Source of the DNA: Xanthomonas sp. GPE 39
Lineage (GTDB): Bacteria > Pseudomonadota > Gammaproteobacteria > Xanthomonadales > Xanthomonadaceae
Direction of reading: 5' to 3'
Length of the DNA stretch: 64,000 nucleotides
NCBI RefSeq assembly: GCF_000963005.1
Contig: NZ_JZHZ01000007.1
Span: forward strand, 2,004,848-2,068,847
In this document: one piece after another, positions 1 to 64,000 of the stretch
How positions within the stretch are numbered: position 1 is the first letter of the stretch
Layout of the letters: each line of letters starts with the position of its first letter
Notes under the pieces: generated by a model
Database searches by the model: none
Told to the model about the DNA's origin: nothing
What the model saw: the letters and a program-made list of their open reading frames with translations, nothing else
Position numbers and translations under genes: made by a program

Positions 1-846
1 AGCCGCGCGTGCTGGGCGCTCGGCCTATTGGTAGCAGCAATGGCCCTCCCATTGTGGACGCAGCCAGCAGCGGCCATCGGCACCGACACGCGCAGCGTAT
101 TCCCGCATAGCGCATCGCAAGGCGCGCTGGTGATCGGCAAGGTGCCCTCCGGCAGCCGTGTGAAATACGCTGGGCGAACGCTGCGTGTCAGCGAGGACGG
201 CAGCGTGGTGTTCGGTATCGGCCGTGACGAACGCGGGCCGCTGCAGATCGTGGTGCAACCTGCAGACGGCAGTAGCGAAACAATCGAAATCGCGGTGACA
301 GCGCGCGATTGGCCGCTCGAATACGTCAACGGCGTTCCACCGAAGACAGTCAACCCGCCTGCGGCAATCGCCGAGCGAATCAAGCGGGAACAGGCCCAGG
401 TCAGCGCCGCGCGCGACCGCGACGATCCACGCACCGACTTCGCCGCGCCCTTCATCTGGCCAGTACAGGGCCGTATCAGTGGCCGCTTCGGCAATGCCCG
501 CGTCTATAACGGTCAACCCGGCGCCGGCCACTCTGGGATGGACATCGCCGTGCCCACAGGCACCCCAGTCAAAGCCCCCGCTGCGGGCGTGATCACCTTC
601 GCCGCGCCGGATCTGTACCTGACCGGCGGCACCATCCTGCTCGATCACGGCTACGGCGTCAGCTCCAACTTCCTGCATCTATCACGGATCGACGTGAAGG
701 TCGGCGACCGGATCGTTCAAGGCCAGGTCATCGGTGCGAGCGGCGCCACCGGGCGCGCGACCGGACCGCATCTGCACTGGGGAATGAACTGGTTCGATGT
801 TCGCATCGACCCACTGCTGGTACTTGAACGCACGAAATCACGTTGA
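1..846 (+). CDS. M23 (LytM-type) metalloendopeptidase, 5' truncated by window edge
   Basis: Reading is open from base 1, so the true start lies upstream of the window. The first visible residues are hydrophobic and end in an Ala-rich stretch (QPAAA), which is the tail of a signal peptide, so the product is periplasmic or outer-membrane associated. After a beta-rich N-terminal region the last ~110 residues are a LytM/M23 domain with both zinc signatures: HSGMD (H and D ligands) and HLHW. M23 enzymes cut peptide crosslinks in peptidoglycan. All metal ligands are present, so it is probably an active hydrolase and not an EnvC/NlpD-type activator. The gene ends in TGA and is followed by a long non-coding interval. 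Confidence 0.9.
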   Translation, partial: SRACWALGLLVAAMALPLWTQPAAAIGTDTRSVFPHSASQGALVIGKVPSGSRVKYAGRTLRVSEDGSVVFGIGRDERGPLQIVVQPADGSSETIEIAVTARDWPLEYVNGVPPKTVNPPAAIAERIKREQAQVSAARDRDDPRTDFAAPFIWPVQGRISGRFGNARVYNGQPGAGHSGMDIAVPTGTPVKAPAAGVITFAAPDLYLTGGTILLDHGYGVSSNFLHLSRIDVKVGDRIVQGQVIGASGATGRATGPHLHWGMNWFDVRIDPLLVLERTKSR

Positions 847-1029
847 CGGCACTCCATTCATCGCGACACAACGTGGGATGCGTCATTGACGATGACAGCA
901 CTGCCGCCGCAGTGATGCAATTCGATGGGAGCGGCAGCCGGCACGAGACATCCATCTCGACAAAGCAGAGACCTGCGACACGGGGCAACAACTGACGCGC
1001 GCAGCATCAGGACGCTGAGATTCTTCACT

Positions 1030-1045
1030 TGTTATCGGACTCACG
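1030..1045 (+). promoter_or_regulatory. Possible CRP/Clp-like half-site pair
   Basis: TGTTA, six bases, TCACG matches the CRP-family pattern TGTGA-N6-TCACA at 8 of 10 positions. The Xanthomonas CRP homologue Clp is known to control extracellular pectinases and cellulases. The site lies about 390 bases before the start codon, so the assignment is tentative. Confidence 0.25.
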
Positions 1046-1140
1046 CCGTTGATCATACTGGTTACAGCACAATCCACCCCCTGATCGCGCCAGCATACTA
1101 TTAAGAAACCCCAGCTTTGACTCAAAACAATCAATGCGCC

Positions 1141-1158
1141 ATGTAAGCACCCTTACAT
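1141..1158. promoter_or_regulatory. Perfect inverted repeat ATGTAAG-N4-CTTACAT
   Basis: Two perfect 7-base arms are separated by CACC. It is not followed by a T-run and lies about 275 bases before the pectin methylesterase start, so an operator is more likely than a terminator. It does not match the KdgR consensus. The binding protein is unknown. Confidence 0.35.
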
Positions 1159-1431
1159 GAAATGCAGATGAAATATGCTGATAACAGAGCCAACAACGAT
1201 ACAACCATCAACACCACCACATTCAGCAGCCGACAAGATGACGGCAAGTACCCCATCGCGCCCATTAAGCGTGAAACGACGCTCACAAGACCCGTAAATT
1301 TATATTGCATGATATAGAAAATAATAAAAACACATTAAAATCATACACCATGGAAATTCACATAGAAAATTAACATGGACGCGCCACGCTCCATTGAAGA
1401 AAACCGCCATAATCTTGAAAGAAAAATCCTT

Positions 1432-2628
1432 ATGCGACTTCCAACTTGGCTGCAGACCTGGGCATTACTGACGGTCGCCCTCCCCCTCGCGGGCAATGCG
1501 CAGAGCTTGATAGGCACTGCCGAAAGACCACAATTGAGCGACGCCGATGCAAAGACCTACACCGCTTCCAACTATCTGTCCCGAGCCGGCACGGTCGACT
1601 CGCTGGTCACCGACAATTGGGATCCGAGCGCGGGGGTCGCACTGCTGAGCGCAAATTATCGCGTCGCTGCCGATGGCTCGGCACCATTCACCAGCGTTCA
1701 AGCTGCGGTGGATCAGGCCGTGGCCGATGGCGGCACCATGCGCCGCTACATCAGCATCGCACCAGGAATCTACAGAGAAGTGGTGTGCATCCCTGAAACG
1801 GCACCGCCGATCACGCTGTTCGGCATGGGCCAAACACCCAGCGACACGCTCGTCACCTTCAACAATGCCAATCTGACGCCCAAACCAGTCGGCACACCTA
1901 CCACCCCTTGCATCAGCAATGCCGATGCCAGCGTCATTGGCACCTCCGGCAGCGCCACATTCACAGTAAGAGCGGACGCATTCCAAGCGCGCAATCTGAC
2001 CTTCGCCAACGATTATGTGGAAGGCACCTACCCAGGCACCAACCAATCGGCGGTCGCCTTGGCCATCCGTGGCGACAAGGCGATTCTGGAGAATGTCACG
2101 GTGCTGGGCAATCAAGACACCCTACTGGTCAGCGCTGTCGACACTACATTGGTGAAACGCGCATACTTCAAGGATAGCCTGGTGCAAGGCGACACCGACT
2201 TCATCTTCGGCGCAGGTACCGCGGTCTTTTACCACAGCACCATCCGCTACGATGCCAGACGCTTGAAAAGCGGTGACAAAGCCTATCTATTCGCTCCAAG
2301 CACCCATCCTAAGAACCCATACGGCTTTCTTGCCATCGATAGTGTCTTCGACACGGTAGGCGATGCTGTCAGCAATAGCATCTACCTGGGTCGCGCTTGG
2401 GACCAGAGCGTCGGCAACCTTTCCAACTATGTCAACGGCAAATCACCCAATGGCCAGGTGACAATCCGCAATTCGATCCTCGGCGCACATATACGTAAAG
2501 ACGCACCATGGAGCGACTCTACTGCCAAACGTCCTTATTGCAGCAAAAGTTGCACCTATTCCGCAAACCGTTTCTACGAGTATTCCAACAACGGGCCGGG
2601 CAGTGCCGATTGTCATCATGTCCACTAG
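1432..2628 (+). CDS. Secreted pectin methylesterase (CE8)
   Basis: Removes methyl esters from homogalacturonan, making it accessible to polygalacturonase. Starting at the ATG at 1432 (GAAAG upstream) gives 398 residues and a clean signal peptide (MRLPTW... GNA). CE8 signatures are present in order: GNQDTLL with the catalytic Asp, DFIFG with the second catalytic Asp, and YLGRAW with the substrate-binding Arg. The protein ends in an unusual His-rich tail (ADCHHVH) just after the expected GPG motif, at an amber codon. The same frame stays open for the next 28 codons straight into the polygalacturonase start, so the C-terminus may have been shortened by a nonsense change. The product probably acts in the apoplast together with the next gene. 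Confidence 0.92.
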   Translation: MRLPTWLQTWALLTVALPLAGNAQSLIGTAERPQLSDADAKTYTASNYLSRAGTVDSLVTDNWDPSAGVALLSANYRVAADGSAPFTSVQAAVDQAVADGGTMRRYISIAPGIYREVVCIPETAPPITLFGMGQTPSDTLVTFNNANLTPKPVGTPTTPCISNADASVIGTSGSATFTVRADAFQARNLTFANDYVEGTYPGTNQSAVALAIRGDKAILENVTVLGNQDTLLVSAVDTTLVKRAYFKDSLVQGDTDFIFGAGTAVFYHSTIRYDARRLKSGDKAYLFAPSTHPKNPYGFLAIDSVFDTVGDAVSNSIYLGRAWDQSVGNLSNYVNGKSPNGQVTIRNSILGAHIRKDAPWSDSTAKRPYCSKSCTYSANRFYEYSNNGPGSADCHHVH

Positions 2629-2712
2629 TATCGGTCGAATCGCAGCGGCGACCGTTACAATCAGCAAGCCTACACATATGCTGCCCATCTTTACTTTCTG
2701 AGAAACGCACCC

Positions 2713-4410
2713 ATGACGACTACAGCCTCGTCCTCTTTCCCCGCATACGGCTTATCACTACTGGCCGTTTTTTCACTCCATGCCGGCGCAACCTCGCTCC
2801 ACTCGCATACAACGCCGCAAAAGCCACACCATAAGCAAGACCAAGAAACTTCTATCGTCACCGATTGGGGAAACATAAACGAACCAACGCTGCCGCAGAA
2901 CGTCTGTACGACATTGAAGGCAACGTTACAACCGGTCAATGGCTCGCTGGACAGCGTCGATGCAGACTCAACCTACTCGGCACCGGATACGCTGCGCATC
3001 CAGGATGCCATCAGCGACTGCCCCGCCGGTAGCGCGGTGAAACTGGCACAGGGAAGCGATGGCGAATCCGGCTTCCTTACCGGCCCACTGACCCTCAAGA
3101 GCGGCGTGACCTTATGGATCGATAAGGGTGTCACCTTATTCGCCTCGCGCAACCCACAAGATTACGATACCGGCGCGGGAAGTTGCGGCACCGCCGATAA
3201 CGACAAAACCAAAACCTGCAAACCACTCATTTACGGCACCTCGCTCAGCGGTAACGGCATCGTCGGCGATGGCAAGATCGACGGACGTGGCGGCAGCGTC
3301 CTGACCGCAGGCCCCAACGCGGGCAAGCGGAGTTGGTGGGATGTGGCCTACCAGACCGTGAGCCAAGGGCTCATCCAGCACGCGCCGCGTCTGATACAAA
3401 TCGATAACAGCACCAATATCGTCATGTATCGATTGACCCTGGAGAACTCGCCGAATTTCCACGTGATTACCAACAATGTGACAGGCATGACCGCTTGGGG
3501 CCTGAAGATCCTCAGCCCGAGTCTGGTCTACACGCAGCCCGGCTATCACTGCCCAGCCGGCACCACGCCGGATGTGCAAACGCCCGCCACTTGCTTCACT
3601 CCGGGAAACACCAAAAACACCGATGGCTTCGATCCGGGCCAGTCCAAGAATGTCCTATTGGCGTATTCCTATATCAGCACAGGCGACGACCACGTCGCCA
3701 TCAAAGCGCATGCAAGTGGCACATCGAGCATTCCGTCGACACATATGGCCTTCGTCAATAACCATTTTTATTACGGTCATGGCATGTCGCTAGGCAGCGA
3801 GACAGATTCTGGCATGAGTAATATCGTGGTGCGCAACCTGAGCATCGATGGATTCAACTCTACCGATGCAAGCAAAGACCCTGCGTCAGGGAATGGCCTA
3901 AGGATCAAATCTGATAGCAGCCGCGGCGGACAGGTTTCCGATGTGCTTTTCGAAAATATCTGCATGCGCAACGTGGCACGCCCGCTGGTGTTCGATGCCT
4001 TTTACAGTAAGCCGGCGAGCAGCGCCAAAAGCAGCTCTTATCCGCATTTCGATGGAATCACCCTGCGCAATGTGCATTCATTGGGCTCAACCGGCTTTGG
4101 CGCTGGTCAATTGAGCTTCTACGGCTACATGGATAAAAATGTATCCTATCCAATCACGATTTCCCTGGATAATGTCGTCCTCGACGGCGGCAAGCCCTCT
4201 TTCGTTACCCCGCACAATGGCGGGCCGGGCGCCGATCCAGCGGCCACTCACTTTAGTTTCACCGGCGGCCCGGTCAGCTTTGCTAGTTTGCTATCGCCCT
4301 CTAGACAGTACGACGTGCAGTTGAATGGCACACCAGGGCAAGGCGAGCCATTGGACTGCAGCAACGCTTTCGTTACCTATAGCAGCGTGTTGCCCGATTC
4401 GCCGATCTGA
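2713..4410 (+). CDS. Secreted polygalacturonase (GH28)
   Basis: Hydrolyses alpha-1,4 links in de-esterified pectin. The 565-residue protein has an N-terminal signal peptide of about 27 residues, a low-complexity His/Gln linker, then a beta-helix with the GH28 motifs: NTDGFD (about 302-307), GDD (about 324-326, with His where many relatives have Cys), GHG (about 355-357) and RIK near 400. It resembles the long endo-polygalacturonases of Ralstonia and other plant pathogens. It lies 84 bases after the pectin methylesterase in the same frame and is probably cotranscribed with it. The Shine-Dalgarno is weak (GAGAAA). Base composition is more AT-rich than the flanking housekeeping genes, suggesting acquisition of the pair by transfer. 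Confidence 0.93.
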   Translation: MTTTASSSFPAYGLSLLAVFSLHAGATSLHSHTTPQKPHHKQDQETSIVTDWGNINEPTLPQNVCTTLKATLQPVNGSLDSVDADSTYSAPDTLRIQDAISDCPAGSAVKLAQGSDGESGFLTGPLTLKSGVTLWIDKGVTLFASRNPQDYDTGAGSCGTADNDKTKTCKPLIYGTSLSGNGIVGDGKIDGRGGSVLTAGPNAGKRSWWDVAYQTVSQGLIQHAPRLIQIDNSTNIVMYRLTLENSPNFHVITNNVTGMTAWGLKILSPSLVYTQPGYHCPAGTTPDVQTPATCFTPGNTKNTDGFDPGQSKNVLLAYSYISTGDDHVAIKAHASGTSSIPSTHMAFVNNHFYYGHGMSLGSETDSGMSNIVVRNLSIDGFNSTDASKDPASGNGLRIKSDSSRGGQVSDVLFENICMRNVARPLVFDAFYSKPASSAKSSSYPHFDGITLRNVHSLGSTGFGAGQLSFYGYMDKNVSYPITISLDNVVLDGGKPSFVTPHNGGPGADPAATHFSFTGGPVSFASLLSPSRQYDVQLNGTPGQGEPLDCSNAFVTYSSVLPDSPI

Positions 4411-4514
4411 TCGACGATCAAACTCGCAACTCTCTCGTCACCCCGCAGCGCTGGAGCCGTCATGCCAGCGCTGCGTTCTTGATATGGCTGCGGCGGTTAC
4501 GCTGGGTTACGCCC

Positions 4515-5219
4515 TCACCCAAGCCCCGCCCACCATGCACGCCATAGCGTGGACATTGCGCTAGGCGAGGTGCGCGAAGCGCGTGCACGTTGTGCAAGCC
4601 GTGCCCGCGCCAGCGTCGCGAGAATACGGCGTGGACGCGCACCCTGCACACGCCGCGGCCAGCGCTGCAAGATGGCCTGCGCCCAGCGCTGTTGTGCCTG
4701 CGCCTCGTCGCCAGTGCGCAGCGACATCGGCAACGCGGCAATGCCGGCTTCGGCCAGCCGCTGCGCCAGCACCTGGGCTGCCACCGGGCCGGGATCGCCA
4801 TCGGTGAGGGGATCGAACAGGATTCGCTCGACCGCGACCACCGCATCGGCGAATGGCCGCAGGCGTTCCAGCGCATGCGCCGGATCGGCGGCGGCGGCGC
4901 GCGAATCAGGCAACGTCAACAGTGCATCGGCTAACTGCACCCAAGGCGCAGCGACCGGCTCCAGAACCCGCCCCAACGGATGCCGCGAACGCCGCCCAGC
5001 CCAACTGCGCAACTCTTCTCCCCACCATGCCAGTTTGGCGTCGGCCGGTAGCGGATCGCCGGCGATGTTGAGGATGTCGTCGAACTCCTGCAGCAAGGCG
5101 AACCAGGCTACGCTGCGGGCGCGCTGTGAGGCAGGCACGAAGGTCTCGGCCACGGCCCATTCCGGCCAAAGGCGGCGCCATTTGTCGAGAAAAGCCTCCA
5201 GGGCGGACGAACTGCTCAT
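4515..5219 (-). CDS. Squalene/phytoene-synthase-like protein
   Basis: 234 residues from the ATG at 5219; an in-frame codon at 5267 would overlap the preceding gene. The N-terminal half has the family pattern in which an early helix (FALLQEFDDI) is followed by LAWWGEEL and a HPLGRVL segment, as in trans-isoprenyl synthases. The two Asp-rich DxxxD motifs that bind Mg-diphosphate in true squalene and phytoene synthases are not evident, so catalysis is doubtful. It may be closer to the non-catalytic relatives of this fold. It is the last gene of the mtaD-ubiG-gph operon, 20 bases after gph. Confidence 0.7.
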   Translation of the reverse strand: MSSSSALEAFLDKWRRLWPEWAVAETFVPASQRARSVAWFALLQEFDDILNIAGDPLPADAKLAWWGEELRSWAGRRSRHPLGRVLEPVAAPWVQLADALLTLPDSRAAAADPAHALERLRPFADAVVAVERILFDPLTDGDPGPVAAQVLAQRLAEAGIAALPMSLRTGDEAQAQQRWAQAILQRWPRRVQGARPRRILATLARARLAQRARASRTSPSAMSTLWRAWWAGLG

Positions 5220-5239
5220 GCAATCGGGGCTCCGGACAA

Positions 5240-5947
5240 TCAGGAAGATGGCGCAGCCAACGGCCACGCCGCAGCGGTGTACAGATCGAGCGGATCGGCC
5301 ACCAAGGCGTCAGCACGCCAGGCCAGCGGGTCGTCGTCGTGCAAGCGGTAGCCCCACAACACCGCCACCGAGGCCATGCCGGCAGCGCGCGCGGCGAGGA
5401 TGTCGCGCTCATCGTCGCCGACGTAGACCACATCCTGTGGCGCCATCGCCATGCGCTGCGCGGCGACCTGCAGCGGCAGCGGATGCGGCTTACGCTCGGA
5501 CAACGAGTCGCCGCCGATCAACACCGCACAGCGCTGCTCCCAGTGCAGTTGCGGCAGGATCAGCCGGGCCAGGAACTCGGGCTTGTTGGTGACAATGCCC
5601 CAGACACTGCCCGCCTCTTCCAGCCGTTGCAGCAATCCGGCGATGCCGTCGAACAGATGCGAATAACGACCGATCAGCGCCTCGTAGTGGCGCAGGAACG
5701 CCGGAATCAACGCATCGCGGGCATCGGCCACCAAGTCCGGGAAGGCGACAGCGAGCATCGCCCGCGCGCCTTTAGACACCACCGGCCGCAGTTGCTCCAG
5801 CGTCAGAGCGGCACGGCCGTGTTCGGCCAATAACACGTTGGTGGCAGCCAGCAGGTCAGGCGCGCTATCCAGCAAGGTACCGTCCAGGTCGAAGAGCACC
5901 GCGCGCGGGAACCCACGGCGCGGTGGTTGCTGGCTACTGCTGCGCAT
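5240..5947 (-). CDS. gph: HAD phosphatase, phosphoglycolate or MurNAc-6-phosphate type
   Basis: A 235-residue HAD superfamily hydrolase. Motif [14 protein letters not shown], motif II around IVTNKPE, Lys of motif III in ERKPHP and motif IV GDDERDI are all present, with an alpha-helical cap of the phosphoglycolate-phosphatase type. The ATG at 5947 lies inside the end of ubiG (14-base overlap), so translation is probably coupled. In Pseudomonas the gene in this exact position, directly after ubiG, encodes MupP, the MurNAc-6-phosphate phosphatase of peptidoglycan recycling. Either substrate is possible here; context favours MupP, while family annotation is usually gph. Confidence 0.85.
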
Positions 5948-6674
5948 CCAGCGCGTCCGGCTTGGCCGCGCAGGCCAGATAGTTGACTTCGGTGCGCGTG
6001 GACAAACGCGCGCTGTTACGCCAGGGCTCGTAGCGCAGGCCGGTGACATCGCGCAATTGCAATTGCACCTGGCGCAGCCAGGCGGCCAGCTCCGCTGGCT
6101 TGATGAAACCCTGATAGTGGTGGGTGCCGACAGGCAGCAGACGCGCCACGTATTCGGCACCGACAATGGCCAGGGCGAACGAGGCCGGGGTCCGGTTGAG
6201 GGTGGACAGGAACAGTTGACCACCCGGCTTGAGCAAGCGTGCGCAGGCAGCGATGATCGCCGCAGGATCCGGCACATGTTCGAGCATTTCCATGCAAGTG
6301 ATTGCATCGAAACTGGCTGGCTGCGCCGCCGCGAGCTCCTCGACCGACTGCACCCGGTAATCGACCTCGACCGCAGATTCAAACCGATGCAGGCGCGCCA
6401 CCTTGATCAGCTCCGGTGCCAGATCGATGGCGGTGACATGCGCGCCTTCCTTGGCCAACGCTTCGCTGAGCAGGCCGCCACCGCAGCCCAAGTCCAACAC
6501 GGTGGCGCCACGTAGCGGCACCCGCTCGGCGACATAACGCAGACGCACCGGATTGAGCGCATGCAGCGGCTTCTGCGGGCCATCGGCATCCCACCAGCGG
6601 GTGGCCAGGGCGCCGAACTTGTCCAGTTCGGCCTGATCGAAATTGGCGGAAGCGTTGGCGGCGGGAGCGGTCAT
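5934..6674 (-). CDS. ubiG: Ubiquinone biosynthesis O-methyltransferase
   Basis: 246 residues, the usual UbiG length. It catalyses the two SAM-dependent O-methylations of the ubiquinone head group at the inner membrane. Class I methyltransferase motif [14 protein letters not shown] is followed by the acidic residue at the end of strand 2 (TAIDLAPE) and the family segment EMLEHVPDP. The N-terminal [23 protein letters not shown] segment is characteristic of UbiG, not of other methyltransferases (key residues WW and NP). It overlaps gph by 14 bases and follows the amidohydrolase gene by 48 bases. Confidence 0.96.
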
Positions 6675-6722
6675 GACGGCATCTCGATGGGGCCACGCGC
6701 AGCGCGGCGCGGGAAAAACGGA

Positions 6723-8060
6723 TCAGGCACGCACGCTGCGGATGCGTTCGCGCCATTCCCGTGCATTGGCGACCAGCGCCTGGACATCCATATCCACCAA
6801 CACCCGCTGGGTCAGCTTGGGCTGGCCGGCAATCCAGACATCGCTCACCTGCTGGCGGCCAGCGGCGTACACCAACTGCGAGAGTACGTTGTGCAACGGC
6901 TGGGTTTCCAGGGCCGACAGATCCACGCAGATCAGGTCAGCTTGCTTGCCGGGCTCGATCGAACCAATCCTATCGCCGAAGCCCAGCGCGCGCGCGCCGC
7001 CCAGGGTGGCCGCACGCAGCGTGCTGGCCGCATCCAGCGCGGTGGCGTCATTGGCCACCGCCTTGGCCAGGAGCGCGGCAGTGCGGTTCTCGCTGAACAT
7101 GTCCAGATCGTTGTTGCTGGCGCAACCGTCGGTACCGATCGCCAGATTCACTCCGGCGCGTTGCAGCGCGCAGGCCGGACAGAAACCGGAGGCGAGTTTG
7201 AGGTTGGATTCGGGGCAATGCACGACGCTGACCCCGCGCTCGGCGCACAGGTGGATCTCCGCCTCGGTCAGTTGGGTCATGTGCACCGCGATCAGGCGGT
7301 CGTTGACCAGGCCCAGCCGGTCCAGCCGCGCCAGCGGGCGCTGGCCATATTGTTTGAGCGAATCGGCGATCTCCTGCGCTGTCTCGTGGGTGTGCAGGTG
7401 GACCGGCACATCGAGCTGGTCGGACAGCATCCGCACCCGTTCAAAGTTGGCGTCGTTGACCGTGTACGGCGCATGCGGAGCGAAGGCGATGCCGACCAGC
7501 GGATCGTCGCGCCACTGATCGTGCACCTCGCAGGCGCGGGCGAAGTATTCGTCGGCGGTCTTGGCCCAGGCGGTGGGGAAATCGATGATCACCGTGCCGA
7601 CCCGCGCGCGGAAGCCGTGCTGCTTGTACACCGCGGCCTGCACGTCGGCGAAGAAGTAATTCTCGTTGGCGCAGGTGGTACCGCCGCGCAACATTTCGGC
7701 AATCGCCAGCGCGGTGCCGTCGGCAACAAACTCCGGGCCAATCACCGCGGTTTCCACCGGCCAGATGTGCTGCTGCAGCCACACCATCAACGGCAAGTCG
7801 TCGGCGATGCCGCGTAGCAGCGTCATCGGGTTGTGGGTATGCGCATTGACCAGGCCGGGTAGCAGCACCGCATCGGGACGCGAGACGGTGCGCGTAGCGG
7901 CGAAGCGTGCACGCGCCTGGGCGGTGGGCAGCACGGCGAGAATCTCGCTGCCGCGCACCGCCACCGCGTGGTCCTCCAGCACCACTGCATGCGGCTCGAT
8001 CGGGACGACGTAACCAGCTTCGATCAACAGGTCGCAGGATTCAATCGGAGGGACGGTCAT
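6723..8060 (-). CDS. mtaD: TRZ/ATZ-family amidohydrolase, probable methylthioadenosine/SAH deaminase
   Basis: 445-residue metal-dependent deaminase of the amidohydrolase superfamily. Metal ligands are seen in NAHTHN (HxH), the His of HTHE, the His of HCPESN and the Asp of GTDGCASNN. The family includes 5'-methylthioadenosine/S-adenosylhomocysteine deaminases as well as guanine and triazine deaminases. In Pseudomonas the homologue next to ubiG and mupP deaminates methylthioadenosine, so the same role is inferred here. It is the first gene of the minus-strand operon; about 275 bases separate it from efp, with no further gene seen in between. Confidence 0.8.
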   Translation of the reverse strand: MTVPPIESCDLLIEAGYVVPIEPHAVVLEDHAVAVRGSEILAVLPTAQARARFAATRTVSRPDAVLLPGLVNAHTHNPMTLLRGIADDLPLMVWLQQHIWPVETAVIGPEFVADGTALAIAEMLRGGTTCANENYFFADVQAAVYKQHGFRARVGTVIIDFPTAWAKTADEYFARACEVHDQWRDDPLVGIAFAPHAPYTVNDANFERVRMLSDQLDVPVHLHTHETAQEIADSLKQYGQRPLARLDRLGLVNDRLIAVHMTQLTEAEIHLCAERGVSVVHCPESNLKLASGFCPACALQRAGVNLAIGTDGCASNNDLDMFSENRTAALLAKAVANDATALDAASTLRAATLGGARALGFGDRIGSIEPGKQADLICVDLSALETQPLHNVLSQLVYAAGRQQVSDVWIAGQPKLTQRVLVDMDVQALVANAREWRERIRSVRA

Positions 8061-8335
8061 GGCGCGTCTTGGCAGGCATCAAAGTGGCAGCGCCTGGAAT
8101 GGCGCCTTGTCGGGGGCAACGGGACAATCGCCCTGTTCGTCTTAGCATAACGTCTGCCACACCTCGTCGCGGCGCCTGGCAGTGGGTCCTCGCGGGTCAG
8201 CACAGCCGGCAAGCCACGCCTTCCGATCACGCACGCATACGCGGCAGGCCGGCGTTCTCGCCGCGCGCCAGATCCAAGCACAACACCGCCGCGACCCTGC
8301 CGGAGACGCACGCTGCGACTCCGGCAACGACGCGC

Positions 8336-8902
8336 TTACTTGACGCGCGAGAAATATTCGCCCGAACGCGTATCGACCTTGATCACTTCGTCCTGGCCGA
8401 CGAACAAGGGCACGCGCACCACCGCGCCAGTCTCCAGCGTGGCCGGCTTGCCGCCACCGCCAGAGGTATCGCCACGCACACCTGGATCGGTCTCGACGAT
8501 CTTCAGCTCGACGAAATTCGGCGGAGTGACCTGGATCGGGGTCCCGTTCCACAACGTCACCACGCAGTCCTCCTCGCCCTTGATCCACTTGGCGGCATCG
8601 CCAACGCCGGTCTTGTCGGCCTGCACCTGCTCGAAGGTCTCCTGCTGCATGAAGTGCCAGTATTCGCCGTCGGTGTACAGGTACTGCATGTTGGTATCGA
8701 CCACGTCGGCCGCTTCCACGTTGTCGGTGGCCTTCATGGTCATTTCGACCACGCGCCCGGACTTGATGAAGCGATATTTGACCCGGGTGAACGCCTGGCC
8801 CTTGCCCGGCTTCACGTATTCGGTATCGGTGATGATCGCAGGTTCGCTGTTGACCAGGATTTTCATCCCGTTCTTGACATCGTTCATGCCATAGCTGGCC
8901 AT
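8336..8902 (-). CDS. efp: Translation elongation factor P
   Basis: 188 residues, three beta-barrel domains. EF-P binds between the P and E sites and relieves ribosome stalling at polyproline. The loop tip [10 protein letters not shown] carries Lys34, the residue that is beta-lysylated in the EpmA/EpmB pathway; rhamnosylated EF-Ps have Arg there. The presence of epmB divergently next door agrees. Shine-Dalgarno GAGGAG precedes the ATG. Confidence 0.98.
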
Positions 8903-9001
8903 CTGAAACTCCTCGGGTAATGTAAACCCGCCGCGTTCGGCGGCCGGCCGGATAGAATGGACGCCCCGCCGCAGCGGCGGGTGCTCGCTTGATAACCTCC
9001 T

Positions 9002-10039
9002 ATGATAACCGCAGCCCCACCCTCGATGCAGCCGTCACCGAGCCCCCCCGTCCTCGCAACGCCGCGCTGGCAGCAGGCCTGGCGCGACGCCGTGCGCGAT
9101 CCGCACGAACTGCTGACACTGCTGGGGCTGGATCCACAGGGACTGGGCATTTCCACCGAGGCGGCGACGCAATTCGCGCTGCGCGTGCCGCGCGGCTTCC
9201 TCGCACGGATGCGGCATGGCGATCCACACGACCCATTGCTGCGTCAGGTGCTGCCGCTGGATGCCGAATTGCAGCGGGTGCCAGGCTTCACCCTGGATGC
9301 GGTGGGAGACCAGGCCGCCAAGAAGGCCGATGGCGTCATCCACAAGTATCGCGGGCGCGCCCTACTGGTGGCGACCGGCAGTTGCGCGGTGCACTGTCGC
9401 TACTGCTTCCGCCGGCACTTCCCCTACGCTCAGGAGAGCGCCGCGCGCGATGGCTGGGGCGATGCGGTGGCCGCCATCGCCGCCGATCCGAGCATCGAGG
9501 AAGTCATCCTGTCCGGCGGCGATCCACTCTCGCTGGCCACGCCGAAACTGGCCGAGCTGACCCAGGCGCTCGCAACATTGCCGCAACTCAAACGCCTGCG
9601 CCTGCACAGTCGGCTGCCGGTGGTGCTGCCCGAGCGCATCGATGCCCCGCTGCTGACCTGGCTACGCGCCCTGCCCTGGCCGCTGGCCGTGGTGATCCAC
9701 GCCAACCATGCCAACGAATTCGACGCTACGGTGGATGCCGCGCTGGCACACCTGCGCGATGCCGGCGCGCAGTTGCTCAACCAAGCGGTGCTGTTGCGCG
9801 GCGTCAACGACACGGTGGATGCGCTGGCCGCCTTGAGCGAACGCAGCTTCGCCGCCGGGGTACTGCCCTATTACCTGCACCAGCTCGACCGAGTCCAGGG
9901 CGCGGCCCATTTCGAGGTGGACGATGCCAGCGCATTGGATTTGCATCGAGCGCTGGCCGCGCGGCTATCGGGCTACTTGGTACCAAAACTGGTGCGCGAA
10001 ATCCCCGGCGACAGCGGCAAGCGCCCGCTGATGCCCTGA
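9002..10039 (+). CDS. epmB: EF-P (R)-beta-lysine synthase, lysine 2,3-aminomutase family
   Basis: 345-residue radical-SAM enzyme that makes (R)-beta-lysine for transfer to EF-P Lys34 by EpmA. The cluster motif CX3CX2C is at residues 128, 132 and 135 (CAVHCRYC), followed by FRRHFPY, a LAM-family hallmark. SGGDPL, in the SAM-binding region, is also present. It is shorter than clostridial lysine 2,3-aminomutases because the C-terminal tetramerisation part is missing, as is usual for EpmB. It is divergent from efp across 99 bases that contain a GC-rich hairpin (about 8967-8983). EpmA is not in the window. Confidence 0.95.
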
Positions 10040-10233
10040 TCGGCACCATCGCCGCGCACCTGGCGCATCGCAACCGCGCCCAAGACCTGTCTCAATTGCG
10101 CGGATAGAGGGTCGGCAGGGATTCGCGCAGAAGAGAGCCAAACGTGAGCTGACTCGCTATCAGCCAAGCACTTTTCATGGAATCCCGACAGACCCTCCTA
10201 AGCCTGCCGCGTGGTTCCGGCATACAGCGCCGA

Positions 10234-11508
10234 TTAGCTGGCCCGCAAACGCGCCAGCAACGAAGTGCTAGCGTAACCATCCTGCGGCAATTGCTGACTG
10301 CGCTGAAATGCACGGATTGCCTGACGAGTTCGCGACCCCACCGCACCGTCGACGGTGCCTACGTCGAATCCCTTGGCGTTCAGCCGCGTCTGCAGCTCGG
10401 TGATCTCGGCCACGCTATTGAGCGGAGGATCATCTTTGGGCCATGACTGCTCTACCCCGGCACCGCCCGCATAACCGTCGGCCAGCAAACCGACCGCCAA
10501 GGCATAGGCGCTGGAACTGTTGTAGCGCAGAATGCTGCGGAAATTATCGAACACCAGGAACGCCGGGCCGCGGTACCCGGTGGGCAGCAACACCGATGCC
10601 TGCTGCTGAGCCAGCGCGCTCGCAATCGGTTTGCCAGCACACTTCACCCCCAGGCGCAGCCATTCGGCCACGGTTTTCTTGATCGTCAAATCGGCTTGCG
10701 CGTAGTCGAAGCCCGCTGGCAGATGGACCTCCTGGCCCCAGGGAATATCGCGAGTCCAATTACTCTGCTTGAGATAATTCGCCGCAGAACCCAAAGCGTC
10801 CGCATAGGAATTCCAGACATCGCGTTTATGGTCGCCATCCTCGTCGACGGCATATTGGCGATAGGTAGTCGGAATGAATTGCGTCTGCCCCATGGCGCCG
10901 GCCCACGAACCGACCAAGCGCGAGCGATCAATACCGTTTTCCGTCTGTAAAATCTGCAAGGCCGCAAGCAGTTGCGTGTTGCCATATGTAGTGCGTCGCC
11001 CCTCATGCGCCAGTGTCGCCAGCGAGCGGATCACGTAAAGGTCCCCGATCTTTTTGCCGTACTGGCTTTCCATGCTCCAGATGGCGGTCAGTATGCCCGG
11101 ATCCACACCGTACTGCTGCTTCAATTTCTGAAACAGAGCCTGGTGGCTACTCAGTAGTTGCTGTCCTTTCTGGATGATGGAAGGTGTGACACGGTCGTCG
11201 AGATAGTCCCACAGAGGAAGGGTGAATTCGGGTTGCTGCTGATCCAGCGCCTGCACCGTTGGATCGGGGGTGACGCCGGCGAATGCCTTGTCCAGCGTGG
11301 CTGCTTCGATGCCGGAGGCAAGCGCACGCTGGCGGAAGTCGGCAAGCCACTGTTCGAAGCTGACAGTGGGTGCGTTCTGTTGCGCGGTGGCAGTGGTCGG
11401 GGAGGATGAGGTTGTTTCGGGAGCTGTGGTTTGCGCTGCCGCACTGGTAGCAACCACACACCCGCTGATACATAGCGATAAACGCAAAATACGCGAAGGC
11501 ATAATCAT
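10234..11508 (-). CDS. mltB: Lytic murein transglycosylase, MltB family, with peptidoglycan-binding domain
   Basis: Cleaves glycan strands of peptidoglycan to 1,6-anhydro products. From the ATG at 11508 the product has 424 residues. A short hydrophobic leader contains ISGC, which could be a lipobox, although AAAQ a few residues later would also fit signal peptidase I. The GH103 SLT domain has the catalytic Glu in WSMESQYG, and the Gln-rich segment GAMGQTQFIP is typical of the family. The last ~60 residues are a PG_binding_1 repeat (LQTRLNAKGFDVGTVDG...). The symbol denotes the family, since several MltB paralogues exist in Xanthomonas. Confidence 0.88.
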   Translation of the reverse strand: MIMPSRILRLSLCISGCVVATSAAAQTTAPETTSSSPTTATAQQNAPTVSFEQWLADFRQRALASGIEAATLDKAFAGVTPDPTVQALDQQQPEFTLPLWDYLDDRVTPSIIQKGQQLLSSHQALFQKLKQQYGVDPGILTAIWSMESQYGKKIGDLYVIRSLATLAHEGRRTTYGNTQLLAALQILQTENGIDRSRLVGSWAGAMGQTQFIPTTYRQYAVDEDGDHKRDVWNSYADALGSAANYLKQSNWTRDIPWGQEVHLPAGFDYAQADLTIKKTVAEWLRLGVKCAGKPIASALAQQQASVLLPTGYRGPAFLVFDNFRSILRYNSSSAYALAVGLLADGYAGGAGVEQSWPKDDPPLNSVAEITELQTRLNAKGFDVGTVDGAVGSRTRQAIRAFQRSQQLPQDGYASTSLLARLRAS

Positions 11509-11989
11509 GGCTGGCAATACCTGCAATGAGGGGGCGAATTCAGAATAGCCCTCCTGTTCCCTGGAAAAAAGTATTGCGGTCGTACTTTTATTGAACAGCC
11601 CTTGGGTAATCCATCCCAATTATGGACGGCATGAACAAGCCCATCCCCCACTGTTTTTGGCATAAATGATTGATTTTGGAAGGCCCAACATATTCAAGCC
11701 ATCCTTGATTATCACGACTGAGCCAATTCAACTCCGGTCTGCTGCAGTTCAGGCAATACACCCAGCCCTACAACAATGCCGCGTTGATATTGGGACTGAG
11801 CACTACAAAAAAGCAGATAACGCGTCATTCACGAATAGAAGCGACCAGGCTCCAGCGAAAGGCGAAGGCGGGAAATAACATTGCTATCCAGTACTGCACC
11901 ATATTGGCACCGCCTGGTGCCCACCCCGAACGCCGGCACGCTGGACGCGCGCAACAAATCACCTGGCAAGATGCACGACGGCACGGCAA
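11509..11989. other. Interval without a recognisable gene
   Basis: About 480 bases between the transglycosylase start and the trmJ stop. The composition is more AT-rich than the surrounding coding DNA, especially 11550-11720, and it must hold the transglycosylase promoter. The short open frames have no recognisable product, and no tRNA-like or hairpin structure was found by eye. Confidence 0.4.
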
Positions 11990-12751
11990 TTAATGCTTGC
12001 TCTGTCCCGCCAGGCGCGCCATACGCTGTGCGTCGGACAACACCCCGCGCAACAGCCGCACTTCCTGCTCACTGAGCGCATTGCGCAGGAACAGCCGGCG
12101 CAACTTCCGCATCGCCGACTCTGGCGCGCGGCCCTTGTGGAAATCGATGTCATCCAGAGTTTCGGCCAACTGCCCGAACAGGCCTTCCAATTGCGCGTGG
12201 CTGGCCGGCGCTTCGCGCAATCCAGGCGCGGCCGCAGCGGGTGCGGCGGCCGCACTGCGCAACTGGGCCAGCCGCACTTCATAGGCCAAGACCTGCACCG
12301 CCGCGGCAAGGTTGAGCGAACTGAACGCCGGGTCGGAGGGGATATGTACCGCCGCATGGCACTGTTGCAGTTCTTCGTTGGTCAGGCCGGTGCGTTCGCG
12401 CCCAAACACCACCGCTACCTCGGCCGACTCGGCCACTGTCGCCATCAGACGCTGTGCGGCGTCGGCCGGCAATAATTCCTGCAACGCGACCCGGCGACTA
12501 CGCGCGGTACAGCCCAACACCAGTCGGCAATCGGCCAGTGCATCGGCCAGCGTCGGCAGCACCGGCGCTTGCTGCAGCAGGTCTTCGGCACCAGCCGAAC
12601 GCCGGTAAGCGTCGACGTCCACGCTGCATTCCGGCGCCACCAGCACCAACCGCGCCAGACCCATGGTCTTCATCGCTCGCGCCGCAGCCCCAATGTTACC
12701 GGGATGTTGGGTTCCCACCAGGACGAAGCGAATGTGGGCAGGATCGGTCAT
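11990..12751 (-). CDS. trmJ: tRNA (Cm32/Um32) 2'-O-methyltransferase
   Basis: 253 residues with the SPOUT fold. It methylates the ribose of residue 32 in the anticodon loop of several tRNAs. Diagnostic segments are the N-terminal [19 protein letters not shown], the central [13 protein letters not shown] and the C-terminal [17 protein letters not shown], which together build the trefoil-knot SAM site. The extra C-terminal helical region separates TrmJ from TrmL. It is divergent from suhB across about 118 bases. Confidence 0.95.
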
Positions 12752-12869
12752 GGCAGCACAACAGAGGGAAGCGAATGGGGGCGTAGATGGTAAACTGTGC
12801 GGCCGGCCTTCGCGCCGGGGTGCTCTTTTCCTCGTTCAGCCCTACTCCGCCCTTTCGGGAACCGTTGCC

Positions 12870-13697
12870 GTGCAAAAACCCGTCGTTACCGTCATGGTCA
12901 AGGCCGCCCGCCTCGCCGGCAACGTCCTGTTGCGCCACATCAACCGCCTGGAGGCACTGAACGTCGTGCAGAAGGACCGCATGGACTACGCCAGCGAAGT
13001 CGATGCCGATGCAGAGAAGGTGATCGTCAAGGAATTGCGTCGCGCCTATCCGGACTACGGCGTGATGGGTGAGGAAGGCGGCGTGCAGGGAGGCGGCCGC
13101 TACATGTGGGTGATCGATCCACTGGACGGCACCAGCAACTATCTGCGTGGATTCCCTCACTATTGCGTGTCCATCGCCTTGGTCGAGAACGGCGAGCCGA
13201 TCGATGCGGTGATCTTCGATCCACTGCGCAACGAGCTGTTCACTGCCAGCCGCGGCAGTGGCGCGGTGCTCAACGACCGTCGCATCCGTGTCAGCGAACG
13301 CAAGGAACTCGATGGCACCATCATCAATACCGGCTTCGCCCCGCGCGAACGCAAGCGCACCAGCGCCCAGCTCAAATGCGTGGATGCGCTGATGGTGCAG
13401 GCCGAGGACATCCGTCGCACGGGTTCGGCCGCACTGGACTTGGCCTACGTCGCCTGTGGCCGCGCCGATGGCTATTTCGAGGCCGGCGTGAAAGCCTGGG
13501 ATATCGCTGCTGGTGTGTTGCTGGTACGCGAAGCCGGCGGTCGCGTCACCGACTTCAAGGGCGCCACGCCAGGCCGCATCGATGATCGCGGCGCCCCGCA
13601 ATTCCAGATCGTCGCCGGCAATCTCAAGGTCAGCGATGCGCTGCAGAAGCTGATCGTCAACAGCGGGTATGCCGGCGAGTTCGACGCCAAGTTCTAA
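12870..13697 (+). CDS. suhB: Inositol-1-monophosphatase / antitermination factor SuhB
   Basis: 275 residues if translation begins at the GTG at 12870 ([17 protein letters not shown]), which is where the family begins; an in-frame extension to 12663 would run into trmJ. The metal-binding motifs are [13 protein letters not shown] and WDIAAG. The enzyme dephosphorylates inositol-1-phosphate, and the protein also helps rRNA transcription antitermination through NusA. The start region lacks a strong Shine-Dalgarno. An intrinsic terminator follows 41 bases after the stop. Confidence 0.95.
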
Positions 13698-13738
13698 ATC
13701 ACTGGCCCCAGCAAAAGGGCCATCGCACTAGAGAACCG

Positions 13739-13765
13739 AAAGCCGCGCGATTGCGCGGCTTTTTT
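13739..13765 (+). terminator. Intrinsic terminator after suhB
   Basis: Perfect 10-base stem (AAAGCCGCGC with GCGCGGCTTT) around a four-base GATT loop, running into six Ts. It lies 41 bases after the suhB stop. Confidence 0.9.
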
Positions 13766-14203
13766 ATTTCCGACATGCGCGCAATCGGCACCGCATCGAC
13801 ACTCCAAGCCCAGACCGAAACGCTGGCGAGCGAAGCGGCTTAACGCGTTTATATGCCAAAGACGCGCGCTACTCCGATTGCACAGCGGCCATGACCAGCA
13901 TCTGCCACAAGACTGTCGTCACATTTTCACGAGAAATTGATTGGCGAGTGCGTAGACAGTGATCGCCATATATCCGGAAATTGATCGGTATATCTCCGAA
14001 GTTATAGCGATGCGCACAGGTAACGCTCAATCGCAGATGGCAGCCATCGATAGTTTTCCTCAAGAGCGGCGATAGATGGTCGATATAGGTGCGGGTTTTT
14101 GCCCAAAGCCAGGCCCCCACCAGAGCTCACCCGACACCGCGTTGATGGCCCGGTCCGATCACGCAGTCGATAGCTCGTACCTTCCGCTCGGAGATTCTAC
14201 CAA
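13766..14203. other. Interval upstream of the chemoreceptor gene
   Basis: About 440 bases with no recognisable gene. Near 14068 there is GGCGATAG, matching 6 of 8 bases of the flagellar sigma-28 minus-10 element (GCCGATAA), but the minus-35 match is poor. Chemoreceptor genes are often sigma-28 dependent, so the site is mentioned only as a candidate. Confidence 0.3.
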
Positions 14204-16369
14204 ATGTCGTTCAATCACCTCACCGTCAGCAAACGCTTGGCGATCGGCTTCTGCGGCGTGATCGCCATGTTATTGCTGGTCGGTATCGCCAGCCTGATCG
14301 GGTTCCGCAAGTTCATCGCAGCTGCGGCAATGGACGCGCATACCTACCAGGTCATCACCATGGGCGACCACATGCTGTTGAGCCTGCTCAATATCGAAAG
14401 CGGCGCGCGCGGCTTCGGCCTCACCAAGGACACCACCTATCTTGAGCCGTTCGAGCAGGGCAAACGCGAATTCCGCACGCAATGGCAGCAATCCAAACAG
14501 TTGACCGCAGACAACCCGACCCAGCAGACGCGCTTGCAAGCGATCGCGCAGTCCTACGAACAATTCCTCGCAATCCAGGAAAAGACGCTCGATCAGATCC
14601 GTGAAAACGCGAGCGATAGAACTTCCACTCTGTCAACGCTCAACACTCAAGGTAAGCAGCAGATGGATGCACTGCGGGACAGTATCAGGCAGTACGAAGC
14701 AACCGAACAGGAGTTGTTGGAAGTACGCCAAGCCGCAAGCCAAACACGCGCACACGCGGGCGAGTGGACCAACATCGGCGGCATGCTGATCGGCATTTTG
14801 GCAGCGATATCGCTCGGCTTACTGGTGCGCAACAGCCTGATGCGCCAGCTTGGTGGCGAGCCAGCCTATGCCGCCGAGGTGGTCCGCCGTATCGCCACTG
14901 GCGACCTGTCGCGGGACGTGCAACTGACTACAACATCACCATCGCTGTTGAACGACATGCGACAGATGCAGGAGCAGTTGCGCGCCGTGATCCAGGCGCA
15001 GACCGAGATGGCAGACCATCACGCAGCAGGACAAATCAGCTTCCGCATGGACGAGCAACACTTTCCTGGTGATTATGGGCGCATGGTGCGCGACGCCAAT
15101 GCGCTGGTCCATCGCCACATCGAGGTGAATCAGCGGGTGATCGCACTGATGGGCGAATACGCCGAGGGCAACCTGAGCCGCGACCTGGAGCAATTCCACG
15201 GCGAGATGGCGATCCTAACCGAGACCATGCACAAGGTGAAAGGTAACCTCGGTGCAATCAATCGCGAGATCGACATCCTGGTCAGCGCGGCCGCACAGGG
15301 CGATTTCTCTCGTCGCGGCGACGAAACGCGTTTTGGTCATGCCTTCCGTTCCATGGTGACCAACCTCAATCGCATGATGGTTGATACCGAGACGAATCTG
15401 GCGGCGCTATCGCAGTTGCTACGCGCGATCGCCGCTGGCGATCTCACCCAACACATGCAGGGCGAATTCCACGGCGTTTTCGCACGTATGCGCGACGACG
15501 CCAACGCCACCGTCGGGCAATTGACCGAGATGGTCGGTCGCATCCAAACAGCATCCACGAGCATCGACAACGCCGCTGGCGAGATCGCCACTGGCAACAA
15601 CGACCTATCGCGCCGCACCGAACAACAAGCCGCCAGCTTGGAGGAAACCGCCGCCTCGATGGAAGAACTCACCTCCACCGTGAAGCAGAACGCCGAGAAT
15701 GCACGCCAAGCCAATCAGTTGGCGGTTAGCGCCGCGTCGGTCGCTTCGCAAGGAGGCCAGGTGGTCGGTCAGGTCGTCACCACGATGAGTGGTATCGAAT
15801 CTTCCTCAAAGCGCATCGCCGACATCATTAGCGTCATCGACGGCATTGCCTTCCAGACGAATATCCTCGCACTCAACGCGGCGGTGGAAGCGGCACGTGC
15901 CGGCGAACAGGGCCGCGGGTTCGCTGTGGTCGCCAGTGAAGTGCGTACCCTCGCACAACGTTCGGCCAATGCCGCCAAGGAAATCAAGAGCCTGATCGAC
16001 GACTCGGTGAACCGCATCGCCGAAGGCTCGGTCCTGGTTGCCCGCGCAGGCACGACCATGCAGGAGGTCGTGGCCTCGGTACAGCGCGTCACCGACATCA
16101 TGAGCGAGATCTCCGCGGCATCGCAGGAACAGTCGACTGGGATCGAGCAAGTCAATCAGACCATCGCCCAGATGGACGAAGCGACCCAGCAAAACGCCAC
16201 GTTGGTCGAAGAGGCGACCGCTGCGGCACGCTCCATGGAACAGCAGGCAAACCAGTTGGTTGAGATCGTCGGACAGTTCCATGTGCAAAGGGAAACCTAT
16301 CCGACAGTGGCAAAGATGGTGGCGCGCGTCACTTCACGCGAGGCCCCGGCCATGCACGTCGCCTCCTGA
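14204..16369 (+). CDS. Methyl-accepting chemotaxis protein with CHASE3-like sensor
   Basis: 721-residue inner-membrane chemoreceptor. TM1 spans about residues 11-34. A periplasmic helical domain (about 40-180) carries the CHASE3-like segment [12 protein letters not shown] followed by YLEPF. TM2 is near 190-207. HAMP ([19 protein letters not shown]) follows, with further HAMP-like repeats, one with [12 protein letters not shown] near 405-415. The signalling domain has the invariant hairpin tip region (about [20 protein letters not shown]) and the [10 protein letters not shown] segment that contacts CheA and CheW. The C-terminus lacks the NWETF-type CheR/CheB pentapeptide. No chemotaxis genes adjoin it, so it is an orphan receptor. 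Its ligand is unknown. Confidence 0.95.
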
Positions 16370-16576
16370 TCAGCAGCACGCACGGGGCGGCTGTGGCCGT
16401 CCCGTGTAACGCCGCTCGCGGGAAAAACACCGCGCGCCGCTGCAACGACACAGAAATACATTCGCCCCTTATCCCTGTGCGCCACAGGCAATGCCCGCTG
16501 TTCGGGCGTATCGGCGGCCACCGTTCCACCGCACACGACACCTCAACAGGCTCCTGACCCTGACTGCGCGCAAAAG

Positions 16577-16602
16577 AAAAGCCGCGCATTCGCGCGGCTT
16601 TT
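16577..16602. terminator. Bidirectional terminator between chemoreceptor and secF
   Basis: Perfect 11-base stem AAAAGCCGCGC / GCGCGGCTTTT with loop ATTC. The A-run on one side and T-run on the other suit convergent genes. The rest of 16370-16667 shows no gene. Confidence 0.85.
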
Positions 16603-16667
16603 ACAGATTGACCACAGCAGCAGAACCGGGCGTTACTCGCGCGCCGGTCGGTCGCGGGCAGGCTAGT

Positions 16668-17633
16668 TCACGGCCTGCGCGCCAGCGCCTCCACGTCCTT
16701 GGTCTTTGGCAACAGATCCTGCTTGGTCACTTGGAACGGACCGATCGACAACAACGGTACCGCCACGATCACCGAGGACACCACCACGATCACCGCACCG
16801 ATCATGTGGGTCAGGGCCAAGCCTTGCATCGACGCGCCACCGTACAAGTACAACGCCAACGCAGACAGGAAGAACATCACCGCCGTGATCACCGTGCGCG
16901 ACAGGGTCTGGTTGATCGAACGATTCAACACCTCGACCGGCTCCACGCGCAGACTGCGGAAGTTCTCGCGCACGCGGTCGAACACCACGATGATGTCGTT
17001 GATCGCAAAGCCCATCACCGACAACAGGCCGGCCAGCACAGTGAGATCGAACTCGCGACCGGTCAGCGAGATATACGCCACCGTCACCAGCAGATCGAAC
17101 AACGCGGTCATGCTGGCCACGACCGCGAATTTCCATTCGAAACGGAAGGCGATGTAGATCAGGAAACCGACCAGCATGAACACCGTCGCGTAGACGCCGT
17201 TCAACGCCAGGTCCTTGCCGACCTGCGGCCCGACGAATTCGCCTGGTTGCACCGTTGCCGGGTTCTGCGGCGTCGTCACCGCGTTGCGCACCTGTTCGGC
17301 CAGGTTCTTGGTGATGTCCTCGTTATTATGTTCGCCCTGCGGCTGCAGGCGGATCACCACCTGGTTACCACTGCCGACATTCTGCACCTGCACGTTCTCG
17401 AAGCCGGCCTTGGCCAGCTGCGTGCGCACCTGATCCACGTCCACCGCCTTCTGGAAACTGGTCTGTACCAGCGCACCGCCGGTAAATTCCAATGCGTAAT
17501 TGAAACCCTTGGCGAAGATGATCCCCAACGAGGCCAACGCCAGCACCGCCATCAGCACCAGGGTCGGATGCCGCCAGCGCATGAAGTCGATTTTGGTGTC
17601 GTTCGGAATCAGGTGAAGCGGGAAAATTTTCAT
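16668..17633 (-). CDS. secF: Protein translocase subunit SecF
   Basis: 321 residues. SecF with SecD uses the proton-motive force to pull exported proteins out of the SecYEG channel. There are six predicted membrane segments, the first near residues 27-43, then a periplasmic P4 domain. Conserved RND-type segments are EFTGGALVQ and, in TM4-5, VMGFAINDIIVVFDRVREN with the functionally important Asp/Arg pair. It is last in the tgt-yajC-secD-secF order, 73 bases after secD, and ends just before a bidirectional terminator. Confidence 0.98.
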   Translation of the reverse strand: MKIFPLHLIPNDTKIDFMRWRHPTLVLMAVLALASLGIIFAKGFNYALEFTGGALVQTSFQKAVDVDQVRTQLAKAGFENVQVQNVGSGNQVVIRLQPQGEHNNEDITKNLAEQVRNAVTTPQNPATVQPGEFVGPQVGKDLALNGVYATVFMLVGFLIYIAFRFEWKFAVVASMTALFDLLVTVAYISLTGREFDLTVLAGLLSVMGFAINDIIVVFDRVRENFRSLRVEPVEVLNRSINQTLSRTVITAVMFFLSALALYLYGGASMQGLALTHMIGAVIVVVSSVIVAVPLLSIGPFQVTKQDLLPKTKDVEALARRP

Positions 17634-17660
17634 AGGATGCCGCTCTGCGTTTTTTTGGAG

Positions 17661-17680
17661 CCCGCGCCAACGGGCGCGGG
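17661..17680 (-). other. GC-rich hairpin between secD and secF
   Basis: CCCGCGCC and GGCGCGGG form an 8-base stem with loop AACG. In the gene direction it is not followed by a T-run, so it is more likely an RNA-stabilising or expression-ratio element than a terminator. Confidence 0.4.
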
Positions 17681-17706
17681 TTCTTGCGAAGGATGGCGTG
17701 CGCGGC

Positions 17707-19551
17707 TCAAATCGCCACGGACTTGAGCTTCTTGCGACGGCCGTAGATCAGTACCGCCAGCGCACGCGACACGGTGATCGCGGTGAACATCGAGGCGAAG
17801 ATGCCGATAATCATGGTCAACGCAAAACCCTTCAGCGGACCGGTGCCGAACGCGTACAGCGCCACACCCACGATCAACCCGGTGAGGTTGGCGTCGAGGA
17901 TGGTGCCGCCGGCCTTTTCGTAACCGGCCGCGATCGCCGACTTGGGCGGCACGCCCAGGCGCAACTCTTCGCGGATACGCTCGTTGATCAGCACGTTAGC
18001 GTCCACCGACAAGCCCACCGACAGGGCCAGACCGGCGAAGCCCGGCAAGGTCATGGTGGCCCCGAATAGCGACATCACCGAGACCACGATCAGCAGGTTC
18101 ATCAACAACGCCACCGAGGTGATCGCACCGAACATGCGGTAGTACACGCCGAAGAACACCAGGGTGAACAGGAACGCGTAGACCACGGCGGTGATGCCAC
18201 GCTCCACGTTCTCAGCGCCCAGGCTGGGACCGATCACATACTCCTCGACGAAGTCCATCGGCGCGGCCAGCGAACCGGCACGCAGCAACTTGGCCAGATT
18301 CTCGGCTTCGTTCTTCTCCAGCCCGGTGGTCTGGAAATTCTTGCCGAACACACCGGCGATGCGGGTCGGCGCCAGCGCCTCTTCCTTGACCCGCACGCTG
18401 CGCACTTCCTTGCCATCGACCATGGTCACGGTTGGAATGCGCTCGATGTAGACCACCGACATCAGCTTGCCGGTGTTGGCGCTGGTGTAATCGAACATGC
18501 GCTGACCGGCCGCGTTGTTGAGCGTCACCGCCACCGCCGGCAGGCCGTTCTGGTCGGTGCTGACGCTGGCGTTGACCATTTGATCGCCCGACACCAGCAC
18601 ACGCTTGTTCAGCAGCACCGGCGCGCCATTGTCGCGCCGATAGTAGACCTTGGCATCGGGTGGAATATTGCCCGAGCGCACCGCATCATCGGCATTGCCG
18701 TCGACCACGCCACGGAACTCCAAGGTGGCGGTGGCACCGATCATGCGCTTGGCCTCGGCGGTGTCCTGCACACCCGGCAACTCGACCACGATGCGGTCCT
18801 CGCCCTGCCGCTGGATGATCGGCTCGGCCACGCCCAACTGGTTGACGCGGTTGCGCAGGGTGGTCAAGTTCTGCTCGATGGCGCCAGCGGCGATCTGCTT
18901 CAGCTCGGCATCGGGCACGGTCACCGCGATGGTCTGCCCGGACACCGCATAGCTCAACGTTGGCTGCGCCTTGGCCAGAAGCGCGCGTGCGGCGCTGGCA
19001 TCAGCACCCTCGCCCAGGTTGGCCTGGATGCTGTTGTCTGGGCGACGTTCCACCGAACGGTAGGCAATGTGGTTATCGCGCAACGTGGTGCGGAGGTCTT
19101 CGGCGAAGGCATCCAAGCGTTTCTCCAGCGCGGCCTTCTGATCCACCTGCAGCGCGAAATGCACACCGCCGACCAGATCCAGGCCCAGCACCATCGGCTT
19201 GCCGCCGAGCTTGGACAGCCAACCTGGCACCGTCGAGGCCAGGTTCAACGCCACCGTGTAGTTCTCGCCCACCTGCTCACGCAGGATGTCGTTGGCGCGA
19301 GTCTGCGCCTGCAGGCTCGGCAACCGCACCATCAGGCTGTCGCCTTCGTTGGCGACCGATTTTGCGGTGATCCCGGCCGCCTTCAGGTCGGCGAGGACCC
19401 GTTCGCGCAGGGCATCGTCGAGCTTACCGCCGCGACTGGCGGTGATCTGGACCGACGGATCCTTCTGGTACACGTTCGGCAGCGCGTACAACGCGCTCAA
19501 CGCCAGCACGATCAGGATGAGGACATACTTCCAGCGCGGAAACTCGAGCAT
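17707..19551 (-). CDS. secD: Protein translocase subunit SecD
   Basis: 614 residues from the ATG at 19551 (MLEFPRWKYVL), preferred to the in-frame codon five residues upstream because family members start here. It partners SecF in the SecDF-YajC complex. TM1 lies at residues 8-25. A large periplasmic P1 head follows, containing LGLDLVGGVHF, the SecD_1 signature. Then comes a block of five C-terminal membrane helices with LPGFAGLALSVGLSVDANVLINERIREEL, where the Asp is proposed to take part in proton coupling. Confidence 0.98.
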   Translation of the reverse strand: MLEFPRWKYVLILIVLALSALYALPNVYQKDPSVQITASRGGKLDDALRERVLADLKAAGITAKSVANEGDSLMVRLPSLQAQTRANDILREQVGENYTVALNLASTVPGWLSKLGGKPMVLGLDLVGGVHFALQVDQKAALEKRLDAFAEDLRTTLRDNHIAYRSVERRPDNSIQANLGEGADASAARALLAKAQPTLSYAVSGQTIAVTVPDAELKQIAAGAIEQNLTTLRNRVNQLGVAEPIIQRQGEDRIVVELPGVQDTAEAKRMIGATATLEFRGVVDGNADDAVRSGNIPPDAKVYYRRDNGAPVLLNKRVLVSGDQMVNASVSTDQNGLPAVAVTLNNAAGQRMFDYTSANTGKLMSVVYIERIPTVTMVDGKEVRSVRVKEEALAPTRIAGVFGKNFQTTGLEKNEAENLAKLLRAGSLAAPMDFVEEYVIGPSLGAENVERGITAVVYAFLFTLVFFGVYYRMFGAITSVALLMNLLIVVSVMSLFGATMTLPGFAGLALSVGLSVDANVLINERIREELRLGVPPKSAIAAGYEKAGGTILDANLTGLIVGVALYAFGTGPLKGFALTMIIGIFASMFTAITVSRALAVLIYGRRKKLKSVAI

Positions 19552-19607
19552 TGCGGGACCCCGCACGACGCCACGCCGGCGTCGCGCCTAACAGTAGGAG
19601 GAATGGA

Positions 19608-19952
19608 TCAGGCGGACTTCAGCGTGCCCTTCGGCAGCACGTTGCTGATGGCACCCTTCTGCACACGGACGCGCACGTTGTCGGCCACTTCCACGGTGAT
19701 GAAGTTGTCGCCGATGTCCACGACCACGCCGGCCACGCCACCGGAGGTAATGACCTCGTCGCCGCGACCGAGCTTGTCCAGCATCGACTTGTGTTCTTTC
19801 TGCCGCTTCATCTGCGGGCGGATCATCGCGAAGTACATCACCGCAATCAGGATGACGGGCAGCAGGAACATCTGCAGACCACCACCGGCAGATGCGGTAC
19901 CGCCGGCGGTCTGTGCCTGGGCGGCGGGAATCAGGAAATCGAGCGGATTCAT
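19608..19952 (-). CDS. yajC: Preprotein translocase subunit YajC
   Basis: 114 residues from the ATG at 19952 (MNPLDFLIPAAQAQ), with AGGAC upstream. A longer in-frame reading to 20174 has no support. There is a single membrane segment (MFLLPVILIAVMYFAMI), then the YajC signature RPQMKRQKEHKSMLDKL and a small beta domain (GDEVITSGGVAGVV). It sits between tgt and secD as in most proteobacteria. Confidence 0.96.
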   Translation of the reverse strand: MNPLDFLIPAAQAQTAGGTASAGGGLQMFLLPVILIAVMYFAMIRPQMKRQKEHKSMLDKLGRGDEVITSGGVAGVVVDIGDNFITVEVADNVRVRVQKGAISNVLPKGTLKSA

Positions 19953-20198
19953 CGGGTATGTCCTATAAGTTTGTGCAGCCCGCACCCTTAGGGGGCGGAG
20001 CGCTGGTTTGCCGGGAGGCAGCAAGCAGCCGCCGATTATGCCACGATCTGCCTTCACTCTCCCAAACCGCCACCGGCGCCTACCCTGCCCCGGGACAAAG
20101 GCGAATGCGGTTCCGCAGAAGCGCGCCATCCGAGACGAGCAGAACGTCACAACGCAGTCCGACTGCCTGCCCACGCGCGCGACGAAAAGCCTGACCGA

Positions 20199-21374
<1,176 letters not shown>

Positions 21375-21403
21375 CTAATGGACACCGCAACAGCAACGAG
21401 GCG

Positions 21404-22456
21404 CTAGGACTCCACCTCGGCCAGGGATGCCTGCGCACTCCACAACAACATGGCATCGCCGTAGCTGAAAAAGCGGTAGCGCTGCGCAATCGCGTGACGG
21501 TAGGCAGCGAAGATCCGCTCGCGGCCAGCGAAGGCCGCGACCATCATCATCAACGTGCTTTCCGGCAAATGGAAATTGGTCACCATCGCATCGACGCTGC
21601 GGATACGGTAACCGGGCAGGATGAAGATCTGCGTCTCACCGGCGAACGGATGCAACTCGCCGTCCTTGGACGCGCTTTCCAGCGCGCGCACCACCGTGGT
21701 TCCGACCGCGATCACGCGCCCGCCAGCGGCGCGGGTGCGGCGGACCTGCTCGACCAGACTAGCGCCGACGTTGAGCCATTCGCGGTGCATCTGATGCTGT
21801 TCCAGCGCCTCCACGCGCACCGGCTGAAAGGTCCCGGCACCGACATGCAGGGTGATGTGACCGACCTCCACGCCCCCCGCCTGCAGTTGCTGCAACAGCG
21901 GCACATCGAAATGCAGCCCTGCGGTCGGCGCGGCGACGGCACCGGCCTCGCGCGCGAACACCGTTTGGTAGCGCTCGCGATCCTCCACCCCCGGCTCGCG
22001 CCGGATATACGGTGGCAACGGCAGCCGCCCGGCCTGCTGCAGCCAGTGTTCCAACGTGCCATCGACATGGAACTGCAACTGGTAGAACGCACCATCGCGG
22101 CTCAGCACCTCCGCCTCGCCGCCAGCGTCCAGGGCGATGCGCGCACCGACCTTGGGCGACTTGCTCACGCCAAGTTGCACGCGCGCACACTGACCACCGA
22201 GCAGGCGCTCGATCAGGATCTCGACCCGCCCGCCGCTGTGCTTCTGCCCGAACAGACGCGCCGGGATCACCCGCGTATCGTTGAAAATCAACAGGTCGCC
22301 CGCACGCAGCAACTGCGGCAAGTCGCGCACCTGACGGTCCTGGAATGGCGCTGGGGCCGGCGGCACACACAGCAGACGACTGGCCGAGCGCTCGGCCAAC
22401 GGCGCCTGCGCGATCAGCTCCTCGGGCAGGTCGTAGTGGAAATCGGATTTTTTCAA
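21404..22456 (-). CDS. queA: S-adenosylmethionine:tRNA ribosyltransferase-isomerase
   Basis: Converts preQ1-tRNA to epoxyqueuosine-tRNA using the ribosyl group of SAM. Homologues begin MKKSDFHYDLPEELIAQ; here that point is a TTG at 22456 giving 350 residues. An in-frame ATG at 22525 would add 23 residues without family support. Conserved segments include FNDTRVIPARLFG, PTAGLHF and the C-terminal NFHLPESTLMMMV. Located 65 bases before tgt. Confidence 0.95.
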   Translation of the reverse strand: MKKSDFHYDLPEELIAQAPLAERSASRLLCVPPAPAPFQDRQVRDLPQLLRAGDLLIFNDTRVIPARLFGQKHSGGRVEILIERLLGGQCARVQLGVSKSPKVGARIALDAGGEAEVLSRDGAFYQLQFHVDGTLEHWLQQAGRLPLPPYIRREPGVEDRERYQTVFAREAGAVAAPTAGLHFDVPLLQQLQAGGVEVGHITLHVGAGTFQPVRVEALEQHQMHREWLNVGASLVEQVRRTRAAGGRVIAVGTTVVRALESASKDGELHPFAGETQIFILPGYRIRSVDAMVTNFHLPESTLMMMVAAFAGRERIFAAYRHAIAQRYRFFSYGDAMLLWSAQASLAEVES

Positions 22457-22569
22457 GGCCGGCGAATCGCAGAACCAGGGCCGAGCATTGTAGCCGGCAA
22501 CGGCATCGCCGCCGGGTACTCCCATGCGGGAGCGGTTCTAAACGCAATCGCAGTGCCAGACGCCACGCC

Positions 22570-23001
22570 TCAACGCTCGAACTTGGTCGCCAGGATGATC
22601 GACGAGGTGGTGCGCTCCACCCCATCCAACGCGCCGATGCGGTCGGTCAGTTCGTCCATATCGTTGACCGCCGGCACCACACCCAGCGCGATCAGGTCGT
22701 AGGAACCACTGACCGAATGCAACACGCGCAGCGCATCGATCTCACGCAGCGCCTTGACCACCGAGATCATTTTTTTCGGCGACACGGTGATGAAGATATG
22801 CGCGCGGATCGCGCCCTGTTCGTAGTCGTCGCGGGTGCGCACGGCATAGCCGCAAATCACCCCCTCCCGCTCCAGGCGCTCGATCCGGCTCTGCACCGTG
22901 GTGCGCGACACGCCGAGCCGACGCGCGATCTGCGCGGTGGATGCACGCGCATCCTCGCGCAGAAGCGACAGCAGGCGTTCGTCTGAGGCCGTGATCTTCA
23001 T
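22570..23001 (-). CDS. Lrp/AsnC family transcriptional regulator
   Basis: 143 residues. An N-terminal winged HTH (about 5-50; TAQIARRLGVSRTTVQSRIERLEREG) is followed by the RAM/AsnC ligand-binding domain (about 65-140, GSYDLIALGVV). Family members sense amino acids and often control a neighbouring metabolic gene as well as themselves. It is divergent from a PLP aminotransferase gene. A perfect 21-base palindrome begins only 8 bases before its ATG, where a Shine-Dalgarno would be expected, which strongly suggests autoregulation. Confidence 0.93.
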   Translation of the reverse strand: MKITASDERLLSLLREDARASTAQIARRLGVSRTTVQSRIERLEREGVICGYAVRTRDDYEQGAIRAHIFITVSPKKMISVVKALREIDALRVLHSVSGSYDLIALGVVPAVNDMDELTDRIGALDGVERTTSSIILATKFER

Positions 23002-23009
23002 GGCAGCCC

Positions 23010-23030
23010 ATTTCGTCGATTCGACGAAAT
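23010..23030. promoter_or_regulatory. Perfect palindrome, probable operator of the Lrp-type regulator
   Basis: Arm ATTTCGTCGA is followed by one T and then the exact reverse complement of the arm. It is centred 19 bases upstream of the regulator ATG and about 110 bases upstream of the aminotransferase ATG, within the only intergenic space the two divergent genes share. Bound protein there would block regulator expression. The assignment to this regulator is inferred from position. Confidence 0.6.
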
Positions 23031-23130
23031 TACCTTATTTCCCCAGCAAATCAACGCTGCCACTCGACGGCCCCATTCGGATAATGGACTCAGGGCTAAC
23101 CGCTGGACGATCCGTCATCAGGAGAACTTC

Positions 23131-24627
23131 ATGAGCGTACTGAGCCTTCTCGCCTCGCTCCGCGCCCATCCCGGCGAACGCCTGACGCACGGCTTGGACG
23201 ATGCCGACATTCTCCGCCTGGCGGCCTCGCATCCGCAGCTTAGCGCGGCGATCGCGGCGGCGGCGGTCGAACATGATCACCTTATCAGGGAGTTCGGCGA
23301 TCTGCTCGACCTCGACGAGGTGGCGCAGATGCGCACCATACAAGCGGGTTTGGTGAATTTTTACGCCGACGACGCGGTGACCCCCTATGTGCCACTGACC
23401 GCGCGCGGCCCATGGGTCGTCACCCTGAAAGGCGCGGTGCTGTACGACGCCGGCGGCTACGGCATGCTCGGCTTCGGCCACACCCCGGAGGCAGTGCTGG
23501 AGGCGATGGCGCGGCCGCAGATGATGGCCAACGTGATGACCCCCAGCATGTCGCAGCTGCGCCTGACCCGCGCGCTGCGCGCGGAAATCGGCCACCGCCG
23601 TGGCGGCTGCCCGTACAGCAAATTCATGTGCCTCAACTCCGGCTCCGAAGCCGTCGGCCTGGCCGCGCGCATCGCCGACATCAATGCCAAACTGCAAACC
23701 GATCCCGGCGCGCGCCATGCCGGCGCCAAGATCAAACGTGTCGTGGTGAAGGGCAGCTTCCACGGCCGCACCGACCGCCCCGGCCTGTACTCCGATTCCA
23801 GCCGCAAGACCTATCTGCGGCACCTGGCCAGCTATCGCGGCGAAGACTCGCTGATCGCAATCGCGCCCTACGACGTGGACGCACTGTGTCGTGTCTTTGC
23901 CGACGCCGCGCGGCACGACTGGTTCGTCGAGGCGGTCTTCCTGGAACCGGTGATGGGCGAAGGCGACCCCGGACGCGCGCTGCCACCGGACTTCTACGCC
24001 GCCGCGCGCGAACTCACCCGCGCACATGGCAGCCTGTTACTGATCGATTCGATCCAGGCCGGGCTGCGCGCGCACGGCGTGTTGTCGATCGTGGACTATC
24101 CCGGCTTCGAGCGACTCGATCCGCCTGACATGGAAACCTATTCCAAGGCGCTCAACGCCGCGCAATATCCGCTGTCGGTGCTGGCACTGACCCAATCCGC
24201 CTCCCAGGTGTACCGCAAGGGGACCTACGGCAACACCATGACCACCAATCCACGCGCGTTGGAGGTCGCCACCGCCACCCTGGCGCAACTGACCCCGCAA
24301 TTGCGCGCCAACATTCGCGAACGCGGGGCCGAAGCAGTACGAAAACTGGACAGGCTCAAGGCGCAACTCGGCGGCGCGATCACCCATGTCCAGGGTACCG
24401 GCCTGCTGTTCTCCTGTGCGCTGGCACCACAGTTCAAGTGTTGCGGCGCAGACTCCACCGAGCAATGGCTACGCCAGCACGGCGTCAACGTCATCCATGG
24501 TGGCGAGAATTCGCTACGCTTCACCCCGCATTTCGAGATGGACAACGAGGAACTGGATCTGCTGATCGGCCTGATCGGCCGCGCGTTGCGCGAAGGGCCG
24601 CAGATAGCGCAAACCTCGGCGGCCTGA
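23131..24627 (+). CDS. Class III PLP-dependent aminotransferase
   Basis: 498 residues, fold type I. AGG AG lies upstream of the ATG. The PLP phosphate loop is NSGSEAVGLA, the ring-stacking and SFHGRT segment follows, EPVMGEGDPG corresponds to the usual EPxxGxGG, and the Schiff-base lysine is in YSKALNAAQYPL. The Asp normally found in DEVQTG is here DSIQAG, with Ser replacing Glu. An N-terminal extension of about 90 residues precedes the catalytic domain. The substrate is unknown; divergence from an Lrp-type regulator suggests an amino acid such as lysine or ornithine. Confidence 0.88.
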   Translation: MSVLSLLASLRAHPGERLTHGLDDADILRLAASHPQLSAAIAAAAVEHDHLIREFGDLLDLDEVAQMRTIQAGLVNFYADDAVTPYVPLTARGPWVVTLKGAVLYDAGGYGMLGFGHTPEAVLEAMARPQMMANVMTPSMSQLRLTRALRAEIGHRRGGCPYSKFMCLNSGSEAVGLAARIADINAKLQTDPGARHAGAKIKRVVVKGSFHGRTDRPGLYSDSSRKTYLRHLASYRGEDSLIAIAPYDVDALCRVFADAARHDWFVEAVFLEPVMGEGDPGRALPPDFYAAARELTRAHGSLLLIDSIQAGLRAHGVLSIVDYPGFERLDPPDMETYSKALNAAQYPLSVLALTQSASQVYRKGTYGNTMTTNPRALEVATATLAQLTPQLRANIRERGAEAVRKLDRLKAQLGGAITHVQGTGLLFSCALAPQFKCCGADSTEQWLRQHGVNVIHGGENSLRFTPHFEMDNEELDLLIGLIGRALREGPQIAQTSAA

Positions 24628-24785
24628 ATCCACATGCGACATACCCTCGGCCGGCGCGCGATCTGAGCAACGCACACGCCGTCCGCCTGCTCACCCGTTC
24701 GGGCTGAGGTCACATGCCAGGGCGCAGATCACAGCGCATGACCTCCCACGCAGCGTGACATTGGCGCACAACGCACAACGATCAT

Positions 24786-26516
24786 TCAGCGTTGCAACAC
24801 CTGCAACGCCGTGCTGACGTACACCAACGGGGCATTCCAGTTGATCGCCACTTCGTTGGTCGCGTAGCTACACTCCTTGTCCAGGTAGGACAGCGCCGGC
24901 AGCGTCGAGGTGTAGGCATGCTTGCACATCTGTGCATCCTGCTGGCCCGGCTGCGGACCGCCGACGAGCAGGCCGGGCACCGGCGTGGCGAGGCCATCGG
25001 CGATGGAAATGCGGTGATGGATGTGCATCGGCGAACGCGCACCGATGCCAGTGACGAAGGACATCCCAAGTGGGTTGCGCCCGAGCACGTAGTCCAATTG
25101 CGACTGTGCGGCCTGCAGGTACTCTGGCTTGTGCTGCACCTGATAGGCCTGCAGTAACAGCATCGCCCTCCCCAGCACAGCACTGTTGCTGCCCCATTGG
25201 AAATCCTGCGAGGTCATCGCGATCCGCCAAGCCGAGTGTTGCCAGACCTGCGTCAGATGGTCGGCCAAGCCCTCGATCTCACTGGCAATGCGCGCTTGGT
25301 CGGCATGCGGGGTCAACCGCGCGCGATGCTGCGCCAGTGACATCCAAGCCAAACCGCCAACATCGCGCCAATCCGGCACGTTGACCGGCACATGGCGCGC
25401 CATCGCCGCGTCGTAATACGCGTTGTCGGCGGTGGCCAGATATAACTCGGTGGCGGCCCAGGCGAACTCGTCGTCGAAGTGCTCGTCATCGTAACCGCCG
25501 GTATGCACATCGGGCGGTTGCCGATAGACCACATCCGGATGCGCCTGCGCCCAGGCCCAGGCGTGGCGCGCGGCTTTGAGCATGCGCGCGGACACCCCGC
25601 CGAATTGCGCATCGAACGGCGCGTAGATGCGACTGGCCTGCGCCATCACCGCCGCGAAGTCGAGCGTGGCCGCGGTGCTTTTCTGCACAACATAGCGCGG
25701 CGCGTTCGCCTGATCCGGCATCTGCATGCCGGAGAAATCCAGGTTGGTCAGTTTGTGGTAGACGCCGCCGTCGTGCGGGTCCTGCATCGCCAACAACCAC
25801 TGCAGGTTCCAATCGACCTCGCGCAGGATATCCGGCACTCCGCCGCCACTGCCGGGAATACCTTCCTTGTGCGTGGCGAAATACTCGGGGAACTGCTCGT
25901 AGGCGGCCAGCAAGGTGTAGACGGTGATACCGGAATTGACCACGTACTTGTTGTAATCACCAGCGTCGTACCAGCCCTTTGGCGCGGCGATCACGGTACC
26001 GGCCGGACGTGCAGGCGACGCCGCCGAGGCATGGATCAGCACGTGGTCGTCGGGATGGCCGGACGCGCGCGCGTGGCGTCCGGCGTACTCGCCGGACAGC
26101 GCGGTACTGGCGCGATTGTAGTAATAGGCCTTGAGCGCGGCGCGCGCGAGCGCGTCGTAGGCGTTCTCGGCGATGGCGAAATCGTCCGATGGCTTCAAAC
26201 CGTCCACCCGTAGACGGTAGCGACCTGGGGCGCGCAAGCTAGAGAAATCGGCGATTCTTACCGTCTCCTGCGCAGGTGGCCACAGCGCCGCAGCGCCGAG
26301 GGTACCGCGCAACACCACCTCGCCCGAGTCAGCACGTTCCACCACGAACGCGGTGCCGTGACCATCCGGCACCACCGCCAGCTTGCTGGCAGCCGGCAGG
26401 AAACCGACCTGATTGAGCCGAATCGGCGATGGCGTGGCCTCGTCGGCACGCAACGCGCAACCGCCAACGAGCAGGCAGACCAGGGACAAGAACCATAGGT
26501 GATGAGATCGTTTCAT
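24786..26516 (-). CDS. GH9 cellulase with N-terminal Ig-like domain, probable lipoprotein
   Basis: 576 residues from the ATG at 26516. The signal peptide ends in LLVGGC, a plausible lipobox with Cys20. An Ig-like CelD_N domain (about 30-110, IRLNQVGFLP) precedes the (alpha/alpha)6 catalytic domain. The catalytic Asp pair is in WYDAGDYNK (about 184-188), substrate His/Arg in HIHHRIS and the general-acid Glu at about 555 in TNEVAINWN. It hydrolyses beta-1,4-glucan; endoglucanase versus cellobiosidase cannot be decided from sequence alone. It is convergent with the aminotransferase gene, with no terminator evident between them. Confidence 0.92.
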   Translation of the reverse strand: MKRSHHLWFLSLVCLLVGGCALRADEATPSPIRLNQVGFLPAASKLAVVPDGHGTAFVVERADSGEVVLRGTLGAAALWPPAQETVRIADFSSLRAPGRYRLRVDGLKPSDDFAIAENAYDALARAALKAYYYNRASTALSGEYAGRHARASGHPDDHVLIHASAASPARPAGTVIAAPKGWYDAGDYNKYVVNSGITVYTLLAAYEQFPEYFATHKEGIPGSGGGVPDILREVDWNLQWLLAMQDPHDGGVYHKLTNLDFSGMQMPDQANAPRYVVQKSTAATLDFAAVMAQASRIYAPFDAQFGGVSARMLKAARHAWAWAQAHPDVVYRQPPDVHTGGYDDEHFDDEFAWAATELYLATADNAYYDAAMARHVPVNVPDWRDVGGLAWMSLAQHRARLTPHADQARIASEIEGLADHLTQVWQHSAWRIAMTSQDFQWGSNSAVLGRAMLLLQAYQVQHKPEYLQAAQSQLDYVLGRNPLGMSFVTGIGARSPMHIHHRISIADGLATPVPGLLVGGPQPGQQDAQMCKHAYTSTLPALSYLDKECSYATNEVAINWNAPLVYVSTALQVLQR

Positions 26517-26586
26517 ATGCTGATACTCGCCGGCCACGATGACGGCTGCAAGCACGCCGTCGCCGTCCACCCTGCCATGGCGACGT

Positions 26587-27480
26587 TCAGCCTGCCAGCG
26601 CGTGTGCCTGCAGCGTCGAGAGTGCGTGCGTGGTCACGAAACGCCCCTTGGCATCGCGCTGCAAGTGCGCCAACGCACAATCCGGATCGTGGGTGAAAAA
26701 CAGACGCACCCCGCGCGCTAACGCATCCTCCAAGAACGCGCGCTTCTCGTCGATCAGCAGTTCGGCGTTGCGATCGTAGCCCATGGTGATCGGCACATGC
26801 ACCCAGGAGCGGCCCGGAATCAGGTCGGCGCAGAACGCCACCCCACCGTGCGCCTGACCATCGCCAGCATTGGCGGGACCGACGATCTCGGCCAGCATCA
26901 GCCCCGGCGTATGTCCGTCACTGAAACGGAACCGCACCGCCTCGCCCAAGGTCTGCGAGTACGCACCGTCGACCAGTTCCAGGCGACCGCTGGCCTGGAG
27001 CAATTCTGGCAGTTCGGGGATGAAACTGGCCCGGTCGCGTGGATGCGGCTGCAGCGCGCGCTGCCAGTGCGCCGCTCCCACCAAGAAGCGCGCATTGGGA
27101 AACAGCAACTGCGGCGCGGCCCCCTCGCGCCACGGTGCCAGCAAACCACCGGCATGGTCGAAATGCAGATGACTCAGCACCACCACGTCGATGTCGTCAT
27201 GCGCAAAGCCGGCTGCCTGCAACGACTCCAGCAACACATGATGCGCCTCCAGCACGCCATAGCGCTCACGCAGCGCGGGTGGAAAGAACGCACCGATACC
27301 GGTCTCGAACAACACCGTCTTACCGGCCAGTGGGCTTGCCAATAACGCGCGGCAGGCCAAGGCGATGCGGTTACTGTCATCGGGTGCAGCCCATTGCTGC
27401 CACATCGCCTTGGGCGCGTTGCCGAACATGGCGCCGCCATCGAGTTTCTGAGAATTACCTTGGATCGACCAGAGTTTCAT
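26587..27480 (-). CDS. MBL-fold metallohydrolase
   Basis: 297 residues from the ATG at 27480. The motif HLHFDHAGG (HxHxDH) gives the dinuclear metal site, with later ligands in SDGHTPG and a C-terminal FTHDPD. The overall pattern is that of the lactonase/AiiA-like and alkylsulfatase-neighbouring MBL group, with DTGIG-like FETGIGAFF before the motif. There is no signal peptide, so it is cytoplasmic. It lies 70 bases upstream of the GH9 gene on the same strand, but a functional link is not obvious. Substrate unknown. Confidence 0.85.
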
Positions 27481-27528
27481 TGCCAAATGCTAACGCATTG
27501 GCATCGGCGCATCTGCACCAATGCGGAC

Positions 27529-27780
27529 TCACCTCCAATCGCTGAGGGCCGGCACCAAATCCACACTGGCCTCAATGGTGCATGCCTTGCGCAACAAAAT
27601 GCAGTGCCCGCCGCAGTAATTCGCAACGCAGTTGAGCACCCCCTCGGCGAAAGCTCCGAAGCGCGTTTTGAAATGGCATCGCGCGTTCTGGTTGCGACAC
27701 AGTTGGTGGCTGATCGTGCTCTGGGTACGCTCATATACCTCAGCGACGGCACGCATCGACTGCCGATTTTTACAGCACAT
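27529..27780 (-). pseudogene. Possible remnant of an IS30-type transposase N-terminus
   Basis: A short reading contains RAVAEVYERTQSTISHQLCR, very like the DNA-binding helix-turn-helix of IS30-family transposases (RAIA...GRSPSTISRELRRN). The catalytic DDE part is absent and no terminal repeats were found. The resemblance is limited to about 22 residues. Confidence 0.35.
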
Positions 27781-28293
27781 GGAGACGGTATGGTGCTGAC
27801 AGATTCAGGCGTCTGGATGACATGGGCAACTCCACGCGTCTATGAAGTGCTACAGATCAGGTCGCCCGGACCACTTCACGAACAACGCTGTTGCGATCCA
27901 GAGTTGAACCTGCCCTACTCACCTTGTCTACCTAGCGCCGACGATAGTCAGCATACTCAATGCTTCGCTGGTCAGCGTAATGTAGTGATGTTAGTCAACG
28001 ATGATCGCCGATACGCTGCTGACACCGCAGTCCGGCACCAATCCGCAACGGCCGGCCTCGGCAACTTGACAAATACCAAGCTGAAAACCTGTTTCCAGAA
28101 CAGACACAGCGACTCGCCAAACCCATCGCGGTCGCAGCCTAGTTGTCTCCTCTGCCATATCGTCGTCGCCATCTCCAGCAATGCGATCCCGGCCAGTTGC
28201 AAAGGTGAAGAGCAACTCACCCGGCGACAACAGCTTCGGGTTTAGCCGGCTACGCAATCCCCCGACGCTCAACCAAAGTTCCAAAGAGACCCC
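27781..28293. other. Interval upstream of the lodAB-type cassette
   Basis: About 510 bases without a recognisable gene, less GC-rich and with codon-like patterns broken by stops in all frames. Together with the transposase-like fragment it looks like decayed mobile DNA. The cassette promoter must lie here, but no convincing minus-35/minus-10 pair stands out. Confidence 0.4.
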
Positions 28294-29265
28294 ATGAAAC
28301 AACGAACGCTCGCCACGCCGCTGACCTGGAACAAGCCATTGCTGCACCAGCACCTGCAAGGTGTGATGGACCTGGAACTGTGGACCATCCCCTACTACCT
28401 AACCGTGCTTTACTCGATCAAGGACATCAGTTCGGCCCCCTACCGGCTGATCCAGTCGGCGGTATACCAGGAAATGCTGCATGTACAACTGGTCAGCAAC
28501 ATCGCCAATGCCTACGGCTATTCACCAACGCTGACCATACCTGTCTATCAAGGCACTGAGGTCCCGCATCTGGACTTCAACTTAGACACGCCCAACCCTA
28601 CCGAGGAATTCAACCCATATAGCGCCGAACTGGGGCCGCTGGACACGACGCGCATCAACACCATGTGCCTGATCGAATATCCGCAATGGCTGACAGAACG
28701 CGAGCCGGACCTGTCCGACACACAACAGAAATACGGTTCGATCGGCGAGTTCTACGCTGCACTGCGCAACGGCATGGCGGAACTTCGCCAGCATGTGCAG
28801 GGCGGCGTGCGCCAAATGGACGAGTTCGGCCCGTTCTACCAGAAAGCCGGCAACCTGACAGTGAGCGAATATGGCGACGCCGGCTTTCGTCAGGCACTGA
28901 CCCTGACCGACATCATCATGGATCAGGGCGAAGGCCAGACTGAGGCAAACGAAACCGTGACCGCGCCATACCAGAGCACCGCCGACAGCTTCCACAACGA
29001 TTGGTCGCACTTCCAGAAGTTCGACTACGTGCGCTGCTTGCCACAATGTCCAGACACCTATAGCGGGCAAGCCAACCCCGCAAAAGATACGCCGGGATAT
29101 GCGGCACAGCAGATACTGATCCGAGATTTCGCTTCGTTCCTTGGGACATTGAATGGAATTTTCCGCGGCGAACAGATCCCCCCCGCATTCGGCGTGCAAA
29201 TGGCAAAACTCGGCGGCGATGTGCTGTCGTGCTGGCAGCACAACGCAATCCCACGTTTTTCCTAA
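28294..29265 (+). CDS. Ferritin-like protein of the VioB/RebD (iminophenyl-pyruvate dimer synthase) type
   Basis: 323 residues, cytoplasmic. It matches the ferritin-like domain seen in VioB and RebD. The four-helix bundle has Glu28 in DLELWTIPYY, Glu60 and His63 in QEMLHVQLVSNIANAYGYSP, then DQGEGQTE and a late SHFQKF motif, positions that in this family line a metal or dimerisation site. It is first in a three-gene unit, 9 bases before the LodA-type gene with AAGAGG in the gap. Its likely role is as an accessory to quinone cofactor formation or as a redox partner; neither has been shown. It is not a storage ferritin. Confidence 0.85.
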   Translation: MKQRTLATPLTWNKPLLHQHLQGVMDLELWTIPYYLTVLYSIKDISSAPYRLIQSAVYQEMLHVQLVSNIANAYGYSPTLTIPVYQGTEVPHLDFNLDTPNPTEEFNPYSAELGPLDTTRINTMCLIEYPQWLTEREPDLSDTQQKYGSIGEFYAALRNGMAELRQHVQGGVRQMDEFGPFYQKAGNLTVSEYGDAGFRQALTLTDIIMDQGEGQTEANETVTAPYQSTADSFHNDWSHFQKFDYVRCLPQCPDTYSGQANPAKDTPGYAAQQILIRDFASFLGTLNGIFRGEQIPPAFGVQMAKLGGDVLSCWQHNAIPRFS

Positions 29266-29274
29266 GAGGCGCCT

Positions 29275-31338
29275 ATGTCGATATCCAAGGCAGTGTTTCG
29301 CATCCATCCGGCGTTCGGCATCGCGCGGGTAGGCAACAGCGAAGAGTTTTATCTCGGACCGGAAACGATGGCGGGCCTGCCGATCCCCGAAGGGATCGAC
29401 ACCGGCAATCCGCATGTCAGCGGCGGCCTGCCGATCAAGCCGGATACCGAGGCCGAGGTCATCTCCAGCAACGATCTGCGCGACCGCAGCGGCCGCATGA
29501 AGCGGCAGGCAGCGCGGTTCCGCATTTATCACTATCCATCCGGCAGCAGCGACAACTATCCCAGTGGCGCCGGCACCGAAGTGGTCGTGGGCACGAAAGT
29601 GGGCAAAAAACGGGTGCGCGATATCGTCTGGACCGTGCACCTTGCCAACAAGAAAGCCAACGCGCACGTACTCAATGACGAGCTCGGCATAGCGGTCTAC
29701 GAATCGGCCAACGCCGCGCAGCTACGCCTGCGCAATGCCGCCGAGGGCAGCGATCCGAACAACGCCGCGCGCCTGAAGAAGCTTGTGATCGATCCCGGTC
29801 CGCGGGCCATTCGTGGCACACAATCGGAGGGTGTGCATCTGGACAAGGCGACCGTCGCCAGCTATGCAGATGCCGACACGACCATCCGGCCGATCCCCTA
29901 CTACCCCAAATCGTTTCCGGACGATGGGTTCGCCAAGCTCTATACCCCCACCGGCAAGATCGAGACACTGGGCGAGCTGCGCACCGACGCGCGGGGCCGC
30001 CTGCTGGTGTTGCCGGGCTTTGGTCGCGCCTGCAGTTGGCTGCAAGCGGACGGTAAGCCGTTCCCGTTGCTCAGCGGCGTGATCGCCCCGAACGAATATG
30101 GCGACGTCAATGCCGACGGCTGGTTCGACGACACCGGCGACGGCCCGGTCTCGGCGCTGATCGTGTTCGATGACGACAGCATTGCCGAGGTGGTGCCGGC
30201 CTGGGCCATCACCACCGATCCAAGCTACGCCCCCCAGGCACTGAACGTGGTGAGCCTGTGGGACGACATCTACGACACCTGGGTCAGGCGCATGAAATTA
30301 GTGCCGTCTCTGTTCAAGAATCGCTTCGACTCCAAGTTCCGGCCATCGTTCGCAGATCACTTGCAACCGATCTTCCGCGCGCCGGCACTGCAACGCTGGA
30401 ATAGCAACCTGCCGCAGCGGGCGATCGCCGCACACGACGCCGTCGGCGCGATCAGCGCGCACAACGCACCGGCCGAGACGATCATGAATGGGCTGGCCTA
30501 CGTGCGCGATCCAAACCCAGCGGCGCAATCGAACATCGGCGCACCGTTCATGCCCTTGGCGATGGGTGACGTTGGCAAAGCATTCCTGACGGTGACGCGG
30601 ACCCAATACTTTTTCCTCAGCCAGTGGAACCGCGGCGAGTTCGAGGCCGAGGCACAGATCGAATTCGGGCCTGGCGAGTACCTGGACCGCGCAGTGATGG
30701 TCAACTGCCAGGGCGGAAGCTTCGCTCCCGGCATCGAGATGACTTTCGTCGTGCGCGATCCGGCGCTCTACCGCGCCGACTGGCAAAGCAGCGGCTGCGG
30801 TCCATTCCGAATCCGAGGACGTGCGATGGACTACGCCAGCGTGCAATACGGCCAGCCATTTCTGAGCGTTGGCTATATCCCCTACCAACCCGGTCCGGAT
30901 GGCATCGACCCCGCGCCGCTGGAGCCAGGCGACCTCTCCAAGTTTATGTCGGTTCCTTGGCAAACCGACTACAACGCCTGCGCGACGTTCACTGCCGACC
31001 CGAATCCGGACAACAGCACCACACTTTACTGGGCCTGGCCAGCACAGCGCCCATTCACCGTGCATGTGGCCACCGATGTCAGGGACGGCAAGCCAGGCCC
31101 GCAACGCTATTCCATTCGCGGTGCGGGCACCACATCCGACGATCTGAGTAACGCTGGCCGCTTCCAAAACCATATCGACATGGTGAACAACTGGCACCGC
31201 ATTGGCTTCGTCATCCAGGGCAGCGCGATCGCCGGCGATATTCGCTACAGCCCGGACATGTACCTGGAAGTGGCCAGTCAACTGGACGAACCGGAGATCG
31301 CGCCCTGGCCAATGAATTCCAACAGCGCGGACACTTGA
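29275..31338 (+). CDS. lodA: LodA/GoxA-type CTQ-dependent amino-acid oxidase
   Basis: 687 residues. The N-terminal HPAFGIARVGNS is the LodA signature. The family oxidises amino acids (lysine in LodA, glycine in GoxA) with release of ammonia and hydrogen peroxide, using a cysteine tryptophylquinone made from a Cys and a Trp of the protein. The expected pair here is Cys478 in NCQGGSFAPGIE and Trp562 in PWQTDYNAC. There is no signal peptide; relatives are exported by unknown means and act as antimicrobial peroxide generators. The substrate cannot be predicted, so the symbol is by family only. The LodB-type maturase follows after 3 bases. Confidence 0.9.
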   Translation: MSISKAVFRIHPAFGIARVGNSEEFYLGPETMAGLPIPEGIDTGNPHVSGGLPIKPDTEAEVISSNDLRDRSGRMKRQAARFRIYHYPSGSSDNYPSGAGTEVVVGTKVGKKRVRDIVWTVHLANKKANAHVLNDELGIAVYESANAAQLRLRNAAEGSDPNNAARLKKLVIDPGPRAIRGTQSEGVHLDKATVASYADADTTIRPIPYYPKSFPDDGFAKLYTPTGKIETLGELRTDARGRLLVLPGFGRACSWLQADGKPFPLLSGVIAPNEYGDVNADGWFDDTGDGPVSALIVFDDDSIAEVVPAWAITTDPSYAPQALNVVSLWDDIYDTWVRRMKLVPSLFKNRFDSKFRPSFADHLQPIFRAPALQRWNSNLPQRAIAAHDAVGAISAHNAPAETIMNGLAYVRDPNPAAQSNIGAPFMPLAMGDVGKAFLTVTRTQYFFLSQWNRGEFEAEAQIEFGPGEYLDRAVMVNCQGGSFAPGIEMTFVVRDPALYRADWQSSGCGPFRIRGRAMDYASVQYGQPFLSVGYIPYQPGPDGIDPAPLEPGDLSKFMSVPWQTDYNACATFTADPNPDNSTTLYWAWPAQRPFTVHVATDVRDGKPGPQRYSIRGAGTTSDDLSNAGRFQNHIDMVNNWHRIGFVIQGSAIAGDIRYSPDMYLEVASQLDEPEIAPWPMNSNSADT

Positions 31339-31341
31339 AGC

Positions 31342-32517
31342 ATGAATACCCACTGCGACGTGGCAGTGATCGGCGCAGGACCAGCGGGATGTGCGGCGGC
31401 CATCGCGTTGCGCCGTGCCGGCGTCGGCAGCGTGGTGCTGATCGATGCAGGCGACGGCCAGCACCCGCGTTACGGCGAGAGCCTGCCGCCAGCGACCGGC
31501 CTGCTGCTGCATGCGCTGGGCGTGGCCGATACCTTCGCGGCGCTGGACATGCGCAGATGCATCGGCAACGCCTCGTCATGGGGCGCGCAAACGTTGGGCT
31601 ACAACGACTTCCTGTTCGATCCACACGGGCCCGGTTGGCAGGTGGATCGCCGCGATTTCGATGCGTTCCTGCTGCAACAGGCGCGCAGCGGCGGTACCAG
31701 CGTGCGCTTGCATACCCGCCTGGAGAGTGCCTCCGACGCGGACCCGGATGGCCTGCGACTGCACTTGCGCTCGCACGGTGCGGCACTGACCACGCTGCAT
31801 GCCCGTTTCGCCGTCGATGCCAGCGGCCAACGCGCACGGCTGGCACAGGCGCTGGGTGCCGAACGCGTCACCGGTGATCGCTTGGTCTGCCTTGCCGCGC
31901 TGTTGCCGGTGGACACCACGAGTAGGCTCGGGCAACGCTCGCTGCTCGAAGCAGTCGACTATGGCTGGTGGTATACGGCACCGCTGACGTCCGGCGAAGC
32001 CATCGTCGTCCTCGCCACCGATGCGGCGGTCCTGCGCGAACAGCGTCTGCAAGAACCCGCGCGATGGTCGGTGCAGTTGGCACAAACCCACCATATCGGT
32101 GCCACCGTCGGCTGGATGCGCAGGGCACCACCAGACTGTCTGTCCACGCGCCAAGCGCGCTCTGCACGATTGAGCCACTGCAGTGGAGCGCGCTGGCTGG
32201 CGATCGGCGATGCGGCCTCCAGCTACGATCCACTGTCCTCGCAAGGCGTGCACAAGGCATTGGCCGATGCGGTCGCAGCCGCTCCGCGCATTTGCGCCGT
32301 GCTCGAACGGCACCAGGACACTGCGGTAATGGAACAGGCACAGCAGATGCTGGCGCGTTTCGAAGGCTACCAGCGCATGCGCGAGCATTTCTATCGACAG
32401 GAAGCACGCTGGCCGGATGCGCCATTCTGGCGCCGGCGCCGTGCCGCGCAAATACCTGCCCCGCCCCCCACGGACCATTACCCTATGAAAACCCGCCGCA
32501 TGAATGTATCGCTTTGA
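31342..32517 (+). CDS. lodB: LodB-type FAD-dependent maturation protein
   Basis: 391-residue flavoprotein. Rossmann GAGPAG at residues 11-16 follows VAVIG, and the GD motif is AIGDAASSYDPLSSQGVHKA, as in the tryptophan-halogenase/geranylgeranyl-reductase group. In Marinomonas, LodB is required for the post-translational modification that makes the CTQ of LodA; LodB-type genes always accompany lodA-type genes. Three bases separate it from the oxidase gene. The C-terminal tail is Arg/Pro-rich. No terminator was seen after it. Confidence 0.88.
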   Translation: MNTHCDVAVIGAGPAGCAAAIALRRAGVGSVVLIDAGDGQHPRYGESLPPATGLLLHALGVADTFAALDMRRCIGNASSWGAQTLGYNDFLFDPHGPGWQVDRRDFDAFLLQQARSGGTSVRLHTRLESASDADPDGLRLHLRSHGAALTTLHARFAVDASGQRARLAQALGAERVTGDRLVCLAALLPVDTTSRLGQRSLLEAVDYGWWYTAPLTSGEAIVVLATDAAVLREQRLQEPARWSVQLAQTHHIGATVGWMRRAPPDCLSTRQARSARLSHCSGARWLAIGDAASSYDPLSSQGVHKALADAVAAAPRICAVLERHQDTAVMEQAQQMLARFEGYQRMREHFYRQEARWPDAPFWRRRRAAQIPAPPPTDHYPMKTRRMNVSL

Positions 32518-33024
32518 CACATCATCAATACACCACAATACCCACGGCATATGTTCATGCTGGGACAACGCTGCAACTGAGCCACATGCCGATGTTCGGC
32601 AAGCAGGATCACATCACTAGCAATTGATGCTACAGGTCGGCCTTGATTCGGATGCGATGCAACGCTGACGGGCTGACAAAGCCGACCATCGGCAACAGAC
32701 ATTACTGTGCAATAACAGCGGTCCGGACAGCTTCAGAGTACTCGACGGTAACCAGACCAGCGACAGCGGCCTTGCCGCCGAAGACATGTTGGTCGCGTCG
32801 CCGGTCATCCGGTCTCGCTGCAAGCCCTGAGCTGGGTCGCAACCCAGGAGCCGATCCGGATCACCCATTTGCGCCAGTTGTGGGAGTTCCGCGAGATCGA
32901 TGGCAAGGCCAAGATCGGCTGCATGCTATGGAACAGCAGCGTCGGCTGAACAACGCTGCCCGTCCGCGCGATGCGCAAGCTCGCCCGGATGCACGGCGTC
33001 AGGAACGCCGACGCGTGCAACTGG
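32518..33024. other. Interval with coding-like but broken reading frames
   Basis: About 500 bases between lodB and the ggt stop. Two short plus-strand stretches look coding: one ending in GLAAEDMLVASPVIR (about 32708-32824), and one in a neighbouring frame (about 32813-32949) with LRQLWEFREIDGKAKIGCM. They may be pieces of one decayed gene joined by a frameshift. Neither matches a family I recognise. Confidence 0.3.
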
Positions 33025-34779
33025 TCAGTGAGCCGGCATTGCCAGTTGCACCTGAGCACTGCCGACCTTGTTGCGCGGGTCGCTGGCGGCACCGAGCTCG
33101 TTGCGGTGTTTGTCCCATTCCACTGTCTGCAGATTGCCCCAGACATGGCTGGAACCCCGCCCATCCTTGGCACTGTCACCAGGCAGTTTGAGCGGATGGC
33201 CCATCGCCTTCAGCCCCTGCACGGTCGCCGCATCGAAGGCGTTACTCTCGGCCTCGATCACGTCCGGCAACCACTGGTGGTGGTAGCGCGGCAGCGCGGC
33301 GACCTGTTGCGGATCCAGGCCGTCGTCGTAGCCGAGGATGCCGAGCAGGACCATGGTGATGATGCGACTGCCGCCCGGGGTACCGAGTACGATCGCCTTG
33401 TCCGCGTTCTCCATGAAGGTCGGCGTCATCGAACTGAGCGGGCGCTTGCCCGGTTTGGGGGCATTGGCCGCATAGCCCATCACCCCGAACACGTTGGGCG
33501 TGCCCGGGCGCAGCGCGAAGTCGTCCATTTCGTCGTTGAGCAACACGCCGGTGCCCTTGGGAATCAGCCCGGAGCCATACAACAGATTGACCGTCTGAGT
33601 GGCGCCGACGCGATTACCTTCGCGGTCGATGATCGAAAAATGCGTGGTCTCATCGTCTTCCAGCGGAGTCGGCTGACCCGATAGCAAGTCACTAGGCGTG
33701 GCCTTGTCCGGGTTGATGGTCGAGCGCAGGCCGACCGCATAGTCCTTGCTCAGCAAGACCCGCTGCGGCACCACGGTGAAATCCGGGTCGCCCAGGAAGA
33801 AGGTGCGGTCGCGGTAGGCACGGCGCATCGCTTCCACCGTCAGATGAACCCGGTGCACCGGGTCCATCGCCTTGAGGTCGTAGCCCTCCAGGATCTGCAG
33901 CATGCTGGCCAGGGCAATCCCACCGGAAGACGGCGGCGGCGCCGTGGTAATAGTCCAGCCCTTGTAGTCGAAGCGAATCGGCGTGCGCTCTTTGACCCTA
34001 TAGCTGGCCAACTCGTCAGCGGTCCAGCGGCCACCGGCCTGCTTGACCCCGGCCAACAGCTTCTTGGCGGTGACGCCACGATAAAAACCGTCCAAGCCCT
34101 TGTCGGCCAGCAACTGCAAGGTGACGGCCAGTTCCGGCTGCTTGAACAGATCGCCCTCGGCAATCGGTCGGCCATGGCGTAGATAGACCTCGCGCGTGCC
34201 CGGATAACGTTCCATCACCTTGCGCCGGGCCTGATAGCCCTCGGCCATACGCGCGTACACCGGGAAGCCCTCCCTGGCGATGCGGATTGCTGGCGCCAGC
34301 GACTGCCGCAGCGGCAGCCGACCATGCCGGGTCGCCAACTCCACCAGCGCCGCCGGCAGGCCGGGAATACCAGCGGACCATGGGCCGTTGACCGAGCGGT
34401 CGTGGTCCAGTGCGCCCTTGGCGTCGAGGAATTTGTCCGGCGTCGCCGATTCTGGCGCGACTTCGCGCGCATCCAGCATCGTGTCCTGGCCCGTGCTGGC
34501 ATCGTGGAGGAGAAAGAAACCGCCACCACCGAGACCGGAACTGATCGGCTCGACCACAGACAGCGTCGAGGACACCGCCACCGCCGCATCGAAGGCATTG
34601 CCGCCCTCGCGCAGGATCTGCAGGCCCGCCTCGGTGGCGAGGTGGTGGCCGCTGGCAATCGCGTCACCGGGCGGATGCACCACCGGCGCAGTGGCGCTCG
34701 CGGCGCGCGGCGCCTGCGCCCACGCCGATGGCATCAGCATCCCAGCAAGCAACAAAACACGAAGAACATGACGCTTCAT
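33025..34779 (-). CDS. ggt: Gamma-glutamyltranspeptidase, periplasmic
   Basis: 584 residues from the ATG at 34779, with GAGAG upstream and a signal peptide ending SAWA. It hydrolyses or transfers the gamma-glutamyl group of glutathione in the periplasm. The precursor self-cleaves before the Thr of DETTHFSIID; the new N-terminal Thr is the nucleophile. The large-subunit SGLGGGGFFLLHD and the small-subunit oxyanion region LSSMTPT also match. The start codon overlaps the ferredoxin stop (ATGA), so the two genes are translationally coupled. Confidence 0.96.
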   Translation of the reverse strand: MKRHVLRVLLLAGMLMPSAWAQAPRAASATAPVVHPPGDAIASGHHLATEAGLQILREGGNAFDAAVAVSSTLSVVEPISSGLGGGGFFLLHDASTGQDTMLDAREVAPESATPDKFLDAKGALDHDRSVNGPWSAGIPGLPAALVELATRHGRLPLRQSLAPAIRIAREGFPVYARMAEGYQARRKVMERYPGTREVYLRHGRPIAEGDLFKQPELAVTLQLLADKGLDGFYRGVTAKKLLAGVKQAGGRWTADELASYRVKERTPIRFDYKGWTITTAPPPSSGGIALASMLQILEGYDLKAMDPVHRVHLTVEAMRRAYRDRTFFLGDPDFTVVPQRVLLSKDYAVGLRSTINPDKATPSDLLSGQPTPLEDDETTHFSIIDREGNRVGATQTVNLLYGSGLIPKGTGVLLNDEMDDFALRPGTPNVFGVMGYAANAPKPGKRPLSSMTPTFMENADKAIVLGTPGGSRIITMVLLGILGYDDGLDPQQVAALPRYHHQWLPDVIEAESNAFDAATVQGLKAMGHPLKLPGDSAKDGRGSSHVWGNLQTVEWDKHRNELGAASDPRNKVGSAQVQLAMPAH

Positions 34780-35063
34780 GCGCAACTCTCGTTATCTTGC
34801 GGATACAGCTCGGGGTTCTCGCGGCGCAAGCGCGCCAGCTTGGCCAGCAACTGCGGATGGGTTTCCGGCACCGCAGGATCCGGATCGATACACTCCACCG
34901 GGCACACCACCACGCACTGCGGTTCATCGAAATGACCGACGCATTCGGTGCAACGAGCCGGATCGATCACGTAGATCGTCTCGCCCATGGAGATGGCCTG
35001 ATTTGGGCAGGCCGGTTCGCAAACGTCGCAGTTGACGCAGAGCGCGTTGATCTTGAGGGACAT
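34776..35063 (-). CDS. 2[4Fe-4S] ferredoxin, Alvin/YfhL type
   Basis: 95 residues. Cluster 1 and 2 cysteines are CVNCDVCEPACPNQ and CTECVGHFDEPQCVVVCP. The eight-residue insertion between the second and third Cys of the second motif, and the helical C-terminal extension, are typical of Allochromatium-type low-potential ferredoxins. The redox partner is not evident. The overlap with ggt is probably organisational; this pairing is common in Xanthomonas-type genomes as far as I recall. Confidence 0.95.
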   Translation of the reverse strand: MSLKINALCVNCDVCEPACPNQAISMGETIYVIDPARCTECVGHFDEPQCVVVCPVECIDPDPAVPETHPQLLAKLARLRRENPELYPQDNESCA

Positions 35064-35321
35064 AGTGCGCCATCGGACCGTGACCGGAGCATCTTACCGG
35101 ATCGCAACGGCACGGCCATGCGCTACCCCTAATAACTGTGCCATGGCGCGTGTGCTATGACGCGAACCCCGCCATGGCGGCACCGCAGGCGATGACGGCA
35201 GACAACCCGCGCAATCGCGCACAGAGCAGGCGCGGCTGACCCACCGTTGCTGGCCTGCGCCGCCGCCCGTTGCGGGCGATGACGCCGCCGACGCGCGCAA
35301 CGCGCGCCGGCGATGCCCGGC

Positions 35322-35816
35322 TTACTTGGCCTCGACGAAGATGTAATCGGCGCCGGTCGGCTTCACCACTGCCTCGACACGGGCATTATCCGCCGGGGCA
35401 CCGATATAGACCACGCGCACGCCCTTCATGCTGTTCGGCTCGACCTTGGCGAAGACCGCGGCGATCAGGTCGGCCATCTTGGACGATGCAGAGGAGCCAA
35501 ACGCCAGCATGTTCCCCGACTGAATACCGCGACCAATGGCGGTGGTGGCGCTTTCGACCTGACGATCGTACTTGGCCTGGAACTCGGCATCGGACTCTGG
35601 CGGCAAGTAGTACAGGAACGGGCTGTTGGTGACGTTGCCCATGTTCTGGATCGCCACTTCCTGCAGATATTTTTTCCAACCGGCATCGTCGTCCTTGGCC
35701 GGGGCGGTCAGCGCCGGTTGCGCATCGGCGACCGGCTTAGCCGCCTCTTCCTTTTTGCAGGCGCTCACGCCCAGGGCCAACGAAACAATCAACAACGCGC
35801 GTGCGGTGGTCTTCAT
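35322..35816 (-). CDS. Small lipoprotein of unknown function
   Basis: 164 residues. The signal peptide ends in the lipobox GVSAC, so Cys20 should be lipidated; a charged KKEE then an Ala/Pro linker follow. The mature part (about 45-164) starts WKKYLQEVAIQNMGNVTNSPFLYYLPP and ends VVKPTGADYIFVEAK. No known domain was recognised. It lies 40 bases downstream of coaD on the same strand. Confidence 0.75.
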   Translation of the reverse strand: MKTTARALLIVSLALGVSACKKEEAAKPVADAQPALTAPAKDDDAGWKKYLQEVAIQNMGNVTNSPFLYYLPPESDAEFQAKYDRQVESATTAIGRGIQSGNMLAFGSSASSKMADLIAAVFAKVEPNSMKGVRVVYIGAPADNARVEAVVKPTGADYIFVEAK

Positions 35817-35856
35817 GGAACGGTTTCCTCTGTGTAGTCGATGAATGAGGGGCGGC

Positions 35857-36965
<1,109 letters not shown>

Positions 36966-37091
36966 CGGCAGCCTCGCGCAGATTGGACAGCAATAAGAAA
37001 CAGGCGCGGGGTCGGCATCGACGGCAAACCGTGCGGAACGGAGCCGGGATGATAGACCAGCACGCTTGTCTGGCCTATGCGTGGCACACGG

Positions 37092-37120
37092 CTTGAAGCA
37101 GGCCCCTGCCGCCACCATGT
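37092..37120 (+). promoter_or_regulatory. Sigma-32 heat-shock promoter of htpG
   Basis: CTTGAAG, 14 bases, CACCATGT. This matches the sigma-32 pattern CTTGAAA-N13-15-CCCCATNT at 6 of 7 and 7 of 8 scored positions. It lies 60 bases before the htpG start, and htpG is a classical heat-shock gene. Confidence 0.7.
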
Positions 37121-37180
37121 CCGCTGGCAGAGCCGCGCGCCCCTGCGCACGGCCATCCGTCCTCCATGGAGCACTTACCG

Positions 37181-39085
37181 ATGAGCGTGGAAACCCAAAA
37201 AGAAACCCTGGGCTTTCAGACCGAGGTCAAACAACTGCTGCAGTTGATGATCCATTCGTTGTATTCCAACAAGGAGATCTTCCTGCGCGAGCTGATCTCC
37301 AATGCCTCCGACGCGGCCGACAAACTGCGCTTCGAGGCGCTGGTCAAGCCAGAACTGCTGGACGGCGATGCGCAACTGCGGATCCGCATCGGCTTCGACA
37401 AGGACGCCGGCACCGTCACCATCGACGACAACGGCATTGGCATGAGTCGCGAGGAGATCGTCGCGCACCTGGGCACCATCGCCAAATCCGGCACCTCCGA
37501 TTTCCTCAAGCACCTGTCCGGCGATCAGAAGAAGGATTCGCACCTGATCGGCCAGTTCGGTGTCGGTTTCTACAGCGCTTTCATCGTCGCCGATCAAGTG
37601 GACGTGTACAGCCGCCGTGCCGGGCTGCCGGCCAGCGACGGCGTGCACTGGTCCTCGCGTGGCGAAGGCGAGTTCGAAGTCGCCACCATCGACAAGCCCG
37701 AGCGCGGTACCCGCATCGTGCTGCACTTGAAGGACGAAGAGAAAGGCTTCGCCGATGGCTGGAAATTGCGCAGCATCGTGCGCAAGTATTCCGACCACAT
37801 CGCCCTGCCGATCGAACTGACCAAGGAACACTACGGCGAGGACAAGGACAAGCCGGAAACCCCCGAGTGGGAAACCGTCAATCGCGCCAGCGCGCTGTGG
37901 ACGCGGCCGCGCAACGAGATCAAGGACGAGGAATATCAGGAACTGTACAAGCACATTGCCCACGACCACGAGAACCCGGTGGCGTGGAGCCATAACAAGG
38001 TCGAAGGCAAACTGGAGTACACCTCGCTGCTGTACCTGCCCGGCCGCGCCCCGTTCGACCTGTACCAGCGCGATGCCTCGCGCGGGCTCAAACTGTACGT
38101 GCAGCGCGTCTTCATCATGGACCAGGCCGAGCAGTTCCTGCCGCTGTATCTGCGTTTCATCAAGGGCATCGTCGATTCCAGCGACCTGTCGCTGAACGTA
38201 TCGCGTGAAATCCTGCAATCGGGCCCCGTGATCGACTCGATGAAGTCGGCGCTGACCAAGCGCGCACTGGACATGCTGGAGAAGCTGGCCAAGGACGATA
38301 CCGAACGCTATCAAGGCGTGTGGAAGAACTTCGGCCAGGTGCTGAAGGAAGGCCCGGCGCAGGACTTTAGCAACCGCGAAAAGATCGCCGGCCTACTGCG
38401 TTTCGCATCCACCCACAGCAGCGACGACACTCAGAACGTGTCCCTGGCCGACTACGTGGCGCGGATGAAGGAGGGCCAGGACAAGCTGTACTACTTGACC
38501 GGCGAAAGCTATGCGCAGATCAAGGACAGCCCACACCTGGAAGTGTTCCGCAAGAAGGGCATCGAAGTGCTCCTGCTCACCGACCGCATCGACGAGTGGC
38601 TGATGAGCTATCTCACCGAGTTCGACGGCAAATCCTTCGTCGATGTGGCGCGTGGCGACCTGGACCTGGGCCAGCTCGACAGCGAAGAAGAAAAGCAGGC
38701 GCAGGAAGAAGCGGCCAAGGCCAAGCAAGGGTTGGCCGAGCGCATCCAGCAGGTACTCAAGGACGAGGTCGCCGAGGTGCGGGTCTCGCACCGATTGACC
38801 GATTCACCGGCAATTCTCGCCATCGGCCAGGGCGATATGGGCCTGCAGATGCGGCAGATCCTGGAAGCCAGCGGGCAGAAGCTGCCGGAGAGCAAGCCGG
38901 TGTTCGAATTCAACCCCGCGCATCCGCTGATCGAGAAGCTGGATGCGGAACCGGATGTCGATCGCTTCGGTGATCTGGCCCGGGTGCTGTTCGATCAGGC
39001 GGCGCTGGCCGCTGGCGATAGTCTCAAGGACCCCGCCGCCTACGTGCGCCGGCTCAACAAGTTGTTGCTGGAATTGTCGGCGTAA
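37181..39085 (+). CDS. htpG: Molecular chaperone HtpG (Hsp90)
   Basis: 634 residues from the ATG at 37181, with GGAG nine bases upstream. The GHKL ATPase signatures are [22 protein letters not shown] and [15 protein letters not shown]. The catalytic Arg lies in LNVSREILQ in the middle domain, and a C-terminal dimerisation domain completes the usual bacterial Hsp90. No charged linker is present. It is divergent from rsmD and behind a sigma-32-type promoter, with an intrinsic terminator about 70 bases after the stop. Confidence 0.99.
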
Positions 39086-39154
39086 GCGGTGGCGGGCCCG
39101 CATCGCTACGCCATGCGGGCCACAATGCACTGACGCTGAGAACGCAAGCGGAAA

Positions 39155-39184
39155 CGAAAAAAGGGCCTGCGGGCCCTTTTTTCG
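39155..39184. terminator. Bidirectional terminator between htpG and the TonB receptor gene
   Basis: Thirteen-base perfect stem (CGAAAAAAGGGCC with its complement) around a TGCG loop; six As on one side and six Ts on the other. It serves htpG on the plus strand and possibly the receptor gene on the minus strand. Confidence 0.9.
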
Positions 39185-39307
39185 TCCATCCTCGGCATCG
39201 ACATCGGCTTGCAGCATGCGAGCAACACTGCAATGCGCCGCAGTCACGCCGCATTAGCAGCGCGAGCGCTAACGGCCACGCCGGCACCAGTCTAAAACTT
39301 CTCCGAC

Positions 39308-42187
39308 CTAGAACTTCAGCGTCGCCCGCGCCCAGTAGTAACGTCCGATCAAATCGTAGGTCGCCACATCGGTGTTGGCATTGACGACGTTGTTGGCGTA
39401 ATACAGCGGCGGCTGTCGGTCGGTCAGGTTGTCCACCCCCACTTCGAAACGGGTGTGCCACGGCTTGACCTGATAGCCGACCTGCACGCTGTGATAGACA
39501 TAAGCGCCGATATCGCGCACGACATTGGGCTGGCCGACATCGGCCGACAATCCCTGACGCGCGTCGGCACTACCGATCTCGGTAGGACCGACATAACGCA
39601 TGCGCCACGTCGCGCTCCAGTCACCCAAATTCCAGCTCAACGTGCCGAGGCCACGCCAGCGCGGGAAATTGCCGTAAGCGTAGGTGTACTTGCCGGCGTT
39701 GTGGATGGTGACAGTGTCGGGATCGGCGGTATTGGGATTGATATCGTAGCGAATCACATAGGTGCCGTTGAGGCTGGCGTTGAAGCTCCCCCAGGCAGTC
39801 TGCGGCAAGCGATAATTCAAGCTGAAATCGGCACCGCTAGCCCACAGCTTGCCGAGATTCACCGTCGGCTCGGCGATGTAGTTGACCGTGCCGTTGTCGT
39901 TACGATGAATCAGCGAGCAGAATGGGCTGGCGTCGTTGGCGTAGCACTGATTCAACACCGTCTGCGCCGATACTCCGGTGATGGTGTCCTTCAAGTTGAT
40001 CTTCCACAGATCCGCACTGAGCGACAGGCCATCCACCCAACCCGGATCGTAGACCATGCCGAAATCGTAGGATTTGCCCGTCTCCGGTTTCAGCCGGTAA
40101 CCCGCCACCACCGCGCCGGAGGCCTTGGCGGAGACCTGATTGTTCTCCTGCTGATAACTGCCGTCAGTGGGCACATGGGCACAGGCCGCCGCGTGGCCGC
40201 CGCGGTAGCCGTCGCACGGATCGTTGACCGACGGGGCGTCGCCGACCACACCGGAATACAGCTCACCGATGTTGGGAGCACGGAACACCTGCGAGACCGT
40301 GCCGCGCAGCAACAGGTTCTCGATCGGGCGGTACTCCAACGCCAATTTGCTGTTGGTCTTGCTGCCGACGGTGTCGTAATCGGAAAAGCGACTGCCGACG
40401 GTCAAGTTCAACGAATGCACGCCATGCAGCCCGGCCAGCAGCGGGAACAACGCCTCGGCATACGCTTCTTTGACGCTGAAACTGCCACCGAGCACGCTGG
40501 CGCAGTATTCGAGCACACCGCAGATGCCATTCTCGTCGCCCGTCCATAGTGGATCGGCAGCGGTCGAGGTACTTTCCTTGCGGTAGGTGACACCGGCCGC
40601 CAGGCTCACCGCGCCGGCCGGCAGATCGAACACGTTGCCGTTGACGTTGGCTTCGAACTGTTTGACCGTGTACACACTGGTCACGGTCGGATTGACTTGC
40701 AAGGCCCGCAACGCGGCCTGGTTGGCTGGGTTGTTGAGGTTGAACACATCGACCGGGGTACAGCCGGCGATCACCGCACCGGCGCTGCCGCATTTGACCG
40801 TGCCGTCGCGATCCAGGAACGATGGCCCGACCGCCGCATTGAAACCGGCGTAGCTCAGGAAGCCCTCATTGATCGACTTCTGCTTGACCTTGCCGTAATT
40901 GACGCTGGCATCCCACTGCCAGGAACTGTCGCCGAAGCTACCACGCAGGCCAGGGCTGATCTGAAAATTATAGGTGTTGTACGCATAACGGCGGTTGCCC
41001 AGCATCGTGGCGCGGGTATTGAAACTACTGTAGGAATTGCCGGTACTGCGGTCGGTGCCGAAATCGATCCCGAACGGGTTGTAGTAACTGTTCGCCGAAA
41101 CCAGGAAGTTGTCGCCGTTGGCGAAGAGCGGGATCGGCGCGATGACCGAGGCCGAGGTGGTCTTGCTGAAGTACGTGTTGAGGTAGCCTTCCAGGTGATC
41201 GTCGAAACGGAACGTACCGATCACGAAAGCATTGGTGCGCTTCTGCGGCGTCTGCAACAGGTTGTACGGTTGATAATTATAGGAATCGGTGGAAGCGACG
41301 TAGCAGTGATACTGACTGGGATCGGTCGGGCTGCTGCTGCCGCCGTTGAAAGTCACCCGAGAACAGCCATTGCGGGCCGCCAGCGCCTTGGCCGCAGGCG
41401 AGCCATCGTTGAAGCTGACGGTGCCGGTGGGAGTGGCCGAGGACCCTTGCTTGACCGACTTGCCGTCGATCAGCGACAGCGCGTTCCTGGAGTAAGGACG
41501 CTCGCCGGCAGAGACCGGATCGATGTCGTGATAGGACAGCCCCGCGACGAGACTGCTGCGCTCACCGGTCTTGCCCGCTGTGAGCGAAAAATTACGTCTG
41601 TTGCCATCGCCGCGCGCACTGGTACCGAAGTCACTACTGAATTCGACACCATCAAAGCCCTTGCGCAGAATGAAGTTGACCACACCACCAATCGCATCCG
41701 AACCGTACACCGCCGAAGCGCCGTCGCTGAGCACTTCCACCCGCTCGATCATCGTGGCGGGAATCGCGTTGACATCGTTATTGGCCAAACGCGTGCCATT
41801 CACCAGAATCAGCGTGCGCTTTTCGCCGAGACCGCGCAACGACACCACGGATGCACCAGTACCACCACCATTGTTGGTATTGGGATTGGTCGCGTTGCCG
41901 GCGATTGACGGCAGCTCCTGCACCAGATCGCCAAGCGTGGCCTTACCGGTCGCCTCGATCTGCGCGCGATTGATCGTCACCACCGGATTGGCGGTTTCCG
42001 CATCGACCCGGCGCAAGCGCGAGCCGGTCACCACAACGCTATCCAGGGTCTGCGGTGCACCATCGGCAGGGGCCTGTTGTGCTTGCGCCGACCACGCACT
42101 GCCTAACGCAGAAGCGACGGCAATCGCCAATGCCAACGGCGATACGGCATGGCGATGAGAAGATGCGCATGGTGGCGGAAACGGCAT
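39308..42187 (-). CDS. TonB-dependent receptor 1 of the arabinosidase locus
   Basis: 959 residues from the ATG at 42187, with AGGAGAG in good position. The signal peptide ends AQAQ. TonB box TLDSVVV precedes a plug domain (SVVSLRGLGEKRTLILVNG, GSDAIGGVVNFIL) and a beta-barrel that ends in aromatic Phe (ATLKF), as outer-membrane barrels do. It belongs to the large-plug carbohydrate-type receptors expanded in Xanthomonas. Its own promoter region carries the shared GTCTTG/palindrome element, so it is probably induced together with the glycosidase units upstream. The substrate is inferred to be an arabinose-containing oligosaccharide. Confidence 0.93.
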   Translation of the reverse strand: MPFPPPCASSHRHAVSPLALAIAVASALGSAWSAQAQQAPADGAPQTLDSVVVTGSRLRRVDAETANPVVTINRAQIEATGKATLGDLVQELPSIAGNATNPNTNNGGGTGASVVSLRGLGEKRTLILVNGTRLANNDVNAIPATMIERVEVLSDGASAVYGSDAIGGVVNFILRKGFDGVEFSSDFGTSARGDGNRRNFSLTAGKTGERSSLVAGLSYHDIDPVSAGERPYSRNALSLIDGKSVKQGSSATPTGTVSFNDGSPAAKALAARNGCSRVTFNGGSSSPTDPSQYHCYVASTDSYNYQPYNLLQTPQKRTNAFVIGTFRFDDHLEGYLNTYFSKTTSASVIAPIPLFANGDNFLVSANSYYNPFGIDFGTDRSTGNSYSSFNTRATMLGNRRYAYNTYNFQISPGLRGSFGDSSWQWDASVNYGKVKQKSINEGFLSYAGFNAAVGPSFLDRDGTVKCGSAGAVIAGCTPVDVFNLNNPANQAALRALQVNPTVTSVYTVKQFEANVNGNVFDLPAGAVSLAAGVTYRKESTSTAADPLWTGDENGICGVLEYCASVLGGSFSVKEAYAEALFPLLAGLHGVHSLNLTVGSRFSDYDTVGSKTNSKLALEYRPIENLLLRGTVSQVFRAPNIGELYSGVVGDAPSVNDPCDGYRGGHAAACAHVPTDGSYQQENNQVSAKASGAVVAGYRLKPETGKSYDFGMVYDPGWVDGLSLSADLWKINLKDTITGVSAQTVLNQCYANDASPFCSLIHRNDNGTVNYIAEPTVNLGKLWASGADFSLNYRLPQTAWGSFNASLNGTYVIRYDINPNTADPDTVTIHNAGKYTYAYGNFPRWRGLGTLSWNLGDWSATWRMRYVGPTEIGSADARQGLSADVGQPNVVRDIGAYVYHSVQVGYQVKPWHTRFEVGVDNLTDRQPPLYYANNVVNANTDVATYDLIGRYYWARATLKF

Positions 42188-42504
42188 GAAAACTCTCCTT
42201 GGGCAATGACAAAGCAAAACAGCATTCAAAAAACGCAGGCCGAACGACACCACGCCAGCGCGGAGCCGACGTACCGACCTGCAACGAATGGCACCTTGGC
42301 GGTGCCGGGGACGCTACGGCGAGTTCAGTCCGTCCAATGGCCGCATGACGCAATACAAAATCCATATCGCGCAGATCCATGCACCTGCATGCAAAACGAA
42401 CAAGACCAGCGCGTCGCAATCCCGAGTGCAGTTGGATTCACTGACAAAATCCGGGATAAAATCTTCATAATCTGGTCACAATTTGCACCGGATCGTATAT
42501 TCGC

Positions 42505-42545
42505 GTCTTGTCGCAATTAGCGGTTTCGCATGCGGAATAACGCAT
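42505..42545 (-). promoter_or_regulatory. Shared regulatory element, copy A (TonB receptor 1)
   Basis: GTCTTG at 42505-42510, exactly 19 bases, then ATGCGGAATAACGCAT at 42530-42545, an inverted repeat. In gene orientation the palindrome comes first and CAAGAC follows toward the gene. It lies 318 bases from the receptor ATG. Beyond CAAGAC, copies A and B also share ATTGTG at the same distance (22 bases). The rest of 42188-42709 holds no gene. Confidence 0.7.
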
Positions 42546-42709
42546 GGTCGCGGTGACGCGACACGCTAGCGGCAATCACCGGACGGCATGGCGCAAGGTA
42601 TTGGCTCAGAGCAGAGGCAGCAGCCATCTATCGCTCAATCCAAACGCACGCCCAATATGCACGTGCATACGCGGCGTCGTGGACGCCACGCATGCAACAG
42701 CGCATCGTC

Positions 42710-44365
42710 TTACTGCCGATTCAATGCGTGGCGTACAGCCGGTGGCGGCGACAGCCGCAGTAACACCACGCCATGCGCGGCAACCTGCACGCTGCGGAGT
42801 TGATGCGCCGGGTGCGTCTGGCCGTGCCATACATCGCGCCAACGACGGCCCCGCAATACGGTTCCCGCGTCCTGCGCGGTCAACGCCACCCGGTGCGGCT
42901 GCGCATCGCGATTGAACACCCCCAGGGCAATACCGCCATCGGCCAATGGCTTGCGCCAGATTTCGATTGCGCCGTCCTTGCGTATCGCCCTGCCCTGCAC
43001 GCCCAGCGCATCCTGGTCGATGGCCAGCACCTCGCGGTTGCGCAATAACGCCAATGTGGCCGGGGTCATCTGGCGCAGGTCGTTGCCCAGCAGCAACGGT
43101 GCTGCCGACATGGCCCACAACGCCAGATGGGTGCGATATTCGTCCTCGCTCATGCCACCGTTACCGACCTCAAGCATGTCCGGATCGTTCCAGCCACCAG
43201 GCCCGGCATCGGCCGGATCGCCGTTGTGCTCGAAGCCATTGGCGACCATGCTCGCGTAGGTGTCCTTGATGTCGCCGGTGGTGCGCCACAAATGCCCGCC
43301 GACCTCGCGCCCCCATTGGCCGACATGATCGCGCCCGTACTCGCACAGGCTATAGACGATGGGTCGCCCGCTGGCGCGCAACGCCTGACCCATCTGCAAA
43401 TAGGCGCGGCGCACCTGCTGCGGTTCGCGGAAGATGCCCTCACCCGAGCACAGGTCGTATTTGAGATAGTCGATGCCCCAGCCTGCCCAGGTCCGCGCGT
43501 CCTGTTCGACGTGGCCGTAGCTGCCCGGATAGCCAGCGCAACTCTTTGGCCCGGGCGAACTGTACAGGCCGAGCTTGAGCCCCTTGCTGTGCACGTAGTC
43601 GGCCAACGCGCGCATGTCCGGGAAACGTGCGTTCGGCTGCAGCACACCGTCGCGGTCGCGCTGGCCCTGCCAGCCATCGTCGATGTTGACGTAAAGATAG
43701 CCGGCATCGCGCAGGCCCGAGGCGACCATGGCATCGGCGATGCGACGCACGGTGGCGTCGTCGATGTGCTCGGCGAAACGGTTCCAACTATTCCAGCCCA
43801 GTGGTGGGGTCCGCGCCAAGCCATCGCTCGGTAACGGGGTATATGCCGGCAGTGGTGCGATTTGGAACGCTAACCGCACCGCGTCGGCTTCACTGCCACG
43901 GGTGGCGCGCAGGTCGATCTGTTTGTGCCAGATGCGGCCGACCACGTGCAGTTGGCCATGCTCCAGGGTCGCGGTCCATGGCTGCGCGGACAAGTGCGCA
44001 TTGCCGTTGTCGATTGCGAACCGGGCCACGGTGCCGTCCAGGCGCAACTGCTGCATCGGCAGATCGCCGTACCAGTCGGTGGTGATGCTGCCCTGCGCCT
44101 GACCATCGCGCTGGGCGATGCGCAGATAACGCAGCCCTGGAAACGTCGGCTCCGGCGCGATGACCCACACGCCCTGCAACGGACTGGCCGCCGCCATGGC
44201 GGTACCGGCAGTCGGCGCATGCGCGCACCCCGCGCCGGCAAGCGCGCCCAGACCGAACAGGCCACGCCACAACAACCAGCCGGTCGCGCAGATCACGGCG
44301 CGTAGGCGCGAGGCGCTCCTCAGGCGGCCCCCAGACACACTACCGTGTACGCAGCGGGCGATCAT
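42710..44365 (-). CDS. GH27 glycosidase (alpha-galactosidase family), probable lipoprotein
   Basis: 551 residues. A long N-terminal leader ends in LAGAGC, a probable lipobox. A ~120-residue beta-rich domain precedes the GH27 barrel: PPLGWNSWN, NIDDGWQ, nucleophile Asp in YLKYDLC, acid/base Asp in NDPDMLEVGN and SAAPLLLGNDLR. A C-terminal all-beta domain follows. GH27 contains alpha-galactosidases and beta-L-arabinopyranosidases. In this locus, release of the alpha-galactose that decorates Ser in extensins is an attractive role. Its ATG overlaps the GH127 stop (ATGA). Confidence 0.92.
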   Translation of the reverse strand: MIARCVHGSVSGGRLRSASRLRAVICATGWLLWRGLFGLGALAGAGCAHAPTAGTAMAAASPLQGVWVIAPEPTFPGLRYLRIAQRDGQAQGSITTDWYGDLPMQQLRLDGTVARFAIDNGNAHLSAQPWTATLEHGQLHVVGRIWHKQIDLRATRGSEADAVRLAFQIAPLPAYTPLPSDGLARTPPLGWNSWNRFAEHIDDATVRRIADAMVASGLRDAGYLYVNIDDGWQGQRDRDGVLQPNARFPDMRALADYVHSKGLKLGLYSSPGPKSCAGYPGSYGHVEQDARTWAGWGIDYLKYDLCSGEGIFREPQQVRRAYLQMGQALRASGRPIVYSLCEYGRDHVGQWGREVGGHLWRTTGDIKDTYASMVANGFEHNGDPADAGPGGWNDPDMLEVGNGGMSEDEYRTHLALWAMSAAPLLLGNDLRQMTPATLALLRNREVLAIDQDALGVQGRAIRKDGAIEIWRKPLADGGIALGVFNRDAQPHRVALTAQDAGTVLRGRRWRDVWHGQTHPAHQLRSVQVAAHGVVLLRLSPPPAVRHALNRQ

Positions 44366-46794
44366 GTGCGCGCGACCGGGATCAGCCAGCCGCCGAACAG
44401 TGGCCCGGCGGTATCGCCATGCTGCGGTTCCAGGCGGAAGGTCAGCATCGCGGCATCGGCGGTCAATGCCGGCGGCAGTGGGTAGTTGCGATCCACGAAA
44501 TCGATCACCTGTCCGCCTTCCACTTGCACCTCCACGGCCAGCTTGCCGTTCACCAGAATATTGAAACGGCCCTTGTCGCTCCCCCAGAAACGCAGGCGCA
44601 GCACCAATGGCTGTTGACTACCGCGCATCTGAAATTCGACAAAACCCTTGCCACGCACATCGCGACATTGCTGGCGACGGTAGGCACCACCGAAGGAGGT
44701 ATCGCTGCGCAGTTTGTGCGCTTTCTCCGATGCCTCGTCGCCGAACTGGATCATGTCCACCGCAATCGCACGCAGACTATCTTGCTCGGCCTGCTGGCGC
44801 GCGCGCCGCGCTGCTTCCTGCGTCCACTGCGCCGGCTGCATGCGCTTGAAGTACAGCGCACTGCGCCGCTCGTACTGGGCATAGAACGGCACGAAGGTCA
44901 GTCCTGGCGGCTGCGTGTCGCTGGCGAGGAAATGCCCCGGCTGCGGCAATTCGGCGAAACCGGCCAGCGGATCGGCCGCCGCCACCAACGCCGGATCCGG
45001 CGCATCGTAGGGCGTGCCGACCGGCCCGAGATCGGCGGCCAAGGCCAACGGACCGCGCATCACCACCACGGTCTGCGGATCGCCGGCCGCATGTTCCAGC
45101 CGCAGCGGCGTGGCCAGTTCCAATTCGATCACATCGCCACTGCGCCAGTCTCGCTCCAACGTCAGATAGCCATCGCTGGGCGTGCGCCGCAGCCGCTTGC
45201 CATTGAGACGCAGCGTATAGCGTCCCTGACACCAGGCAGGCACCCGCAACAATAATCGCCGTGGCGCGCGCGCGCCGGCACGCAGCACCTGCAAACGCAC
45301 TTTGCCGTTTTCGGGCACGCCACTGTCCAGCTCCAGCGACAGATCGCGCTCGCTCCAGTCCAGCCGCGAGGGAATGTACAGGTTGACATACAACGCCGCC
45401 TCGTCCTGCCAGTAGATCGCATCGCCGAACTGCGCATGCGCTTCCATGCCGCTGCCGACACAACACCAGAACGAATCGAACTTATCGGAAAACCCACGCT
45501 CGCCGCCGCTGATCATCGGCGTCATGTAAGTAAACATGCCGGTAGCCGGATGCTGCGCGGCCATCGTGTGATTGTGCAAGGTGCGCTCGTAGTAGTCGAA
45601 ATAGCGCGCCTGCGGCGTCCATTGGTACAGATGCCGGGTCAGCTTGAGCATGTTGTAGCTGTTGCAATGCTCGCAGGTCTGCTCGGTGAGGAACCCGGCG
45701 ATGCTGTCCGGCTCCTGGAAATATTCGCGGTCCGAATTACCGCCGATCACATAGCTGTAGTGCGCGGTCACGGTCTCCCAGAAAAAGCGCGCCGCCGCCG
45801 CCGCATCGGCATCGCCGGCGACTTCGAACTGGCGCGCCTCGCCGATAAACTTGGGTACCTGGGTATTGGCGTGGATGTGCGGCAGTACATCGTGCCCGGC
45901 GGCCAGCGGGTCGATGATCTTCTCGTGGCGCAGTCGCTTGCCGATCGCAATCCAGCGCTCCTGCCCGGTGCGCGCGCCCAGCTCGATGAAGGATTCGTTG
46001 AGTCCACCGAACTCGGTATCCAACAAGGTCTGCATCTGCGCATGGTCGAGCGCGTCGAAGACTCCGGCGAAGTAACCGGCCACCTTCACCAGCACCGTCA
46101 GCGCCTGCGCGTTATCGCCCAGGGCATGCGCGTCGAGCAGGCCGGCGAACAGCTTGTGCTGGGTGTACAGCGGCGACCAACTGCCGTTGAGATTGAACTT
46201 GCTGCCCTTGATGATGCCGCGACGCACGTCCTCCATCACCGCCTTGCCGCCTTCGATCTTGCCGTTGTCGGTCTTGCGGGTGAAGCCGCCGACATAGCCG
46301 TCCGGATCCTTCGCCTGGGCGCGTGCCAGTTCGGCGACGATGTAGTCGATGCGCACACGCAAATCGCCATCGCGGGTCTGCGCATGCATCTTGGACAAGG
46401 CGCTGAGGTAATGCCCCAGTGTGTGCCCGGCGATGGTATCGCCCTCCCAGCCGCCGTAGACCGCGCCCTTCGGCGGCAACCCGGCATACTGCAGGAAGTT
46501 GTGCAGCAGGCGATCGGGCTCCAGTTCCAGCAGGTAGCGACGGTTGGTCTGCAGCGAATCCAGAAACAGCGACGGTTTGAGCGTGACCTGCCGCAACGGC
46601 AGCGCCTGCACCCGCCCGGGGGTGGACGCGGCGGCATCTTGCGGAAAGCGCAGTAATCCGGCCGCCATCGCCAACGCGCTCCATTGCAGGAAGCGACGCC
46701 GTGATGGATCCAACGCGGCGCTTGCGGCGTGATCGCGATGACGCCCGAAGGCATCGCCCATTGCGCCATCGCAGCTCCAGGGTGTCTTGCTCAT
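44362..46794 (-). CDS. hypBA1: GH127-type beta-L-arabinofuranosidase, Tat-exported
   Basis: 810 residues from the ATG at 46794. The N-terminus has the Tat motif SRRRFLQWSALAMAAGLL. The (alpha/alpha)6 domain carries the zinc-thiolate centre of GH127/GH146: Glu and Cys in EQTCEHCNSYNMLKL and the paired cysteines in SFWCCVGSGMEAH, one of which is the nucleophile. Characterised members release beta-L-arabinofuranose from hydroxyproline-linked arabino-oligosaccharides. The extra C-terminal ~200 residues include a DUF4986-like beta domain. The start has no Shine-Dalgarno of its own but overlaps the stop of a 17-codon leader ORF. The GH27 gene follows with an ATGA overlap. Confidence 0.88.
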   Translation of the reverse strand: MSKTPWSCDGAMGDAFGRHRDHAASAALDPSRRRFLQWSALAMAAGLLRFPQDAAASTPGRVQALPLRQVTLKPSLFLDSLQTNRRYLLELEPDRLLHNFLQYAGLPPKGAVYGGWEGDTIAGHTLGHYLSALSKMHAQTRDGDLRVRIDYIVAELARAQAKDPDGYVGGFTRKTDNGKIEGGKAVMEDVRRGIIKGSKFNLNGSWSPLYTQHKLFAGLLDAHALGDNAQALTVLVKVAGYFAGVFDALDHAQMQTLLDTEFGGLNESFIELGARTGQERWIAIGKRLRHEKIIDPLAAGHDVLPHIHANTQVPKFIGEARQFEVAGDADAAAAARFFWETVTAHYSYVIGGNSDREYFQEPDSIAGFLTEQTCEHCNSYNMLKLTRHLYQWTPQARYFDYYERTLHNHTMAAQHPATGMFTYMTPMISGGERGFSDKFDSFWCCVGSGMEAHAQFGDAIYWQDEAALYVNLYIPSRLDWSERDLSLELDSGVPENGKVRLQVLRAGARAPRRLLLRVPAWCQGRYTLRLNGKRLRRTPSDGYLTLERDWRSGDVIELELATPLRLEHAAGDPQTVVVMRGPLALAADLGPVGTPYDAPDPALVAAADPLAGFAELPQPGHFLASDTQPPGLTFVPFYAQYERRSALYFKRMQPAQWTQEAARRARQQAEQDSLRAIAVDMIQFGDEASEKAHKLRSDTSFGGAYRRQQCRDVRGKGFVEFQMRGSQQPLVLRLRFWGSDKGRFNILVNGKLAVEVQVEGGQVIDFVDRNYPLPPALTADAAMLTFRLEPQHGDTAGPLFGGWLIPVART

Positions 46795-46844
46795 CGCGCG
46801 CGCGCTTGCAGACAGGCGAACGAGATACGGCTCAACATCGGCAT
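46791..46844 (-). CDS. 17-codon leader ORF translationally coupled to the GH127 gene
   Basis: Encodes MPMLSRISFACLQARAR and ends in TGA overlapping the GH127 ATG (ATGA). It is preceded by AGAGGAG at optimal distance, the only strong ribosome site in this leader, while the GH127 ATG itself is preceded by alternating GC. Ribosomes finishing this ORF would restart on the GH127 gene. The peptide has no features suggesting its own function. An alternative reading is a frameshifted remnant of an older N-terminus. Confidence 0.55.
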   Translation of the reverse strand: MPMLSRISFACLQARAR

Positions 46845-46991
46845 CTGGAACTCCTCTTGGACGATCACCCGCACGGCACGGATGGGATTGACGCACTTGC
46901 CTGTCCGAATGCTCCAGGCACCGCAGCAGCGCCCCACACCGCACCAAGGCATCCGCACACCCCCCGGACTATCCCATCGCCCCCGCACAGT

Positions 46992-47032
46992 GTCTTGTCG
47001 GCGACCGTGGCAATGTATGCGGAAATTTGCAT
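46992..47032 (-). promoter_or_regulatory. Shared regulatory element, copy C (GH127-GH27 unit)
   Basis: GTCTTG at 46992-46997, 19 bases, then ATGCGGAAATTTGCAT at 47017-47032. The outer ATGC/GCAT arms are kept but the inner right half is degenerate. It lies about 150 bases before the leader ORF and 200 before the GH127 start. It sits next to the 3' end of the S9 peptidase gene, showing that GH127-GH27 has its own promoter. Confidence 0.7.
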
Positions 47033-47064
47033 GAATGGGGAACATCGAACGTCTCCGCGCGGCG

Positions 47065-49464
47065 TCATCGATGCTCGCTGCGCTGGGTGGTGGGCGAACG
47101 GTTCCAGTCCGGGGTTGGCGCGTGCTGCAACCAACGCACGAAGAAATCCAGTAAGCGACGCTCGCCATACGCCCCACCGGCACCATGGTCGCCACCGGGG
47201 ACCAACAGCAAATCGAACTCCTTGCCGGCCTTGACCAGCCGATCGACCACCTGGAAGGTGCTGGCCGGATCGACGTTCTTGTCCATGTCGCCAGTCACCA
47301 GCAACAGATGGCCCTGCAACCGCCAGGCGTTGTCGACATTGGACGAGGCCGCGTACCACGGCCCGATTGGCCAGCCCATCCATTGCTCGTTCCACCAGAT
47401 TTTGTCCATGCGATTGTCATGGCTGCCGGAATTGGCCACGCCGACGCGGTAGAACTCGGGATGGAACAACAGCGCGCCCAACGCATTCTGGCCGCCGGCG
47501 GAAGTGCCGAACACGCCGATACCGCCCTGGATCGCATACCAGGGATAACGCGCGGCGACGGCCTGGTGCCACAGAATGCGATCCGGGAAACCGCCATCCT
47601 TGAGATTGCGCCAGGCCACATCGTGGAAAGCGCGCGAGCGGTTGTTGGTGCCCATGCCGTCGATCTGCGCGACCGCAAATCCCAGCGCGGTCAGCGCAGG
47701 GACCCAGGTGGTGAACGTCTTCGGCACGAACGAGCCCTGCGGCCCGGCATAGATGGCCTCCACCACCGGGTACTTGCGTGCCGGATCCAGCGCTTGCGGA
47801 CGGTGGATCACGCCCCAGATTTCGGTGCGGCCGTCACGACCAGGCGCATGAAACGGCAACGGCGGCTGCCAGCCGGCGGCAAGCAGGCGGGAAATATCGG
47901 CATGCGCGATGGTGCGCACCACCGTGCCGTCTTCGGCATGGCGCAGCACTAACACCGGCGCTTGATCCACACGTGAATACAGGTCCAGCAGCCAGCGTCC
48001 GTCCGGCGACGGGAACACCTGGTGGTCGGACGCCTCCGGGGTCAGCGCCACCGGATCGCCACCGTCCAGACCGATGCGATAGGCATGGCGATAGTACGGA
48101 TCCTCGCCGGGGTTCATCCCCGAGGCGGTGAACCAGAGCTGCCGCGTCGCCGGATCGACACGATCGACCTTGCGCACCACCCACGGCCCGTGTGTGACTT
48201 GCCGCACGACACGCGCACTCTTGCCGTCGTACAGGTAAAGGTGTTCCCAACCATCGCGCTCGGAGCCCCACAAAATCTGCTTGCCGTCGTCCAGATCCTG
48301 GCGGAAGTGTTTGCCGCCGTTGATGTGGTCGCCACCGAGGTCGGAATAATCGATGAACGTTCGCGAAGTTTCTTCGATCAAGGTGCGCGTGTGACCATTG
48401 CCAGCATCCACTTCGATCACCCGGTAAAGCTGATGACCACGCTGGTTGTACTCGAAGGTGATGCTGCGGCCATCGTCGCGCCAGCGCGGCGGTGTAAGCC
48501 CGAACGCAGTGGGAAACAACGCGTTGTCGATCTCAATCGCACGCCCGGAGGCAACATCGAAGAGCACCGGACGGATCACAGGCAGCGGGTCGCCAGGTTT
48601 GGTGTAGACCTGTTGATGCAACTTCGGTTGCAACTGATCGGCAGGGGCCGATTCGATGTAGTACACCACGTGCGGCGGCGCGGGCGTCACCCGCCAGGCG
48701 ATCAGCCGACGCGCATCCGGCGACCAGGCAATGCTGTCGGCGGCGTAATAGCTGTCCTTGCCGCCATCGCGGCTGAGCCGGACCTTGCCGCTGCCATCGG
48801 CGCGGTCGACCACCAGATTGCCCTGCTCCACCCAGGCGCGCTGACGGCCATCGGCAGACAGCTGCCCGTATTCGGGGCCTTCCTGGCGTGGCGGGGCCAT
48901 ATCGTAGGAATCGGCATCCTCACCACTATCACGCTGAGGTTCACAGCGATACGCATGCAGATCGCAACGCCAATGTGCTGCGGTACCACGCACGAAGGAC
49001 AGCATGCCATCGGCGCTCATGCTCACCTGGCGCAGTTGCAGATCGTCGGCAGCCACCGTGCCGTCCCCGCCCTGCGTCAGGGCGTCGGCCAACCGCTGCG
49101 GATCGAACAGGGGACGTTGCTCGCCGCTGCGCACATCCACCAGCAAATAGTCCTGCCGTGGTGCCTTGCCCGCGCGTATCCGGCCAATGCGGTAGAGAAA
49201 GTGCGCGTTATCGACCCAGGCCGGATAGGCGGGCTCCTGATCCACCAGCGCGGCATAGCGTGTGCGCAGCGACTGTGCGTTCTGATAATCGGCTTCACTG
49301 GGCGCGCCGGCCGCCGCCGCGTAAAAGGGCATTGCCGCCAATAACAGCATCAAACAGCCACGCACGCCCATGGCAAGCGGCTGCGACGATCGCAATTGCT
49401 GCACAGACCTATCTGCAACCAAAGCGGCCTGCATGGAGTTACCTTCTGATTTCACTGATTTCAT
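47065..49464 (-). CDS. S9 prolyl-oligopeptidase/DPP4-type peptidase 1
   Basis: 799 residues. An N-terminal beta-propeller (about 60-530) has DPP4_N repeats such as WSPDARRL and WFTASGMNPGEDPYY; the C-terminal alpha/beta-hydrolase has catalytic Ser in GTSAGGQ, Asp in GDMDKNVDP and His in GGDHGAGG. A hydrophobic segment near residues 35-55 is the export signal; the start at 49464 overlaps the GH43 stop (ATGA), while an internal ATG at 49434 has a good ribosome site (AGAAGG) and is an alternative. S9 enzymes cleave after Pro/Ala, suiting proline-rich plant glycoproteins. Confidence 0.9.
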   Translation of the reverse strand: MKSVKSEGNSMQAALVADRSVQQLRSSQPLAMGVRGCLMLLLAAMPFYAAAAGAPSEADYQNAQSLRTRYAALVDQEPAYPAWVDNAHFLYRIGRIRAGKAPRQDYLLVDVRSGEQRPLFDPQRLADALTQGGDGTVAADDLQLRQVSMSADGMLSFVRGTAAHWRCDLHAYRCEPQRDSGEDADSYDMAPPRQEGPEYGQLSADGRQRAWVEQGNLVVDRADGSGKVRLSRDGGKDSYYAADSIAWSPDARRLIAWRVTPAPPHVVYYIESAPADQLQPKLHQQVYTKPGDPLPVIRPVLFDVASGRAIEIDNALFPTAFGLTPPRWRDDGRSITFEYNQRGHQLYRVIEVDAGNGHTRTLIEETSRTFIDYSDLGGDHINGGKHFRQDLDDGKQILWGSERDGWEHLYLYDGKSARVVRQVTHGPWVVRKVDRVDPATRQLWFTASGMNPGEDPYYRHAYRIGLDGGDPVALTPEASDHQVFPSPDGRWLLDLYSRVDQAPVLVLRHAEDGTVVRTIAHADISRLLAAGWQPPLPFHAPGRDGRTEIWGVIHRPQALDPARKYPVVEAIYAGPQGSFVPKTFTTWVPALTALGFAVAQIDGMGTNNRSRAFHDVAWRNLKDGGFPDRILWHQAVAARYPWYAIQGGIGVFGTSAGGQNALGALLFHPEFYRVGVANSGSHDNRMDKIWWNEQWMGWPIGPWYAASSNVDNAWRLQGHLLLVTGDMDKNVDPASTFQVVDRLVKAGKEFDLLLVPGGDHGAGGAYGERRLLDFFVRWLQHAPTPDWNRSPTTQRSEHR

Positions 49465-51062
49465 TGTCTGCTTTCTCCCACATCACACGATGCCTGCGCA
49501 TGCGACGGCGCACGCGGCGGCAATATCTGCGCTCGCGGCGCGAGCATTTCCCACTCCTGCACTGCCACCGCAGCGTATGTGCGGCCATCGCCGGAGGCAT
49601 CGAACACCGCGCGCACGCAGCGTGTGCGCACCGGCGCGAAGGCGACGCGCTGGAATCGCCCCACCGCATTCGGGTATCGGCTGACTCCGGGAATCGGCAA
49701 CCAGCGTCCCTGCGTGCGGTATTCCAGATGCCAGGCACGTGGCGGCGCCACGCCGATGGCAGCCCCGGCAGGCTGGTCGGCGAAGAACACGATGCGGCTG
49801 CCATTCAATGTGACCGGCGCTGCCCAGCCATATTGGATCCATTGTTGCGACGGATTGTGCGAGGTCCAGCTCCCCCACATTTGCGGTGGCAACGGATGCG
49901 CATTCACCACGCCATCGTTGAGCGCGGCGATCCAATACTGCACCGGAATGGCCGGGCTATTGGACGCGGTGGCGATGGCCGCCGCGGCGAGGTTGCGCGA
50001 TGGCGACGGCGCTGGCCTGGGCCGGCACGTCGGCAATACCTTGCGCATGCGCGCAGGGCTCACGCTATCGTCCCACTGCAATGTATCGATGGCCACGCTA
50101 CGGCGAAAATGACCGCCCCCCTTGGCATCGGCGGTGTGATAGACGAGGTACCACTGGCCCTTGAACTGGACGATGCCAGGATGCGAGGTGGTCGAAGACA
50201 CCGGATCCAACACCACACCGCGATACGTCCACGGCCCCAGCGGCGATGGCGCGGTGCCATAGGCGATGCAGGCGTGATACAGCGTCGGCGTGCACGCCGA
50301 ATCGGGGCCGGCGTTGTTGGCGGCGTAAGCCATGTAGTAAGTGCCGCGACGCTTGAACACCCATGGCGCCTCGAAATATCCATCCAAGCTTTTCACCGCG
50401 ACCACCGGCCCCTTCGGCGTGACCATGTCGCGTTCCAGCTCGATGCCGAACAATGTCCCGAACGTGCCCCAATACGCATAGACGCGGCCATCGTCGTCGA
50501 CCAGCACCGTGGGGTCGATGTTCTGAATCGTGTTGCGCACCGGCAGCGACTGCGACAGGATCGGCCCCTGCGGATGCGCATCGCGCCACGGCCCCAGCGG
50601 ACTGTCGGCCACCGCCACACCAATCGCGAACGCATCGGCATTGCGCGAATGCGCTTCTTGCACCGGGGCATACAGGTAATAACGTCGATCCGTGCCCTGC
50701 ACGATCTGCGCGGCATAGGCATGCCCCGGCGCCGCCCAGGCGAACACCTGCTCCGGGCGCAATAAGTCCGGATAATAGGTCCAGCGACCACTGCCGACAG
50801 TGTCAGTGACCAGCAGTTGCCAACGCGGGATGACGAAGTCGTTGACCTGCGCTGGCGCTTCGTCGCGACCGGCGATGATGTACAGCTTGCCATCGGCCAC
50901 CAGCGGCGCGGGGTCGGCCGAATAATCGCGGCCATCGGCCAGGATTGGATTGCCGAGCGCATGCACCTGACGCGAACGCAACGCCGCTGGGGATGCTGCC
51001 AAGGCACCGGTCATCGCGCATATCGCCAGCAGCAACAGCGCCCGCGCGTACAGCCTGCTCAT
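49461..51062 (-). CDS. hypAA: GH43 alpha-L-arabinofuranosidase-type enzyme with C-terminal sugar-binding-like domain
   Basis: 533 residues from the ATG at 51062; the signal peptide ends ALAA. The five-blade propeller has the base Asp in YSADPAPLVADGKLY, the modulator Asp in NIDPTVLVDDDG and the acid Glu in GYFEAPWVFKRRG. After about residue 350 comes a ~150-residue beta domain (ALNDG... WGSWTSHN... WHLEYR) that closely resembles the second discoidin-like domain of the preceding gene product. In the characterised Xanthomonas system the equivalent GH43 removes the terminal alpha-arabinose of Hyp-linked chains. The start overlaps the upstream stop (ATGA). Confidence 0.88.
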   Translation of the reverse strand: MSRLYARALLLLAICAMTGALAASPAALRSRQVHALGNPILADGRDYSADPAPLVADGKLYIIAGRDEAPAQVNDFVIPRWQLLVTDTVGSGRWTYYPDLLRPEQVFAWAAPGHAYAAQIVQGTDRRYYLYAPVQEAHSRNADAFAIGVAVADSPLGPWRDAHPQGPILSQSLPVRNTIQNIDPTVLVDDDGRVYAYWGTFGTLFGIELERDMVTPKGPVVAVKSLDGYFEAPWVFKRRGTYYMAYAANNAGPDSACTPTLYHACIAYGTAPSPLGPWTYRGVVLDPVSSTTSHPGIVQFKGQWYLVYHTADAKGGGHFRRSVAIDTLQWDDSVSPARMRKVLPTCRPRPAPSPSRNLAAAAIATASNSPAIPVQYWIAALNDGVVNAHPLPPQMWGSWTSHNPSQQWIQYGWAAPVTLNGSRIVFFADQPAGAAIGVAPPRAWHLEYRTQGRWLPIPGVSRYPNAVGRFQRVAFAPVRTRCVRAVFDASGDGRTYAAVAVQEWEMLAPRAQILPPRAPSHAQASCDVGESRQ

Positions 51063-54000
51063 GGTGCCAACGCCGGGTCGATCAGCACTTGCATATGCAC
51101 CGGCATGCTGCCACTGCCGTCGCGTCCCTGCACCTGTCCCTCCACGCTCACGCTGCCGGGCATGGCAGCGACCGTCGGCGCCAGCGGCGACCAGCGCACC
51201 GGCACGCGCTCGCGCGAGCCGTCGTTGTACTGCACCCCGACGAACGCTGGCAGCACCGGCGTTTGCCCGACACGCACATGCAGCGGCGGCGGTGCCTGCA
51301 CCGTGTTGATCTGACCCGGCGCATTCGCGCGCACCCAGAGGCTGGCGTTCACCGGCACCGCGCCATCGGCCAGGCCCTGCACCTGGACACGCCCCTCGAC
51401 AGCCAACGCGGCCGGATCCAGTTGCGACCAGTGCACGGCCAACCAAGCCCAGCGACCATCGGCGAAATAACCGGCGATCCTTTCCGGCAATGCCGGCACT
51501 TGCCCCGGTGCCACGCGCACGTCCACCGCCTCGGTGGCCACCGCGCGCTCGGCGAACACTTGCCATTCGTCGATACCAACCGCCGCATGTCCGTCGCCCC
51601 GCAGCGCCGTTTGCAGGACCACGCGCAGCGCCGTGGTGGTCACCGGCGCGAACGCGACCCGACTCGCCGCGCCACCGCCCAGCACCGGATAATCACCGCG
51701 CACAACCACCTCGCGCCACTGCGTGCCATCGCGATACTGCAACGTCCAGCCGCGCGGCAACGCCACCCCGCCCTGCGGCTGATCGTCCCAGAAATACAGC
51801 GCGGTCGCATTCAACCGTTGCGGCTGCGGCCATTGATACTGCACCCACACCGACGCCGGTTGCGCACGTCCCCAACTGCCCCAGCGCCGATCCGCCGCTG
51901 GCACCTGCCCCGACGCCGGCCTCCAGCCATCGTTGAGTGCCTGCAGACGATGATGCGCCGCAGTGAACTGCGCACTCGGTTCGGCCTCGCCCTGCACTTG
52001 CACTGCCTGCTCGGCAGGCAATGCTGGAGCGATCACCTCGACATCCGCATGCCCCTGCAATGCGCCATCGTCGACCTGCAAGCGCAGCGTGTAAGCACCG
52101 GGAACGGTGAAGCGCACCGCACTGCTGGCGTCCTGCGCTTGCGCGAAGATCGCCGCACCACCCGGCGGCGTGCGCAGCGCGCGCCACTGCAATGCCAGCG
52201 TGCCGTTGGGCCGCGCGTCGTCACCGACGCGGCCACTCACATGCACCGCGCCGTCGGCGGCAGCACCATCCTGCTGCCAGGCTTCGACGTGCGGCGCATC
52301 GTTAGCGCTGGCCACCGGGGCCGCGATGCCGGTGGCATAAGCCTGGATTTCCTTGATCCCGGTGCGCTGCGCGCCAGCGTGGGTCACCTGGATGCGCCAG
52401 CGCTGCGCGCGCAGTGGCGGGAAACGGATGCGGTTGCGGTTGCCCTGCGCGATCAGCCTGTCGCGAACCTGGCCCGGCACGGTCTTCCAGACGCCCGCAT
52501 CGAAATACTGCAACACATACAGCCATGGCGGCGCATAACCAGCGCGTGTTCCCGAGGGAAAACCGTGCTGCTCACCGGGGGGCGATGAACTACGATAAAA
52601 ATACACCCGCACATCATCCAGCGTCTGCGGTTGGCCTAGATCCAGGGCGATCCAGTCGCTATGCGCCGTCGATCCGACGGTCCCCCAGAACGGCTCGTTG
52701 GCGGTACTGCCATCCACCGCCGCCGTCGCCGGGAAACCCTCGGCAGCGAAGCTCGCACTAACCGCCGCACCTTGCGCCAGATTGCGCGCGGCGGCTGGCA
52801 GGCCGATATCCACCCCGGCATCGGCCAGAACCGCGCCGATCCGCGCGCTGGCCGGGAATCGCACCTGCTGCGGCGCTTGCAGTGCCAGCGTGTGCGCGGC
52901 CAGCACCTGCACCTGCGCCGCATCGGCGTTGACCGCATCCGCTGCGGCGCGCACGCGACCACTGGCCGGGTCGTAAATGACGTGCGCGAGGCGATCGACA
53001 GTGAAAGCGAGCTTGCCATCCAGGTACAGCGAATACCCCTTGGGCGCAGCGCCAGCGTAATGACGACCATCGCGGTCCCAGACGATGCTCAGATCGCGGT
53101 CGCGATAACGCAGGTGATCGGCGACGAAGTGATCCCAGCCGATGTCGATGGGATACAGCTCGATCATGGCGTCGCTACGCGGACGCAGACCCATCGCATC
53201 TTCGATCACGGTGAAGTTGCTGGCACCGAGTTGAGTATGGTGGATCCACGAGCGATAACCGATCTTGCCGCCATCGGCAGCGCTACCCTCGGCCCAGAAT
53301 TCGTTCTGATCGGGATAGCGATTATCGCCATCGATATCATGCGCCCAAGCATTCCAGTACAGCAGCTTGCGATAACTGCTCGCATCCAGATAAGGGCTGG
53401 GATAATCGCGCAGCACGCTGCCAAGCAGGCGAAAAGCGACAGTGGCATTGATTACCGAGAAATTATTACTGCCGTCACCGCCGCGCGCGTGCAGATCGGC
53501 CTGGTTGGCGGTGTAAAACGGAAACAGCGGAAACTGCCGTGCATCGGCGAACAGACGCAGCGCACGCACGTACTTGGGGTCATCGTCCGGGTCGCCGCGC
53601 TTGGGCATCAGGCCGACACTGAAGGGGTAATAGTTATTGGTTTCCTTCCAATCCACTGGCAAACGCGCGTCCTCGGCCTGACGCTGCTTGAGCAGGTCGC
53701 CATGCAGGCCCATGCTGTCGGCGCTGGCGCTGTGGTCCTGCCACAGCACCTGCAACACGGCACGGCGGATCTTCGCCGCCAGTGCCTGCATTCGCGTTGC
53801 AGTGACGGTGTCGCCCGCCAGTTGCGCCGCCTGCGCGGCAGCCAGCGCATTGGCGTACACATAGGCGCTCTCGCTGCGGTCCATGCGCGCCTGACCATGG
53901 CGCTTGGCCCAGTCGAAGGACACCGCATCGGCATCGTTGCCGGTCATCGCCGCCCAGTCGTATTCGATCAGGCCATTGCCGTTGCGATCATAGGCACGCA

Positions 54001-55411
54001 GCAATGCGTCTACATCGGCACTGGCATAGCGCGCCAGTTGCGCGGCGATGGCCGGCGGTCCGCCATGCACCTGATAGGCTCGCCACGCCGCGGCACTGAG
54101 ATACTGCGCGTAGGAGTTGGACCAGTTTTCCGGCGCGCCGGGGTTATCCACGTACTTGCCGCCACCAGCGGTCTCGCCCGCACCGAGCCAGGAACCGTAG
54201 GCAGCGGTCGGATCGCGCAGATATTTGAGGTCGTCGATGAACATGCCGGTGGTCAGCACGATCGCGTTGTCGTAGCCGAGCACGCCTTCGATCGCCACCG
54301 GAAACTGATAGTCGTTGCCGGGCACCACGGCATCGAGAAAATTGAAGCGCAGCAACCACCAGCGATAAAACAGGGTCTTATCGAGATTGCTCTCGGGCGT
54401 TTGCAGATACGGCAGGTTGTCGGCCCACCAGCGGTTATAGGCGACCACGTGCTCGGTGTAGGCCTGCTGCGGCGACTGTGCGGCGATGCGCCGGTATTGC
54501 TGCAGCGAGGCCGGCAACTCGCGTGTGACCAGGCCCAATTGCAGCTTCAAGGTGGGTGTCGCCCCGGTCGCCGGGACAACCACGCGCCGCACCAGGCTGC
54601 CACCATCGACCGCAAAACCATCTCCAGACAGGCGCGGAAAGAGCGTGGTGATCGCGTTGTGGGTGACGAAGGCGCCAATCAATTCCGCGCCATCGGCGTG
54701 CGTGGCCATCGGCGAGGTCGCACGCACGCGTAAGCTGCGTGCTACGCCATCGGTACTGGACAAAGTGACCTCGGCCACCGCCACGTTCTGTTCGGTGATG
54801 AACTTGACCAGATGCAGGCGCACGCCGGCACCGGTGTACACGCTGCTGAAATAGCTCGGCGTCTGCCGCCGTTGCGCGCTGTCCTCGGTCAACGCCAGCG
54901 CTGCGTCAACGCCTTCCACCTGCAACCGGAACAAGGCATCGTGGCCGGTCTTGTGCACATAGGCCACATCGCCGACGAAGCCCGGCACTTCGGGTCGATG
55001 CGTGTACATATACGCGGCGCGGCCGCGCGTGAACAACCAACGATTGCCGTCCTGACCATCGCGATCACCCTCGCGACCACGACGCGCGAGCATGCGATCA
55101 ATCCAGAAATCCTTGCCAGGCGCACTGCCGGCGCCGGCCGCGCGGTCGACCGCGAAGACACGCGGCAAATAGCCGGTCCCTGGAACGAAGGCCACGCCAG
55201 TCGCCGGCACGGGCTGCGCATCGCCCTTGAAACGCGGCATCCCGAGTGCAGCGTTGCTGTGGTCCAGACCTTCGTCATCATCGGTCAGTTGCGCCGCGCC
55301 GGCCTGCGCGAATAACCCTGCCAGCACCAGCAACGCCGCGCCGATCCGCTGGGTGGTCGCGCGCCGCAGGCACCGCGCGACCACATCCCCGTCTTGCCGC
55401 TGCTGCCTCAA
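51059..55411 (-). CDS. hypBA2: Giant multidomain glycosidase, GH121/GH142-like, candidate beta-L-arabinobiosidase
   Basis: 1450 residues, starting at TTG 55411 that overlaps the receptor stop as TTGA. The signal peptide ends AGAAQ. A beta-sandwich (about 45-330) precedes an (alpha/alpha)6-type catalytic region (about 330-800: YRWWLLRFNFLD, EGVLGYDNAIVLTTGMF, conserved acids in DQNEFWAEG and VIEDAMGLRPRSD). Then come a discoidin domain (about 890-1030), an Ig-like stretch, a second discoidin-like domain (about 1140-1275) and two Ig-like group 4 repeats (LPERIAGYFADG; LPAFVGVQYNDG). The neighbours suggest the GH121 role of releasing arabinobiose from extensin chains; I could not confirm the family by motif, so the symbol is tentative. 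Confidence 0.7.
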   Translation of the reverse strand: MRQQRQDGDVVARCLRRATTQRIGAALLVLAGLFAQAGAAQLTDDDEGLDHSNAALGMPRFKGDAQPVPATGVAFVPGTGYLPRVFAVDRAAGAGSAPGKDFWIDRMLARRGREGDRDGQDGNRWLFTRGRAAYMYTHRPEVPGFVGDVAYVHKTGHDALFRLQVEGVDAALALTEDSAQRRQTPSYFSSVYTGAGVRLHLVKFITEQNVAVAEVTLSSTDGVARSLRVRATSPMATHADGAELIGAFVTHNAITTLFPRLSGDGFAVDGGSLVRRVVVPATGATPTLKLQLGLVTRELPASLQQYRRIAAQSPQQAYTEHVVAYNRWWADNLPYLQTPESNLDKTLFYRWWLLRFNFLDAVVPGNDYQFPVAIEGVLGYDNAIVLTTGMFIDDLKYLRDPTAAYGSWLGAGETAGGGKYVDNPGAPENWSNSYAQYLSAAAWRAYQVHGGPPAIAAQLARYASADVDALLRAYDRNGNGLIEYDWAAMTGNDADAVSFDWAKRHGQARMDRSESAYVYANALAAAQAAQLAGDTVTATRMQALAAKIRRAVLQVLWQDHSASADSMGLHGDLLKQRQAEDARLPVDWKETNNYYPFSVGLMPKRGDPDDDPKYVRALRLFADARQFPLFPFYTANQADLHARGGDGSNNFSVINATVAFRLLGSVLRDYPSPYLDASSYRKLLYWNAWAHDIDGDNRYPDQNEFWAEGSAADGGKIGYRSWIHHTQLGASNFTVIEDAMGLRPRSDAMIELYPIDIGWDHFVADHLRYRDRDLSIVWDRDGRHYAGAAPKGYSLYLDGKLAFTVDRLAHVIYDPASGRVRAAADAVNADAAQVQVLAAHTLALQAPQQVRFPASARIGAVLADAGVDIGLPAAARNLAQGAAVSASFAAEGFPATAAVDGSTANEPFWGTVGSTAHSDWIALDLGQPQTLDDVRVYFYRSSSPPGEQHGFPSGTRAGYAPPWLYVLQYFDAGVWKTVPGQVRDRLIAQGNRNRIRFPPLRAQRWRIQVTHAGAQRTGIKEIQAYATGIAAPVASANDAPHVEAWQQDGAAADGAVHVSGRVGDDARPNGTLALQWRALRTPPGGAAIFAQAQDASSAVRFTVPGAYTLRLQVDDGALQGHADVEVIAPALPAEQAVQVQGEAEPSAQFTAAHHRLQALNDGWRPASGQVPAADRRWGSWGRAQPASVWVQYQWPQPQRLNATALYFWDDQPQGGVALPRGWTLQYRDGTQWREVVVRGDYPVLGGGAASRVAFAPVTTTALRVVLQTALRGDGHAAVGIDEWQVFAERAVATEAVDVRVAPGQVPALPERIAGYFADGRWAWLAVHWSQLDPAALAVEGRVQVQGLADGAVPVNASLWVRANAPGQINTVQAPPPLHVRVGQTPVLPAFVGVQYNDGSRERVPVRWSPLAPTVAAMPGSVSVEGQVQGRDGSGSMPVHMQVLIDPALAP

Positions 55412-58239
55412 AACTCGGTCCTGATCCGCGCCCAGAAATACCGCCCCAACGTGTCGTAAGTGAAGGCATCGGTATTGGCCGCGCTGGAATAACCGTAGTA
55501 GCGCGGCGGCGTGCGGTTGCCCAGGTTGTTCACGCCAGCGGACACAGTGCTGTGCAGGCTGTCGAATTTACGACTCAACGTCACGTCGTGGTACGTCACC
55601 GTGCCCACGTGGAAGTACACGCAACTGCCATCGGCGGCGGTGTTGATGCAGGTATCCTCATAGGCGCTACCGACCGTGGTGTGCCCGATCAGCCGCGTAT
55701 TCCAACTGGCATGCCACGGACCGTTGTCCCAACTCAGATTGAAGTTGGCGCGCCAGTGCGGCATGTTGCCGAAAAAGGACATTTCCCCAACGTAGTTATG
55801 CGGATCGCCGCTGAAGCTATAGCGGGACAGATAGGTCGCATCGACGCCGGCATGGAAGCTACCCCAGGCGGTGTCACGCAAGGCGTACTTGATGCCGATG
55901 TCGTCGCCACGGATATCGACCTTGCCACTGTTGATCGTAAATGGCACGGTCACGCTGACCAATTGTCCAGCCGCATCGCGTTGGATCAAAGGACAAAACG
56001 CGTTCTTCCCGTCATAGCAATTCTGCAACACCTCATCCAGACTGGTGCCGTTGAGCATGTCGTCGAGCCACACCCGCCAATTGTCCACATTCAACGACAG
56101 CCCCTCGGCCCAGCCTGGATCGTAGACTGCACCGATGTTGTAGGAGCGGCCCTGCTCGGGTCTGATCGCAAAGCCCGCGTTGGCCGACCCGGTGGTGATG
56201 ACCCTGAACGAAGACGTGTTGACGAAGCTGCCATTGCGCGGCACGTTGACGCACGCCGCAGGATTGCCACCACCGGTGTAGCCATTACACGGATCGCTAT
56301 AGTCGCCGGTGTCGTCGACTATCCCATTGAACGGCGAACCGTACAGATTACCCAGCGATGGCGCACGGAACACCTGCGAGCCGGTGGCGCGGATCAACAA
56401 GTTATCGAGCGGGCGCCACTCCAGCGCGATCTTGCTGTTGGTGGTGTTGCCCCAGTAATCGTACTTGGAATACCGCGTGCCCAGGTCGAGATTCAACGCC
56501 TGCGCACCAGGCACACCCTTGAGCAGGGGAATCAACAATTCGGCGTAGGCCTCTTTGACCGTCTCGTCATGGCCCTGATTCATGATGCAGCCGTCGTTAT
56601 AATCGCAACTGCCATACATATCGGCCGCCGCCACCGGGTTGCTGGTGCCTTGCGCAAAACCATCCTGCCGCAGCGACAACCCAAACGCGGCCTGCACCAT
56701 GCCGGCAGGCATCTTGAACAGATCGCCATTGACACTGGCTTCGGCGAATTTCATCGTGCTTTTATCCACCAGATCCACCGCGCTTTGCGTAGCCTTGATC
56801 CCCGCGATGGTGGCGGGGTCATCCGGATTGAAGATGTTGATCGGGGTGCAGCCGGCGATCACATTACCAGGCGTGCCGCATTTGATCGTGCCATCGCTGT
56901 CGCGGAACGAGGCGCCCACGGCGTTATTCAGCCGCGAGGTGACCGAAAAACCATGACGAATCAACGTGTCCTTGTAGTGCGCATAACCGGCGGCCGCATC
57001 CCACTGCCAACTGGTGTCGGCGAATTTGCCGCGTAGCCCGGCGACGATGTTGGTCTGGTACATCGTGGAAGTGTAGACGCGGGTATTGGCTTGCACCGAA
57101 CGTAGCAGGTAGCGGGTCAGTGCACTACCGAACGGGTTATAGTAATTCTGCGCGGCATCGGGCATTTCCAGGCCATAGGCGCTGAGCTGCGAGGTGGTCT
57201 GGCTACGAGTCCAGAAGACGTCCAGATATCCCTGCAGGTCCGGCGTGAAATCGAAACTGGCGTGTGCCGAGGCATTCGTTCGCTGCACCGGCGTAATCAG
57301 ATACTGCCCGTCATAGTAGTTATGGCCATCCGTGGCCACATCGTAGGGATGAAAATTCCCGGCATTGACCGCGCCTGGCGCCAATCCAGCATTTGGGACC
57401 AACACCTGGCCATCATTCAAAAACGCACGCGTGCCGCCGCTGCGCAGTTCATACGCAGTGCCGTTGTGATACCCCTGCGCCGTTTGGGCATAAGGGCGAT
57501 CAGCATCGTAAAGCGCATTCATCGAATTATGACTGACCCCCAGGATCAGCCCACCACGGTCCCAGCTCTTGCCCCACTCCACGCCCAGCCCACGGCGATT
57601 GCCATCGCCATGCGTACTCTGGCCGTAATCGGCGGTGACGGCGAAACCATCGTATTTGTCCTTGAGGATAATGTTGACCACCCCGGCGATGGCATCGGAG
57701 CCATAGACCGAGGAGGCGCCGTCGGTCAGCACTTCGATCCGTTCCACCATCGCCGCCGGGATCGCGTTGACGTCAACGCCGGGGGCGGCGGACACGCTGC
57801 TGGCAGGCCCGGCCATCCGATGACCATTGACCAACACCAAGGTGCGCTCGGGGCCGAGATTGCGCAGCGAGACCAGCGCGCGACCATGGCTGAAACCGGA
57901 ATTAAGCGCGATATTGGGCATATTGCCGGCCATCGCCGGCAGTTGCTGCAGTAACTGGCCTAGGGTGTTCTGGCCGCTGTCCTCGATCCGCTGGCGGTCG
58001 ATGGTGATGACTGGGCTTGCAGTCTCGGCATCGATGCGGCGGATATGACTGCCGGTCACGCTGACCCGCTCCAATGTGGTCGCCGCGCCGTCCTGGGTCT
58101 GGGCATCCTGTGCCTGCACCGCAAAAACCGGAAGCAGCAACAACGCAGCGTAGATCGCCGCGCTCAGCGGAGCATGACGCTGCGTAAGACGCCATGAACG
58201 AGGGAACAACGGCACCACGCATTCGAGTAAGGACGGCAT
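55408..58239 (-). CDS. TonB-dependent receptor 2 of the arabinosidase locus
   Basis: 943 residues from the ATG at 58239, with AAGGAGA upstream. The signal peptide ends AVQAQ. TonB box TLERVSV precedes the plug (LVSLRNLGPERTLVLVNGHR, GSDAIAGVVNIIL), and the barrel ends IRTEF. It is a paralogue of receptor 1 with the same plug architecture. It is the first gene of a four-gene chain (receptor, giant glycosidase, GH43, S9) in which every junction is a 4-base stop/start overlap, so import and degradation are made in fixed proportion. Confidence 0.93.
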   Translation of the reverse strand: MPSLLECVVPLFPRSWRLTQRHAPLSAAIYAALLLLPVFAVQAQDAQTQDGAATTLERVSVTGSHIRRIDAETASPVITIDRQRIEDSGQNTLGQLLQQLPAMAGNMPNIALNSGFSHGRALVSLRNLGPERTLVLVNGHRMAGPASSVSAAPGVDVNAIPAAMVERIEVLTDGASSVYGSDAIAGVVNIILKDKYDGFAVTADYGQSTHGDGNRRGLGVEWGKSWDRGGLILGVSHNSMNALYDADRPYAQTAQGYHNGTAYELRSGGTRAFLNDGQVLVPNAGLAPGAVNAGNFHPYDVATDGHNYYDGQYLITPVQRTNASAHASFDFTPDLQGYLDVFWTRSQTTSQLSAYGLEMPDAAQNYYNPFGSALTRYLLRSVQANTRVYTSTMYQTNIVAGLRGKFADTSWQWDAAAGYAHYKDTLIRHGFSVTSRLNNAVGASFRDSDGTIKCGTPGNVIAGCTPINIFNPDDPATIAGIKATQSAVDLVDKSTMKFAEASVNGDLFKMPAGMVQAAFGLSLRQDGFAQGTSNPVAAADMYGSCDYNDGCIMNQGHDETVKEAYAELLIPLLKGVPGAQALNLDLGTRYSKYDYWGNTTNSKIALEWRPLDNLLIRATGSQVFRAPSLGNLYGSPFNGIVDDTGDYSDPCNGYTGGGNPAACVNVPRNGSFVNTSSFRVITTGSANAGFAIRPEQGRSYNIGAVYDPGWAEGLSLNVDNWRVWLDDMLNGTSLDEVLQNCYDGKNAFCPLIQRDAAGQLVSVTVPFTINSGKVDIRGDDIGIKYALRDTAWGSFHAGVDATYLSRYSFSGDPHNYVGEMSFFGNMPHWRANFNLSWDNGPWHASWNTRLIGHTTVGSAYEDTCINTAADGSCVYFHVGTVTYHDVTLSRKFDSLHSTVSAGVNNLGNRTPPRYYGYSSAANTDAFTYDTLGRYFWARIRTEF

Positions 58240-58475
58240 CGGATTCTCCTTGGCTGCACGCGGTGCGATCGGTGAGGCATTCCCTGCATGGGGCCTGCAC
58301 CTCATCGCCAGCGCCTGTGGGCGAGTACGGAAACGAACGTGTCCACGCGTGCAGCCGGGGCCAAAACGCCCGGACACTGCACGCACGACGACGCGCCAGG
58401 TTCCGCTGTGGCGTGCATGAATCCACCCTGAAAATTCACTGCACTGACACAATGTGCGCGTATAGCGGATATCCC

Positions 58476-58516
58476 GTCTTGTGGTATTTACCGGGAAACC
58501 GTGCGGAATACCGCAC
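58476..58516 (-). promoter_or_regulatory. Shared regulatory element, copy B (receptor 2 operon)
   Basis: GTCTTG at 58476-58481, 19 bases, then GTGCGGAATACCGCAC at 58501-58516, a perfect 6-base inverted repeat around AATA. It lies 237 bases before the receptor ATG. The rest of 58240-58558 holds no gene. Confidence 0.75.
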
Positions 58517-58558
58517 TGCCCAACCCCAAGGGACGCTCCCGACGACTCCGCACGCTGC

Positions 58559-60916
58559 TCAACCGTAGACGGCGGCAATCGTCAGCGTTTCTGCACTGCC
58601 AGCCGGCACCTGCACGCGCTCGTTGCGCGGACCCGATAGCGGCACACGCTGCCCATCCAGCATCACCTCGCGCAAGCGCGTGCCCGCCGGCACGCGCAAG
58701 GTCAACCAGGTCCGCGATGGCCGCGACGGCGGCAAGTGCACACGTCCATCGATGCGCTGCCGTGCCGGATCAGCGCACAGACTCAACGACACCGCACCCC
58801 AGCGCGTCGGCGCAGCGGCAATGGCGATTGTCTGGCCACTGCCCAGCCAGTCGCGCGGCAGCGCCCGCGCCAGGAACAGCTCCTCGCCGGCGCTATCCTC
58901 GAACACCAGCATCCAGCGCAGCAATAGCGGGATCGTCAACTGCGCCGGGATGCAGAACAACGGCATGCCGCCGGTGATGCCGCTAACCTCGCCCGCGGTC
59001 CAACTGCCACGGGTATGCACGTGATAGCGATGCGCGTACAGGAACAGCAGGTATTCCTCGATCCGATCCAGACGCAGCAACTGCTGCGCGTAGCCGTAGG
59101 AGATGAAACCCAGCAGGTCGCGTCCTTCGGGCGTGGGCGCGGTGATGTTGCCGACCACGCCGAGGCTGGTGCCGCCATGACCACGCACACAGTCGATGAC
59201 CAAGTGCGCCAGATCCTCGGGCAACACGTCGGCCTGCAACAATTCGGAATAGGCCCGATGCGGCCAGCCCTGCTCGCTGGGCTGCTCCTGTTGCAGCGAT
59301 TGCCGGAAGGTGAGTTTCACTCCCGGCAGCGGGCCGATGTAGGGCGGGGTCAGGTCGCGCCGGATATTCCCGCGCACGCTGCGCTGTAGCTGCGTGACAA
59401 GCTGCTGCGCATGCCGCTGCCATTGCGTGGCGCTGGCCTGTCCGCCGACGCCGGCAATCGCAGGCCAGACCCCGGCGATGTCCCGCCAGCCGCGCACGGC
59501 CAGCGCGCTGTTGGCGTAGTAGGGTTTCCACCATAGCTGCGGATCGGCAGACAGACAGGCATCGGATTCGTTCCAGCCGTGGATCAGCCCGTGCCCTGGT
59601 GCCGCTGCCGGCAAACGCAAGCTGGCATCGTGCAGTTCCACCAGCACCTGGGCGGTGGCGGCGATCTTGTCGCGATGCTTGCGCAGCAACGCCACATCGC
59701 CGGTATAGCGCAGGTAGCGCGCCAGCAGGGACAGGGTCAGCCCGAACTGCCCAGTCTCCGCGCCGCGCATGTTGATCATGCCGTCGGCCTGCACGAAATC
59801 GCTGAAGTACCCATCCAGCACCGCCGCAGCCTGGGCGAAGCGGCCCCACTCCAGGTTGGCGTACAACGAACTGGTGAAGGTGTCCTGGAAACCATCGTAT
59901 TCGTTGCCGTAGTAATCGCGATCCACTGCGCCGTACTTGGGATAGGTACCGCCCGGGCGCACCACCAGTTCACGCGCGAAGGCAAAGCGCGCCATCTCGC
60001 TCCAACTGGGATCAGGCAACTGCGCCTGCGCCATGTCGGCGAGCAAGCCGTGCCAATAGCCAGCGAAGGCGAGCAGGCCACGGTAGAAATCCTCGGCACT
60101 GCGTGGGCCGCGTCGCGGTGGGTAATCCGGGTAGCTATAGCCGTAGACCACCTTGCGGACCTTGCCATGTTCGACCAGCGCGCTGCGGTGCCAGGTTTGC
60201 ACCACAAAGCGGTCCGTCGCCAACACATCGGCGAACAGCAACAAGTCGTAATAGCGGCCCTCGCCCGCCGGCACCACTTTGCGCACGGCCGGCATCCAAC
60301 CGCCGATCAGGCCTTCGCGACGACGCTGCACCAGCGCGTCTTTGCCCAGTTCCGGGAACGCCTGCACCGCCCGGTAAGTGCGCGTGCGCCCATCCGGATA
60401 CACCGGCATGGTATCGGCGCATTCGCGGGTCCCCACAAAGGTGGTCCAGGGCAAGCGCCCGTTGTAGTCCTTCGCATCCAGTTGCGACGCTGGCGGCGGC
60501 GCCACGTCGCGTACCTCGTCCTGGCGCGGATCGCCATCGCGCAACAGGCGGTCGGCGAGCAGGTCGGCTTCGGCCATCGCCACTTCGGCCAGGGCCATGC
60601 CGAAGTACGGCGCTTGTGCGGCGGGATAGACCGGCTCGGTACGTTTGCCCAACACCAGCGCGCCGTCCGGGCCAAGCAGGGTCAAGTCGCCATCGGGATG
60701 GCGCAGGTCTTCGTACACCGTCCAGCGCACGCCTGCTTCATCGAAGTGGCACTGCATGGTATGCCCGGCCAGCGCGTCGCTGGATAGCGCACGCAACGGC
60801 GGCAACGCGGGCGCGGAACGCGCAGTCGGCGTCGCCGTGGCAGTGCCGGCCAGCGCCTGGACACCGGCCACCGCCCCCACCGCCAGCCCCTGACGCAGGA
60901 AATCTCTCCGATCCAT
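58559..60916 (-). CDS. Tat-exported glycosidase-like protein of unknown specificity
   Basis: 785 residues from the ATG at 60916, with GAGGAGG upstream. Tat motif DRRDFLRQG starts the protein and ATATP marks likely cleavage. The N-terminal half is beta-rich; about 320-680 is helical with repeated aromatic/acidic segments (YGNEYDGFQDTF, GMINMRGAETGQFGLTL, HGWNESDACLS), the look of an (alpha/alpha)6 six-hairpin glycosidase. A C-terminal beta domain closes it (WGAVSLSL, VPAGTRLREVMLDG). No CAZy family was recognised. It has its own copy of the shared element 54 bases upstream, so it should be coexpressed with the locus. Confidence 0.75.
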   Translation of the reverse strand: MDRRDFLRQGLAVGAVAGVQALAGTATATPTARSAPALPPLRALSSDALAGHTMQCHFDEAGVRWTVYEDLRHPDGDLTLLGPDGALVLGKRTEPVYPAAQAPYFGMALAEVAMAEADLLADRLLRDGDPRQDEVRDVAPPPASQLDAKDYNGRLPWTTFVGTRECADTMPVYPDGRTRTYRAVQAFPELGKDALVQRRREGLIGGWMPAVRKVVPAGEGRYYDLLLFADVLATDRFVVQTWHRSALVEHGKVRKVVYGYSYPDYPPRRGPRSAEDFYRGLLAFAGYWHGLLADMAQAQLPDPSWSEMARFAFARELVVRPGGTYPKYGAVDRDYYGNEYDGFQDTFTSSLYANLEWGRFAQAAAVLDGYFSDFVQADGMINMRGAETGQFGLTLSLLARYLRYTGDVALLRKHRDKIAATAQVLVELHDASLRLPAAAPGHGLIHGWNESDACLSADPQLWWKPYYANSALAVRGWRDIAGVWPAIAGVGGQASATQWQRHAQQLVTQLQRSVRGNIRRDLTPPYIGPLPGVKLTFRQSLQQEQPSEQGWPHRAYSELLQADVLPEDLAHLVIDCVRGHGGTSLGVVGNITAPTPEGRDLLGFISYGYAQQLLRLDRIEEYLLFLYAHRYHVHTRGSWTAGEVSGITGGMPLFCIPAQLTIPLLLRWMLVFEDSAGEELFLARALPRDWLGSGQTIAIAAAPTRWGAVSLSLCADPARQRIDGRVHLPPSRPSRTWLTLRVPAGTRLREVMLDGQRVPLSGPRNERVQVPAGSAETLTIAAVYG

Positions 60917-60969
60917 CGACCCTCCTCGGATATAGGCAATCGTGCATCGTGCGCTGCGCGTACCGCAGC

Positions 60970-61010
60970 GTCTTGCGCGCTGTGCCGAGGATCGATGCGG
61001 AAAACCGCAT
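60970..61010 (-). promoter_or_regulatory. Shared regulatory element, copy D (Tat glycosidase-like gene)
   Basis: GTCTTG at 60970-60975, 19 bases, then ATGCGGAAAACCGCAT at 60995-61010, a perfect 6-base inverted repeat around AAAA. CAAGAC in gene orientation ends only 53 bases before the ATG, placing the element at or very near the promoter. Confidence 0.75.
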
Positions 61011-61081
61011 AGCCACAAGCCTTCCGCAACCTCACCGCGCTGTCACAACGCGGCACCGGCGCGATGGCGCGGCAGAACGCC

Positions 61082-61390
61082 TCAGGCGAGGACGTCGAGC
61101 AGATGCCCCAGGCTGTCGTCGGCCGCGCGCAGCACCCGCGCATTGGCCTGGAACGCATTGCGCGCGGATAGACCGCCGACCATGTCATCGACCATATCGC
61201 TGCCCTGCCCGCCCGCCGCCTGCACCTGACTGACGACGCCACCGCCGGCCGCCTCCTGATCCACCGGCACCGCGCGTTGGAAACCCTCGGTGGCGAGATT
61301 GGCGATGTTGTTGGCACGCACCTGCAAGCCGGACGCCGCAGCGCGCATGCCGGAGAGCGCGATCGAAGACGACGAGGCGATGGAGGTCAT
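61082..61390 (-). CDS. Miniature orphan flagellar rod-like protein
   Basis: 102 residues. The N-terminal SIALSGMRAAASGLQVRANNIANLATEGFQR is the flagellar basal-body rod signature (key SGL, NNIAN), and the C-terminal GLSARNAFQANARVLRAADDSLGHLLDVLA is the matching rod C-terminal helix. The long central part of FlgB/FlgC/FlgG proteins is almost absent. No flagellar genes adjoin it. It may build a minimal coiled pair or be a relic; such short rod-like proteins occur in related genomes. Confidence 0.75.
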   Translation of the reverse strand: MTSIASSSSIALSGMRAAASGLQVRANNIANLATEGFQRAVPVDQEAAGGGVVSQVQAAGGQGSDMVDDMVGGLSARNAFQANARVLRAADDSLGHLLDVLA

Positions 61391-61576
61391 GACATGCCAA
61401 CCGGCGGAAGGGAGTTTGTAAGACTATCGGCAGCCGCAAGCGCAACTTGAGCGCGCAGGTGAAACGCGTGAGCACGCAGTGCGTAGTCCTCCGGCCGCCA
61501 TGCAGCGTCGCGTTCGAGCCTCGCGCTTGCGGGCAGCGCAGCCCGCGCGGCTCATTTGATGAGCGATCGGCTCCGC

Positions 61577-61693
61577 ATTCCAGCGCAGCGTCGCTTCGTC
61601 CAGCAGATACCGCACCAAGAAGTCGTACTGGCGGCGCTACACATCATCGATAGGACCGCTGGAATGGCCCACGGAATGTTCGCTACCGGACAC
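61577..61693 (-). pseudogene. Remnant of the 3' end of an S9 peptidase gene
   Basis: The 117 bases align without gaps to 61838-61954 of the intact S9 gene next door, with about 21 mismatches counted by eye. Translated, it reads SEHSVGHSSGPIDDV, a stop, then RRQYDFLVRYLLDEATLRWN, against GEHSVGRSTGPIDYVQRRQYDFFVRHLLGETTPHWN. The catalytic His codon is retained but an amber codon replaces Gln. It is the tail of an old tandem duplicate. The rest of 61391-61810 shows no gene. Confidence 0.85.
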
Positions 61694-61810
61694 AATGAAA
61701 ATGTATAAACATCCGTCATCGCATGCGCGCTATTGCCTGTTGCCGGAGCAGGCAATCACGCCCTCGCAGCAGAGGGCGGCACCTTTGACATTGATACAGA
61801 CATGACCGGC

Positions 61811-64000
61811 TTATCGCGCAATTTGCCTATCCAGGCTATTCCAGTGCGGCGTCGTCTCGCCCAGCAGATGCCGCACAAAGAAGTCGTACTGACGCCGTTG
61901 CACGTAGTCGATGGGGCCGGTGGAACGGCCCACGGAATGTTCGCCGCCGGGCACGTTGAGCAAGTCGAAGTCCTTGCCGGCCTTGATCAGCGCATTCACC
62001 ACCTGCGCGGTCGAGGCCGGGTCGACATTGCTGTCCTGCTCGCCGACGATCAGCAATAGATCACCACGCAACTTGGCCGCGTTGTCCACGCCCGAGGCAC
62101 GCGCGTAGCTCGCATCCACTGGCCAGCCCATCCACTGCTCGTTCCAACTGATCTTGTCCATGCGGTTGTCGTAGCAACCGGCATAAGCCACACCCACCTT
62201 GTAGAAGTCCGGGTGCCGCTCCAGTGCGCCAAGCGTGCTCTGCCCGCCAGCCGAGGCGCCGTAGATGCCGACGCGGCTCAGATCGTAGGACGGGTCTTGC
62301 GCGGCCATCGCCTTGTGCCAGGCGATGCGGTCGGGGAACCCGGAATCGCCGAGATTCTTCCAGGCCACATCGTGAAAGGCCTTGGATCGGTTGGCGGTGC
62401 CCATGCCGTCGATCATCACCACAATGAAACCCAGATCCGCCTGCGCCTGCATACCGATCTGCTTATCGCCACCGGAGTGATAACCGAATGGCCAGAACGT
62501 CTTGGGCACGAAGGAATCGTGCGGACCGGCGTAGATGTTCTCGATCACCGGGTATTTCTTGTGCGGATCGTAATCGCGCGGGCGCACCACCATGCCCCAG
62601 ATATCGGTACGGCCATCGCGACCCTTGGCGACGAACGTCTGCGGCGCGCGCCAGCCAGCGGCCTGCAACTTGCTGATGTCGCCACGTTCGACCACTTGCA
62701 GCAGCGCGCCATCGATTGCATGCAGCTCCATCACCGGCGCCATGTCCGGACGCGAATACACGTCCACGTAATGGCGACCGTCGTCGGCGATGGCCACGTC
62801 GTGGTCGGCATCGGCGTCGGTCAACCGGGTCAGCCGGCCACCGTCGAAATCCACCGCGAACAACTGCCGGTCGTAGGGATCCTTCCCCGCATCCATACCG
62901 CTGGCACTGAACCAGATGCGCCGTTGCGCATCGTCCACCCGCAGCACATCGCGCACGATCCACGCGCCGTGGGTGATCTGCGTTTTGACCTGGCCGGTAA
63001 CGCCATCGAACAGATACAGATGGCGCCAGCCGTCGCGCTCGGACACCCACAGGATCTCCTTGCCCAGCCCATCCACATCGTGGCGAAAACTGCGGTCGGC
63101 ATTGACGAAGGTCTTGGCGTCCTCGCTCACCGCCACATGCGCGCGGCCACTGGCGGCATCCACCGCAATCGCGCGCATGTGCTGAAAACCACGCTGCACT
63201 GCATCGAAGACGAAGCTGGCACTATCGCCACGCCACTGGATCGGCGACAACTGATAGGGATTGGCGAACAGCGCATTGTCGATGCTGCTGCGCCGGGGCG
63301 CGCCGCCGTGGGCTAATGCGGTGATGTCGAACAACACCGGACGCTCGATATCCACCGCATCGCCGGGTTTGGGATACAACTGGGTGCGCACCAGCGGCTG
63401 ACCGCCACCTGGCGGCGCCGCCTCCACCCGGGTCACCTGACGCGCAAAGCCTGGGCGTACCCGGTACAACGCCAACCGCTGCGAATCCGGCGACCAGGAG
63501 ATGGTCTCCGGATCGTAGAAATCGTCGGCACGGCCATCCTCGGCCAGCCGCCACACCCGTCCATCGGCGCGCGCGCGCAGCACCACCGCATGACCGTCGA
63601 CGTAAGCCTCCCAGCGTCCGTCGGGCGAACGCCGTGGCGTGTTATCCGCTGGCTGGGTCAGATCGCGCACCACGCCAAAACCGCGTGGTCGCGGCTGTCG
63701 GCCGCGATCGGCACGCGCGCAGACATACGTGGTCACGGTGCAGCGCCAGGGCGTCTCGTCGATCTCGAACGCAATCGCCGCCTGCGCATGATCGCCCTCG
63801 GCCACATAGGCGAAACGCTCAAATGGCAGGCGCAGCGCCGGAAACGTGGTCCCCATCGCGACACCCAACGCGCGCGCCAAGCGCACTTGATCGAACGCTG
63901 GCTGCTTGCGCTGGCTGACCACGTCCTCAACGACGAAGGCGAAACCGCCGGGCACCGTCTTGCGGTAATAGAACGCGCCAGCATCGCGCCATTGCGCAGG
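61811..64000 (-). CDS. S9 prolyl-oligopeptidase/DPP4-type peptidase 2, 5' truncated by window edge
   Basis: Reading is open to the window end (AQWRDAGAFYYRKTVPGG), so the N-terminus lies outside; about 729 residues are visible. The beta-propeller (WSPDSQRLALYRVRPG, WFSASGMDAGKDPYDRQ) is followed by the hydrolase domain with Ser in GASAGGQ, Asp in GEQDSNVDP and His in GGEHSVGRS. It is paralogous to S9 peptidase 1 in the same locus. A second peptidase of this type strengthens the view that the target has a polypeptide backbone. Confidence 0.92.
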   Translation of the reverse strand, partial: PAQWRDAGAFYYRKTVPGGFAFVVEDVVSQRKQPAFDQVRLARALGVAMGTTFPALRLPFERFAYVAEGDHAQAAIAFEIDETPWRCTVTTYVCARADRGRQPRPRGFGVVRDLTQPADNTPRRSPDGRWEAYVDGHAVVLRARADGRVWRLAEDGRADDFYDPETISWSPDSQRLALYRVRPGFARQVTRVEAAPPGGGQPLVRTQLYPKPGDAVDIERPVLFDITALAHGGAPRRSSIDNALFANPYQLSPIQWRGDSASFVFDAVQRGFQHMRAIAVDAASGRAHVAVSEDAKTFVNADRSFRHDVDGLGKEILWVSERDGWRHLYLFDGVTGQVKTQITHGAWIVRDVLRVDDAQRRIWFSASGMDAGKDPYDRQLFAVDFDGGRLTRLTDADADHDVAIADDGRHYVDVYSRPDMAPVMELHAIDGALLQVVERGDISKLQAAGWRAPQTFVAKGRDGRTDIWGMVVRPRDYDPHKKYPVIENIYAGPHDSFVPKTFWPFGYHSGGDKQIGMQAQADLGFIVVMIDGMGTANRSKAFHDVAWKNLGDSGFPDRIAWHKAMAAQDPSYDLSRVGIYGASAGGQSTLGALERHPDFYKVGVAYAGCYDNRMDKISWNEQWMGWPVDASYARASGVDNAAKLRGDLLLIVGEQDSNVDPASTAQVVNALIKAGKDFDLLNVPGGEHSVGRSTGPIDYVQRRQYDFFVRHLLGETTPHWNSLDRQIAR

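What the first reader, a model, noticed from the sequence alone, without database searches (positions are those of the whole stretch)
42505..61010. Identical composite regulatory element before four transcription units of the arabinosidase locus
At 42505, 46992, 58476 and 60970 the plus strand has GTCTTG, exactly 19 bases, then RTGCGGAA leading a 16-bp inverted repeat RTGCGG-N4-CCGCAY (perfect in two copies, near-perfect in one, half-degenerate in the fourth). Each copy lies upstream of a separate unit: receptor 1, GH127-GH27, receptor 2-giant GH-GH43-S9, and the Tat protein. The fixed spacing in four otherwise unrelated intervals is very unlikely by chance. It does not match LacI-type operators or the HrpX PIP box. 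No regulator is encoded in the window.
Basis: seen in the sequence. Interest (0 to 1): 0.87.

Follow-up and report, generated by a model that had tools for sequence, protein, structure and literature searches.

The report
Hydroxyproline-sensor promoter element at extensin-harvesting genes
A conserved promoter element in front of plant-cell-wall-protein (extensin) harvesting genes of Xanthomonas and relatives is most likely the docking site of a nearby hydroxyproline-sensing activator, so that the amino acid released from the plant protein would switch on the machinery that harvests it.

Summary
GTCTTG-N19-RTGCGGAA occurs four times in the genome at 0-1 mismatch, all in this locus, and 2-4 times in 20 of 20 genomes of the genus, with 0 reversed-pattern controls. 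Read with the genes, which lie on the minus strand, it is an activator-type promoter: RTGCNNWTTTCCGCAY - N19 - CAAGAC - N18/19 - NANNNT. CAAGAC sits at -35 and the palindrome near -64.

The missing regulator lies 11.4 kb beyond the window. It is an AraC-family protein with a PAS domain, divergent from 4-hydroxyproline epimerase. Their shared promoter carries a fifth copy with second box CTAG. An element lies within 600 bp of the regulator gene in 64 of the 69 genomes printed. Twenty of these are g15 genomes, where no HypBA2 relative was found. Orthologues of the regulator occur in 59 of 59 genomes with two or more elements and in 5 of 336 others.

Best reading: an LhpR-like hydroxyproline sensor activates extensin deglycosylation and uptake. 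Comparative evidence is strong. Binding, effector and start sites are untested. It would explain why xehypBA1 rises in planta without a PIP box (PMC6085000).

The parts
42505..42545 (-). Element 1, before receptor 1: palindrome 42530-42545 (ATGCGTTATTCCGCAT), second box CAAGAC 42510-42505, predicted -10 CAAATT 42485-42480 (19-bp spacing)
   Evidence: held-out matrix score 52.2
46992..47032 (-). Element 2, before GH127-GH27: palindrome 47017-47032 (ATGCAAATTTCCGCAT), CAAGAC 46997-46992, predicted -10 GATAGT 46973-46968 (18 bp)
   Evidence: score 39.8
58476..58516 (-). Element 3, before receptor 2 operon: palindrome 58501-58516 (GTGCGGTATTCCGCAC), CAAGAC 58481-58476, predicted -10 CACATT 58456-58451 (19 bp)
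   Evidence: score 49.5
60970..61010 (-). Element 4, before the Tat-signal protein: palindrome 60995-61010 (ATGCGGTTTTCCGCAT), CAAGAC 60975-60970, predicted -10 CACGAT 60951-60946 (18 bp)
   Evidence: score 45.9
39308..42253 (-). TonB-dependent receptor 1 (unit behind element 1)
   Evidence: Pfam PF00593 and PF07715
44362..46947 (-). GH127 beta-L-arabinofuranosidase, HypBA1-like (first gene behind element 2; the listed ORF start is probably too far upstream)
   Evidence: Pfam PF07944 411.5 bits
42710..44365 (-). GH27-type (Melibiase_2) enzyme, second gene behind element 2
   Evidence: Pfam PF16499; overlaps the preceding gene by 4 bases
55408..58578 (-). TonB-dependent receptor 2, first gene behind element 3 (the listed ORF runs over the element, so the true start is downstream)
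   Evidence: Pfam PF00593 and PF07715
51059..55411 (-). HypBA2-like beta-L-arabinobiosidase, second gene behind element 3
   Evidence: NCBIfam NF041578 1118.5 bits, below its cut-off of 3200
49461..51566 (-). GH43 enzyme (HypAA-like by position and PMC6085000; the listed start overlaps the preceding gene)
   Evidence: Pfam PF04616
47065..49464 (-). S9 prolyl-oligopeptidase-family peptidase, last gene behind element 3
   Evidence: Pfam PF00326 and PF00930
58559..60919 (-). Conserved Tat-signal protein of unknown family, gene behind element 4
   Evidence: No Pfam, NCBIfam or PDB sequence match; 66-86% identical to 9 orthologues

Best explanation
The element is the operator-promoter of an LhpR-like regulator, an AraC-family activator with an N-terminal PAS domain. 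Its gene lies 11.4 kb right of the window, divergent from 4-hydroxyproline epimerase. The regulator binds the -71 to -31 region (palindrome plus CAAGAC/CTAGNC box) and recruits RNA polymerase to promoters with a poor -35 and a weak -10. When hydroxyproline, or a close derivative, from plant hydroxyproline-rich glycoproteins enters the cell, the activator switches on two sets of genes. One is hydroxyproline catabolism. The other is the harvest of the glycoproteins themselves: TonB receptors, arabinosidases, prolyl peptidase and the Tat protein. Shown by comparison: the anatomy, its conservation, the fifth copy at the epimerase promoter, and the co-occurrence and adjacency of regulator and element. 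Inferred: physical binding, activation rather than repression, hydroxyproline as effector, and the start sites.
For: Anatomy: 39 of 41 non-redundant copies have NANNNT 18 or 19 bp after CAAGAC (shuffle mean 3.1, max 14 of 2000); the two that fail are L061 and L068, which look like chance hits. The palindrome's left arm, not used in the search, is RTGC in 82 of 109 copies. Regulator: only three AraC-type (PF12833) genes in the own genome; one is divergent from the only proline-racemase-family hit over cut-off, which passes a 4-hydroxyproline epimerase model (447 vs 442 bits). Shared operator: 9 of 11 genomes have the element within 420 bp upstream of the regulator, facing the epimerase, with second box CTAGNC or CTATTC. 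Of the other two, G358 has it 495 bp away and G047 has a CAAGAC copy 281 bp away, in front of a receptor. Of 69 genomes printed, 64 have an element within 600 bp of the regulator gene, median 99 bp. Genus g15: 20 of 20 have the CTAG copy at the regulator, and none has a HypBA2 relative (the same search finds one in 6 of 6 element-bearing genomes). Co-occurrence: 59 of 59 genomes with >=2 exact elements have a >=77% orthologue, against 5 of 336 others; within genus g16, 4 of 4 against 1 of 31. Scan: a matrix trained without the own genome finds exactly five sites in 95 kb, scores 37.7-52.2, nothing else above 10, reversed control max 2.6. Prediction test: the four printed CTAG copies that lie far from the regulator or on another contig precede amino-acid permeases (3) and a DUF885 gene (1). 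Literature: PMC6608401 (passages) states that LhpR, AraC family, activates lhp genes on binding L-Hyp in P. aeruginosa; PMC8694187 (passages) lists a PAS domain in LhpR.
Against: No binding, expression or start-site data exist here. Co-occurrence across the family is not phylogenetically independent. A palindrome is unusual for AraC-family sites, which I recall as direct or asymmetric half-sites. Orthology to P. aeruginosa LhpR was not tested by sequence. The PAS model's best solved matches are the autoinducer receptor VqmA, and PMC8694187 groups LhpR's PAS with autoinducer binders, so the effector may not be hydroxyproline. G375 has the regulator and the epimerase-side element but no exact harvest copy; G388 likewise (81% complete). 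G020's epimerase copy is CTATTC. The G030 copy on contig C1 is unexplained. In X. euvesicatoria the xehypBA2 operon is upregulated by HrpX (PMC6085000), so other inputs exist. Lone exact matches of the strict pattern are near chance level: one search shows 12 reversed-pattern hits in 395 genomes.
Confidence: 0.83

Rival explanations
1. The element is bound by the same AraC/PAS regulator, but the effector is not hydroxyproline: a downstream intermediate, an arabinosyl-hydroxyproline, a prolyl dipeptide, or a pyrazine-like signal.
For: The regulator model's top PDB matches are VqmA chains, and PMC8694187 lists LhpR among autoinducer-type PAS domains (passages). PMC6608401 discusses downstream metabolites as possible effectors for another Hyp regulator, the GntR-type HypR (passages).
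Against: The most consistent partner of the regulator seen here is 4-hydroxyproline epimerase, and PMC6608401 states that LhpR acts on binding L-Hyp.
Confidence: 0.2
2. A different, unidentified regulator such as a LysR-type or Crp/Fnr-type protein binds the palindrome, and the AraC gene is a neighbour under the same control.
For: A 16-bp palindrome near -64 with a second site near -35 resembles LysR-type recognition/activation site geometry and class I Crp sites (recalled). AraC-family sites are rarely palindromic (recalled).
Against: The element is directly beside this AraC gene in 64 of 69 listed genomes. No other regulator was seen to recur among the flank proteins I scanned (not every gene was scanned, and one table showed 25 of 39 families); a LytTR/histidine-kinase pair occurs at one locus. 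The palindrome has an even centre (T-N12-A), not T-N11-A. Paralogues with a changed first recognition helix occur where no element was found nearby (L168, L170; L173 has only a 3-mismatch candidate).
Confidence: 0.09
3. The whole pattern is a promoter class read by an alternative sigma factor (CAAGAC as -35), without an activator.
For: CAAGAC sits at the -35 position, 18/19 bp from the -10, and copies with a mismatch in the palindrome keep CAAGAC.
Against: The -10 is only NANNNT and varies by gene class, CAAGAC can become CTAGNC or CTATTC, and a palindrome 19 bp upstream is kept, which sigma factors do not explain.
Confidence: 0.04
4. Conservation by shared descent of the locus or chance rather than function.
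For: Harvest copies lie in orthologous loci, and lone exact hits elsewhere are near chance level (12 reversed-pattern hits).
Against: The four intervals within one genome are unrelated apart from the element. Copies remain when loci are rearranged and in other genera. Remote copies precede functionally fitting genes. The relaxed motif gives one reversed-pattern hit in 395 genomes against matches in 93.
Confidence: 0.01

Closest known systems
LhpR of Pseudomonas aeruginosa (PA1261) and the lhp hydroxyproline genes
   Same: AraC family with an N-terminal PAS domain, linked to hydroxyproline catabolism genes and described as an activator responding to L-Hyp (PMC6608401 and PMC8694187, passages)
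   Different: Here the regulon is extended to TonB receptors, arabinosidases, a prolyl peptidase and a Tat protein. The operator was derived here and LhpR's own site was not available for comparison. Orthology not tested by sequence.
HypR (GntR family) hydroxyproline regulons of Proteobacteria and Streptomyces
   Same: Control of Hyp epimerase and the catabolic pathway (PMC5343134, PMC6608401, passages)
   Different: Unrelated regulator family and, for the repressors described, the opposite mechanism. No polysaccharide-harvest genes in the passages read, although the Streptomyces regulon includes a collagenase.
HrpX / PIP-box control of the xehypBA2-AA operon in X. euvesicatoria
   Same: Acts on the same operon; AraC-family activator; -10 of YANNNT type at fixed distance (last point recalled)
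   Different: PIP box is TTCGC-N15-TTCGC. None was found at the elements in the window, nor in the stretches scanned of three other genomes (40 kb of G035, 40 kb of G008, 20 kb of G372). xehypBA1 has no PIP box, yet is upregulated in planta (PMC6085000, passages).
Carbohydrate utilisation (CUT) loci of Xanthomonas with TonB receptors
   Same: TonB receptors and degradative enzymes induced by plant compounds (PMC1790865, passages)
   Different: Here the predicted signal is an amino acid from the protein backbone rather than a sugar.

Membership tests
AraC-family activator operator (LhpR-type regulon) | Regulator with AraC-type DNA-binding domain and PAS domain | tested here: met
   PF12833, PF00165 and PAS_4 in the g43 orthologue; own gene matches PF12833 and is 77% identical to it; model of the X. 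albilineans orthologue shows a PAS-like fold 7-119 and a two-HTH domain, mean pLDDT 80
AraC-family activator operator (LhpR-type regulon) | Regulator gene next to hydroxyproline catabolism genes | tested here: met
   Divergent from 4-hydroxyproline epimerase; aldehyde dehydrogenase-, DapA- and FAD oxidoreductase-type genes lie on the epimerase's strand (NCBIfam matches below their cut-offs)
AraC-family activator operator (LhpR-type regulon) | Operator present at the epimerase promoter | tested here: met
   9 of 11 within 420 bp; 64 of 69 listed genomes have a copy within 600 bp of the regulator
AraC-family activator operator (LhpR-type regulon) | Operator upstream of and overlapping the -35, in front of a -10 at fixed distance | tested here: met
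   39 of 41 non-redundant copies
AraC-family activator operator (LhpR-type regulon) | Binding of the regulator and induction by hydroxyproline | not testable with these tools
   Needs bench work
AraC-family activator operator (LhpR-type regulon) | Sequence orthology to P. aeruginosa LhpR | not tested
   That sequence was not fetched; resemblance rests on domain layout and gene context
HrpX regulon (PIP box) | TTCGB-N15-TTCGB upstream of the units | tested here: not met
   One relaxed match in the window at 46310, inside the GH127 gene; none in L103, L104, L108, L109, L112
LysR-type operator | T-N11-A dyad near -65 | tested here: not met
   The palindrome is T-N12-A with an even centre; the definition is recalled
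LacI-type operator | Palindrome with central CG | tested here: not met
   The centre is W-rich with TT on the proximal side; the definition is recalled

The most novel reading that the evidence does not exclude
A two-tier operator code run by one amino-acid sensor. The ancestral site at the hydroxyproline catabolism promoter has second box CTAG, while the sites recruited later for glycoprotein harvest have CAAG. The box type would set the order or strength of induction, so that trace hydroxyproline first turns on a foraging circuit (receptors and arabinosidases) and only then catabolism, or the reverse.
Probability: 0.35. Interest if true: 0.75.

Novelty: new variant of a known kind. Interest (0 to 1): 0.66.

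Why it matters
It gives a testable regulator, operator and signal for a conserved plant-glycoprotein harvesting system for which the passages I read name only HrpG/HrpX control. It offers an explanation for the published puzzle that xehypBA1 rises in planta without a PIP box. It also shows how a catabolic amino-acid sensor can be wired to TonB receptors and glycosidases that deliver its own inducer, a positive-feedback foraging circuit triggered by the protein part of a glycoprotein rather than by its sugar.

Tried and rejected
Palindrome alone as the signal: not enriched in the window (29 vs 36.5 expected). PIP box: absent at the elements. LysR-type reading from the -65/-35 geometry: set aside because of the even-centred dyad and the regulator found later. 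A LytTR response regulator with histidine kinase beside the G358 locus looked promising but has no close counterpart at the other fetched loci. AsnC/Lrp gene at 22570-23001: no link to the element found. Exact pattern with the full arm in the wider class: 2 of 369 genomes, both of this family. Literature on sigma factors and HrpG (PMC6085468, PMC7036363; passages) gave nothing on this motif. XCC1749/XCC1750 arabinose-induced receptors (PMC1790865, passages) were not shown to be this locus. Single-sequence structure of the Tat protein was useless (mean pLDDT 36). Two listed elements look like chance: G108:C138 lies inside a reading frame and G348 has no regulator match; the G392 copy 304 kb from its regulator has the same sequence as the G108 one and was not examined. 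The G030:C1 copy (L105) was not explained. Two g15 genomes (G033, G248) have one strict-pattern hit without the left arm (copies L071 and L072); they were not pursued. Sixteen of 109 copies were dropped before the logo and the -10 test for lacking the left arm; 2 of the 16 pass the -10 test (L112, L113: one real-looking receptor-2 site), against 91 of 93 retained. Three retained copies (L061, L068, L088) look like chance.
Full report
OBSERVATION. GTCTTG-N19-RTGCGGAA with up to two mismatches has four hits in the window, all perfect. In the 3.53-Mb genome it has four perfect hits, none with one mismatch, and 49 with two, against 34 for the reversed pattern at up to two mismatches. The palindrome alone is not enriched. 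In 20 of 20 genomes of the genus there are 2-4 perfect hits, on one contig and strand per genome, with 0 reversed-pattern hits. Over 395 family genomes, 84 have a perfect hit and the reversed pattern gives 12 hits, so a lone hit means little and clustered hits mean much.

ANATOMY. All target genes are on the minus strand, so I read the element in their direction. I collected 109 distinct copies from the window and fetched loci. After dropping 16 without the left arm, 93 remained (about 40 effective), and the logo shows three blocks: RTGCNNWTTTCCGCAY; CAAGAC, preceded by a weakly conserved stretch; and a further block 18-25 bp downstream. That last block is a -10. Of 41 non-redundant copies, 39 have NANNNT starting 18 or 19 bp after CAAGAC; shuffled sequence gives 3.1 on average and never more than 14 in 2000 rounds. 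The two failures, L061 and L068, look like chance hits. CAAGAC therefore sits in the -35 position and the palindrome is centred near -64 (inference from spacing). The two halves of the search pattern were fixed by the search, so their perfect conservation proves nothing; the left arm (RTGC in 82 of 109) and the -10 were not searched for.

TARGETS. The units are receptor 1; GH127-GH27; receptor 2-HypBA2-like-GH43-S9; and a Tat protein. In X. euvesicatoria homologues of three of these enzymes strip arabinose chains from hydroxyproline-rich glycoproteins (PMC6085000, passages). The locus recurs in other genera with DUF885 proteins, amino-acid permeases, M24-family peptidases and GH35-like enzymes nearby.

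REGULATOR. Families near the g43 locus included a proline racemase and an AraC protein with a PAS domain. The own genome has only three AraC-type genes. One, 11.4 kb right of the window, is divergent from the only proline-racemase-family hit over cut-off, which NCBIfam names 4-hydroxyproline epimerase above cut-off (447 vs 442 bits). tblastn found the regulator in the fetched flanks of 11 genomes, the other ten 62-86% identical to the g43 protein. It was not in the stretches fetched by then from G030, G048, G104, G261, G348, G389 and G393; one search finds it elsewhere in five of these (12 to 16 kb from the element in G261, G389 and G393; on other contigs in G030 and G048) and not in G104 or G348. 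Between regulator and epimerase, facing the epimerase, lies the same element with second box CTAGNC (CTATTC in G020) in 9 of the 11. Of the other two, G358 has it 495 bp away, beyond my 420-bp scan, and G047 has a CAAGAC copy 281 bp away in front of a receptor. The own copy is GTGCGAATTTCCGCAT-N19-CTAGCC-N18-GAGCAT.

FAMILY-WIDE TESTS. Relaxed to GNCTWG-N19-RTGCGGAA-N4-GCAY, the element occurs in 93 of 395 family genomes, and the reversed control gives one hit. The printout covers 69 genomes and 150 elements; 64 of the 69 have one within 600 bp of the regulator gene, median 99 bp. Exceptions are G020 (26 kb), G261 (12 kb), G389 (15 kb), G122 (1.4 kb) and G348, which has no regulator match. In genus g15, 20 of 20 genomes have the CTAG copy at the regulator and none has two strict-pattern hits. 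A HypBA2 search finds nothing in these 20 but rings in 6 of 6 element-bearing genomes tried. A GH127-family gene is present in 17 of the 20, at 132-152 bits against 411.5 for the window's gene. So g15 lacks at least HypBA2, and I infer that the hydroxyproline operator is ancestral and harvest genes were recruited to it. A regulator at least 77% identical occurs in 59 of 59 genomes with two or more exact elements and in 5 of 336 others (G288, G306, G324, G375, G388); a few second hits (G260, G347) are probably chance. Within g16 it is 4 of 4 against 1 of 31, p about 1e-4; the family-wide p is not meaningful as a probability because of kinship. A matrix trained without the own genome finds exactly the four window copies plus the epimerase copy in 95 kb (scores 37.7-52.2; nothing else above 10; reversed control 2.6). 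The four printed CTAG copies far from the regulator or on another contig (G201, G258, G286, G302) lie in front of amino-acid permeases (3) and a DUF885 gene (1), correctly oriented.

PROTEIN. The X. albilineans orthologue is predicted as a PAS-like domain (7-119) plus a two-HTH domain (128-233), mean pLDDT 80. Its best PDB matches are VqmA, an autoinducer receptor; AraC-type domains match over about 100 residues. The first recognition helix (its place recalled from AraC structures) reads SVAQLER in 9 of 10 regulators of this group and SIAQLER in L164. It differs (SLSKLER, SASKLER) in three paralogues (L168, L173, L170) and is SVSQLER in L169 of another family. L168 and L170 had no element at up to three mismatches in their 3.7-kb loci; L173 and L169 had one with three. 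L164, inside the group, also showed none in its 2.2 kb.

MECHANISM. Most likely the regulator senses hydroxyproline and activates from -71 to -31, like other AraC-family class II activators (recalled). Extensin breakdown then feeds back positively on its own harvest. Shown: sequence, conservation, adjacency, co-occurrence. Inferred: binding, effector, direction of control, starts.

COMPARISON AND NOVELTY. P. aeruginosa LhpR is an AraC-family activator of hydroxyproline genes responding to L-Hyp (PMC6608401, passages) with a PAS domain (PMC8694187, passages). A hydroxyproline epimerase structure from X. campestris is on record (PMC4113996, passages). The GntR-type HypR regulons (PMC5343134, PMC3223726; passages) use unrelated proteins. 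In searches I saw no listing that names this element or a hydroxyproline regulon in Xanthomonas; the library lacks most subscription papers, and the LhpR paper (Li and Lu 2016) is known to me here only through citations. PMC6085000 reports xehypBA1 upregulated in planta 'even though' it has no PIP box; element 2 stands before the orthologous gene here. I rate this a new variant of a known kind: a known type of regulator with an enlarged, polymer-harvest regulon.

Noticed in passing
window 58559-60919 (-): The Tat-signal protein is 66-86% identical to nine orthologues yet matches no Pfam, NCBIfam or PDB sequence family; possibly a new glycoprotein-degrading enzyme family.
   Followed up: partly
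L153:12087 and genome C1:2080117-2080157: At the epimerase promoter the predicted -10 lies only about 6-9 nt before the ATG in several genomes, so the epimerase mRNA may be leaderless.
   Followed up: no
L098:842-2679: A histidine kinase / LytTR response-regulator pair lies beside the G358 locus, without close counterpart in the other loci fetched by then.
   Followed up: partly
L168, L173 and second matches in genus g17: A second PAS-AraC match, 57-58% identical where printed, occurs in 35 of 35 g17 genomes, and g29 genomes (34 of 34 have a match) mostly show a 56-57% one where printed; the first recognition helix differs in those aligned and targets are unknown.
   Followed up: no
L109:8138-10139: Two identical-scoring IS1595-type transposase genes in tandem sit at the locus of G008.
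   Followed up: no
L108 7803-13310 and 13562: In G008 my gene picker found no minus-strand GH127/GH27 frames where expected, and the two elements there carry one mismatch each; PMC6085000 notes decay of such genes in some Xanthomonas.
   Followed up: no
L174:5402, L175:5124, L176:4965, L177:4841: CTAG-type elements away from the regulator in four g15 genomes precede amino-acid permeases (three) and a DUF885 gene (one): likely further members of the hydroxyproline regulon.
   Followed up: yes
L105:9987 (G030:C1:909978-910018): A full element with a CAGCAT -10 at 18 bp lies on a different contig from the regulator; its target gene was not identified.
   Followed up: no
   Followed up: partly
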